Part shown: positions 1 through 30,163 of the stretch, piece after piece | How positions within the stretch are numbered: position 1 is the stretch's first letter | Layout: each line of letters starts with the position of its first letter | IMG/VR virus record: IMGVR_UViG_3300042898_004604 | Span: 1-30,163 of that record | Direction: 5' to 3' (one strand) | Length of the DNA stretch: 30,163 nucleotides | Source: a virus | The notes under the pieces: model-generated | Told to the model about the DNA's origin: nothing | What the model saw: the letters and a program-made list of their open reading frames with translations, nothing else | Database searches by the model: none | Program-made: the position numbers and the translations under genes

Positions 1-1300
1 ACATATCTTTTGGATCAATCAATTTTAGTTTTTCAATTTCTTCCTTCTTAGATGTGAAATCTTGTTTTAATTTATCAAACATCTCTTTAGTTAAAGAGTA
101 GATTGGCATTCTTAAAAGATAATCATATGAACCATCTATCATTTCAATAGAAATTGATTCAATTTGTGTTATTATCTCATCCTTTGCTTTATTATTTACA
201 ACTATCTTACCATCTAGTATAGCTTTGATAAATTTACCACGATTACCTAATACTTTAAGTTCTTGTTGCATTTTATCAAGTTGATGGTCTTTTCTCAACT
301 GATAGTATGATAATCTAAAATCAACAAAATATTTAATTATATCTTCAACTCTTTCAAATATTTTTAATTTACCATTTTCATCTAATGTGTTGAAATTTTC
401 AGTTTCAGATTCTTCTAACTTTAGAAGTTTATATAATCTATCATCATCGGTAGTATCTAAACTATTTCTTGTGAATTTTAAAGTGTAATCAACATTGTCT
501 TTACAATTATCTTCATAAGATACAATATCTTTATTTTCTACTAATCTATCAAGTATTTCTTCATACTTTTCATATGTCATTGAAGGTGGTAATTCTGTGA
601 TTTTAACAGTTGTTGTGTTTACTCTAGATAAGGTACCTCTTATATACCATTTCTTAGAATTCTCAATATCTTGTGTATATGTTCCTGTAAATCCTATTAG
701 AGATGGTTTAACAGTAGTTATTTTCTTACCATTCAAATATTTAACACACACATCTATAATTTCTTTAACATCTCTGTTTAATATATTAGATGCAAATCCA
801 ACTGCAATACCAGAACCACCATTTATTAGAACAGTTGGTATAATAGGTAAGAAGAATTTAGGTTCAATTATTTCACCCTCTTCTTCTTTATAATTAAGTA
901 ATTCAAAATCCTTATACATCAGTCGAAAGTTAGGACTTAACTTAGTACCAATATAACGTGGAGCACCAGCTTGTGGTGATCTTAAGGATCCGAATTGTCC
1001 ATCTTCTTCTAAAAGTGGTGCATTATTTTTAAATTTCTGTGCTAAATTAATAATTGCATTTGACAAAGACATATCTCCGTGATGATAAAAAGCATCAGAA
1101 GCTACCTTACCAGATAATTGAAAAACTTTAAGATTCTTCTCAGAACCAGTTTTCCAAACAATATTAGCAATATGAATAATTTTCCTTTGAGTTGGTTTAA
1201 AACCATCTATGACAGATGGTATAGCTCTACCTTCAATAGAATAAAGTGCAAATTCTTTATATTCTTGAGAAAGGAACTCTGTTATTGATTTTTCAATCAT
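1..1300 (-). CDS. 52: DNA topoisomerase II medium subunit, gp52-like (partial, C-terminus off the left edge)
   Basis: Breakage-reunion (GyrA/ParC-type) subunit of a phage type IIA topoisomerase; with the large subunit encoded divergently next door it would relax DNA and support replication. Read on the minus strand from the ATG at 1300-1298, the frame stays open to base 1, giving about 433 residues. Visible marks are the start SITEFLSQEYKEFALYSIEG, the GFKPTQRKI segment (33-41), the HHGD motif (73-76), SPQAGAPRY at 108-116 with the probable catalytic Tyr116, and the NGGSGIAVGFASNI segment typical of type IIA enzymes. Spacing of the tyrosine fits T4 gp52 rather than host GyrA. The end is cut by the window, so total length is unknown. 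Any plus-strand reading frame here is antisense shadow. Confidence 0.95.
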   Translation of the reverse strand, partial: MIEKSITEFLSQEYKEFALYSIEGRAIPSVIDGFKPTQRKIIHIANIVWKTGSEKNLKVFQLSGKVASDAFYHHGDMSLSNAIINLAQKFKNNAPLLEEDGQFGSLRSPQAGAPRYIGTKLSPNFRLMYKDFELLNYKEEEGEIIEPKFFLPIIPTVLINGGSGIAVGFASNILNRDVKEIIDVCVKYLNGKKITTVKPSLIGFTGTYTQDIENSKKWYIRGTLSRVNTTTVKITELPPSMTYEKYEEILDRLVENKDIVSYEDNCKDNVDYTLKFTRNSLDTTDDDRLYKLLKLEESETENFNTLDENGKLKIFERVEDIIKYFVDFRLSYYQLRKDHQLDKMQQELKVLGNRGKFIKAILDGKIVVNNKAKDEIITQIESISIEMIDGSYDYLLRMPIYSLTKEMFDKLKQDFTSKKEEIEKLKLIDPKDM

Positions 1301-1348
1301 TATAATTTTTTAGTTTTTTATTCAGTATATATAATCGTAAATTTTAAT

Positions 1349-1361
1349 TTGTTTAAAACAA
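1349..1361. promoter_or_regulatory. palindrome between the divergent topoisomerase genes
   Basis: TTGTTTAAAACAA is a perfect palindrome around a central base, lying in the 91-base gap that must hold the promoters of both divergent topoisomerase genes. It could be an operator that co-regulates them. Given the AT-rich background, chance cannot be excluded. Confidence 0.25.
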
Positions 1362-1391
1362 GATTTAAAAACATACATATATATAACTATC

Positions 1392-3227
1392 ATGAGTATA
1401 GAAAAGAAATTTAAAAAATTAGATGATGTCTCACATGTTTTGCATAGGCCATCAATGTATATTGGATCTATAAAGCCACATACTGCAAAGAAGTATCTTT
1501 TAGAAGATGGAAAAATGATTCAAAGGGAGATAACTTATAACCCAGGTTTTCTCAAGATTTTTGATGAAATAATCACCAATTCTGTTGATGAACATAAAAG
1601 AGAAGGTTCAGTACTCAATATTATTAAAGTAACATTAAGTGGAAATATCATATCTGTTTGGGATAATGGTGGAATACCTGTTGTGAAACACGAAGAACAT
1701 GATGAGTGGATTCCAGAGATGGTATTCTCAAATCTTAAAGCCGGTTCTAATTTTAATGACGAAGAGGCTAGAATAGGAGCGGGAACTAATGGTGTTGGAT
1801 CTACATTAACTAATATTTATTCAGCTGAATTCAAAATATCTACCTGTGATGGTAAAAATTTATTCATACAAACTTTCAAAAATAATATGAGAGAAAGAGG
1901 TGATGTTAAAATAAAAAAATCTACGAAAAACTTCACAGAAATTAATTACACACCAGACTATGAGAAGTTTGGATTAGATGGATTAGATGAATCACACTCT
2001 AAAATGATTCAAAAAAGAGTTATTGATATTGCTGGATGTAATCCTGGTATTAAAGTTTATTTCAATAATGAGTTAATAACTTTGAAATCATTTGAAGATT
2101 ATGTTAAATTTTATAAACCAACATATTTTTATGAAACAAATAAAGATAAATCTTGGTCTATTGCTGTTGCACCAACTTCAGAAGGATTTCAACAAATATC
2201 ATTTGTTAATTCAACTGATACTTATGATGGTGGATCTCACGTTGATTACATCTTAAATCAAATAATATCTGAGATGAGAGAGTTCTTTCAGAAGAAACAT
2301 AAGGTTGATGTAAAACCATCAGAGTTTAAAAATCACATTTCAATTTTTATTAATTCAACAATTGTTAATCCAAGTTTCTCTTCTCAAACAAAAGAAAAAC
2401 TTATTACTGAGGTTAAAGATTTTGGATATACATATCAAGTACCTGAGAAATTAATTAAATCAATTTTAAAATCCGAAATAGTTGATTCTATACTTGACTG
2501 GGTTCAACAAAAGAAAAGTGCTGATGATAGTAAATTAGCTCGTGAATTAAATAAAAATCTATCTAAAATCAAAGTTGAAAAGTTAATTGATGCTAAAAAT
2601 AAAGATAGATGGAAATGCTCAATGGGTATATTTGAAGGTGATTCAGCGATATCTGCTTTTAGAAAGTATAGAGAACCACAATTTATGGGAGCTTTTGCAC
2701 TTAAAGGTAAATTTACAAATGTATCTGAATTAACAAATCAAAAATTAGTTCAAAATAATGAAGTTGTTAATTTAATGGCATCTATTGGTCTAAAACTGGG
2801 ACAAAAGCCAGATTTAAAAGACTTAAGATACGGAAAGATACTTTTTTATGTTGATGCTGATGTCGATGGTAATTCTATTGCTGGTCTTCTTCTAAACTTC
2901 TTTAATAAGTACTGGCCTGATTTATTTGATCGAAATATGGTTTATAAAGTTGAGACACCTATTGTAGTAACGATAAATAAGAAATCAAAAAAGAAGTTAT
3001 TATTCTATACACAAACTGAATATAATGAGTGGTCTTTAAAGGAAGATTTAAAACTTTGGGAGATTAAATATAAGAAAGGTCTCGCGGCACTTGTTGATGA
3101 TGAGTATCAAGAGATTATAAATAATCCAAAATTGACAAAGATTACTAAGGATGAGTTATCAGATGAGTATTTAGATATCTGGTTTGGTAAAAATTCAGAA
3201 CTTAGAAAAAATCAAATATTGAACTAA
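1392..3227 (+). CDS. 39: DNA topoisomerase II large subunit, fused gp39/gp60-like
   Basis: ATPase subunit (GyrB/ParE-type) of the phage type IIA topoisomerase, partner of the gp52-like subunit. The 611-residue protein begins with a GHKL ATPase domain: N-box DEIITNSVDEH (58-68), G1 box WDNGGIP (90-96) and G2 box GAGTNGVGS (129-137). The TOPRIM domain is in the same chain: EGDSA (about 415-419) and the metal-binding DADVDG (488-493). In T4 these regions are split between genes 39 and 60; here they are one gene, as in many T4 relatives. The start ATG follows an AT-rich leader without Shine-Dalgarno. Its stop overlaps the next start (TAATG), suggesting co-transcription with the downstream small genes. 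Confidence 0.95.
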   Translation: MSIEKKFKKLDDVSHVLHRPSMYIGSIKPHTAKKYLLEDGKMIQREITYNPGFLKIFDEIITNSVDEHKREGSVLNIIKVTLSGNIISVWDNGGIPVVKHEEHDEWIPEMVFSNLKAGSNFNDEEARIGAGTNGVGSTLTNIYSAEFKISTCDGKNLFIQTFKNNMRERGDVKIKKSTKNFTEINYTPDYEKFGLDGLDESHSKMIQKRVIDIAGCNPGIKVYFNNELITLKSFEDYVKFYKPTYFYETNKDKSWSIAVAPTSEGFQQISFVNSTDTYDGGSHVDYILNQIISEMREFFQKKHKVDVKPSEFKNHISIFINSTIVNPSFSSQTKEKLITEVKDFGYTYQVPEKLIKSILKSEIVDSILDWVQQKKSADDSKLARELNKNLSKIKVEKLIDAKNKDRWKCSMGIFEGDSAISAFRKYREPQFMGAFALKGKFTNVSELTNQKLVQNNEVVNLMASIGLKLGQKPDLKDLRYGKILFYVDADVDGNSIAGLLLNFFNKYWPDLFDRNMVYKVETPIVVTINKKSKKKLLFYTQTEYNEWSLKEDLKLWEIKYKKGLAALVDDEYQEIINNPKLTKITKDELSDEYLDIWFGKNSELRKNQILN

Positions 3228-3676
3228 TGCCACTACCACATTATCCAAGTTCAGTATCAGCAGCAATAGAGCCGATTTATTCAAACCTTTTTGAATTCAT
3301 ATTAATTACAGAGAATTATCATATGAAAGAATTAACTTATGAACTATCATATGTCAATACTATTGATGAAAATAAAATTCATATTAGTCTTCTAATTGAT
3401 ACAACACATTTTAAACATTTAAATTTTGATAATTTTCTCAAAGATATTAAATGTGTTATTCATATGTCACATGATAAACTAGGTAATATTCTTAATCAAT
3501 TCCTAATTGGTGTTAAATTTATAAAATCGGAAATAAAATTCACACATGATGATTCTAAAATATTAGAAGTTAAATTAGATTTAGATAATCTTTCTAGTGA
3601 GGAAATAAATGTACCAGTTGATGATTATTACATAAAATCACTTCAAAGAGATTTTAAGTTGAATAGTTTAATATAA
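3227..3676 (+). CDS. hypothetical protein, 149 aa
   Basis: I do not recognise this protein. It starts inside the stop codon of the topoisomerase large subunit gene (TAATG), so it is probably translationally coupled to it. It is a soluble, mixed alpha/beta-looking protein without signal peptide or membrane segment. It ends in SLQRDFKLNSLI, faintly like the end of the minus-strand protein at 22782-23147 (IQRDLKLSDL), which might reflect a shared C-terminal peptide or chance. Confidence 0.75.
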   Translation: MPLPHYPSSVSAAIEPIYSNLFEFILITENYHMKELTYELSYVNTIDENKIHISLLIDTTHFKHLNFDNFLKDIKCVIHMSHDKLGNILNQFLIGVKFIKSEIKFTHDDSKILEVKLDLDNLSSEEINVPVDDYYIKSLQRDFKLNSLI

Positions 3677-3681
3677 TTAAT

Positions 3682-3689
3682 TATATTTG
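3682..3689 (+). promoter_or_regulatory. Bacteroidota-type -7 element TATATTTG, near-leaderless
   Basis: TATATTTG matches the Bacteroidota -7 consensus TAnnTTTG. The ATG of the next gene begins only seven bases after its last base, so a transcript from here would be leaderless or nearly so. No clear TTTG element is seen at -33. Confidence 0.4.
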
Positions 3690-3695
3690 TGGGTG

Positions 3696-4031
3696 ATGCG
3701 AACTCGCGCTTGGAGAAGATATAAGTTAGAAGTGATTGTCAAGAGAAGACTTAAAAAGTTTAACTCTGAGGGCAGTTGGTGGAGCTATATTACACCCAAT
3801 AGTGATAAAATTAAAAATCCTATTTGGTCTGATGAAATTGGATCACAAGATTCTCATTTCTATAAAACCGGAGTAACAAGAAGATGTGATAGTAGATATG
3901 AAGTTAAATATTCACCTAATCGTAAATATTCATATTATAGAGATATGAAAAAAAATAGAGATTCTTTTGGCACAAGAGAATTAGATAAAAGACAATTCTT
4001 AAAAATACTTAAAGAAAATGGACTTAGATAG
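3696..4031 (+). CDS. hypothetical basic protein, 111 aa
   Basis: Unrecognised small protein, rich in Arg, Lys, Tyr and Trp (for example RAWRRYKLEVIVKRRLKKF near the start and many K/R residues throughout), so it may bind nucleic acid or an acidic partner. I chose the ATG at 3696 over the in-frame TTG at 3687, because the TTG lies inside a TATATTTG promoter-like element. Its 3' end overlaps the next gene by 14 bases in another frame. Confidence 0.7.
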   Translation: MRTRAWRRYKLEVIVKRRLKKFNSEGSWWSYITPNSDKIKNPIWSDEIGSQDSHFYKTGVTRRCDSRYEVKYSPNRKYSYYRDMKKNRDSFGTRELDKRQFLKILKENGLR

Positions 4032-4548
4032 TATTATACCAAATAATAGTGATTGGAAAGTCTCTAAAAACAGAGTCTTTAAGAAAAATATTGCTTGGGT
4101 TCCAATACTTGATATCGTTGATGATAATTTGATATACATCTTTCTAGATATAAGAATGTCTAAAGACATTTTAAAAGTGGTTAAGAATTTACAAAAAACA
4201 GATACTGAATTCTATTTTATATCACCACTTTTTGCTGATCCAGGATTTAATGGAGATTTCAATGAAATAAATATTAAAAACTATCTTAAAGATTATTCTA
4301 AGTCACAATTTTATGATGGGTTTGAGAAAATAGAATTTGATTTTATTGGAAATTTAATAGGATATTGTAAAAAAGAAAATTGTATTGAATTATTAAAAGA
4401 TATATACTTAGAAGTTAATAAAGAAGTTCAAAGTAAATTTTGGGATCATTATGCTAATAAAGAATATTTTAAAACAAAAAGAGAAGATATAAGAGAAATT
4501 TTTAATTCATTGTATAGAGATATACAACTACAACAGATACTAAGATGA
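4018..4548 (+). CDS. hypothetical protein, 176 aa
   Basis: I do not recognise this protein. It starts within the end of the preceding gene (14-base overlap) and its stop overlaps the next start (ATGATG at 4545), so it belongs to a run of tightly coupled genes following the topoisomerase large subunit. It has no signal peptide or membrane helix; the second half is lysine- and glutamate-rich and probably helical (about residues 120-176). Confidence 0.75.
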   Translation: MDLDSIIPNNSDWKVSKNRVFKKNIAWVPILDIVDDNLIYIFLDIRMSKDILKVVKNLQKTDTEFYFISPLFADPGFNGDFNEINIKNYLKDYSKSQFYDGFEKIEFDFIGNLIGYCKKENCIELLKDIYLEVNKEVQSKFWDHYANKEYFKTKREDIREIFNSLYRDIQLQQILR

Positions 4549-4808
4549 TGAATCATGATCAAAGAGAAATATTAGAAGATGGTGATTATTTTGATAATGA
4601 CTATTGGGACTACTATGAGTATGAACATTATTTTGATTATGGATACTATGGAGATGATGTATCATATGAAAGAAAGGAGAACGGCTTAGTTGATTGGTCT
4701 GAGGAGATACCAGTTGCTGTAAAGAGACAGCATAAAATTGATGAAATTTTAGGAAATATAGATGATAAATCGAATAGCTTAGATAAATTCTGGCCGAAGA
4801 ATGATTGA
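4545..4808 (+). CDS. small acidic Tyr/Asp-rich protein, 87 aa
   Basis: Unrecognised. The N-terminal half is remarkable: residues about 9-40 are almost wholly Asp, Glu, Tyr, Phe, Trp, Gly and His (for example DYFDNDYWDYYEYEHYFDYG), with almost no basic residues, whereas the second half looks like an ordinary helical domain with lysines. Small acidic aromatic-rich phage proteins can mimic DNA or bind RNA polymerase, but nothing here proves that. It overlaps the preceding gene by four bases and is followed by the RNase H leader hairpin. The opposing minus-strand frame is a shadow. Confidence 0.7.
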   Translation: MMNHDQREILEDGDYFDNDYWDYYEYEHYFDYGYYGDDVSYERKENGLVDWSEEIPVAVKRQHKIDEILGNIDDKSNSLDKFWPKND

Positions 4809-4822
4809 TTGAAAACTAAAAG

Positions 4823-4848
4823 TATTTTACTCACTATAAAGTAAAATA
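4823..4848 (+). promoter_or_regulatory. hairpin in the RNase H leader
   Basis: TATTTTACT and AGTAAAATA form a perfect 9-bp stem with an 8-base loop, ending 11 bases before the RNase H start codon. It is AT-only apart from one G-C pair and lacks a T-run, so it is more likely a leader RNA structure than a terminator. Confidence 0.3.
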
Positions 4849-4859
4849 TAACAATTTCA

Positions 4860-5843
4860 ATGTTACTAAACTTAATAATAGACGGCAATTATATACTTTC
4901 AAGATTAGTTTTTACATTACATAAGAATAATCTTTTATATGGTGCTCTTAGTCAATCTTTAGAAAATACAATTATAAGCTACAAAAAGCTTTATCCATTC
5001 ACCAACATTTATCTAGTATCCGATTCAAAGGAAAAGTCTTGGAGAAAGAATTTAAATAGTAATTATAAAGCTACTCGAAAAAAAGATACCGATATTGATT
5101 GGTCTTTTGTTTATAAGGTTTATGATGAATTTAAACAAAATATAAAGGGTGCTAGAATTTTAGAGTCACCAAGAATAGAAGGTGACGATTGGATTGCATT
5201 TCTAGTTCATAAAAATAATCAAAATAAACAATCTAATTTCATAGTATCTAATGATTATGATATTAAGCAACTATTAAAATTTGATATTGAAAATGAGTGG
5301 ATAAATTTCATGAGTAATGAAATGTATAATCAGGAGAAGATATTTTTACCTAAAAACTATCAAATATTTATAAATAAAATACAAGGTAAGTCAAACGATG
5401 ATATTTTCAATTTAAATGATAATACAGAATTTTTAAACTTAATGTTTAGATTTATAAATAAATATAATTTAAATGAAATTGACTCAATTGAGTCACTAAT
5501 GATTAAAATTATATCTGGTGATACAAGTGATAATATTCAATCAGTATATCAAACAAGTAAATCTGGTAAGGTAAGAGGAATTGGTGCCAAGGGAGCTCAA
5601 TCTGTATATGATTCATATCTAGTAGAATTTGGCGAACCGTCTTTACAAGATCCCGATTTGTTTGAAAACATAGCGGATATTATCTGTGAAAAAAAGAAAG
5701 TTTCTAAGACTAATATACAACCAATAGTATCAAGAATTCAAGAAAATATGAAACTTATTGATCTAAGAGTATATAACTTTCCACCGGAAATTGTAGATAG
5801 TATGAATAATGTTTATAACCAAAATATAGTATGGCAGAGTTAA
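4860..5843 (+). CDS. rnh: RNase H, FEN-family 5'-3' exonuclease (T4 Rnh type)
   Basis: Flap/5' nuclease expected to remove RNA primers of lagging-strand fragments, working with gp32 and the polymerase complex. The 327-residue chain carries the family residues in order: Asp8 in LIIDGNY, the basic arch region WRKNLNSNYKATRK (61-74), EGDD (107-110), SNDYD (130-134), GDTSDNI (220-226) and the helix-three-turn-helix GKVRGIGAKGA (236-246). T4 RNase H is 305 residues, so length fits. The ATG is the first codon after an AT-rich leader with a hairpin. Its 3' end overlaps the next gene by 13 bases, so the two are probably co-translated. Confidence 0.92.
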   Translation: MLLNLIIDGNYILSRLVFTLHKNNLLYGALSQSLENTIISYKKLYPFTNIYLVSDSKEKSWRKNLNSNYKATRKKDTDIDWSFVYKVYDEFKQNIKGARILESPRIEGDDWIAFLVHKNNQNKQSNFIVSNDYDIKQLLKFDIENEWINFMSNEMYNQEKIFLPKNYQIFINKIQGKSNDDIFNLNDNTEFLNLMFRFINKYNLNEIDSIESLMIKIISGDTSDNIQSVYQTSKSGKVRGIGAKGAQSVYDSYLVEFGEPSLQDPDLFENIADIICEKKKVSKTNIQPIVSRIQENMKLIDLRVYNFPPEIVDSMNNVYNQNIVWQS

Positions 5844-6223
5844 TAGATGTTGCAAATGCGATGTTTAGAAATAAGAAAGATTGGAAAAATATAACTGATT
5901 TAGATAAAGAGAAATTCTTTTTTATCTTCAATCGGTATTTTTCCAAAAAATTTACAACAAAATCACAATTATTAAATAATAAGAATGTGGATAAAAGTAC
6001 ATCACTAGATTTGTGGTATTACTTTATGTTGGATAAACCATACCCTAATTGGTTTTGGTCAAAAAGTCCTAAGTTTGAAAAAACTGATATACCTGATAGT
6101 GATTTCAAATTACTTTTCCTAAAACTAGGACTTAATAAAGAACAGGATTTAATCTATTTATTGGATAACTATCCAGATTTGATGCAAGAAGAATTAAAAT
6201 TTTACAAAACAAAAATAAAATAA
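5831..6223 (+). CDS. probable sliding-clamp loader small subunit, gp62-like
   Basis: Probable small subunit of the phage clamp loader, partner of a gp44-like ATPase outside this window. The 130-residue layout resembles short gp62 homologues of T4-type phages as I remember them: an N-terminal helix, FIFNRYFSKK (about 31-40, compare F-x-x-NR-x-x-S), then DLWYYFMLDKPYPNWFWSK (about 60-78, compare the aromatic/proline segment of gp62), then a C-terminal helical part with LGLNKEQ and LLDNYPDLMQEEL. T4 gp62 itself is longer (187 residues). It sits between RNase H and NusG and overlaps rnh by 13 bases, a replication context that fits. The call rests on pattern similarity only; a structure search would settle it. 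Confidence 0.5.
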   Translation: MAELIDVANAMFRNKKDWKNITDLDKEKFFFIFNRYFSKKFTTKSQLLNNKNVDKSTSLDLWYYFMLDKPYPNWFWSKSPKFEKTDIPDSDFKLLFLKLGLNKEQDLIYLLDNYPDLMQEELKFYKTKIK

Positions 6224-6224
6224 T

Positions 6225-6764
6225 ATGGCAGATTCAATGAATTGGTACGCAATTAGAACTCAAAATAACAGAGAACGTAGTGTTTTTGAGAAATTAAACC
6301 TGGAAATTATTAGATCCGGATTAAATGATGTTATCGGAAGACACATAATCCCAACTGAAAAGGTTTTTAGTGTTAAAAATGGTAAAAAAATAGCTAAAGA
6401 AAAGATTATCTATCCAGGATATTTATTTCTCGAAACCTCAGCTGTTGGTGAGATTAATAACTTCTTAAAGGGTATAAATGGTGCCGCTGGGTTTGTTAAA
6501 AGTAAATCAGGTGATATCACTCCATTAAAAGAGATTGAGGTTAGTAGAATGATTAAGGATCAAGATACTAATGACAATATAACAACATCAACGAGTCTTT
6601 TCTCAAAGGGTGAAGAAATTAAGGTTACCGAAGGAGCATTCTCAACTTTTAAAGGCACGATAACATCAGTAGATTCCGAAAAACAAAAGATAAAAGTTGA
6701 AATTTTGATTTTCTCAAGACCAACTGAAGTTGAGTTAGATTTCCTTCAAGTAGAAAGGGTATAA
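6225..6764 (+). CDS. nusG: NusG transcription elongation/antitermination factor
   Basis: Full-length NusG: it binds RNA polymerase across the cleft and modulates pausing, termination by Rho and coupling to translation. Of 179 residues, an NGN domain covers about 5-115 (NWYAIRTQNNRERSVFEKL, then PTEKVFSVKNGKKI and YPGYLFLE) and a KOW domain about 125-179 (GEEIKVTEGAFSTFKGTI, ending in EVELDFLQVERV). The PTEKV...NGKKI...YPGY pattern and the unbroken length look like Bacteroidota NusG, so I infer capture from a host. It starts one base after the gp62-like stop and is followed directly by another gene, placing it in the replication operon. Phage NusG homologues are uncommon. Confidence 0.93.
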   Translation: MADSMNWYAIRTQNNRERSVFEKLNLEIIRSGLNDVIGRHIIPTEKVFSVKNGKKIAKEKIIYPGYLFLETSAVGEINNFLKGINGAAGFVKSKSGDITPLKEIEVSRMIKDQDTNDNITTSTSLFSKGEEIKVTEGAFSTFKGTITSVDSEKQKIKVEILIFSRPTEVELDFLQVERV

Positions 6765-6974
6765 ATGAGAGAAGTTGATGAAGATTTTTTAGATAGAATA
6801 AATAAAGCATCTAATATAATTGCTTTAAAATCCAGAAGAGCTGGTGCTAGCTGGATGGTGGCGTCGGCAGCTGTTGCTGCATCAATTTTTTCAATAAATA
6901 ATAGTAATAAAATTTCGAAAATTTCGAAAATATTGAAAAATATAAAAGAAGATGATAGATGTAAAAATATTTGA
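6765..6974 (+). CDS. small putative membrane protein, 69 aa
   Basis: Unrecognised. The ATG follows immediately after the nusG stop (TAAATG), indicating coupling. Residues about 28-45 (GASWMVASAAVAASIFSI) form one hydrophobic stretch that could be a single membrane helix; the rest is charged. The tail (KISKISKILKNIKED) is encoded by a short direct DNA repeat (AATTTCGAAA twice around 6911-6930) and would form an amphipathic helix. Confidence 0.6.
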   Translation: MREVDEDFLDRINKASNIIALKSRRAGASWMVASAAVAASIFSINNSNKISKISKILKNIKEDDRCKNI

Positions 6975-7428
6975 TTCTAAAGAAGATGTATCAGTTTATG
7001 TAAATGATGATATTGATTTCACTGCATTAAAACTATTATATGATAATTGTCTAAGAGTAGGATCTTCAGATAACTCAAATATAACTGTGGCTACTGTTCA
7101 TCCAAGTCTCTGGTTTGGTGATCTATTTGAGTATATACAAAAATCAGTAAAAGTAGTTCCAAAGGGTCCATCTTTTCAATTAATTAAAATTGAAAATAAT
7201 CAATTGGTTTATTATAATAAAAACGTAGAAACGAAGAATTTTTATTCCGACATTGAATTAAAAAAATTCTTCGAAGAAGATTGTATATATAAATCACTGG
7301 CTTTGTTTTCGATTTGTAAATATTTAGATATGACAAATCTTTCAACAACTTGGACAATTAGATGTGTCGATATTCTAACTAAAGAAGAAATGCGTGATAA
7401 AAAGTTAGATAGTATTATTAATATATAA
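6952..7428 (+). CDS. hypothetical protein, 158 aa
   Basis: Unrecognised soluble protein. Its start lies inside the end of the preceding gene (23-base overlap). It contains a CxxxxxLxMTNLS-type segment near residue 115-130 and several tryptophans and cysteines, but no motif I can assign. It closes the run of overlapping genes that starts at RNase H; an intergenic gap of about 95 bases follows. Confidence 0.75.
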   Translation: MIDVKIFDSKEDVSVYVNDDIDFTALKLLYDNCLRVGSSDNSNITVATVHPSLWFGDLFEYIQKSVKVVPKGPSFQLIKIENNQLVYYNKNVETKNFYSDIELKKFFEEDCIYKSLALFSICKYLDMTNLSTTWTIRCVDILTKEEMRDKKLDSIINI

Positions 7429-7522
7429 TATATCAAGTTTTAATCAGGTGTTGAGTGATGTGTGTTAGTCGATTGAAACTCAAAATATAATATATCTATG
7501 GACTCTGAGAGTTATATATGTA

Positions 7523-7795
7523 ATGAAGAAGATAAACAGACCGCGCCTAGCGACAGTATTTCTAATGATCGCAATGTTTCTAAACCCCTTAGGTTTCGAC
7601 GCGGTTCAACTGATTTTAATAAAATTAACAGGTTCCTTATTAAGTGCGAATTTGGTATTGTATTGCCTTGCAGTGTTCTTTTTTGGATTATATTTCTACT
7701 TCTCAGGTAATAATCCTTTTAAAGAAGTTAGAGATATAATAAAAAGTGTTTATTATGATAAAATAAAACATTTTAAATACAAAGGTTGGTGGTAA
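7523..7795 (+). CDS. small membrane protein, two predicted helices, 90 aa
   Basis: Function unknown. After a short basic N-terminus (MKKINRPRL) there are hydrophobic stretches at about 10-34 and 42-62, followed by a basic C-terminal tail rich in Lys and aromatic residues, so it is probably a two-helix inner-membrane protein with the tail in the cytoplasm. A second open frame (7498-7710, 70 aa, also ending in a hydrophobic helix) overlaps it almost entirely; I prefer this frame because it covers the whole interval and has a normal membrane-protein layout. The gap before it holds a possible stem (TTGAGT at 7451-7456 with ACTCAA at 7478-7483). Confidence 0.6.
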   Translation: MKKINRPRLATVFLMIAMFLNPLGFDAVQLILIKLTGSLLSANLVLYCLAVFFFGLYFYFSGNNPFKEVRDIIKSVYYDKIKHFKYKGWW

Positions 7796-7823
7796 ATCAA
7801 TTATACTATTTAATATATACTTT

Positions 7824-8381
7824 ATGAAAATTATTAAATTCAGTGAATTTTTAAATGAAAATGTACATGACTCACCAGAGGAGTATATTAAGATAAGACT
7901 ATCTAAGTTAAAATCAAAGATAGAAAAGTATTTTGAATCAGTAGAGCCAGTTGATGATGATCTAATTAAAATGAGTGATGCTCTCAAGAGAGGTAAAGAC
8001 CAAGATAGTAAGAAATCAAAATTATCTTTAGCTGAGTTAGGACTTAATTTAGAATCATCAGAATTTAGTAAATATTCAGCAATAAATGATAGTATTAAAT
8101 TTATATTCACAGACTCTGAAGCGAGATATGATTTATATATAACAATTCCTTTAGATTTAGCAATTCCAAAAGATAAAGCTAAAGACTTCACAGATAAAGA
8201 TATTAAAAGTTGTTTTGTTAAATTTAAAAAATATGAATTAGAAAACTTTACATTAATCGGCCATATTTCAAAAAATTCAGAAATTGACTCTATTGATGAA
8301 GAATTCATAGTAGATTTAAAAATTGAACTTGATGATGAGTTCAATACTGATATTGAAAAAATTGAGATCGAAACTGAGTAA
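7824..8381 (+). CDS. tagged acidic protein, putative internal head protein, 185 aa
   Basis: The N-terminus MKIIKFSEFLNE fits the window's recurring tag and ends in LNE, a match to the (L/I)xE site of T4-type prohead protease. The rest is strongly acidic, Lys/Asp/Glu-rich and without cysteine-rich or membrane regions, with a C-terminal beta-like part (residues about 95-185). I do not recognise a catalytic family. By analogy with T4 internal proteins it may be packaged in the head and trimmed after Glu12; this is inference from the tag alone. The longer minus-strand frame across the same bases (Ser/Ile/Phe-rich, low complexity) is a shadow. Confidence 0.75.
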   Translation: MKIIKFSEFLNENVHDSPEEYIKIRLSKLKSKIEKYFESVEPVDDDLIKMSDALKRGKDQDSKKSKLSLAELGLNLESSEFSKYSAINDSIKFIFTDSEARYDLYITIPLDLAIPKDKAKDFTDKDIKSCFVKFKKYELENFTLIGHISKNSEIDSIDEEFIVDLKIELDDEFNTDIEKIEIETE

Positions 8382-8385
8382 ATTT

Positions 8386-8393
8386 TATAAATA
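8386..8393 (+). promoter_or_regulatory. T4-type late promoter TATAAATA
   Basis: Exact match to the T4 late promoter consensus, 18 bases upstream of the ATG at 8412 in the short gap after the preceding gene. In T4 this element is read by gp55 with gp33 and the sliding clamp. Position in a gap before a start supports function. Confidence 0.6.
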
Positions 8394-8411
8394 AAAATAA
8401 AATTTATCTTC

Positions 8412-8909
8412 ATGTACAATGTTGTAACTCGACCATCAATAATTTTAGAATTAAAGAAATCTAAATATTACAAGCAAAGCTTAGGACTTGTACCCACTGT
8501 GGAGAAAAATGGTTCTAGAGTATTCAATGATAAGGATACATTTAGTCACTTCTATAATACTCAATATAATACAAACATACTTAGACAAGGTACTATTGGT
8601 GATATTACATTCTATATAGATTATTATATAAATGAAGATTTAGTTGCCCTATATTTAAATACTGAGGAATTTATATATAATTATGAACCAAATGTGGTGA
8701 AGAAAAAAGGAATTGACTTTTATCTTGGATCTCTTTTTAAGAGACTAGAGAATGAAAATGAAGATAGAGTCAAAGAGGCTGAAGGTAAAAAAATAGAAAT
8801 AAAGAAGGATGCAAATCCAGATATTATTTTATCAAATCCTGGTAATGTTACTTATGATGATTTAAAAGCATACTTGGCTAAGAAAAGCCAAAATAGAATG
8901 TCATCCTAA
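8412..8909 (+). CDS. hypothetical late protein, 165 aa
   Basis: Function unknown. A perfect TATAAATA late promoter precedes it, so it is probably expressed with structural genes. The first 110 residues look like a compact alpha/beta domain (for example TFSHFYNTQYNTNILRQG and a following beta-rich part); residues about 115-140 are highly charged and helical; the tail has NPGNVTYDDLKAYLAKK. No membrane or signal segment. Its 3' end overlaps the convergent gene by nine bases. It may be a minor virion or assembly protein, but I cannot assign one. Confidence 0.75.
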   Translation: MYNVVTRPSIILELKKSKYYKQSLGLVPTVEKNGSRVFNDKDTFSHFYNTQYNTNILRQGTIGDITFYIDYYINEDLVALYLNTEEFIYNYEPNVVKKKGIDFYLGSLFKRLENENEDRVKEAEGKKIEIKKDANPDIILSNPGNVTYDDLKAYLAKKSQNRMSS

Positions 8910-9149
8910 GAAATTTCTAATCAAATAGCTACAAATTTCACTTTGTGTAGATAAGTCAAAATCCTCTAAATCATAAGCAAAGTCAAAATCATTGACTATT
9001 CTATGAAGAATAACCCTATTATCCTTTCTTCTCCACTCTATTGTGTGAAAGAAAAGTTCATCTGATATCATTATATCAATTACAACCTCATCAAGATCAA
9101 TTGATAACCACTTAATAACCGGAATTATATCATCCTTTATATTTGACAT
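8901..9149 (-). CDS. hypothetical protein, 82 aa
   Basis: Unrecognised small acidic protein, beginning MSNIKDDIIPVIKW and without membrane segments. It is convergent with, and overlaps by nine bases, the late gene at 8412-8909. Its ATG follows an AT-rich leader. The normal composition and start support a real gene, although it is short. Confidence 0.6.
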   Translation of the reverse strand: MSNIKDDIIPVIKWLSIDLDEVVIDIMISDELFFHTIEWRRKDNRVILHRIVNDFDFAYDLEDFDLSTQSEICSYLIRNFLG

Positions 9150-9233
9150 ATATTATATATTTTTTATAAAATACCAGTAAAAACAAAAGGTTTAAATTCA
9201 GTAAATTTTATATATACATGTCTAATAAAATCA

Positions 9234-9241
9234 TATATTTG
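9234..9241 (+). promoter_or_regulatory. Bacteroidota-type -7 element TATATTTG upstream of RNA ligase
   Basis: TATATTTG matches TAnnTTTG and lies 22 bases before the RNA ligase ATG at 9264, allowing a leader of about 15-18 bases. No clear -33 TTTG is seen. This would allow transcription by host RNA polymerase with its primary sigma factor. Confidence 0.4.
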
Positions 9242-9263
9242 TAAAAATTTGAATAAATTTTAA

Positions 9264-10607
9264 ATGAAAATTCATAACTACACACAGTTTATCAGAGAAT
9301 CTAACGATCTATCAACCCATTATCTTCCAACTTATGAGGATTGTGCGGAAATGTGTGCAAAAGAAAATGCTGCTTTCTATGAGTCTAAGTTTGTGATTGA
9401 TGGTTATAATATTTCGGTATTCAATTATCGCCTCGCTCAATATAAAGATTTTGTAACACCACTTGAGAATAAGCCAGATGTTAAAGCATATGAAATGAGA
9501 GGTTTAACCTTTGTATTCAATGAAGATGGATCGTTGTTTAGAAGATTCTTATTGCTTGAAAAGTTCTTTAATCTTAATCAAGTTCCAGAGGCTATGTACT
9601 CTATCGTTAAAAACTATAAGATTAAGTTTATCAATAACAAAGAGGACGGATCTATTGCATCATTCATTAAACTACCAAATGGTAAAGTTTTAGGTAAATC
9701 TAAAATGGGATTTGATAATGAACAATCTAATGGTATTAATAGAATATACAGAACTAGAACAGATGTTAAGACATTTGTTGATTGGTGTTTAAATAACGAT
9801 ATCACTTCTATTTTTGAGTATGTTTCACCTGCTAATCGTATTGTTCTAAGATATTTAGATGAAGACCTTATACTTTTAAGAATGAGAGATAACACAACTG
9901 GTAAGCATCTTGATATTAAGAACTATCTTGATAAGATTGATACTATTAGAATTGCACCATTTGAAGATGATAATAAAGATTTAGATTCTTTAATAGAAGT
10001 TATAGCTAAAGAAGTTGATAAAGAAGGTGTTATTGTTCAAGCTGAAGATAAATATGGCAAGGATTTTTTCTTTAAGTTAAAAACTCCTTGGTATATGGAA
10101 CGCCATGGATTATTGACTAATGATATTTACAGAGAACATATCATTATCGGATATATTTTAGATGATAAGATTGATGATATTCTTGGACAAATACCAGAAG
10201 ATGAAAAAGAAGCACACTTGAGAATTAATAAAATAATTCAAATAGTTAAAAAGGCAATTAATGATAAATCTGTTGAGATAGAAAGGGCTTATAAAGATTA
10301 TATAAAATCTGGAATTTCAAGAAAAGATTATGCGATAAATCAAAGAAAAAGTAATATTAATTTTGCATTTGTGATGGAGATGGTCAAAGCTGATGATATG
10401 AGAAGGATGTCTAAAGAACAGATTATAGACCATTATGATTCTATGGAAGCTTATGAAAAATCATTAAAAAGATGCGAACCATATGAAATGGCTAAAGAGT
10501 GGTTAAGAGATCTAACCAAAAGATTGGCTATTTCAAGAGAGTGGTTAAAAACAAAAGATAAAACTTTGTTTTTTCAAGATCCAGACACTGAAAATGAAGA
10601 TAATTAA
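9264..10607 (+). CDS. rnlA: T4 Rnl1-type RNA ligase with N-terminal internal-protein-like tag
   Basis: ATP-dependent RNA ligase that seals 5'-phosphate/3'-hydroxyl ends; T4 Rnl1 repairs tRNA cut by host anticodon nuclease. Visible family marks: MRGLTFVF...LLLEKFFNLNQ (78-106), the nucleotidyl motif KEDGS with Lys126, KSKMGF (145-150), FEYVSPANRIVL (184-195), EGVIVQ (254-259) and KLKTPWY (271-277). These align with T4 Rnl1 segments such as KEDGS at Lys99 and FEFVAPTNRIVL. The protein is 447 residues against 374 in T4: about 20 extra N-terminal residues hold the tag MKIHNYTQFIRE with a protease-like site IRE, and the C-terminal domain is about 40 residues longer. It is followed at once by an intrinsic terminator. 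Enzymatic class is secure; packaging in the head is inference. Confidence 0.93.
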   Translation: MKIHNYTQFIRESNDLSTHYLPTYEDCAEMCAKENAAFYESKFVIDGYNISVFNYRLAQYKDFVTPLENKPDVKAYEMRGLTFVFNEDGSLFRRFLLLEKFFNLNQVPEAMYSIVKNYKIKFINNKEDGSIASFIKLPNGKVLGKSKMGFDNEQSNGINRIYRTRTDVKTFVDWCLNNDITSIFEYVSPANRIVLRYLDEDLILLRMRDNTTGKHLDIKNYLDKIDTIRIAPFEDDNKDLDSLIEVIAKEVDKEGVIVQAEDKYGKDFFFKLKTPWYMERHGLLTNDIYREHIIIGYILDDKIDDILGQIPEDEKEAHLRINKIIQIVKKAINDKSVEIERAYKDYIKSGISRKDYAINQRKSNINFAFVMEMVKADDMRRMSKEQIIDHYDSMEAYEKSLKRCEPYEMAKEWLRDLTKRLAISREWLKTKDKTLFFQDPDTENEDN

Positions 10608-10631
10608 AGACACTTTTTAGTGTCTTTTTTT
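10606..10631 (+). terminator. intrinsic terminator after RNA ligase
   Basis: AAAGACACT and AGTGTCTTT form a 9-bp stem with a TTTT loop and a following T-run. The stem begins inside the RNA ligase stop codon. Confidence 0.85.
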
Positions 10632-10689
10632 ATTTTAACTAATAAACTTTTTTTAATTTTTAAATATAAAAGTATAAATTTATATTAAA

Positions 10690-10702
10690 TGACAATTTGT
10701 CA
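10690..10702. promoter_or_regulatory. palindromic operator candidate upstream of dnaK
   Basis: TGACAATTTGTCA is a perfect palindrome about one centre base, and a further TGTCA half-site lies at 10711-10715. It sits about 85-98 bases before the dnaK start, where an activator or repressor site would be expected. Confidence 0.45.
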
Positions 10703-10744
10703 GTGTATAGTGTCAAATATTACATTATAAACAATTTTATTATT

Positions 10745-10760
10745 TTGGCATACAACTTGT
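10745..10760 (+). promoter_or_regulatory. sigma-54-like promoter element upstream of dnaK
   Basis: TTGGCATACAACTTGT resembles the -24/-12 consensus TTGGCAC-N5-TTGC with one mismatch in each half. It ends 27 bases before the dnaK ATG at 10788. Together with the upstream palindrome it would fit an activator-dependent promoter, but a different sigma factor is possible. Confidence 0.35.
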
Positions 10761-10787
10761 AATTAAATTTTAAAAAAAATATATTAT

Positions 10788-12665
10788 ATGAGCAAAAAAA
10801 ATGTAATTATCGGAATTGATCTTGGGACCACAAATTCCGCGGTTGCCGTTGTTGAGGCTGGAGAACCAGTTATTATCAGTAATTCTGAAGGAAAAAGAAC
10901 TACACCTTCAGTTGTAGGTTTCACAGATAAAGATCGTAAAGTAGGAGATCCTGCTAAAAGACAATCATTAACAAATCCTACCAAAACAGTTTATTCAATT
11001 AAACGATTTATTGGAAAAGATTTTTCAAAATGTACTGACGAAATCAAAAGAGTACCTTATAAGGTAGTTAAAACTGGAAATAACGTTCCAGGTGTTGATA
11101 TTGATGATCGTAAATACACACCACAAGAAATATCAGCAATGATTCTTCAAAAAATGAAGAAAACTGCTGAAGATTATCTTGGACATGAAGTTACTCGTGC
11201 AGTAATTACAGTTCCTGCTTATTTCGGCGATGCTGAAAGAACAGCAACTATTGAGGCTGGTGAAATCGCAGGACTAATAGTTGAAAGAATTATTAATGAA
11301 CCAACTGCGGCAGCACTTGCATACGGTCTTGATAAGAAAAATAAAGAATCTAAAATCCTAGTATTTGATTGTGGCGGTGGAACACATGACGTATCAGTTC
11401 TTGAAATTGGTGACGGTGTGTTTGAAGTAAAATCTACTGATGGTGATGTTCACTTAGGTGGTGATGATTTTGATAACGCAATCATTAATTGGATGGTTGA
11501 TGAATTTAAAACTGAACATTCAATGGACTTATCAAAAGATCCAATGTCTCTTCAACGATTGAAAGATGCCGCTGAGAAAGCAAAGATTGAATTAAGTTCT
11601 GCATCTGAAAGTGATATTAATTTACCTTATATTACAGCTAAGGATTCAACACCTCTACACTTTGTTAAAAAATTAACACGTTCTAAGTTTGACCAATTAA
11701 CTTCCTCTCTTATAGATAGAGCTATCGCTTGTGCGAAAACAGCTTTAACTAAAGCAGGTATTAAGGCATCTGATATTGATGAAATTATTTTGGTTGGTGG
11801 TTCTACAAGAATCCCAGCTATCCAAGAAGCTATTGAAAAGAACTTCAATAAGAAACCAAATAAGTCTGTCAATCCAGATGAAGTTGTTGCTATTGGAGCA
11901 GCTATTCAAGGAGCTGTACTAACAGGGAATATAACTGATGTTTTGTTATTGGATGTAACACCACTTTCTTTAGGTATTGAAACAATGGGTGGTGTATTCA
12001 CTAAACTAATTGAATCTAATACTACTATCCCAACTCGTAAGTCTGAAAACTTCTCAACGGCAGCTGATAACCAATCATCTGTTGAGATCCATGTACTTCA
12101 AGGAGAAAGACCAATGGCTAGAGATAATAGATCACTAGGACGATTCCATTTGGATGGTATAATGCCGGCTCCTCGTGGTATTCCTAAAATTGAATGTACT
12201 ATTGATATTGATGCCAATGGCATACTATCTGTAACTGCTAAGGATCAAGCTTCAGGGAAAGAAAATAAAATCCGAATTGAAGGCGGATCTCAACTTTCTA
12301 AAGAAGAAATTGAACGTATGAAAGCAGATGCTGAAGCGAATGCTGAGTCTGATAGACTTGAAAAAGAAAAGGTTGATAAATTAAATCAAGCTGATAATAT
12401 GATTTTCCAAACTGAAAAACAAATTAAAGAGTTTGATGAAAAATTAACTGAATCTGATAAAACAGAATTGAATACTATTCTTGCGGATTTGAGTTCGGCT
12501 CATAAAGAACAAGATATAGATAAAATAGATTCAGAAATGAATAAATTAAATGAATCTTGGTCAAGAATCAGTACGAATTTATATTCTCAGGCTAGTTCAG
12601 AACAGACAGGTACTCCAGATACTCAACCGGATGTACAAGATGTTAACTTTGAAGAAGTTAAGTAA
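10788..12665 (+). CDS. dnaK: molecular chaperone DnaK (Hsp70)
   Basis: ATP-dependent Hsp70 chaperone. The 625-residue protein has the phosphate-1 motif [17 protein letters not shown] (9-25), the phosphate-2 motif [10 protein letters not shown] (193-202, with Cys where Leu is usual), [20 protein letters not shown], the linker region [16 protein letters not shown], the substrate-binding beta domain and a helical lid, ending in [10 protein letters not shown], the conserved C-terminus of Bacteroidota DnaK. It appears full length and intact, so it was probably captured from a host; base composition is somewhat less AT-rich than in neighbouring genes. With GrpE (15044) and DnaJ (16123) it completes a phage-borne chaperone set, possibly for capsid or replication-complex folding. 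Regulation: a palindrome and a -24/-12-like element upstream, an intrinsic terminator downstream. Confidence 0.98.
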
Positions 12666-12671
12666 AAAAAT

Positions 12672-12701
12672 AAAAACCCACTCAAATGAGTGGGTTTTTT
12701 T
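12672..12701 (+). terminator. intrinsic terminator after dnaK
   Basis: AAAAACCCACTC / GAGTGGGTTTTT stem with a four-base loop and T-run, seven bases after the dnaK stop. The A-run on the other side means it could also stop minus-strand transcripts coming from 14219. Confidence 0.9.
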
Positions 12702-12717
12702 ATTTAAAAACTTTTCT

Positions 12718-12725
12718 TATATTTG
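12718..12725 (+). promoter_or_regulatory. Bacteroidota-type -7 element TATATTTG, near-leaderless
   Basis: TATATTTG followed by only four bases (TAGA) before the ATG at 12730. It sits directly after the dnaK terminator, where a new promoter is needed, so the downstream gene is probably transcribed from its own start codon or nearly so. Confidence 0.5.
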
Positions 12726-12729
12726 TAGA

Positions 12730-12972
12730 ATGAAATATAATATAGGTGATATTCTAATTTGTTCAACTGATGAAATGTATGGTCAAAAAAACCAAAAATT
12801 AATTATCGGTCATAAATATGTAATACTGGATGTTATTGAAATGTGGGAGGGTAGAACAATTCTTGATATCAAACATTTAAGTTCATCTATAAGATTAGGT
12901 CTTGTTAGTGATAAACATTTTATATCATTAGAAGTTTATCGTGAATTCCAATTAAGAAAAATATTAAACTGA
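12730..12972 (+). CDS. small SH3-like protein, 80 aa
   Basis: Unknown function. The sequence (MKYNIGDILICSTDEMYG, then LIIGHKYVILDVIEM) has the G-D-x-hydrophobic-C then G-x-x-Y-x-V-x-D pattern of small SH3-like beta-barrel proteins common in phages. I chose the ATG at 12730 rather than an upstream in-frame start inside dnaK, because a terminator and a TATATTTG element lie in between. It is convergent with the minus-strand tagged gene, two bases away. Confidence 0.75.
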   Translation: MKYNIGDILICSTDEMYGQKNQKLIIGHKYVILDVIEMWEGRTILDIKHLSSSIRLGLVSDKHFISLEVYREFQLRKILN

Positions 12973-12974
12973 AA

Positions 12975-14219
12975 TTACTCATCATCATCATCAAGATAGT
13001 CATATCCACCACCTGTATCGTTTAATAAACGATCAGCACTTACATCTTCCTTAGAGTTGCTTAACTCACCAGTACCACTATTAAGATAACATAGAGTATC
13101 GAGATATGGATAAGGCTCGTCTTCCCAGTGCTTTAAATCTACTATGTAGTCTGTAATTTTTGATTCATTTCCTCTCTCAGCTGTAAAATTACTACTAGAT
13201 GATTGATTTCTCTTACACCACCAGTTATTTTTACTTGCAAATTTCTTAAACAAATCAACATCAGAGTCATTGTTTGTGTAGATTCTATCCATTAAGATAT
13301 CTCCACTTCTTGTTGTCCAAAGTATTGCTCTTCCACAGATTTTATCAGAACGATATTGGCCGCCAACAATACTACCATTTTTAGACCACAAAACAACTAA
13401 CTTACAAACCTCTGGGTTATCTACATAGATATCAAATGTAGAATCCGGCATATCAGCCATACAAGATGATCCTAATGTACCATCATCACTTTCATAGTAA
13501 TCGTGATTATATAATTTTGAAATTGTAGAACCTTGTACTACTTCAAATCTACTAAATGCGTCGTTAATAATATCAATTGTGGCTTTATAATCATTTACAA
13601 ATTTCTCAATTTCTGAGTCACTTATGTTTGTATTTCCTGATCTATATAACGCTCTAACTAATCTTCCGATTCTTATTGGATTTCTTGATGTACCCCATAC
13701 TTTACTAAGAGTATCATCATGATCGGATAAAGCTTCTTTATTTATGACAGTTTTCATTCCTATATCAAAACTATTAGGACTCTGAATACATTCGAAATGA
13801 CAATATATTTTAGAATTTGATCCTACTATTTCTGATAGTATCTTACCAATAGTTCCAACTGTTGGTTTGTATATATCACCTTCAGGTCTTTCGAATCCAA
13901 GTTTATTGAATGTGTTTATATTAGAATCTGTATTTCTTAGAGTTCTACCACCTTGAGTAACTTTATAAAGTATCTCTCTACCACCAATAATTTCTTGAGC
14001 CTTTCTATCTGTTGTGAACATAACAGAATCATTGTCAGTACTTAAATCAATGAAGTTTTGTTGTAAATTTACATCTTTTGATCCTAAACTAATAAGATAA
14101 CTAGATACTGGCGATTGTATAGACTTTAAAACATTTAAAAACCCATTAGATAAAACCAATTTACTTTCTAGTAAAGCTTCTAATCTTTTTTCTGTTATAA
14201 ATTCTGAATAATTATACAT
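12975..14219 (-). CDS. tagged protein of unnamed phage family, 414 aa; putative internal head protein
   Basis: The N-terminus MYNYSEFITE has exactly the spacing of the T4 IPIII propeptide (MKTYQEFIAE), with a possible cleavage after Glu10 and another LxE site at LLE (residues 16-18). The body has a central NPIRIGRLVRAL...SDSEIEKFVNDYK segment (about 183-213) and a C-terminal domain with GTLGSSCMADMP, NPEVCKLVVLW, GRAILWTTRSGD and DRIYTNNDSDVDLF. I remember this C-terminal pattern from large phages but know no function; a conserved Cys after GSS makes a hydrolase or transferase conceivable. The acidic tail is encoded by a GAT-type run (ATC repeats near 12980). No late promoter is visible upstream. 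Confidence 0.85.
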   Translation of the reverse strand: MYNYSEFITEKRLEALLESKLVLSNGFLNVLKSIQSPVSSYLISLGSKDVNLQQNFIDLSTDNDSVMFTTDRKAQEIIGGREILYKVTQGGRTLRNTDSNINTFNKLGFERPEGDIYKPTVGTIGKILSEIVGSNSKIYCHFECIQSPNSFDIGMKTVINKEALSDHDDTLSKVWGTSRNPIRIGRLVRALYRSGNTNISDSEIEKFVNDYKATIDIINDAFSRFEVVQGSTISKLYNHDYYESDDGTLGSSCMADMPDSTFDIYVDNPEVCKLVVLWSKNGSIVGGQYRSDKICGRAILWTTRSGDILMDRIYTNNDSDVDLFKKFASKNNWWCKRNQSSSSNFTAERGNESKITDYIVDLKHWEDEPYPYLDTLCYLNSGTGELSNSKEDVSADRLLNDTGGGYDYLDDDDE

Positions 14220-14244
14220 TAAAGTTAATATTTTTAATTATATA

Positions 14245-14454
14245 TTAAAATCTCTTAATACTAAAATTTTTACCTAATTTATAAGAAGTACCATTTAACA
14301 TGTATTTAATATCACCTATTTTTATATTTTGCCAAGCTCTCTTCTTTTTTAAATAAACTCTCATCATAACATATCCTAGTTCTGTTAGATAGATTTGTTC
14401 GATAGTTCCACTACCTTCAGGTGTTTCAATTTCATTTTGAATTAGATCCTTCAA
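14245..14454 (-). CDS. hypothetical small protein, 69 aa, TTG start
   Basis: Unknown function. The sequence has IETPEGSGTIEQIYLTELG followed by a VMMRVYLKKK segment and IGDIKYML, an SH3-like beta pattern seen in small phage proteins. No ATG is available before residue 29, so the start is the TTG at 14454; the conserved-looking segment begins about ten residues later. It lies 25 bases upstream of the tagged minus-strand gene and may be co-transcribed with it. Confidence 0.6.
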   Translation of the reverse strand: MKDLIQNEIETPEGSGTIEQIYLTELGYVMMRVYLKKKRAWQNIKIGDIKYMLNGTSYKLGKNFSIKRF

Positions 14455-14555
14455 TGTTAAATTTGATTTTTTATTCTATAAAAGATAACATATATATATT
14501 TTTTTGAAACAAATTAATGATTTTTTTATAGAAAAAATAAAATGTTTATAAACGT

Positions 14556-15041
14556 ATGACGATAACTGTTTTACCAGAAGACTTAATAAAGAGATGTGTC
14601 TGGGACCATTATGTTTATTATGTATTGGGATCCGATAAAGAAGGAGAGAAAATATTAAAAGAGAATAAAGAGTTTGAAATAACAGAAAAAGATTCCTTAG
14701 TGATAGGGTTGCTAAAAACGATTGAAACTGAAAATTTAATACATAAATTTAACACCTATGTAGTCGATCTACTGAGCAATAAATCTATTAATAACAATCA
14801 ACAGACATTGCTTAGAAAAAGAACTCTAGAAACATCGGTTGATAAGTTCTTAGATAAGTTTCCAGACTATTGGACACCGGATTTGGTTTTCAAAAAGTCA
14901 TTAATTGATTTAGTAGATTATATTGATATCTTTAAGAAAAATATTGAAAAACTCGATATAATCAAAGTGACTGACCAAATGGGAACTTATGATTTTTTTG
15001 TCTCAAACAATGTAAAAAAATTACTTTCTTTTAATTATTAA
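14556..15041 (+). CDS. hypothetical protein, 161 aa, first gene of the grpE-dnaJ run
   Basis: Unrecognised. Soluble and largely helical, with PDYWTPDLVFKKSLIDLVDYID in the C-terminal half and no membrane or metal motif. It ends two bases before the grpE start, so it is co-transcribed with the co-chaperones and could be involved with them or with their client, but this is only positional inference. An AT-rich gap of 101 bases separates it from the divergent minus-strand gene. Confidence 0.75.
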   Translation: MTITVLPEDLIKRCVWDHYVYYVLGSDKEGEKILKENKEFEITEKDSLVIGLLKTIETENLIHKFNTYVVDLLSNKSINNNQQTLLRKRTLETSVDKFLDKFPDYWTPDLVFKKSLIDLVDYIDIFKKNIEKLDIIKVTDQMGTYDFFVSNNVKKLLSFNY

Positions 15042-15043
15042 TT

Positions 15044-15532
15044 ATGAAAACGAAAACGAAAACATCTGAAATTGACACTTCAACTCTTGAAGATGCAACT
15101 GTTGAAAAACCAATTAAAAAAAGCTCTAAACCTAAAAAAGATGTTGTAGAAGAGGATTGGAAAGATAAATACTACCGACTCTATGCTGACTTTGATAACT
15201 ATAAAAGGAGAGCTCAAAAGGAAAAAGAAGATTTGATTCTAGAAACCAAAACTAAATCTTTGAGTACTATTTTAGATCTAGACAATGATTTATATATTGC
15301 GAAGAAAAATATGCCAGATTCCGAAGGATTAAATCTAATTTTAAATAAAGTTCACACTTCTTTAAAGTCTCAAGGAATTGAAGAAATTCAAACTGATGAG
15401 TATGATTCGGATTTACACGAAGTTATTTCAATAATTGAAACTGGTGAGTCTAAAATAATAGATATTGTTTCAAAAGGTTATAAAATTAATGGTAAGCCTT
15501 TTAGATATCCAAAAATTATTCTATCTAAATAA
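15044..15532 (+). CDS. grpE: GrpE nucleotide exchange factor
   Basis: Nucleotide exchange factor that releases ADP from DnaK. The 162-residue protein has a charged, disordered start (about 1-40), a coiled-coil helix with YRLYADFDNYKRRAQKEKED (about 47-66), and the C-terminal beta domain with DEYDSDLHEVISI and VSKGYKINGKPFRYPKIILS, typical of GrpE. It is shorter than E. coli GrpE (197 residues) mainly at the N-terminus. It follows an unknown gene by two bases, and its stop overlaps the next start (TAATG). It pairs with the phage DnaK at 10788. Confidence 0.93.
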   Translation: MKTKTKTSEIDTSTLEDATVEKPIKKSSKPKKDVVEEDWKDKYYRLYADFDNYKRRAQKEKEDLILETKTKSLSTILDLDNDLYIAKKNMPDSEGLNLILNKVHTSLKSQGIEEIQTDEYDSDLHEVISIIETGESKIIDIVSKGYKINGKPFRYPKIILSK

Positions 15533-16074
15533 TGGATTTTAAAGATTCAAAATCTCTCAAAGAATTTGATAATGATAATCTTTACGATGCTTTATGTAAA
15601 GGTCTTAATCATCCAGATGATATTTCACATTTAAAAGATTTATTCAAGGATTCAACAACTTTGCATTATCATTTATTTGATTATCCAATTTTCACAGAGA
15701 AGAGGAATAAAACAGAAGAAAATCCAGATGGAAATAATCTTTTAGAATATATTCTTCCTTCTTTGAGAAGAGTTTATTCCAAATTTTTTATAAATCCACC
15801 GAGTATGTTAGTATCTTCAATTGAAAGTAAAAGATTAGAATTTTTTCAACTACAATTTAATTTAGTTGAATTTTTAACTTTTTTATCTGATAAATTTAAA
15901 AAGAATCATAATATATTAAATGATTTTACAAATATAGATACAGATAGTGAGTTACTCACACTAATCGTTGAAGATTACCTAGCATCAAAAGTTAGTTATA
16001 TACTATCATTAAATGTCTCAAATATTCAAAAGGAAATACGAGATATAAAAATATCAACAAAACTAGATATATGA
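15532..16074 (+). CDS. hypothetical protein between grpE and dnaJ, 180 aa
   Basis: Unrecognised helical soluble protein. Its ATG overlaps the grpE stop (TAATGG), implying coupled translation, and dnaJ follows after about 50 bases with its own late promoter. Features visible: DALCKGLNHPDDISHLKDLF near the start and SKFFINPPSMLVSS in the middle. Its place inside the co-chaperone run makes it a candidate client-specific adaptor, but nothing in the sequence shows this. Confidence 0.75.
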   Translation: MDFKDSKSLKEFDNDNLYDALCKGLNHPDDISHLKDLFKDSTTLHYHLFDYPIFTEKRNKTEENPDGNNLLEYILPSLRRVYSKFFINPPSMLVSSIESKRLEFFQLQFNLVEFLTFLSDKFKKNHNILNDFTNIDTDSELLTLIVEDYLASKVSYILSLNVSNIQKEIRDIKISTKLDI

Positions 16075-16091
16075 TTTGGTATCATTTTTGT

Positions 16092-16099
16092 TATAAATA
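16092..16099 (+). promoter_or_regulatory. T4-type late promoter TATAAATA before dnaJ
   Basis: Exact TATAAATA in the gap between the unknown gene and dnaJ, 23 bases before the dnaJ ATG. This suggests that dnaJ is also expressed late, when heads and tails are assembled. Confidence 0.55.
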
Positions 16100-16122
16100 A
16101 AATAAAAAGAATTTAAAGTAAT

Positions 16123-17166
16123 ATGAGTAAAGATTATTATCAAATACTTGAAGTTGACAGAGGATCATCAGACGATGAAATTAAGAAGTCATATAGAAAA
16201 ATGGCTATGAAGTACCATCCTGACAAGAATCCAGATAATCCACAAGCTGAAGAGAAATTTAAAGACTGTGCTGAAGCATTTGATGTTCTTTCTGATCCAC
16301 AAAAGAAGCAACAGTATGACCAATTTGGAACTGTTGGTGGTGGCGGAGGGAATCCATTTAATGGTGGATTTGGTGGATTTGAAGATATCTTTTCAAGATT
16401 TGGAGATTTCTTTGGACAAGGAGGTAGACAAAATAGAGTTAGAAAAGGACCAGATTTAAGAATGAAGGTTTCTATTAATCTAGAAGAAGTTATAAATGGT
16501 ACTAATAAGAAATTAAAGTATATCAGACAAACAAAATGCAATACATGTAGTGGTGCTGGTGGTAAGGATGTTCAAAAATGTAGCTCGTGTAATGGATCCG
16601 GTCAAAGAAGAGTTGTTCAAAATACACCATTTGGTACTATTCAACAACAAATTGTTTGTAATTCCTGTCAAGGTCAGGGAACACAAGTCAGAAATATTTG
16701 TTCAAATTGTAAAGGAAACGGTACAGTTCCGAATCAAGAGATAGTTGATATTCAAATTCCTAAAGGCGCGGCAAATGGAATAACATTCAATATGTCTAGT
16801 CATGGTAATTGGGCAAAGAATGTAGATACATTTGGTGATTTAATAATACAAGTTGAGGAAATATCAGATGCTATTTTTATAAGAGAACATAATAACCTTA
16901 TTTATGACCAATCAATTTCGGTGATTGATGCAATACTTGGTAAAGAAATTATTTTAAAAACACCCAATGGTGATATTAAATTTACAATAAGACCTGGTAC
17001 TTCTCATAAAGAAACTCTTAGAATACAAGGACAAGGCGTTCCAGATTTACAAATTGGAAGAGTTGGTGATCTTTTTATTAGAGTGAATGTTAAAATGCCA
17101 CAGTCTTTGACTATGGAGGAACGAAATATTTTAGAATCCTTAAAAGATAGTAAAAACTTTATTTAA
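16123..17166 (+). CDS. dnaJ: co-chaperone DnaJ (type I Hsp40)
   Basis: J-domain co-chaperone that stimulates DnaK ATPase and delivers substrates. The 347-residue protein has a J domain (1-68) with HPD at 32-34, a Gly/Phe-rich stretch (about 71-100), and four zinc-binding CxxC repeats: C139/C142, C153/C156, C179/C182 and C193/C196, then the C-terminal substrate-binding domains. It is a little shorter than typical type I DnaJ (about 370-380) at the C-terminal end. A TATAAATA late promoter lies upstream, and an intrinsic terminator lies just downstream inside the convergent glycosyltransferase gene, whose end overlaps dnaJ by four bases. Confidence 0.97.
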
Positions 17167-18272
17167 AGTCTATCAATTGCAAATTGTAAGTTAGATTTTA
17201 CCCGATCATAATAATGGTCGGGTATTTTATTTTCACTTAATAGTCTCTCACAAGCTTCTTTACTTTCTTGGTAATGACCCGCCCAGAAAGAAAGTATTGA
17301 AAATTCATCTATTATTCCATAATTATATACCCAAGTCTCAACAAATAAAGAATTACTCGGACATGAAATATTCATAGCGTGTTTTCCGATAATATACCCT
17401 CTTTGATTTAATCCATTTAATCTACAATAGTTAATATATCCGTACAGAGCCTCTGCTCTGTTTGGTGATACTTCATTAGCTCTAAGATATGTATCTAAAA
17501 TCTCCTGTCTTGGATATCCTAAATCTTTCATAATATTTGCAGCTGAGTATAAACTTATGTATACTTCTTCTTCCCAGAATCCTTGTTCTGCTCTTAATAA
17601 ATAATTACTCAGTGATAATTCAGGCTTACCACCATCTCTATAACACTGCGCCAGATAAAATGTATATCTAGATCTAAACCATTCAGATAATTCCCCTTCA
17701 AGAGCATCCTCTATTAACTTAGCATCTTTTAAAAATTTGTTTTCTCCTCTATTTCTATCACTATCTTGAATAGGTCTATTATAGAATCCTTGAGCAACTC
17801 CTCTGGATTGAGATCCATCCATAACCAAAAATTCATGAACAACACCATCATATCTACTATCTTTCGAATTGATTGTTAATGTAGGTCTATTATAGATAAA
17901 CCCATTCATATTAGTTACTATATCATAAATATCAAATTCTAAAGAATTTTTAAAAGAAGTAACATCAAAATCATCTTCAAAAATTAATATCTCATCTGCG
18001 TCAATCATTAGTGAATAATCAATAAAAGTCTTTTCTCTTAATTTTTCAAGAGCAAAAGTTCTATTATATGCAAAGTTTTTCCAAGGTTCTGAAATAACTT
18101 CACCAAGTACTCTATTCTCAATAAGCCAAGAATTTATAACATCAATTGTATTATCATCTGAACCAGTGTCAATTATCAAAACATAATCAATAAGTCTTTT
18201 TAGTGAATCCATACATCTTGTTATTACATGTGCCTCATTTTTAACAATCATACAAAGACCTATATTTTTCAT
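17163..18272 (-). CDS. family 2 glycosyltransferase with TPR-like C-terminal region
   Basis: Nucleotide-sugar glycosyltransferase of the GT-A fold. The 369-residue protein starts [17 protein letters not shown], has DTGSDDNT (35-42) and the metal-binding DADE (91-94), and continues with an acceptor-side region including YDGVVHEF. Residues about 200-369 are helical repeats of TPR type (for example [20 protein letters not shown]). A TATAAATA element on the minus strand precedes it, so it is probably late and could decorate virion proteins; modification of DNA bases or host surface glycans are alternatives. Acceptor and sugar cannot be read from sequence. It converges with dnaJ, overlapping four bases. 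Confidence 0.9.
17199..17233 (+). terminator. intrinsic terminator of dnaJ, inside the opposing glycosyltransferase gene
   Basis: TACCCGATCAT and ATGGTCGGGTA form an 11-bp stem (one G-T pair) with an AATA loop, followed by TTTTATTTT on the plus strand. It begins 33 bases after the dnaJ stop within antisense coding sequence. Confidence 0.75.
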
Positions 18273-18289
18273 ACTTAATTATATTTTAT

Positions 18290-18297
18290 TATTTATA
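18290..18297 (-). promoter_or_regulatory. T4-type late promoter TATAAATA for the glycosyltransferase
   Basis: The plus strand reads TATTTATA, giving exact TATAAATA on the minus strand, 17 bases upstream of the glycosyltransferase ATG at 18272. Confidence 0.6.
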
Positions 18298-18353
18298 GTG
18301 TAGAATAACATGGTTTGTTTTATTTAATATATAAGAAAATCCTAATTGACAAA

Positions 18354-19133
18354 ATGGCTGACTACGTACCTTATGATAATGGATTATCAATCGAAGAATT
18401 TATAGATTTCATTCAAAATGAAATAACAGTTGGTTGTGCCCTTCCTAAAGTATTACCAGATTCAGAAATAAGAAGAATAATTGAAACTAGAGCTCTTCCA
18501 TATTTCTATAGATGGTACCAATATGCTGTTCAAAAAATATACTATAAAATTGATAAAGCAGCTTTTTATAGCGAAGAATTCACAAAGTATAACTATGTTG
18601 ACGTACCTTGTGAGATACAATCAGTATCTTATCTATACGAAGTGAGAGGATCAAGTTTATTTCAATTAGGGATAAACACACCAAATCTTTCAGTAAATCT
18701 TGGTGTAACCAATCAACCATTTTTAAGTAGTTATGTTACAACAATTGGTGAGTTAGGAGTTTATAAAACTATGTTGGATTCAATGTCTGATATGTTAAAT
18801 CAGTTAAATAAATATACACTTAAATTTCATTATAATCAACTTCAACATAGATTACATATTTTAACAGCTGTTAAATATGATGTGATTATTGAGGCTTATG
18901 CAAATATAAGACCGGAATATTTATTTAGAGATGACTTATTTTTAAAATATGTTACTGGATGGGCTAAAGTTCAATATGGTAATTTAACTGGAAGGTATGA
19001 CTACACATTACCAGGTGGTGTAAAAATCAATTCTGCAGATATGGTTACTCAAGGTAAAGAAGAAATTAAAGAAGCAGAGGAAGAGATCAAAGGTCAAAGT
19101 AATAGTGGATTCTTCTATCTTGTAAAACGATAG
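18354..19133 (+). CDS. probable virion structural protein (neck/head-tail connector type)
   Basis: The 259-residue protein resembles, in its C-terminal part, a family of neck or connector-type structural proteins of large T4-like phages as I remember it: YVTGWAKVQYGNLTGRYDY, LPGGVKINSADMVTQGKEEI, then an acidic helix and a hydrophobic end. The N-terminal part has IEEFIDFIQNEIT and LPYFYRWYQYAVQ. I start it at the ATG at 18354 (MADYVPYDNG) rather than the upstream in-frame TTG, which would add a residue run unlike the rest. Exact role is uncertain. It is followed after 13 bases by the tagged gene array. Confidence 0.65.
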   Translation: MADYVPYDNGLSIEEFIDFIQNEITVGCALPKVLPDSEIRRIIETRALPYFYRWYQYAVQKIYYKIDKAAFYSEEFTKYNYVDVPCEIQSVSYLYEVRGSSLFQLGINTPNLSVNLGVTNQPFLSSYVTTIGELGVYKTMLDSMSDMLNQLNKYTLKFHYNQLQHRLHILTAVKYDVIIEAYANIRPEYLFRDDLFLKYVTGWAKVQYGNLTGRYDYTLPGGVKINSADMVTQGKEEIKEAEEEIKGQSNSGFFYLVKR

Positions 19134-19146
19134 GTTACTTTATTTT

Positions 19147-19578
19147 ATGAAACATATTAAATCTTTCAACGAATCTGTTATAGAAAATGATATTCAATCA
19201 TTAAAGGACATATTTATACATTTAAAAGATGATGGATATAAAGTAGAATACTTTACAAAAAAAGTGGTTAATGATATTGGTACTCTTGTATCTTCGATAG
19301 GTGTAAAGATTACAAATCCTACGGATGTAAATCAAATAATTAATTTTACTTCTTATGATGTTGTATCTTCACTTAAAGAAGCGGTTTCTTTAATGCAATC
19401 ACTCGATTATAAATATCAAGCAAGATATGCATTACATGGATTTAGTCCAGATAGATTTTATATCTATTTGGATGAAAGAGATCTCACTCAGTATATTTGG
19501 AATGGCCTTAGTACTAAAGAATTTAAGATAGATGAAAAAACAAGGCCGCATACAATTTATTTAGATTTTTATATATAA
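19147..19578 (+). CDS. tagged protein 1 of array (module A), 143 aa
   Basis: First of four consecutive tagged genes. The start MKHIKSFNES gives a possible prohead-protease-like site FNE before Ser10. The remaining 130 residues form what I call module A: LKDIFIHLKDDGYKVE near the start and an ending of TRPHTIYLDFYI. The N-terminal half of the next gene has the same pattern (ISDIFVHVKDSGLVVE and SYLDLTF), so the two are paralogues. No known family recognised. Spacing to the next gene is three bases. Confidence 0.75.
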   Translation: MKHIKSFNESVIENDIQSLKDIFIHLKDDGYKVEYFTKKVVNDIGTLVSSIGVKITNPTDVNQIINFTSYDVVSSLKEAVSLMQSLDYKYQARYALHGFSPDRFYIYLDERDLTQYIWNGLSTKEFKIDEKTRPHTIYLDFYI

Positions 19579-19581
19579 GTT

Positions 19582-20505
19582 ATGAAACACATTAAAACAT
19601 ATAATTCATTCAAACTAAATGAAGAACTTGATATCGACATTGATGGTGTCGCAAATCAAAATATAATAGAGGAAATTTCCGATATATTTGTTCATGTGAA
19701 GGACTCTGGTCTTGTAGTTGAAGATGTTTATTCAGGGAGTGCTTTATCTATGGGTAATAGAGATATAGTTACAGATCATAATGATTTTTCATCGATTTTG
19801 GGATCAGATGGAAGATATGTGGGTAGTTATAAAAGTCTATCAATTAGATTAAAAAACGAAAATACGTCATCTTTTACTATAGAAGAAAATCTTTTTAGTG
19901 AATTAGAATCAGCAATTAAACATGTTGAATCTGAATTTAACTTACAGCTGAATAGTATTTATCTAAGAACTCTAGGTGGTGTTTGGTTTAATAGTGTCAA
20001 TACAATGGAAAGATATATTAATGAATTACCGTTTGCTAAAAAAAGTTCTCTAAGACATGTTTCTTATTTAGATTTAACATTTAGAGATATAGAAGAAGAT
20101 ATTGATGATTCTATAAGTGTTAAAGAATCGGTGAGTGTTAATGAACTTGAATCTATTTTTGATGATGTAAAAGATATTTTAAGAGATTTGGAAGATGATC
20201 ATGAAATAGATGTTGATGCTATTATCGGAAAATATAGAAAGTATTCTACAAAATCGTGGAAAGAATCGGATGATTCGGAACTAAAAAAATCAATTAATAT
20301 AGATTTAAAAGATAATAAATATAACTTTTTCAGATTCAATGATCACATATTACCCACTATAAAAAAACTTAGATCTTTTTTATCAGAATATGATTTAAAT
20401 ATTGATATTGAATTGGTAAGTGAAAATGAATTTTATTCATTGGATGAATTTATAGAAGAATATGGTAGTGAAGAATTTCACGAACTTGGAATAATAATTT
20501 ATTAA
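19582..20505 (+). CDS. tagged protein 2 of array (modules A+B), 307 aa
   Basis: Starts MKHIKTYNSFKLNEE, with an LNE site after residue 14. Residues about 30-170 match module A of the gene before (ISDIFVHVKDSGLVVE; ending HVSYLDLTF). Residues about 190-307 are module B (VKDILRDLEDDHEIDVDA, FNDHILPTIKKL, YSLDEFIEEYGSEEFHEL, ending IIIY), which is repeated in the next gene. It is therefore a two-module fusion within the array. The protein is very acidic. Function unknown. Confidence 0.75.
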   Translation: MKHIKTYNSFKLNEELDIDIDGVANQNIIEEISDIFVHVKDSGLVVEDVYSGSALSMGNRDIVTDHNDFSSILGSDGRYVGSYKSLSIRLKNENTSSFTIEENLFSELESAIKHVESEFNLQLNSIYLRTLGGVWFNSVNTMERYINELPFAKKSSLRHVSYLDLTFRDIEEDIDDSISVKESVSVNELESIFDDVKDILRDLEDDHEIDVDAIIGKYRKYSTKSWKESDDSELKKSINIDLKDNKYNFFRFNDHILPTIKKLRSFLSEYDLNIDIELVSENEFYSLDEFIEEYGSEEFHELGIIIY

Positions 20506-20520
20506 AATAATATATAATTT

Positions 20521-21015
20521 ATGAAATATTTAAAAAGATTTGAAAATTATAATGATTTAGAGGATGAAAATCTAAATAATAGAGATATAGAGGAGGATCT
20601 TTTAATAGTAAAGGATATCCTAACAGATTTAGAGGATTCTTATGAAATAAATTTTGATATATCTGTCGGAAAATTTTTTAAGGATTCTTCTGTTAGAAAT
20701 CTATGGGGATCAGTACCGGTAAGAGGAGGTATTCATGTTAATTCAATTAATATAAATTTAGATTTATTAACATTAGACGATCATTTAGGAGAAGAGGAAT
20801 CAGAGGAAGAAGGTAAATATTTTATATTTAATGAACAAATTTTACCTACTATAAATACGATTAAATCACATTTAGAGGAAGTAAATATTGTTATTGTTAA
20901 AAATATTGGCGATTTATTTTATGATAGCTCGAAAAACAAATATTATCCACTTGATGAATTCATCAGAGAACATGGAAGTGAAAAGTTTAATGAACTTGAA
21001 ATAATACTTTATTAA
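20521..21015 (+). CDS. tagged protein 3 of array (module B), 164 aa
   Basis: Starts MKYLKRFENYNDLED; the tag is present but the exact (L/I/F)xE site is less clear here. The body is module B: VKDILTDLEDSYEINFDI, FNEQILPTINTIKSH, YPLDEFIREHGSEKFNEL and an ending IILY, matching the second half of the preceding gene. Acidic and soluble. No function recognised; likely a duplicate that has diverged. Confidence 0.75.
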   Translation: MKYLKRFENYNDLEDENLNNRDIEEDLLIVKDILTDLEDSYEINFDISVGKFFKDSSVRNLWGSVPVRGGIHVNSININLDLLTLDDHLGEEESEEEGKYFIFNEQILPTINTIKSHLEEVNIVIVKNIGDLFYDSSKNKYYPLDEFIREHGSEKFNELEIILY

Positions 21016-21018
21016 TTT

Positions 21019-21498
21019 ATGAAATATTTAAAATCATTTAAAGAATCTAACGGATACATTAATCCAAAAATAATGGATAGAAAACCTCCACAATTTATTG
21101 GAGATATTAAACAATCAGTTGAAATTAGAATTGATGTTGAAGCTATTGGTCATGCTCTTTCAAGACAGTTTAGACATGGTGTTAATGATACTAGTGGTAA
21201 AATTGAAGCAGGAATAACAAAAGATGAAATACTAGATAATATTGAGTCGGCTGTTGAAGAATTAACAATTGCACTAATGCAGGATAGATTTGATATTTAT
21301 CAAGATGAAGATGATTATCCAACTCGTGGAGTTAAAGCAGGAGAGCCAAATAGATTTGTAATAAAGAATAAAGAATCTTATTTAAATATTGTTTGTCAAT
21401 TAGAACCAGGTGATAACGAATTTACATTAACTGTTATTACAGTTATGAGAAAAGAAGATTTCAAGGCTTATAGAGGCCAATTTGTATTAGAAGTTTAA
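21019..21498 (+). CDS. tagged protein 4 of array, possible small RNase/toxin-like fold, 159 aa
   Basis: Starts MKYLKSFKES with a possible FKE site before Ser10, three bases after the preceding gene. The body differs from modules A and B: VEIRIDVEAIGHALSRQF, ITKDEILDNIESAVEEL, RFVIKNKESYLNIVCQLE and FTLTVITVMRKEDF. The order (His/Arg-bearing helix, helix, then beta strands with an ITV-type strand) recalls DUF4258/BECR-type small nuclease domains, but no catalytic set can be proven by eye. It overlaps the convergent GMP reductase by four bases. Confidence 0.75.
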   Translation: MKYLKSFKESNGYINPKIMDRKPPQFIGDIKQSVEIRIDVEAIGHALSRQFRHGVNDTSGKIEAGITKDEILDNIESAVEELTIALMQDRFDIYQDEDDYPTRGVKAGEPNRFVIKNKESYLNIVCQLEPGDNEFTLTVITVMRKEDFKAYRGQFVLEV

Positions 21499-22439
21499 AT
21501 CCATTTAACTTGATTAAAACAACTTAAATCAGTTCCGCCACCATAAGATACGGAACTTTGAATACACTCTTCCAGATACTTCATTTCGTCTAAAATAGAA
21601 CGGTCTTTATAGTCTATTAATAATTTAGTTCCTTCAATACGATTAGATTTTCCAGATTGAAATTGTGACGCAGATCCCCAGAACTCTTTTTTATTCTTTC
21701 CATCAACATTAACAAGATGTCCAGGAGAATCTTTAAATCCAGATAACATACCACCAACCATAACCATAGTTGCTCCCATTACTAAACTTTTAGCAATATC
21801 TCCGGGAACTTTAATTCCACCATCTGCAATAATATGTTTAGTTGCAACCAAAGAGCAGTTATATATTGTTGATGCTTGACAATTTCTTGATCCAAATCCA
21901 GTGGAAGGCCAAGTCGTGCAAGCACTTCCGGGACCAATTCCTACTTTGACTGCATCAGCACCCCATTCTTCTAAGTCTCTAACAGCATCACCAGATGATA
22001 TATTCCCAGCAATTATAAATGTCGTTGGTAGATTTTCTTTAATATATTTTATCATCTTTTCCATTTTTATGGAATGACCGTGTGCTATATCAAGTGTGAT
22101 AAAATCTGGGCAAAGGTATGTGGATTTTAATTCATCTACAATTTTATATGAATCTTCATTAACACCAAGTGAAATAGATGATACTAATCCTAATGTTTTC
22201 ATTTGGAAAGTGAAAGTAACAGGATTAACTTTAAATCTGTGCATTATGTAAAAGTATCCACCCTCTGCTAATCTTTTGGCTGTATTTTCATCAATAACAC
22301 ATTCCATGTTAGCCGGAACAATCGGCACTTTAAATGTGAAGTCTCCAAGTTTTACAGATGTATCACATTCACTTCGTGATTCAACAACACACTTACGCGG
22401 AACAAGATTAACCTGCTCAAAATCAAACTTTTGATTCAT
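21495..22439 (-). CDS. guaC: GMP reductase (GuaC, Bacillus type)
   Basis: NADPH-dependent reductive deamination of GMP to IMP. The 314-residue TIM-barrel protein follows B. subtilis-type GuaC closely: FDFEQVNLVPRKCVV at the start, SRSECDT (21-27), VPANMECVID, MHRF, LDIAHGHS (117-124), AGNI, VGIGPGSACTT with catalytic Cys174, TGFG, ADGGIK, GATMVMVGG and SSVSYGGG near the end. No CBS domains, which argues against ordinary IMP dehydrogenase. I start at the ATG at 22439, next to the upstream gene's stop; an in-frame ATG at 22469 would add ten residues that do not fit the family. A phage copy may redirect host purine pools during infection. Confidence 0.9.
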   Translation of the reverse strand: MNQKFDFEQVNLVPRKCVVESRSECDTSVKLGDFTFKVPIVPANMECVIDENTAKRLAEGGYFYIMHRFKVNPVTFTFQMKTLGLVSSISLGVNEDSYKIVDELKSTYLCPDFITLDIAHGHSIKMEKMIKYIKENLPTTFIIAGNISSGDAVRDLEEWGADAVKVGIGPGSACTTWPSTGFGSRNCQASTIYNCSLVATKHIIADGGIKVPGDIAKSLVMGATMVMVGGMLSGFKDSPGHLVNVDGKNKKEFWGSASQFQSGKSNRIEGTKLLIDYKDRSILDEMKYLEECIQSSVSYGGGTDLSCFNQVKWI

Positions 22440-22440
22440 C

Positions 22441-22755
22441 TTAGTAGAAAATATATTTTTTATTATCATCTACGATACAATACATAGATATTGGATAAAT
22501 TTTAGGATTCTCCCCAGTATCATCAACTATGAACCTGCAAGATCCGTCAATTATATCAGGATTTGTTATTTTCAAGGTGGCATTATTTAAACCTTTAATA
22601 ACAGTATATAGTATATCATCTAAGACCGGAGTAATTTCTATATAATTTTTATTAGTAATAAGTTTTCCTAAGTATCCTTCTTCAAAATAAGCTTTTTTAA
22701 TAACGGATTCAAGCTCATTTGTTTTCAAAAATTCAATTTTAATTTCGCTTTTCAT
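22441..22755 (-). CDS. hypothetical protein, 104 aa
   Basis: Unrecognised small soluble protein directly upstream of guaC on the same strand; its stop abuts the guaC start, so translation is probably coupled. Mixed alpha/beta appearance, with a C-terminal MYCIVDDNKKYIFY. No motif assignable. Confidence 0.7.
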   Translation of the reverse strand: MKSEIKIEFLKTNELESVIKKAYFEEGYLGKLITNKNYIEITPVLDDILYTVIKGLNNATLKITNPDIIDGSCRFIVDDTGENPKIYPISMYCIVDDNKKYIFY

Positions 22756-22781
22756 AATTTTAAATATTAATTAGACCTCAC

Positions 22782-23147
22782 TTATAAGGTAAATAAATCA
22801 GAAAGTTTTAAATCTCTTTGAATTTCCTTTGATAGAATTTCATCCAATTCCAATCCTTCTACTTCAAGTTTGATAATTTTATGGTCCCTATTATCAGACA
22901 ACCCACGTATTGATTGGATTGTAAATTTAGCATCATAATAGATACCATCTATTTTATAAATGACGTCTCTGAAGCTCTTTCCCTTCAATCCCATCAAATG
23001 TATATTAGATGAGCATTTTATCTTTAAAGAATAGTAGGAAAAATTAGACCACATATTTTCTCTGTCTTTTTTAGACAGAGGTCCAATATATTTAAATTCA
23101 TCTAATACTTCTATTTTATCAAATCCGTAAAATTGTATCCAGTTCAT
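22782..23147 (-). CDS. hypothetical protein, 121 aa
   Basis: Unrecognised. I start at the ATG at 23147 (MNWIQFYGFDKIEVLDEF); an in-frame TTG at 23192 would add 15 residues and cannot be excluded. The C-terminus KEIQRDLKLSDLFTL is faintly like that of the protein at 3227-3676. It lies 26 bases upstream of the next minus-strand gene and probably heads the operon that ends with guaC. Confidence 0.65.
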   Translation of the reverse strand: MNWIQFYGFDKIEVLDEFKYIGPLSKKDRENMWSNFSYYSLKIKCSSNIHLMGLKGKSFRDVIYKIDGIYYDAKFTIQSIRGLSDNRDHKIIKLEVEGLELDEILSKEIQRDLKLSDLFTL

Positions 23148-23283
23148 TATTTCTTTTTTATCATGTGTAAAAATACGAAATATTTTCAACAATACAAATT
23201 TGTTACATTTTTATCTAAATATATAGATATATAAAGGCTTTTGGGTTAAATGAGGAGCTTTTACAAAAAAAAATATAAAAAAA

Positions 23284-24207
23284 ATGAAAAATTTACTAAT
23301 ACTTATTTTCTCTTTGTTTAGTGTGTTTTGTTCGGCTCAAACCTTTTATGGGTATGAGGTGTGTGACTATAATCAAGGTTTAAACAGCACCAATACAAGT
23401 GTATTAACAAGCAGATCTAATCCCAGCAAGGCTTTAGGTATTCCACAAAACGTCGATGTCGAGACAGGAACTATTAATTTCTTTTCTTTGGGATTTGGTG
23501 GAAATATAACTTTAAAGTTGCAAAATCCAATAGAGGTTCTACCAACAACAACATTAAGTATATACGAAACTACTTATGGTTATAACAATTGTAGTATTTA
23601 TGGTGAAAGAGCTGAAGTTTATGTTTCTAAAAACAATTTAAACTATTTTTTACTAGGTGAGACATGTTTAAATAACAATACCATCTTTGATGTTAAACAA
23701 TCTGGATTGGATACTATACAATATGTTAAAATTGTGGATATAAGCGATCCATCTAAATTTTCAAATTTTAATTTCGTAAGTGATGGATATGATCTTGATG
23801 GTATTGAAGTTTTTAATAATGGTCCTCTACCAATCGAATTAAAGTACTTTGGAGTTGATTTTAATCAGCCTTATTTAAATATAAAGGTTACTACTGCTTC
23901 TGAGGCTAATACTGATAAATTAATTATAGAATCATCTACGGATGCATCCAATTTTAATTACTTGACAGAATTTCAAGCAGCAGGATTTTCATCTTTTGAA
24001 AGAGTTTATGATAAAAAGTTAATCTTCGAACCAAAATCTCAAATTACATATTTTAGATTAGTTGAAGTTGATTTTGATGGTGAGCAATTTTATTTTGATA
24101 TAATTGTATCAAATACAAGAAATCTAGATAAAGTTGAAATGTATTATTTTGATCTTTTAGGAAGACGAGTTAATTCGAATGATGCTATTTTCAAATTAAA
24201 AAAATAA
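23284..24207 (+). CDS. secreted Bacteroidota-type surface protein with shortened C-terminal sorting-like region
   Basis: The 307-residue protein has a clear signal peptide (MKNLLILIFSLFSVFCSA, cleavage likely before Gln19; no proper lipobox). Residues about 20-175 look like a beta-sandwich domain of bacterial surface proteins (NPSKALGIPQN, FFSLGFGGNITLKL, RAEVYVSKNN, GYDLDGIEV). Then comes the Bacteroidota signature PLPIELKYF, an FN3-like stretch (TTASEANTDKLIIESS, YFRLVEVDFDGEQFY) and VEMYYFDLLGRRV, which resembles the start of a type IX secretion C-terminal domain but stops about 15 residues later instead of continuing. It was probably captured from a host and may alter the host surface or be a virion component. 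Function unproven. Confidence 0.85.
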   Translation: MKNLLILIFSLFSVFCSAQTFYGYEVCDYNQGLNSTNTSVLTSRSNPSKALGIPQNVDVETGTINFFSLGFGGNITLKLQNPIEVLPTTTLSIYETTYGYNNCSIYGERAEVYVSKNNLNYFLLGETCLNNNTIFDVKQSGLDTIQYVKIVDISDPSKFSNFNFVSDGYDLDGIEVFNNGPLPIELKYFGVDFNQPYLNIKVTTASEANTDKLIIESSTDASNFNYLTEFQAAGFSSFERVYDKKLIFEPKSQITYFRLVEVDFDGEQFYFDIIVSNTRNLDKVEMYYFDLLGRRVNSNDAIFKLKK

Positions 24208-24223
24208 TATATAAAAAAATTCG

Positions 24224-24231
24224 TATATTTG
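24224..24231 (+). promoter_or_regulatory. Bacteroidota-type -7 element TATATTTG, near-leaderless
   Basis: TATATTTG followed by TATC and then the ATG at 24236: the same four-base spacing as at 12718-12730. It lies in the 28-base gap after the secreted-protein gene. Confidence 0.5.
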
Positions 24232-24235
24232 TATC

Positions 24236-24739
24236 ATGAAAATAATAAGAGCAAGATTAAAATCAATGTTTGGATCGAAAGTTTCGGAATTCATTACTGT
24301 TAAAGGTCGTATAAAATCTTTAATTATAGAAAATACAGAGGATAACTTTGATTTTGTAATTGATGAGTCTGGTAGGAAGTCTGTAAAGTCTTTTGGTCCG
24401 GATTTCATCGATGCAAACCTGGTTGGTACTCAAATACCAATAGTTGATAATTCATATTTTGCAAAATTTAATGAAGACGGTACAATTGAAGTTGTTACTT
24501 CAGAGAATGAAGGAGCCCTACCAAGAGAATCAACAGTTAAACAATTAGAGAAGATCAGAAAAGCGACCAAGTCAGTAACGATTGATGATAGAGTTCCAAA
24601 ACTTAAAGGAGCTAATTTAGGATATGAGAGAAACTATGTAGACTCAGGAATTGAATCACATGAAGATTTTGAAAAGAAAAACAAATCTTTTATACCTGGT
24701 TGGAATCTTAAACATTTAAATAGTCCTTTTAAGAAATAA
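24236..24739 (+). CDS. hypothetical protein, 167 aa
   Basis: Unrecognised. Basic N-terminus (MKIIRARLKSMFGSKV), a beta-like middle part (SEFITVKGRIKSLIIE, FDFVIDESGRKSV), and a lysine-rich C-terminal third ending GWNLKHLNSPFKK, perhaps extended. It has its own TATATTTG element and a terminator inside the opposing gene downstream. Although it begins MKII, it lacks the F-x-x-F-(I/L)-x-E tag. Confidence 0.75.
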   Translation: MKIIRARLKSMFGSKVSEFITVKGRIKSLIIENTEDNFDFVIDESGRKSVKSFGPDFIDANLVGTQIPIVDNSYFAKFNEDGTIEVVTSENEGALPRESTVKQLEKIRKATKSVTIDDRVPKLKGANLGYERNYVDSGIESHEDFEKKNKSFIPGWNLKHLNSPFKK

Positions 24740-24740
24740 T

Positions 24741-25085
24741 TTATTTCCAAAAAGCTTGTATAACAAGAATAACAAAACACAATCCCAAACAGATTGTGTT
24801 TTTTGTGTTTATACCCTCGCCTAAAAGATAGTAGTTAAACAATGTGAATATAAGAATACCCATAACAAATTGTAGAATTCTTAAAGACCAAGAATTTCCG
24901 AATCCTTCAACACCAAATTTTGTTGAATAATAATACATTAAAGTAATAGGGATGCCGGTCAAACAAACTAAAATAATATTGTTTTTAAAAAAATCCCACT
25001 TGAATTGACCAAACATTTGAAACCAAGTAACTATCTGGGCAAAAAATAATACAACAACACACAAAAATATTTTTGACCAATTCAC
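24741..25085 (-). CDS. integral membrane protein, four predicted helices, 114 aa
   Basis: Small membrane protein with hydrophobic stretches at about 5-22, 35-52, 68-88 and 95-112 and a short C-terminus ending in Phe-Trp-Lys; the pattern MNWSKIFLCVVVLFFAQ followed by WFQMFGQFKWDFFKNN resembles small DMT-like membrane proteins found in large phages. The start codon is GTG at 25085; no ATG is available nearby. It is convergent with the preceding gene (one-base gap) and divergent from the tagged phosphoesterase. Role unknown, possibly altering the host inner membrane. Confidence 0.75.
   Translation of the reverse strand: MNWSKIFLCVVVLFFAQIVTWFQMFGQFKWDFFKNNIILVCLTGIPITLMYYYSTKFGVEGFGNSWSLRILQFVMGILIFTLFNYYLLGEGINTKNTICLGLCFVILVIQAFWK
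24774..24804 (+). terminator. intrinsic terminator inside the opposing membrane-protein gene
   Basis: AAAACACAATC and GATTGTGTTTT form a perfect 11-bp stem with a 7-base loop and a short T-run on the plus strand, about 35 bases after the stop of the gene at 24236-24739. It lies within the 3' coding part of the minus-strand gene. Confidence 0.7.
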
Positions 25086-25117
25086 AATCTTTGTATCTAA
25101 AATTTAATAAATAGTTT

Positions 25118-25654
25118 ATGATGAAAAAGTATTTAGAATTTATAAAAGAAGCAAAATCACGATATGAATACGGATGTGTTATGGTTGATTTCAGTTTTGC
25201 TAACTGGTCAGAATTATTAGAATCAATAGATTCTGATGATGTTTATAAAGTTGAGGGTAAAAATTATGGACTACAACCAAGACCACACCTAACATTATTA
25301 TATGGTATACATGATACTGTAAGTGATGAGGAAATATTAAATTGTTTTGATGGATTCACAGAAGATGATTTTAAAGTTCAATTAGATGGTGTCTCTATAT
25401 TTGAAAATCCAGAATTTGATGTTGTTAAACTTGGTGTTGTTTTAACTCCTAGAATTAAAGAAATAAATAAAAGACTATCTGATCTACCTAACTCAAATCA
25501 GTTTCCGGAATATAAGCCACATATCACTTTGGCATATGTTAAAAAAGGTCTAGGTAAAAAATATGTTAATCCTGATTATAAATATGAAATTAAAACCATA
25601 TCAAAAATTGTTTATACAAGACCAGATACTACCGAATTAAATATTCAACTATGA
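25118..25654 (+). CDS. tagged 2H phosphoesterase (2'-5' RNA ligase / cyclic phosphodiesterase superfamily)
   Basis: The 2H superfamily hydrolyses 2',3'-cyclic phosphates or cyclic oligonucleotides with two HxT motifs. Both are present: RPHLTLLYG with His57/Thr59 and KPHITLAYV with His135/Thr137, at typical spacing for a 178-residue protein. Counting from the second ATG (25121) the start is MKKYLEFIKEA, matching the T4 IPIII start MKTYQEFIAEA at eight of eleven positions, including the cleavage-site spacing. The mature domain would begin at Ala11. Possible roles are RNA end healing with the tagged RNA ligase, or degradation of host immune cyclic nucleotides as shown for T4 Acb1, itself a 2H enzyme. 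Which substrate is unknown. Overlaps the next gene by four bases. Confidence 0.88.
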   Translation: MMKKYLEFIKEAKSRYEYGCVMVDFSFANWSELLESIDSDDVYKVEGKNYGLQPRPHLTLLYGIHDTVSDEEILNCFDGFTEDDFKVQLDGVSIFENPEFDVVKLGVVLTPRIKEINKRLSDLPNSNQFPEYKPHITLAYVKKGLGKKYVNPDYKYEIKTISKIVYTRPDTTELNIQL

Positions 25655-26316
25655 AAATAAAAACATTCAAATTATTTGAATCAAGTTCGGAAGACTATTT
25701 TCCATCTTTAGAAGAGGTTAAAGACTATTTTTACGATTTTACTGATGAATTAGATATAAATATTAATTATTTTCAATCTGGATATAAATACTTTTTAAAA
25801 CCTTACAATGTTTATCAATCAGGTAATAACTTTGGTATTATTTTGAAAGATAAATCAAATTATATTGATATTATAAATACAGATTTATCAAACACAAGAT
25901 TACAATTATCCTCTGGATATGCTACGATAGACAGTTATAATAGAGGAAAAGAGGAATGGACAGATTCAACAATCTATGCTATAAAAAATGGAGCTAAAGT
26001 ATATAATCACATTATGTTTGAATTTAGTGATTATTCTTTTAGAGAAGAATACTTACCAAGATTAGTAGAGTGTTTAAAAAGATTTTATAATGAAACCAAT
26101 TTCAGACCTTACGGTGAGATTTGGACAGAAGAAAGGGCTGTGAGATACGGTGTTATAGACCAAGACTCAGGAATTGAAACTGGAGATGAAACCGTATTAC
26201 TTTATGGATTTTCTGGATTATTTGTGGATTGTTCGGACGAAGAGTACAGAAAACTATGTGAAATATATAGGGAAGACCGTGAAAATAATGATCTAATAAC
26301 TAAATATTTTATTTAA
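25651..26316 (+). CDS. tagged protein, module-B-like, 221 aa
   Basis: Starts MKIKTFKLFESS, with an LFE site before Ser11. The start of the body (VKDYFYDFTDELDININYF) and a later YLPRLVECLKRFYNET recall module B of the array at 19582-21015, so it may be a more distant relative. Remaining parts (YDGEIW-like region, GDETVLLYGFSGLFVDCSDEEY) are unassigned. It overlaps the 2H phosphoesterase gene by four bases, making the two a coupled pair of tagged genes. Confidence 0.75.
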   Translation: MKIKTFKLFESSSEDYFPSLEEVKDYFYDFTDELDININYFQSGYKYFLKPYNVYQSGNNFGIILKDKSNYIDIINTDLSNTRLQLSSGYATIDSYNRGKEEWTDSTIYAIKNGAKVYNHIMFEFSDYSFREEYLPRLVECLKRFYNETNFRPYGEIWTEERAVRYGVIDQDSGIETGDETVLLYGFSGLFVDCSDEEYRKLCEIYREDRENNDLITKYFI

Positions 26317-26326
26317 AACAGATAAA

Positions 26327-26370
26327 CTTTATTAAACAATAAAGATATAATATTTAATTGAGGTACTCAA
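26327..26370 (+). promoter_or_regulatory. structured leader of the gp32-like gene
   Basis: Two hairpins lie in the 90-base leader: CTTTATT/AATAAAG (26327-26344, loop AAAC) and TTGAG/CTCAA (26358-26370, loop GTA), followed by an A-rich unstructured stretch up to the ATG. T4 gene 32 has a structured leader through which gp32 represses its own translation; similar control is possible here. Confidence 0.35.
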
Positions 26371-26406
26371 AAGGTATTTCAATAATAAAAAAAATTAAAT
26401 GAAATT

Positions 26407-27369
26407 ATGGGCGAATTAAATGATGATTTATTTGGCAATTTGGATTCAAAAATGGATTTTTTGAACGAACAAACAAAAACCAATACAGATGGTATCTATC
26501 GTATTGATTTAACAAAAGTAAAAGATAAGAAAAAAGGCTACCGTTCAGTAGTTCGTTTTCTTCCTAACTTAACCAAAGATGGTAAAGTAGGTCAATCAGC
26601 AATTGAGAAAATAGCTCACTATGTTGATATCAAAAACCAAAAAGAACTTTCAGGATATTTTGATAGTCCTAAGAATTTTGGTGAAAAATGTGCATTGAGT
26701 GATTTGTATTATCAAATGACAAACTCTAAAAATGCAATTCTTCAAGAAAGAGCTAAGATGTTAAAGTATTCTAAGAAATACTACTCTTATGTATTGGTGT
26801 TAGAAGATGAACAACAACCAGAATTAGTGGGTAGAATCATGACCTTCCAATATGGTAAAACTATTAAGGATAAAATTTCAGCTGAAAAGAATGGTGAGAT
26901 TTCTGGTGTAGGATGTAATGTATTTGATCTATCAGCAGGTAAAGATTTCGTTCTTTTAGTGAAAGAAATTCAAACTGGTGATGAAACATATCCAGACTAC
27001 AAAATGTCAATGTTCAGACCAGAAACTACTTCACTTCCGATCTACTTCAAAGATAAAGGTGTTTTCAAAAATGCTCCTCTTGTAGATGGTAAGATTGATC
27101 CAAAAGCTCAAGTAACTGTTAAAGAATTCTTAATGGATCGTGAGCATAACTTAGAAGATTTTGGACCTAAGAAGTTAGATGATGTTCAACAAGGAAAAAT
27201 CAATGAAATTATCGGATTCATGAGTGGTAAAACATCACAGAGCTTTGTATCAGCAAAAGCTGAGGCAAAACCAACATCAGATGATTTTGACTTTGAAGAG
27301 TCTATGACTTCATCAAGTAGCAAACCATCAACTGATGGTGATGATGATGATTTCTTTGCAGATATGTAA
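26407..27369 (+). CDS. 32: single-stranded DNA-binding protein, gp32-like
   Basis: Cooperative ssDNA-binding protein of replication, recombination and repair. The 320-residue protein aligns with T4 gp32 in the core: YRSVVRFLPN (45-54), YSYVLVLEDEQQPELVGRI, FQYGKTIKDKI, a DFVLLVKEIQTG segment and an acidic C-terminal tail (DDDDFFADM) that in T4 recruits partner proteins. The short charged N-terminus would be the cooperativity region. Unlike T4 gp32, which binds zinc through one His and three Cys, only one Cys (95) lies in the corresponding area, so the zinc site seems absent. Base composition is less AT-rich than in neighbours, as for a highly expressed gene. A strong terminator follows. Confidence 0.9.
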   Translation: MGELNDDLFGNLDSKMDFLNEQTKTNTDGIYRIDLTKVKDKKKGYRSVVRFLPNLTKDGKVGQSAIEKIAHYVDIKNQKELSGYFDSPKNFGEKCALSDLYYQMTNSKNAILQERAKMLKYSKKYYSYVLVLEDEQQPELVGRIMTFQYGKTIKDKISAEKNGEISGVGCNVFDLSAGKDFVLLVKEIQTGDETYPDYKMSMFRPETTSLPIYFKDKGVFKNAPLVDGKIDPKAQVTVKEFLMDREHNLEDFGPKKLDDVQQGKINEIIGFMSGKTSQSFVSAKAEAKPTSDDFDFEESMTSSSSKPSTDGDDDDFFADM

Positions 27370-27384
27370 TTAAATAATTTTATA

Positions 27385-27419
27385 AAAAAGGCCACTCAAA
27401 TTGAGTGGCCTTTTTTTTT
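27385..27419 (+). terminator. intrinsic terminator after the gp32-like gene
   Basis: GGCCACTCAA and TTGAGTGGCC form a perfect stem, extended by flanking A and T runs, with T-run after it. The hairpin core (CACTCAAA...GAGTGG) resembles that of the dnaK terminator. Confidence 0.93.
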
Positions 27420-27492
27420 ATCATATTTTATAATAAACTTTTCATATGGTATAATCTATAAAATCATAGATAAAAATATATATATATTTAGG

Positions 27493-28575
27493 ATGGATTT
27501 TTTAAATAAAACCTATAAAAATAGAATAACAGGTGATACATTCACAATTATTGATGTATATCAGAATGTTGCTATAACATCAAATAAAGAAAAAATTAAC
27601 ACTGTATTGCTAAATAATGATAAATTATTTATTCCGGTTACTGGGTTTATTAATGAATCAATTAATAATAATCCCTTAAAGGAAGATGTAATTGAACCAT
27701 CTAAGTTTTTTGATAATCAAGGAACTTATAATGTCTTTGCTGAAAAGATAAAATCATTACCATTAGATAATATACCTTACGACCAAAGTATGAGTTCTAA
27801 AATTGAAAATAATAATAATAATTTTCCAAATAATAACGAAAGTGCAATTATAATGTCTGATCCAGAAGATGAGATTGCTGAATTAAAACGTAAATATGGA
27901 GCATCATCGGTTGGTGATAGTGTTAGAAGACAAAATGATGCATTTGATAGAATATTAAATCCTGAGAAAGAGAATACCGAGGAAGTAAATGTTGTACAAA
28001 ATATAGAAGTGAGTAGAGAAATGAGTAGCGAAGTTAAAAGAGAAGATGTTGAACCAATGGTTCAAAGAATTGAGGTACAAGATCCAATTATATCTATGTT
28101 TAAAAATGTTAAAAGAAATTTAGATTTTAAAATTAATCTAAAAATAGATGGTAAAATACCTCGTTTAGATTTTATTGAAATGATGGAAGATTCTTATGAT
28201 GTTTCAATGATAGAATATTTGGCGGAAGAATTTACAAATAATCTATTAATAGATCCATCTTTTATTAGAAATAAAATTATTGATGAGATAAAATCTATGA
28301 TTGATAATAAAAATGGTGTAACTAAAACGGAGATTAGAAAAATACCAGAGGTTGAAAAAGAGGAACGAGAAGTTTTAAATGAGGGATTACCAACTCCAGT
28401 AAAGAGTAGGAGAAAGTCAGTTGTTAAAAAACCAGAAGTTAAGGAAATAATAAAACCACTTCCACCACCAACACAAATTATACAAGAAGGTAAAGATCCA
28501 GAAGGTGAGAAAAAAAAAACAATAAAAAGTTCGACTAGAAGAGCTCAATATAAAAAAAATACTCAAGAATCATGA
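27493..28575 (+). CDS. hypothetical protein with disordered middle and basic tail, 360 aa
   Basis: Unknown function. Layout: a small N-terminal beta-like domain (1-55, TGDTFTIIDVYQNVAIT), a linker with an asparagine run (about 106-116), a short acidic segment (DPEDEIAELKRKYG, about 122-135), a conserved-looking helical core (about 205-275, with IISMFKNVKRNLDFKINLKI and IPRLDFIEMMEDSYD), then a Lys/Pro-rich basic tail. I remember similar core sequences in large Bacteroidota phages but no function. Overlaps the next gene by four bases; a transcript starting after the gp32 terminator would cover both. Confidence 0.8.
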   Translation: MDFLNKTYKNRITGDTFTIIDVYQNVAITSNKEKINTVLLNNDKLFIPVTGFINESINNNPLKEDVIEPSKFFDNQGTYNVFAEKIKSLPLDNIPYDQSMSSKIENNNNNFPNNNESAIIMSDPEDEIAELKRKYGASSVGDSVRRQNDAFDRILNPEKENTEEVNVVQNIEVSREMSSEVKREDVEPMVQRIEVQDPIISMFKNVKRNLDFKINLKIDGKIPRLDFIEMMEDSYDVSMIEYLAEEFTNNLLIDPSFIRNKIIDEIKSMIDNKNGVTKTEIRKIPEVEKEEREVLNEGLPTPVKSRRKSVVKKPEVKEIIKPLPPPTQIIQEGKDPEGEKKKTIKSSTRRAQYKKNTQES

Positions 28576-28970
28576 TTAGTGAGAAATTCTTAATAAAGGC
28601 TGCTAATATTCGCAGGGATTATTTACAATTAACAAATGATATAGACTCAGTGGAAAAAAAGGTTAAGTCAATAGTTAATTTTCTAGAGCATCAACAGGAA
28701 AAACTAGAAGAGATATCATCTAAAGTTGAAAAGGGTGAGATAAAGAGTAAAGAGTATGCTGCTGAAAAAGCATTAATGATTATCATGGATCTTGAAAAAG
28801 AAGCTGCTAGTTATGAAGTTGGTGTTGATGATGTTAATAAAAAAATAGAGAAGCTCAGAGAAGATGAAATTGCACTATTCAATGAGCTTAAAACTAAATA
28901 TTCAAATATACCAGATAAAGAGTTAAAAAGTATAATTAATGATTATCTTAAATCTCAAAACCTCCTCTAA
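28572..28970 (+). CDS. coiled-coil protein, 132 aa
   Basis: Function unknown. Almost entirely helical: heptad-like Leu/Ile spacing through about 10-65 and 70-110, highly charged, no cysteine. It starts within the preceding gene's end (ATGATTAGTG, four-base overlap), so the two proteins may be partners. Its stop codon lies inside the loop of the following terminator. Such small coiled coils can be assembly scaffolds or chaperones, but no specific assignment is possible. Confidence 0.8.
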   Translation: MISEKFLIKAANIRRDYLQLTNDIDSVEKKVKSIVNFLEHQQEKLEEISSKVEKGEIKSKEYAAEKALMIIMDLEKEAASYEVGVDDVNKKIEKLREDEIALFNELKTKYSNIPDKELKSIINDYLKSQNLL

Positions 28971-28985
28971 AAGGAGGTTTTTTTT
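28957..28985 (+). terminator. intrinsic terminator overlapping the coiled-coil gene's end
   Basis: AAAACCTCCT and AGGAGGTTTT form a 10-bp stem around a CTAAA loop that contains the stop codon, followed by a T-run. Confidence 0.88.
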
Positions 28986-28988
28986 ATA

Positions 28989-28996
28989 TATAAATC
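28989..28996 (+). promoter_or_regulatory. late-promoter-like TATAAATC
   Basis: One mismatch to TATAAATA, between a terminator and the ATG at 29015, 18 bases before it. The spacing equals that at 8386-8412, which supports use as a late promoter for a structural gene. Confidence 0.45.
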
Positions 28997-29014
28997 AAAT
29001 GTTAAAAATTTGAA

Positions 29015-30163
29015 ATGAGATATTCACGATATATTAATATCGATTCTAATACTTTACTCGAATATATATATGACGATTCTAATTTAATAGGAGAACCATA
29101 TAATATTCTATACAATGCACAAACGGGTTTCAAGTGTTTTGTATCTACTGATGAATTAGTTCCACCAATAAAAGGATATAAACAAACAAATAACGACGCA
29201 TATAATCAATTATATCCAATTGGTCAAAGTGTATATTCAAGACTACCAAGTATAGGATCTAATAAAATTAGTGGAGATTATCCATCTTTACAGTTAAAAA
29301 ATTTCGCAACATCAATTCCTATCCGATATGATAAGATAAGAATTCATATTCCTATTAATTATACATTTGGTGAAATGAAGGGATTCTATTTAAGAGTATA
29401 TGCATTTGATTTTAACAACGATAAAATAATAGAATTAACTAATTATCATTTTAATATAACAGACGTTGAGCAAAACTATAAATTAGAATATTCCTCACCA
29501 ATACTTTATGTTAATGAGAACCAATGGGGTAAATATTTAGAAGTTCAAATACCATCCGTTACAAAAGTCTCGGATCAAAGAATTAATGATGTTACCAGAA
29601 ATAATTCAATTAATTATAATTTAACAGATGGATTAGGATTATCTAAAACTTCGCCAATATTTATTGAATTTAGAAATATAGAATCTATAAATAAGGTAAA
29701 TAATACTAATTTCTACCAACTATCTGCACAGAAAACTGTTGTAGTTCCACAAACTCCAGAGTTTGAAAAACTTGGAATCAGAATAGAAGAATCCAAACAA
29801 GGCGACTTCTTTTTAATCTATGGAACTTATAACGGAAGCTTAGCAGAATTTCAAACATTTGTTAATGAATCCTTCTACCAAGGTCTCAGATATCGTGTTA
29901 GATATATTGTTGATATAATTGAAGAAACAATTAAAACAAAAACATATACGTTTTCAGTTACCGAAGATATCAATGAAGAAATTGAGTTTCGACCAATTCT
30001 TAAATATACAACTACAACTGCAATAATTGATGTTACACTAAGACTTATAAATATAATAGATGATACCTTTATTGAGAGAAAAGCATCATTCGGATTACTA
30101 CAGGGTGGTGGTCAAAGAATGGGGGCTCAACCAAATGGAAAACTTACAACAGGTAATAATAGT
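29015..30163 (+). CDS. large probable virion structural protein (partial, runs off the right edge)
   Basis: The frame is open from the ATG at 29015 to the last base, 383 residues so far, without a stop. It begins MRYSRYINIDSNTLLEYIYD and continues with beta-rich, Asn/Thr/Tyr-rich sequence, for example FATSIPIRYDKIRIHIPINY and LGIRIEESKQGDFFLIYGTY, ending in a Gly-rich LLQGGGQRMGAQPNGK. No signal peptide. Composition and the late-like promoter fit a phage baseplate, tail or fibre-type protein, but I cannot name a family. The missing C-terminus may hold the decisive part. Confidence 0.75.
   Translation, partial: MRYSRYINIDSNTLLEYIYDDSNLIGEPYNILYNAQTGFKCFVSTDELVPPIKGYKQTNNDAYNQLYPIGQSVYSRLPSIGSNKISGDYPSLQLKNFATSIPIRYDKIRIHIPINYTFGEMKGFYLRVYAFDFNNDKIIELTNYHFNITDVEQNYKLEYSSPILYVNENQWGKYLEVQIPSVTKVSDQRINDVTRNNSINYNLTDGLGLSKTSPIFIEFRNIESINKVNNTNFYQLSAQKTVVVPQTPEFEKLGIRIEESKQGDFFLIYGTYNGSLAEFQTFVNESFYQGLRYRVRYIVDIIEETIKTKTYTFSVTEDINEEIEFRPILKYTTTTAIIDVTLRLINIIDDTFIERKASFGLLQGGGQRMGAQPNGKLTTGNNS

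Follow-up and report, generated by a model that had tools for sequence, protein, structure and literature searches.

A conserved NusG lineage of huge phages, apparently captured from Bacteroidota-like bacteria, that may act on the host RNA polymerase

Background

NusG is a protein that rides on the bacterial RNA polymerase and, in the known representatives, binds the enzyme (at the beta' clamp and the beta lobe) through its NGN domain. Why, then, would a virus carry a NusG of its own? The question is raised by a gene in the stretch of DNA analysed here (hereinafter, the window), a 30-kb virus record of 30,163 nucleotides, which an earlier note, made from the sequence alone, had read as encoding a phage NusG that could replace the host protein on the polymerase, function as an antiterminator or support late transcription coupled to the sliding clamp. 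The existence of NusG-family genes in phages is already known in the form of database annotation (phrog_6386; Sinorhizobium phage phi3LM21), and what we have not found in print is a conserved, housekeeping-type NusG lineage that extends across the largest phages, so that the novelty lies in the lineage and not in the kind of gene. Our search of the open-licence literature, supplementary tables being outside its scope, found no report of NusG in huge or jumbo phages, and Supplementary Table 6 of PMC7162821, which is devoted to transcription and translation genes, may list nusG.

Results and discussion

An intact nusG gene among phage replication genes

The features of the window that are relevant for the analysis are the following.

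1392..3227, + strand: topoisomerase II large subunit, T4 gp39-type (Pfam and PHROG matches)
4860..5843, + strand: FEN / T4 RNase H-like 5'-3' exonuclease (PF02739, E 4.1e-15; phrog_107)
5831..6223, + strand: 130-aa gene directly upstream of nusG (helical; clamp loader small subunit, gp62-like, as a guess)
6225..6764, + strand: nusG gene, 179 aa (ORF from the ATG at 6225 to the stop at 6764; Pfam, PHROG and NCBIfam profile matches)
6237..6551, + strand: NGN domain, residues 5-109 (PF02357; alpha/beta fold in the AF2 model)
6606..6701, + strand: KOW motif of the C-terminal domain, residues 128-159 (PF00467; all-beta in the AF2 model)
6708..6719, + strand: loop I162-F163-S164-R165 (aligned with I164-F165-G166-R167 of Escherichia coli NusG)
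6765..6974, + strand: 69-aa ORF directly downstream of nusG (similarity confined to the first part of a deaminase-like 213-aa gene in the relatives)

The product of the nusG gene matches the TIGR00922 (nusG) model of NCBIfam over its full length, with a score of 139.1 bits that exceeds the cut-off of 135.7 (E 1.3e-40), and a PHROG family annotated as 'transcription antiterminator' (phrog_6386) over residues 3-179 (E 1.8e-29); the reverse strand across 6225-6764 contains many stops. The Pfam search delineates an NGN domain (E 1.6e-15) that is followed by one KOW motif, the latter with 22.1 bits, marginally below the cut-off of 22.3. The models for the specialised paralogs all scored below their cut-offs, namely, LoaP (NF033641), the second best NCBIfam model, with 87.9 bits (cut-off 125), UpxY (NF033644) with 61.6 bits (cut-off 100) and RfaH (TIGR01955) with 32.9 bits (cut-off 144.5). 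Bacterial NusGs are the nearest sequences in the Protein Data Bank, and NusG structures are the top Foldseek matches of the AF2 model (pLDDT 83.7, with values under 50 solely at residues 120-123, in the linker), in which the NGN domain is alpha/beta and the KOW domain all-beta, a model of this type being one that need not reveal RfaH-type fold switching. On these sequence matches, a chance assignment of the gene to the NusG family is excluded, and the description in the earlier note of a full-length protein with both domains is borne out.

The gene is placed in a neighbourhood of phage replication genes, in agreement with the earlier note, which took it for part of a replication operon that might be expressed early: the co-directional genes for the topoisomerase II large subunit and the 5'-3' exonuclease are located upstream, a single base separates nusG from the 130-aa gene, and 0 bases separate it from the 69-aa ORF. 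The T4-type complement of the window further includes an RNA ligase and a gp32-type single-strand binding protein; DnaK, GrpE, DnaJ and an IMP dehydrogenase/GMP reductase-like protein are encoded as well. There are no ribosomal or sec genes beside the window nusG, and the host genes, for example secE or rplK, that the earlier note had named as evidence against a phage-encoded gene are not found on either side. Host contamination of the window was considered and rejected given the phage neighbours, the conserved phage gene block described below and the lack of host nusG flanks.

Several other features of the window deserve mention in their own right. The 69-aa ORF looks like a truncated remnant, as judged from comparison with the deaminase-like gene of a related contig (L004 9261-9902). 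Many relatives possess, right after nusG, an HNH-endonuclease-like gene (identified by eye; L004:8542-9297, L007:6167, L008:12528, L016:6525) that is absent in the window. The DnaK, GrpE and DnaJ genes comprise a phage-borne chaperone set (10788-17166), with DnaK 77-81% identical in two huge phages. Two overlapping frames, 7498-7710 and 7523-7795, are both conserved in the relatives (54-81% and 74-89%, respectively), and a terminator-like element, made up of a hairpin of 9 bp with a T run after it, is located at 10606-10627, between the RNA ligase gene and dnaK. For the T4 late-promoter octamer, 16 occurrences were counted compared with 10.06 expected (sd 3.03), which is weakly above chance; for sigma-70-type promoters, with a consensus that need not fit Bacteroidota, there are 89 matches, compared with 72.7 on average (sd 8.8) in shuffled sequence.

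Conservation of nusG in the largest phages

A tblastn search of public phage records with the window NusG yielded 27 records, for 8 of which the flanking regions were examined. The best matches were to LR756502 (642 kb, 49% identity) and LR745206 (634 kb, 47%), followed by LR756504 (636 kb, 39%) and LR756501/LR756503 (735 kb, 35%), the match to LR756503, another record of 735 kb, being identical to that in LR756501. Genomes of 634, 636, 642 and 735 kb are the four largest complete curated ones reported by Al-Shayeb et al. 2020, who assigned five genomes over 634 kb to the Mahaphage clade with predicted replication in Bacteroidetes (PMC7162821). In addition, nusG was identified in 29 IMG/VR contigs. 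The NusG profile search detected exactly one copy in each of 10 records, including the four complete huge phages (634-735 kb), and 7 of the 10 relatives scanned passed the TIGR00922 cut-off; among those that scored below it despite the presence of the conserved gene block are L009 (111.4 bits) and L016 (117.3 bits).

This block, which consists of the FEN gene, the 130-aa gene and nusG, is present in 30 of 34 records, namely, 27 of the 29 IMG/VR contigs together with the window, L008 and L009 (the 735-kb phage is counted once and the other tblastn hits are left out). The four records that lack it are the 636-kb phage (L010), the 735-kb phage (L011), L043 and L045; in the 735-kb phage, nusG is found among genes that, by eye, resemble those for sugar modification and methyltransferases. 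None of six other phages (Lak phages A1, B5 and C1, XacN1, Xanthomonas phage X1 and T4) contains a NusG domain detectable at E 0.1, although the Lak phages, too, encode the topoisomerase.

A different situation is encountered in some public 'phage' records. One of these (L014) displays the bacterial order secE-nusG-rplK-rplA-rplJ-rplL-rpoB; in another (L013), nusG is followed by ORFs that, by eye, resemble ribosomal proteins and RNA polymerase subunits; and the order secE-nusG-rplK-rplA is seen in phage PhiMa05 (L012, MW495066). PhiMa05 has been published as a phage with ribosomal proteins, and NusG is not named in the part of that paper available to us (PMC13157829).

A probable origin from Bacteroidota-like bacteria, and purifying selection

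At least 286 bacterial relatives of the window NusG were confirmed, and the best 80 of these are all from Bacteroidota, with 37-44% identity. Phylogenetic trees were built from 121 rows thinned to 67 and, with UpxY, RfaH and L045 left out, to 47. In the 67-row tree, 24 phage copies form one clade (support 99/93) beside the housekeeping NusG of Bacteroidota and far from UpxY and RfaH; the copy of the 636-kb phage joins this clade (93/86, not starred), those of the 735-kb phage and L043 form long branches without a resolved position among the Bacteroidota hosts, and L045 falls near UpxY without support. The 47-row tree recovers a core phage clade of 20 (100/95) and splits the phages and Bacteroidota hosts from the NusGs of E. 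coli and Acinetobacter at 100/100. With the 47-row set, a single origin of all phage copies is not rejected (AU p 0.378), and the same applies to monophyly of the Bacteroidota hosts to the exclusion of the phages (p 0.367). The comparison with host NusGs and paralogs proposed in the earlier note thus places most of the phage copies in one clade next to Bacteroidota NusG, and the label 'Bacteroidota-like' holds both in the tree and among the best database matches. As far as can be judged from the sequences, the gene comes from a Bacteroidota-like source and was captured once or a few times, presumably long ago given the length of the phage branches.

The dN/dS values are between 0.046 and 0.215 in all 16 pairs compared (Nei-Gojobori method, which saturates for distant pairs), indicative of purifying selection, and therefore nusG appears to be kept for a function.

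The partner-binding loop is largely kept

In E. coli NusG, one of the residues of the KOW domain that touch ribosomal protein S10 is F165. The same phenylalanine, along with I164 and G166, is a key contact for Rho, and these residues have been lost in RfaH (PMC7593976). We aligned this loop for 27 core phage rows (L010, L011, L016, L043 and L045 are reported separately; L002/L003 and L041 are outside the set). The equivalents of F165 and R167 are present in all 27, the first position is I in 22 and V in 5, and the third is G in 22 and S in 5; the loop that the earlier note had singled out for inspection is, accordingly, largely retained. The five serines define the sub-clade of the window (the window and L004-L007), in which the I-F-S-R loop is identical to that of E. 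coli in 3 of 4 residues. Outside the core set, the loop is I-F-Q-R in the 636-kb phage, I-F-G-R in the 735-kb phage, L016 and L043, and L-L-C-G in L045. In the same alignment, I-F-G-R is found in 81 of 81 Bacteroidota host NusGs, and F at the position of E. coli F165 occurs in none of 5 UpxY sequences, nor in E. coli RfaH. The NGN domain of the phages has changed as well: the position of E. coli G17 is occupied by G in 78 of the 81 hosts and by N in 24 of the 27 core phages. Because residues of the NGN domain that are conserved in the hosts differ in the phages, and the window sub-clade has a serine in place of the Rho-contacting glycine, the contacts with the partners may have been altered.

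Transcription and translation genes of the related phages

Ten related records, comprising the four complete huge phages and six IMG/VR contigs, were searched for other components of the gene expression machinery. The RNA polymerase beta subunit was detected in 0 of the 10 (14 of 14 control genomes were positive) and Rho likewise in 0 of 10 (12 of 14 controls positive), absences that are firm for the four complete phages alone because the six contigs are of uncertain completeness. By contrast, sigma-70 region 2 is found in 8 of the 10, all four huge phages included, in ORFs of 197-289 aa that are ECF-type in appearance (by eye), and ribosomal protein S21 is encoded in 7 of the 10. NusA exceeds the cut-off in one record, the 636-kb phage (321.9 compared with 253.4 bits).

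That phage, LR756504, has therefore both a NusA (423 aa, L160:6663-7934) and a NusG of its own. In the 634-kb phage, a NusA match was weak (E 1.1e-4) and was not counted since the respective 363-aa ORF resembles, by eye, an S1-domain repeat protein. Proteins that look like S1-domain repeats (by eye) occur in the huge-phage relatives (L043:6533-7699, L165:1219-2310), one of them encoded by the immediate, convergently oriented neighbour of nusG.

What does the phage NusG do?

The explanation that we favour, and consider probable although by no means assured, is that the gene encodes a true NusG-type elongation factor, the product of an old capture from a Bacteroidota-like bacterium by an ancestor of the huge phages, which rides on the host RNA polymerase and replaces or supplements the host NusG. 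By analogy with known NusG, the NGN domain would bind the host polymerase at the beta' clamp and beta lobe, and the KOW domain would bind S10 and, possibly, Rho. During infection, the phage copy would take the place of the host NusG or add to it, such that the polymerase would be kept processive and coupled to the ribosome on the long phage operons, the transcription of which a phage-encoded sigma factor probably initiates. Among the three roles that the earlier note had put forward, the best fit is that of a protein which substitutes for host NusG on the host polymerase or works next to it, because none of the ten related records encodes an RNA polymerase beta subunit and the loop for Rho and S10 is largely kept. 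The economical reading of these gene inventories is that the phage reprograms the host polymerase with initiation and elongation factors of its own.

The second of these roles, that of a specialised antiterminator similar to RfaH or LoaP, which would load at phage sites, exclude host NusG and Rho and cause read-through of terminators, seems to us unlikely but deserves serious consideration. The name of the PHROG family and the rank of LoaP as the second best model point in this direction, as do the replacement of the Rho-contact glycine with serine in 5 of the 27 core rows and with glutamine in the 636-kb phage, and the location of nusG in the 735-kb phage; such sugar/transferase contexts are known for specialised NusG paralogs (PMC7819879). 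Against this, the scores for LoaP, UpxY and RfaH are far below the cut-offs, the equivalents of F165 and R167 are invariant in the core rows, the phenylalanine being lost in UpxY and RfaH, the modelled KOW domain is not helical, and the phage NusGs are far from UpxY and RfaH in the tree. Thus, the variation of the glycine and the genomic context in one phage are the main reasons to keep an antiterminator role in view, and the paralog scores, the loop and the tree make it the less well supported proposal.

Three further interpretations are less likely. An anti-host factor that would compete with host NusG or sequester Rho or S10, and would be dispensable for phage transcription, could account for the retention of most of the partner-binding loop in proteins with NGN residues different from those of the hosts; however, the NGN domain, which a pure decoy would not need, is conserved and complete, and the gene is placed with replication genes, so this strikes us as quite improbable. 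Very improbable, in our estimate, is a connection to replication through the adjacent 130-aa protein, on the model of late transcription in T4, which is coupled to the sliding clamp. The 130-aa gene is a constant neighbour in 30 of 34 records, a homolog of the clamp-loader large subunit is encoded in 6 of 6 related records without a gp62-like neighbour (by eye), and the 130-aa protein can be weakly aligned with gp62 (hhalign P 0.054). This alignment, however, is not significant, a fold search was empty, nusG lies outside the block in the phages of 636 and 735 kb, and T4 itself couples late transcription to the clamp without a NusG. The gp62 profile (PF16790) has a match in 0 of 10 records, and no firm link between the 130-aa protein and gp62 came out of searches by sequence, profile and fold; the sliding-clamp profile (PF02916) had no match anywhere, controls included, and so is uninformative. 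Clamp-coupled late transcription, the third role suggested earlier, accordingly finds no direct support here. Finally, a recent passenger gene without a selected function, or a host contig miscalled as viral, as might be imagined from the universality of NusG in bacteria and the bacterial nusG operons in several public 'phage' records, is hardly credible in view of the phage gene order conserved in 30 of 34 records, the purifying selection, the long separate branch and the presence of the gene in curated complete genomes.

Comparison with known NusG systems

The NusG-type elongation factor that we favour resembles the housekeeping NusG of Bacteroidota in the NGN-KOW architecture, the score over the TIGR00922 cut-off, the fold, the largely kept Rho/S10 loop and the grouping of the phage copies with Bacteroidota as opposed to proteobacterial NusG (100/100). 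It differs in the phage context, without the secE-nusG-rplK order (which is not part of the TIGR00922 model), in the identity of at most 44% to the best 80 of at least 286 bacterial loci, in the phage-specific changes of the NGN domain and in the separate clade. With RfaH, UpxY and LoaP it shares the superfamily and the status of an extra NusG-type protein beside that of the host, but it falls below all three cut-offs, its KOW domain is modelled as all-beta, and it mostly keeps the loop residues that UpxY and RfaH have lost.

Phage phi3LM21 and the contig L045 also encode NusG-family proteins, but those genes are situated just upstream of terminase genes (by eye for L045), unlike the window copy, which is found with replication genes. 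The L045 protein (4251-4772) is RfaH/UpxY-like, its best model being RfaH with 104.3 bits (under the cut-off), and its gene lies just upstream of terminase-/portal-like genes; proteins of this type may function as NusG-family antiterminators for the late genes of small phages. The antitermination complexes of lambda N and rrn use host NusG on the host polymerase (PMC7819879). By analogy, the huge phages, like lambda N, would have a NusG serve them on the host polymerase, the difference being that lambda uses the host's protein and the huge phages bring their own.

Conclusions

That giant phages keep a NusG of their own under strong selection suggests that it is a working part of a gene-reading machine that they bring along. 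A more far-reaching possibility, which we regard as rather unlikely, is that the largest known phages operate the host RNA polymerase by means of a transcription-translation kit that they supply themselves, in which an ECF-like sigma factor would act at the start, NusG (joined by NusA in the 636-kb phage) in elongation, and S21 and the S1-domain-like proteins at the ribosome, with the phage NusG linking a phage-programmed polymerase to phage-modified ribosomes; if true, this would amount to a phage expressome set apart from host gene expression. The phages also supply natural NusGs in which the Rho loop is altered (I-F-S-R and I-F-Q-R), suitable for asking what decides whether NusG engages Rho or the ribosome, and the presence of nusG can mark out this group of Bacteroidota phages. 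The conservation of nusG in the largest phages suggests that their takeover of host transcription extends beyond initiation to elongation and, perhaps, to the coupling with the ribosome.

Follow-up and report, generated by a model that had tools for sequence, protein, structure and literature searches.

A common N-terminal leader on many proteins of huge phages matches the repeat unit of a head protease fused to a putative scaffold

Many proteins of a group of huge phages share a short N-terminal leader on bodies that are otherwise mostly dissimilar, and the core of this leader matches the 14-residue units repeated in tandem in the head protease of the same phages. We think it likely that the leader, hereafter the tag, targets proteins to the capsid as a T4-type propeptide, and does so by mimicking a single unit of the head scaffold. 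Capsid targeting as such is already known from T4; what may be new is the scale on which the tag occurs and its match to the scaffold repeat, neither of which turned up in our literature searches. The DNA analysed was a viral fragment of 30,163 bases (the window), and its complete relatives of 634-735 kb are among the largest phages reported.

Results

The initial annotation had listed nine window genes as sharing a single tag. All nine were located where it had placed them, and eight pass our tag model, a three-part weight matrix trained on N-termini from four huge relatives (LR745206, LR756502, LR756504 and LR756501), window excluded, and thresholded to admit the top 0.2% of 12,168 internal methionine positions. 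Because these four genomes trained the matrix, their tag counts are in-sample; those of the window, LR756500 (400 of 462 kb read), Lak, T4 and KVP40 (220 of 245 kb read) are out-of-sample. Gene calling used a simple longest-ORF script, which makes start positions approximate. Seven of the 41 greedily called window genes pass, where chance predicts about 0.1 (0.2% of 41 genes), and the count of eight among the listed genes is reached once the gene at 7824, displaced by an antisense ORF in greedy calling, is inserted by hand. Across every ATG, GTG and TTG start of at least 25 codons on both strands, no further tag exceeded the threshold, the best start below it (9.8 against 9.86) opening a 33-codon TTG ORF within another gene. 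The tag is thus real, but the single motif proposed splits into two sub-forms: form I, (K)YxxF(I/L)xE or near it, at 7824, 9264, 14219 and 25118, and form II, MK(H/Y)(L/I)Kx(F/Y), at 19147, 19582, 20521 and 21019.

The 185-residue product of 7824..8381 (plus strand, score 21.3) begins with the form I tag MKIIKFSEFLNE/N, where the slash, here and below, marks the predicted cut; it had no Pfam or PHROG family above cut-off, and matches to its relatives L263, L264 (92%) and L265 (44%) start at residue 1. A T4 Rnl1-type RNA ligase is encoded at 9264..10607 (plus strand, score 21.1; PF09511, E 3.2e-18; phrog_562, E 2.7e-55), and its tag MKIHNYTQFIRE/S precedes the conserved domain (LPTYEDC...). By eye, the tag is present at 8 of 12 RNA ligase loci, a thirteenth, L256, being cut and omitted; the other 4 proteins begin at the domain. 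The product of 25118..25654 (plus strand, score 20.4), a LigT/2H-type member of the 2'-5' RNA ligase superfamily (PF13563, E 1.2e-8), starts with (M)MKKYLEFIKE/A, and its match to the anti-CBASS Acb1 family PF23474 stays below the cut-off (E 3.2e-5, 24.1 bits against 27).

On the minus strand, 12975..14219 encodes a 414-residue protein (score 16.5) that begins with MYNYSEFITE/K, followed by a second possible site, LLE/S. Its large family has both tagged and untagged members, with the tag in 60 of 74 viral relatives; this count takes the best-scoring methionine near the start, leans towards tags and includes near-identical members. In the predicted model (mean pLDDT 91.5) the tag is a separate, less certain helix at residues 4-16. 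The model had no PDB match at E <= 0.001. An acetyltransferase-like identity was rejected, the best PDB match (E 0.014, 126 columns, low TM-scores) being too weak, and PDB sequence matches at E 0.24 and 0.3 were taken as chance. Among predicted viral proteins the model gave 14 matches at E <= 0.001, one labelled a putative hydrolase and the others uncharacterised or without a name.

The form II genes of the window all lie on the plus strand: 19147..19578 (143 residues, MKHIKSFNE/S, score 27.9), for which Pfam and PHROG scans gave no convincing family, 19582..20505 (307 residues, MKHIKTYNSFKLNE/E, 28.0), 20521..21015 (164 residues, MKYLKRFENY, 27.8) and 21019..21498 (159 residues, MKYLKSFKE/S, 23.5). 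At 20521 the earliest hydrophobic-x-Glu in the searched stretch falls at residues 23-25, the weakest processing site among the window tags. The tagged bodies had been described as mostly unrelated; most indeed have no detectable similarity, taken as no BLAST match at 1e-4, but 19582 and 20521 belong to one BLAST family. The remaining listed gene, 25651..26316 (plus strand, 221 residues, start MKIKTFKLFESS), scores 2.1 and is rejected by the model. Its start may be a drifted tag, because the gene sits between LigT-like and SSB genes, the place held in LR745206 by the tagged W1_446618 (MKYLTKYKLFESS), an argument from gene position only.

In the four complete relatives 477 of 3,852 called genes are tagged by the matrix, 7.7-18.1% per genome (LR745206, 145/941; LR756502, 176/971; LR756504, 71/924; LR756501, 85/1,016; all in-sample). 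A strict motif, [YFW]xxF[hyd]xE at residues 3-10, occurs 23, 26, 19 and 36 times in the four, where residues 31-130 predict 1.1, 1.0, 2.0 and 1.0. The tag is modular: BLAST sorts the bodies of the 145 tagged LR745206 proteins into 139 families. The 337 pairs compared are non-independent, many coming from one large family. A locus test drew on 52 of 80 loci, chosen for usable length before tags were counted, and of its 32 tagged genes up to 4 are probably spurious, being nuclease genes with a similar start (MNKIKED../MNKLKEG..). Equally frequent tags on ordinary replication genes would have weighed against a packaging signal; tags are rarer in genes conserved in at least three of the four genomes (73/882, 8.3%, against 404/2,970 others, P 1.5e-5) but not absent there, and among the tagged proteins are a few with matches to primase or polymerase-exonuclease families. 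Ten larger tagged proteins were scanned against PHROG, with no match for 8 and only families of no known function for 2.

Could such a start reflect a bias in how translation begins in A-rich DNA, or a recent common origin of the genes? In favour, tagged genes have in common the AT-rich upstream element TTAATATA, yet tag codons track genome usage with small Ile and Leu shifts, the start MKYLK being written in 17 different DNA spellings across 41 genes. The bodies, moreover, mostly lack BLAST similarity, and the tag is more conserved than the residues after it (over 31 ortholog pairs, identity is 62% in the tag core, 28% in the following ten residues and 53% in the body). This explanation is disfavoured and, to us, barely credible. 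As for the upstream sequence, TAATATA lies within 60 nt of 66/145, 80/176, 33/71 and 21/85 tagged genes in the four relatives, against 112/774, 102/768, 87/813 and 125/888 untagged genes scoring below 4, and the portal and protease genes also carry TTAATATA. We rejected this element as a late promoter or mark of virion genes because its untagged carriers include matches to DnaB, UvsX, SSB and primase (95 of the 141 kept untagged genes were scanned, 3 with both elements and 19 others being left out).

The two sub-forms differ in abundance and in processing site. A cut exactly after Glu10, the position that the initial annotation gave for T4, does not fit form II, its glutamate standing elsewhere, as in T4 ipI. 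A hydrophobic-x-Glu at residues 5-25 is found in 124/125 form I proteins (by construction), 164/199 IIa and 86/96 IIb, compared with 47, 82 and 29 at residues 61-81 of the same proteins; at residues 4-20 the pattern is missing from 104 of the 477 tagged proteins. One may ask whether only form I loads the head, form II being another signal or a fast-diversifying gene family whose members start alike. Form II makes up 27 of 85 tagged genes in LR756501 but 145 of 176 in LR756502, where tagged genes often stand in runs of up to 10 adjacent, and its Pfam yield is low, with 11 families from 145 proteins scanned (of 343, and from LR745206, LR756502 and the window only; the form I scans dropped 3 of 142 proteins that cross a piece boundary). 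On the other hand, tags of LR756500 such as MKYIKEYEEFILEA unite both forms, 2 of the 35 ortholog pairs in which both members are tagged have switched form, and T4 ipI is itself built like form II. Form II also keeps a hydrophobic residue 4 and an aromatic residue 7 (174/199 and 87/96, against 109/2,317 untagged; only proteins above 95 residues, both positions also belonging to the form II model), and one study of T4 IPIII reportedly assigns targeting mainly to residues 4 and 7 and processing to 8 and 10 (PMC9026906). In form I this pair is present largely by construction and shifted in position. We therefore regard a separate role for form II as unlikely. Such a role would overlap with scaffold imitation and is not exclusive of it.

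The likeness to T4 internal proteins that had been proposed was borne out: the tag model ranks 61.1, ipII and ipIII as the top three of 273 T4 ORFs, and misses ipI.

A gp21-like head protease, whose absence from the genome the initial annotation would have counted against packaging, is missing from the 30,163-base window, a fragment, but a gp21-like domain is present in all four complete relatives. Such a protease and a tagged RNA ligase 75% identical to that of the window also share a 204 kb contig (loci L249 and L232). Residues 1-485 of the protease match the head maturation protease family phrog_207 (E 2.7e-30). In LR745206 the portal (phrog_213) lies at 193127, the protease at 198546 and the major head protein (phrog_138) at 200752, the last directly following the protease and the portal standing about 4 kb upstream with four called genes between. 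T4 gp21 H85 and S140, which we take to be the catalytic His and Ser, align with H72 and S127 of the LR745206 protein, both invariant in 39 relatives. The Pfam S77 model gives 20-25 bits against a cut-off of 27 in the four closest relatives and exceeds it in LR756500 (2.3e-12), Lak-A1 (3.1e-16) and the T4 and KVP40 controls; the LR756500 and Lak-A1 domains share 42% and 43% identity with the query domain L168.

In all four relatives this protease is fused to an array whose repeats are exactly 14 residues long and contain Y-x-x-Y-(I/L)-A-E. The fusion measures about 700-810 residues and carries 10-12 tandem units of K-N-I-x-Y-S-E-Y-(I/L)-A-E-N-L-D, a copy number found in 73 of 80 viral loci. We infer that the array is the head scaffold, in the role of T4 gp22. 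Since the model of the fusion, built from a 39-sequence alignment, is poor (mean pLDDT 58, pTM 0.24), the protease fold and the proposed docking are without structural support; it shows a single helix over residues 236-449, with block means of 56-82. A PDB sequence search with the same alignment gave no match at E <= 1.

The repeat units match the tag core. Ranked by internal copies of [YF]xx[YF][ILVM]xE, the four fusions stand at the top of 3,893 proteins (14, 11, 11 and 11 copies, mostly spaced exactly 14), followed by proteins with 7 and then 3. With the tag matrix in place of the regular expression the fusions have fewer internal sites (7, 6, 5 and 3), and that of LR756504 merely ties with an unrelated protein of 2,458 residues. 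Conversely, and free of circularity, a matrix made from scaffold units alone places 54 tagged proteins in the top 100 of 3,847 N-termini. Above 6 bits it picks out 40 of the 3,847, a rate 3.4 times that at internal positions, so that only a minor part of the tagged proteins is recovered. Form II can be related to the scaffold unit only by way of intermediates, namely the LR756500 tags and the two form-switching pairs. LR756500, with repeats degenerate by eye, has 42 of 534 genes tagged and 20 strict motifs where 0.39 are expected, and Lak-A1, with no repeats by eye, has 3 of 610 tagged (background) and no strict motif where 0.67 are expected, a comparison confounded by lineage. T4 has the tag and no 14-residue repeats, so repeats are unnecessary for such a tag.

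These results bear on whether the tag might instead direct localisation or oligomerisation outside the head, for example in a replication compartment, its likeness to the scaffold being convergent. Short amphipathic helices can serve many purposes, but the internal motif is concentrated in one type of protein, the head protease-scaffold, a matrix trained on scaffold alone favours tagged N-termini, a model trained on tags picks out T4 internal proteins, and Lak, which lacks the repeats, has background tags only. We consider a signal outside the head highly improbable.

Discussion

In the mechanism that we favour, the prohead protease and the putative scaffold are one protein, the middle of which is predicted to form a long helix of 10-12 tandem 14-residue units. 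A tagged protein would present one scaffold-like unit as a short N-terminal helix, dock among the scaffold rods and so be incorporated in the prohead core. The protease half would then cut scaffold units and tags alike at (I/L/F)-x-Glu, which would empty the core and release the cargo into the head; from there the cargo would enter the next cell together with the DNA. It would be a large, fast-changing set that includes a T4-type RNA ligase for RNA repair, anti-CBASS-type 2H phosphoesterases, methyltransferases, PPK2 and numerous orphans, and it would plausibly act before phage genes are expressed.

Alternatively, the tag may dock proteins on the scaffold that then assist head assembly or perish with the core, with few or none injected. 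The match between tag and scaffold concerns the prohead alone, and the few tagged proteins that resemble lysozyme or endolysin could have other roles. However, the nameable cargo consists mostly of enzymes, alongside many tagged orphans, and the tagged set varies between relatives (LR745206 and LR756502 share reciprocal orthologs for 46 of 145 tagged and 354 of 796 untagged genes), whereas conservation would be expected of assembly factors. In T4, moreover, internal proteins bearing such a leader are described as injected anti-restriction proteins (PMC12373910). Docking with little or no injection appears distinctly improbable.

The capsid-targeting sequence of T4 IPI, IPII and IPIII is likewise a short N-terminal leader on proteins that otherwise share no sequence; it too spaces hydrophobic or aromatic residues by three and contains a hydrophobic-x-Glu site. 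Such proteins number three in T4, in contrast to 71 to 176 tagged genes per huge-phage genome, where the bodies include recognisable enzymes. The fusion shares with T4 its sequence family (Peptidase S77, PHROG 207), the His and Ser positions and the gene order portal, protease, major capsid protein, but gp21 and gp22 are separate in T4, and in the huge phages the leader core matches repeats of their own protease-scaffold. Cyanophage P-TIM40 has two separate genes, unlike the single fusion of the huge relatives, and Lak has a fusion without repeats.

In phage P1, an N-terminal stretch of DarB suffices to load a reporter into the head, and BLAST reportedly gives no consensus among Dar N-termini (PMC9024508), in contrast to the one consensus on many huge-phage proteins. 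PhiKZ and SPN3US, also large phages, likewise package and eject numerous proteins, and their head protease cuts propeptides, but the available sections of PMC5694885, PMC10052503 and PMC13282480 describe no single short tag common to many proteins; of the eight N-terminal propeptides reported for SPN3US, six measure 111-254 residues and the other two 20 and 24 (PMC10052503). As of a 2017 report, a gp22 counterpart had been confirmed in no giant phage (PMC5694885).

The match between tag and repeat offers an answer to how a short leader could load a head: the cargo would pose as a scaffold unit, and the same protease would free it. It also yields a scaffold candidate for giant phages. Whether a scaffold unit placed before some 70-180 proteins per genome amounts to a loading code by which the virion delivers a whole injected proteome is, in our judgement, evenly balanced. 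If it does, the head contents of some of the largest known phages would be readable from sequence, and tags in related phages could be predicted from the scaffold repeat. Each genome would then supply 71 to 176 candidate injected proteins to test, most of them without known function and many plausibly counter-defences, and the tag might serve as an address for loading proteins into very large heads.

Results

The records nearest to the window, a fragment of 30,163 bases, are uncultured huge phages. Its SSB is 80% and 78% identical to those of LR745206 (W1; 634,780 b) and LR756502 (W2; 642,428 b), respectively, and its RNA ligase 65% and 63%; two further complete genomes, LR756504 (W3; 636 kb) and LR756501 (W4; 735 kb), are more distant. 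According to the huge-phage study, the Mahaphage clade holds the largest genomes of that work, with hosts predicted to be Bacteroidetes (PMC7162821). Genes of W1–W4 were called by a simple longest-ORF script. The window also carries an apparent DnaK (10788-12665), GrpE-like protein (15044-15532) and DnaJ (16123-17166); a short stretch of the first matches annotated phage dnaK genes, and the other two were assigned by eye.

The N-terminal tag is real, and many genes carry it. In W1, W2 and 400 kb of W4, the bare motif F[ILVM]xE is most frequent at protein residues 7-11. The strict motif [YFW]xxF[hydrophobic]xE occurs at residues 3-10 in 23, 26, 19 and 36 cases in W1, W2, W3 and W4, where residues 31-130 of these proteins predict 1.1, 1.0, 2.0 and 1.0. 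A tag model of three anchored weight matrices, thresholded so that 0.2% of 12,168 internal Met positions pass, marked 145/941, 176/971, 71/924 and 85/1,016 genes, or 477 of 3,852 in total, a count that is in-sample for the matrices. The window was excluded from training. Of the nine window genes that the initial annotation had considered tagged, eight pass this out-of-sample model and the gene at 25651 fails; a scan of all window starts found no additional one above threshold.

The forms of the tag are probably variants of one signal. Form II, starting MK(H/Y)(L/I)Kx(F/Y) (MKHLKKYNES, MKHLKTYKIFES, MKYLKTFESF), is commoner than form I, (K)YxxF(I/L)xE or close to it, in W1-W3, but not in W4. 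More distant is LR756500, which took no part in training and of which 400 of 462 kb were read; 42 of its 534 genes are tagged, the strict motif is found 20 times versus 0.39 expected, and tags such as MKYIKEYEEFILEA combine both forms. Where both members of a W1-W2 ortholog pair are tagged (35 pairs), the form is kept in 31, and two of the remaining four switched between forms I and II; 20 further pairs are tagged on one side only. A hydrophobic residue 4 together with an aromatic residue 7 is present in 174/199 and 87/96 form II tags, compared with 109/2,317 untagged proteins. Residues 4 and 7 of T4 IPIII are reported to carry targeting, with residues 8 and 10 governing processing (PMC9026906); form II keeps the residue types at the two targeting positions.

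Of the 273 T4 ORFs, four pass the huge-phage tag model: 61.1, ipII, ipIII and one other that is likely a chance match. ipI, which starts MKTFKEFTSTTTPVSTITEA, was not detected; its sequence retains the targeting residues, with the likely cutting site shifted. In KVP40 (220 of 245 kb read), 4 of 376 pass. The top-scoring T4 ORF, gene 61.1 (NC_000866 18966-19130), encodes a 54-aa hypothetical protein starting MKTFKEFIKED, which we predict to be an internal head protein. CTS-like leaders, resembling the T4 capsid-targeting sequence, are already known on other T-even proteins (PMC9026906). Within the accessible portions of the open-licence literature, we recognised no description of such a tag in huge phages, nor of its match to scaffold repeats.

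The tag is a module. The initial annotation had described it as moving among mostly unrelated bodies, and this is upheld on the genome scale, as BLAST sorts the 145, 176, 71 and 85 tagged proteins of W1, W2, W3 and W4 into 139, 162, 66 and 77 body families. For the RNA ligase, inspection by eye showed the tag at 8 of 12 loci, of which two look identical (L256, a cut locus, is omitted); in the other, near-identical four the protein starts at the conserved domain, and the W3 and W4 homologs are also without it. In the family of window gene 14219, 60 of 74 members are tagged (three of 77 loci yielded no ORF), and several untagged members start at the domain. Across 337 tagged/untagged homolog pairs, the N-terminus is longer on the tagged side by a median of 20 residues; the tagged protein is at least 8 residues longer in 69% and at least 8 shorter in 18%, and 1,730 untagged pairs have a median difference of 4, with 38% of them differing by at least 8 residues. 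Identity in the 31 same-form W1-W2 ortholog pairs is 62% in the tag core, 28% in the next ten residues and 53% in the body; in 345 untagged pairs residues 2-13 are 34% identical and the body is 56% identical. Codon choice within tags follows genome usage apart from slight departures for Ile and Leu, and selection therefore acts on the peptide. In a confident predicted model of the 14219 protein, the tag forms a helix of its own (residues 4-16, pLDDT about 60-70) ahead of a well-defined body.

The 14219 family itself (window 12975-14219; loci L377-L453) is large and without a Pfam match. It has invariant SC and GRA..W motifs, and the best match of the confident model is weak and acetyltransferase-like (E 0.014).

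Form I proteins matched 46 Pfam families (139 of 142 scanned, 3 dropped), form II proteins 11 (145 of 343 scanned) and 145 untagged W1 and W2 proteins 86. The best 25 of the 46 include the 2'-5' RNA ligase superfamily (4), Acb1 (4), T4-type RNA ligase (3), PPK2 (2), radical SAM (2), SMODS-associated NUDIX (1), methyltransferases and others; helicases, Hsp70 and glycosyltransferases are among the best 25 of the 86. The expectation that ordinary replication genes would not bear the tag equally often holds in part: conserved genes are less often tagged (73/882 vs 404/2,970 in others), and the form I matches of replication type are few, namely two primase families, one polymerase family and one polymerase-exonuclease family, with one member each, among the best 25 of 32 families. 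W1-W2 orthologs exist for 46/145 tagged genes versus 354/796 untagged genes. This low ortholog share and rarity among conserved genes fit T4, where Ip1-3 reportedly have nothing but the leader in common and differ in the GmrSD that each one blocks (PMC12373910).

Tagged genes of W2 are often neighbours, with up to 10 adjacent in a run, and form II genes form dense runs in L042-L044 (LR756502 about 10,000-45,000). In the window, a head-tail adaptor match (18354-19133; phrog_211, E 2.1e-13) lies directly ahead of four form II genes in a row. A TTAATATA element is enriched upstream of tagged genes, e.g., at window positions 7779-7823 and 20476-20520; replication genes are among the untagged genes that have it. 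TAnnTTTG boxes, which we take to be Bacteroidetes-type, are fewer upstream of tagged genes.

A gp21-like protease, for which the initial annotation had proposed a search elsewhere in the genome, is not found in the window fragment, and each of W1-W4 encodes a single protein of roughly 700-810 aa in which an S77-like stretch scores 20-25 bits against a Pfam cut-off of 27 bits. The W1 protein matches phrog_207, head maturation protease, over residues 1-485 (E 2.7e-30). Directly after its gene comes one for a major head protein (phrog_138, 3.8e-24); the portal gene (phrog_213, 2.2e-59) is some 4 kb upstream of the protease gene and separated from it by four called genes. This is the T4 order. P-TIM40 also has a T4-type order, with separate gp21-like and gp22-like genes. 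Relatives of the protease domain occur in 716 records. In LR756500 and Lak-A1, the S77 model is over cut-off, and their protease domains share 42% and 43% identity with the query domain. T4 gp21 H85 and S140, presumably the catalytic pair, align with W1 H72 and S127, which are invariant in 39 relatives. A second, short S77-like protein of W4 (L075, LR756501 1-20000, 11314-11850, minus, 178 aa) is probably an inactive copy, because both the aligned His and Ser are missing (GELGYP, RPRAAG).

From its place, its repeats and related cyanophage proteins annotated as scaffold and protease, we infer that the remainder of this fusion is scaffold. Its middle is a repeat array with a spacing of exactly 14 residues and the unit K-N-I-A-Y-S-E-Y-(L/I)-A-E-N-L-D. 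Among 80 viral loci, 73 have 10-12 motif copies and the other seven end at contig ends (L232 has 10 copies before its end); 653 spacings are of 14 and 60 of 42. Both Tyr and the Glu are identical in 786/786 units, where the search pattern itself demands the Glu and the aromatic pair. A weak predicted model of the fusion gives a single helix over residues 236-449.

The repeat matches the tag. When 3,893 proteins were ranked by their internal copies of [YF]xx[YF][ILVM]xE, the four fusions took the top four places (14, 11, 11 and 11 copies), ahead of proteins with 7 and 3. They contain 7, 6, 5 and 3 tag-matrix sites above 8 bits, the lowest tied with a 2,458-aa protein. Conversely, a matrix built from scaffold units alone, with no tag included, placed 54 tagged proteins in the top 100 of 3,847 N-termini, versus about 12 expected. 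Its N-terminal versus internal enrichment is 1.9-fold at 2 bits and climbs to 10-fold at 12 bits, where 5/3,847 N-termini and 5/39,403 internal stretches remain. A separate 83-aa W1 protein (L033, LR745206 460001-480000, about 435-686, minus), with four scaffold-type units by eye and without protease, is possibly a separate core protein.

Tag and repeats also occur together. In 34 loci with a fused protease and at least 3 motif copies, 32/536 distinct genes are tagged, up to four of them probable false matches, versus 1/261 in 18 loci with a standalone protease (P 3.7e-5; 52 of 80 loci used, with lineage confounding the association); strict motifs number 14 versus 1 (P 0.028). The fused protease of Lak-A1 is without repeats by eye, and there the tag model passes 3/610 genes versus about 1.2 expected, with 0 strict motifs versus 0.67.

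Discussion

The T4 system provides a precedent for the reading of the tag as an address. According to PMC5694885, the CTS brings internal proteins into the core, and gp21 cuts both core and leaders. In the huge phages, the tag probably poses as one scaffold unit, whereby the tagged protein would be taken into the core, and the tag would then be cut by a protease borne on the scaffold's own protein. We propose, on the basis of these sequence comparisons, that tagged proteins would thus be docked, cut, packaged and injected.

Follow-up and report, generated by a model that had tools for sequence, protein, structure and literature searches.

What lies at the locus?

The window, by which we mean the whole 30,163-nucleotide stretch of viral DNA that was analysed (IMG/VR record IMGVR_UViG_3300042898_004604), carries a gene that encodes a 2H phosphoesterase with intact catalytic residues and a predicted activity (Table 1). 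A sequence-only reading had deduced a 2H enzyme from two HxT motifs, and this is now confirmed by the open reading frame and motifs read directly from the DNA, by Pfam and by an AF2 model. The protein matches PF13563 (2_5_RNA_ligase2) at E 1.2e-8 (35.5 bits against a cut-off of 27) and, more weakly, the LigT and Acb1 models of Pfam; no PADLOC model matched it. The best 80 of 442 relatives from a scan of IMG/VR were retained, and 61 solo or N-terminal copies were aligned. Far from being lost in relatives, both histidines are kept in 61/61 homologues: H57, T59, H135 and T137 are invariant, as are C20, G63, F95, V102, K104, Y132, P134 and Y140, and the family has conserved motifs of its own (GCxM, FDVxK and KxGxGxKY). 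The overlapping downstream gene is probably cotranscribed with the 2H gene.

Table 1. Coordinates of the 2H gene, its motifs and the other tagged or tag-like genes of the window
Feature	Position	Strand	Basis or remark
2H phosphoesterase gene with N-terminal tag	25118..25654	+	ATG start, 178 aa
Putative T4-type capsid-targeting tag MKKYLEFIKE, residues 2-11	25121..25150	+	T4 IPIII/IPII match, T4-derived pattern
Catalytic motif 1, His57-Leu-Thr59 (PHLT)	25286..25294	+	read directly from DNA
Catalytic motif 2, His135-Ile-Thr137 (PHIT)	25520..25528	+	read directly from DNA
Overlapping downstream gene, shorter tag-like start MKIKTFKLFES	25651..26316	+	ATGA overlap with 2H gene
Tagged T4 Rnl1-family RNA ligase, MKIHNYTQFIRES	9264..10607	+	PF09511 E 3e-18; PHROG 562 E 3e-55; KEDGS nucleotidyl-transfer motif
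Tagged protein MYNYSEFITEK, 414 aa	12975..14219	-	strict tag; no convincing family (Pfam, PHROGs)

Elsewhere in the window, four consecutive genes at 19147-21498 (+) have short MK[HY][IL]K-x-[FY] starts (MKHIKSFNES, MKHIKTYNSF, MKYLKRFENY and MKYLKSFKES), which may be either another style of tag or the mark of a family of small cargo proteins.

What does the fold say about the substrate?

The AF2 model is confident (pLDDT 91.9), with the 2H fold beginning near residue 15 and residues 1-14, mostly at pLDDT <50, lying outside it. Comparison of the model with known 2H structures, a check that had been put forward with Acb1 and CPDases/ThpR in mind, upheld the 2H fold and left its families tied: VIA-align gives Z scores of 12-13 for several 2H enzymes across ~150 residues, and Z 11-13 spans the avian-pox cGAMP PDE, an archaeal 2'-5' RNA ligase-like protein, Usb1, CPDase, Acb1 and LigT. 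Because all 2H families score alike, the fold cannot choose the substrate, and fold ranking was rejected as a criterion for it. Profile scores are also nearly level, at 21.8 bits for Acb1, 21.0 for a BCSR5 phage enzyme filed as Acb1 and 19.8 for archaeal PH0099. The window protein matches TIGR02258 (ThpR) at 2e-7, where its 31 bits do not reach the equivalog cut-off of 65.7, and a sequence search of the PDB with the single protein gave a weak Acb1 match only.

What is the N-terminal extension?

We read the N-terminal tag as a capsid-targeting sequence of the T4 kind, which would make the enzyme a packaged protein, with a predicted cut after I-K-E and before Ala12. In the T4 record IPIII and IPII both begin MKTYQEFIAEA, and the window 2H protein, taken from its second Met (MKKYLEFIKEA), is identical to IPIII at 8/11 positions, a match that holds only if the first of the two Met codons is skipped or counted as an extra residue. 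The claim that this start is the window's closest match to IPIII holds good, the runner-up gene reaching 6/11 and the RNA ligase 4/11, and such a match arose in none of 3000 rounds of shuffling the N-termini of 34 genes. Tag positions 4, 7, 8 and 10 matter for targeting and processing in T4 (PMC9026906), and the window tag has all four conserved. A strict pattern derived from T4 alone (aromatic-x-x-aromatic-aliphatic-x-E) occurs at the start of 3/39 window ORFs, against 0.09 expected by shuffling, and at 0/109 internal Met sites; these three encode the 2H enzyme, the Rnl1-family ligase (9264) and the protein at 12975. A looser pattern, which was barely or not at all enriched in distant loci, had been discarded in favour of this T4-only form.

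The closest relatives of the 2H protein come from an IMG/VR contig (72% identity) and from the phages LR745206 and LR756502 (634-642 kb, 52%). Genomes of the size of these two phages are assigned to the Mahaphage clade, with Bacteroidetes hosts, in PMC7162821, and the window phage may belong there as well. All 11 clade 2H proteins have the strict T4 tag, whereas distant homologues (in Maribacter phage Colly_1, LR756508 and LR756504) are untagged and start at or near the catalytic domain, and for this reason we regard the tag, on sequence grounds, as an add-on module. At one locus (region L006:1202-10248) an untagged 2H gene is surrounded by several paralogous ORFs with MKLKxxLxxLLSE-type starts, an LLxE style of tag.

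Which other proteins share the tag, or the 2H domain?

The sequence-only reading also spoke of a tagged RNA ligase, and the window indeed encodes one, an Rnl1-family enzyme whose start fits the strict T4 pattern. Across the clade, 7/8 Rnl1 ligases have the strict tag, and those of more distant phages are untagged. The clade's PolyA_pol/CCA-adding family enzyme has the strict form in 2/8 and a relaxed form, chosen after viewing the tag alignments, in 8/8, while the DEDDh exonuclease, where it is a separate gene, has the relaxed form in 3/3 (L015, L016 and LR756502), lying ~1 kb downstream of the 2H gene in L015 and L016. Were tags scattered at random at LR745206 rates, the probability of finding a tag on all of three named enzymes is 0.0003-0.004, a guide only, because the enzymes were picked after the fact. 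The PNK-like AAA_33 kinase and the adenylate kinase of the clade are untagged; the latter, which lies beside Rnl1, was at first considered as a PNK, a reading rejected because of its sequence. In one relative (L187, G002:C1:279023), unlike the others examined, the PNK-like kinase forms the rear part of a fusion whose N-terminal region has the tag-like start MKIKKFNQFNTSE.

Tag-like starts are not confined to these enzymes. In LR745206 (634 kb, L128-L159) a loose pattern is found in 136/833 ORFs, with ~24 expected by chance, so that the injected repertoire of this phage may be very large and consist mostly of proteins without known function; among ten large tagged LR745206 proteins almost nothing could be named by Pfam or PHROGs. 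Tagged ORFs resembling the window protein at 12975-14219 occur in G001 (L162 14119-15357) and LR745206 (L151 15547-16803 and L132 10898-12298). A further tagged protein, 663 aa long (L133:5637-7625, -), resembles DHH phosphoesterases weakly (E 2e-4, under the cut-off), and cyclic or short oligonucleotides may be its substrates.

The 2H domain is also found in fusions. All six giant 2H proteins (685-2398 aa) that were run in Pfam contain PolyA_pol and tRNA-nucleotidyltransferase domains, though CCA-adding enzymes and poly(A) polymerases, which share a superfamily, are not separable by Pfam alone, and because 2/6 also contain an ART-PolyVal (ADP-ribosyltransferase) domain, the partners are not RNA enzymes alone. 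In L042 and L071 a PolyA_pol match lies, by position, just upstream of the 2H domain in the same long frame, and in L076 the domain order is reversed. A 2H-DEDDh exonuclease fusion is present in LR745206, L010 and L011, where a remnant of the exonuclease tag persists at the junction (SINEN/SLNEN-KMWYK). In the tree, a single origin would account for the CCA-fused rows, and the nearest neighbour of every exonuclease-fused row is unfused. Both kinds of partner work at nucleic-acid 3' ends; PF00929 exonucleases are able to act on DNA.

How might a prohead read the tag?

A gp21-like prohead protease was sought among the relatives and scored above the cut-off in 7/18 records; none was seen in the 30 kb window, which is a genome fragment. 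The match lies in an ORF of ~700 aa in the closest relatives (LR745206, LR756502, G002 and G004) and of ~600 aa in G007. In the four closest it is weak (20-23 bits), and their GEFDHP and VSSRA motifs, at the front of the protease, resemble GELNHP and VSSRG of T4 gp21. In a further locus (L169, G014:C1:62500-66500) the protease frame is split, with an intein-like stretch between the halves.

The tail of this protein has 11-12 tandem repeats of the YSEY[IL]AE type (6 in G007), where ~0.2 would be expected, spaced mostly 14 residues apart in LR745206, LR756502, G002 and G004. These repeats, such as YSEYLAENLDKNI (L165, L166, L167 and L168 from LR745206, LR756502, G004 and G002, and L170 from G007), are the capsid tag motif, [IL]xE cut site included, and they make the protease with its repeat tail a candidate scaffold of huge phages. 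In five phages with LLxE-type tags, YSEY[IL]AE-type repeats were absent from the ORFs around the protease. Tag type thus appears to covary with scaffold repeat type, which is suggestive because the independent lineages are few. A 2017 study remarked that giant phages had so far yielded no confirmed counterpart of the T4 scaffold (PMC5694885).

What is the enzyme likely to do?

The reading that we favour, and consider about evenly balanced between right and wrong, is that the tagged 2H enzyme is packaged, cleaved and injected, and heals RNA 3' ends within a tagged repair set; packaging, cleavage, injection, substrate, tRNA target and the enzyme activity itself are steps that we infer. The tag helix would enter the prohead core by way of the motif that recurs in the protease-scaffold protein, the gp21-like protease would cleave the tag after [IL]xE, and the mature enzyme would be loaded into the head and then injected; it is reasonable to suppose that the protein arrives with the DNA. 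In the cell it would open the 2',3'-cyclic phosphates made by host ribonucleases, most likely on tRNA, as part of a pre-made set with the Rnl1 ligase, the CCA-adding/PolyA_pol-family nucleotidyltransferase and the DEDDh exonuclease. We take the 2H enzyme for one tool of such an injected kit because the relatives' Rnl1, CCA-type enzyme and 3' exonuclease share its tag, and we favour 3'-end healing because the CCA-type nucleotidyltransferase and the exonuclease share its tag and are fused to some of its homologues.

The sequence-only reading had the 2H enzyme opening a cyclic phosphate for the tagged ligase, and while the fusions and shared tags speak for the RNA-end role, the chemistry is incomplete. 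Products of the 2H enzymes characterised to date carry a 2'- or 3'-monophosphate, and Rnl1 requires a 3'-OH. A phosphatase or trimming step is therefore required, since the monophosphate would be unusable by Rnl1 or the CCA enzyme. For Acb1, the product is GpAp[3'] (PMC9117128). No phosphatase for the 2H-derived monophosphate is confirmed and there are candidates only: a tagged LR745206 protein (L134:4617-5669, +) has the HAD-like motifs FDWDDN and ITARGH, without Pfam support, and is a candidate for the phosphatase of the set. In LR756504 the gene immediately upstream of the 2H gene, which is untagged there, encodes an NT5C-type HAD phosphatase. RtcB was sought in ten relatives and found in 0/10, and so ATP-dependent end-healing would be needed. 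Counting against the repair reading are the Acb1 profile, which is slightly nearer than that of the archaeal 2'-5' RNA ligase-like proteins, and the simpler role that the clade's CCA-type enzyme may have in maturing phage tRNAs: LR745206 has ~59 tRNA genes with CCA encoded in 6/53 checked, so this enzyme has work regardless. The ART-PolyVal domain in two of the fused giants and the capacity of PF00929 exonucleases to act on DNA weigh in the same direction. In addition, Iyer et al. 2017 (PMC5512222) reported never finding solo polyvalent-type phage 2H proteins linked to RNA ligases.

The main rival, which we judge unlikely, is a packaged anti-CBASS enzyme, that is, a divergent Acb1-like nuclease that would arrive with the DNA and linearise cyclic di- or trinucleotides before abortive infection, and such counter-signalling would indeed profit from early arrival. 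The best Foldseek match is Acb1 (7t27, 5.6e-6), followed by BCSR5 Acb1 (9q2g/9q2y), profile comparison with T4-type Acb1 gives 96% probability, the 2H protein is the sole Acb1-matching protein in each of ten relatives, and the Acb1 model PF23474 is matched by 59/61 members at E<=1e-3, compared with 57/61 for the 2'-5' RNA ligase model. The window protein nevertheless falls below the PF23474 cut-off (24.1 against 27 bits), which several relatives exceed, and the Acb1, cGAMP PDE, Usb1, LigT and CPDase folds are tied. Of the base-stacking aromatics of Acb1, W74 and F107 line up with F95 (61/61) and F129 (F or Y in 60/61) of the window family; W147, Y12 (which is probably at an invariant Cys) and the adenine-reading E141 fall outside the aligned block. 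Moreover, the fusion partners are enzymes of RNA 3' ends and not signalling-related domains.

We find it quite improbable that the protein trims RNA as a Usb1-like RNase or 3' exonuclease, or that it breaks down 2'-5' or other linear signal nucleotides. Usb1 structures do tie for the best Z (12.6), and Iyer et al. 2017 (PMC5512222) proposed that the 2H domains of phage polyvalent proteins serve as a Usb1-like RNase or remove 2'-5' oligoadenylate; against this, no Usb1-specific feature was found, the conserved motifs being the family's own. A very improbable reading, in our view, is that the tag is a coincidental amphipathic N-terminus or a signal for some other phage compartment, with an enzyme that acts only after expression in the cell. 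A literature search found no virion proteomics for this clade, and ~100 or more loosely tagged ORFs in LR745206 would make a very large cargo, both of which lean that way. The 8/11 identity to IPIII, including the four positions that matter in T4, and the recurrence of the motif 11-12 times in the protease-scaffold protein argue for a capsid signal instead, as does the absence of the tag from the window's topoisomerase, RNase H/5'-3' exonuclease, NusG, HSP70, GrpE, DnaJ, IMPDH and gp32 genes.

Extending the repair reading from this enzyme to the clade, we think it possible, if somewhat doubtful, that huge Bacteroidetes phages package the 2H enzyme, Rnl1, CCA-type nucleotidyltransferase and 3' exonuclease as a complete RNA (tRNA) repair kit, by means of a tag that imitates the 14-residue repeat of the protease-scaffold protein; by such imitation any gene would become cargo with ~12 added codons.

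Why would it matter, and how does it compare with known systems?

Anticodon nucleases and other abortive RNases of the host strike early in infection, at a time when phage genes are not yet expressed, and T4, the classic case, makes its own repair enzymes only after entry. If our reading is right, ready-made RNA repair enzymes would protect the phage from the first minute, the resemblance of the tag to the scaffold repeat would account for the way in which capsid-targeting sequences are recognised, and a simple rule would be at hand to predict injected proteins from huge-phage genomes.

The closest parallel for the tag is T4 IPII/IPIII, with the same N-terminal MKxYxEFIxE followed by a small residue, 8/11 identical positions and the [IL]xE cut motif; the window cargo differs in being a conserved enzyme and not a small T4-specific internal protein, and its packaging is predicted. 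The Acb1 enzymes of T4, FBB1 and BCSR5 share the 2H fold, the HxT pair, aromatics at the W74/F107 sites and a phage origin, whereas T4 Acb1 is untagged and the window protein stays below the Pfam cut-off, has no equivalents of E141/W147 that were found, and keeps the company of RNA enzymes. The ThpR/LigT RNA 2',3'-cyclic phosphodiesterases likewise share the fold and the HxT pair and match through TIGR02258, although the window protein is far under the equivalog threshold. Like the 2H domains of phage polyvalent proteins described by Iyer et al. 2017 (PMC5512222), close homologues of the window protein are embedded in proteins of 685-2571 aa, with ART-PolyVal in 2/6 examined; the window form is solo and tagged, and the accessible text of that paper makes no mention of a fusion to a CCA-type nucleotidyltransferase. 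Finally, Rnl1, a CCA-adding enzyme and 2H proteins are already named as parts of jumbo-phage RNA repair sets in the accessible portion of Iyer et al. 2021 (PMC7824862), which describes no packaging signal, while here the parts share one tag. What our analysis contributes beyond this earlier work is the packaging tag common to these enzymes, the fusions to CCA-type enzymes and the repeats of the candidate scaffold.
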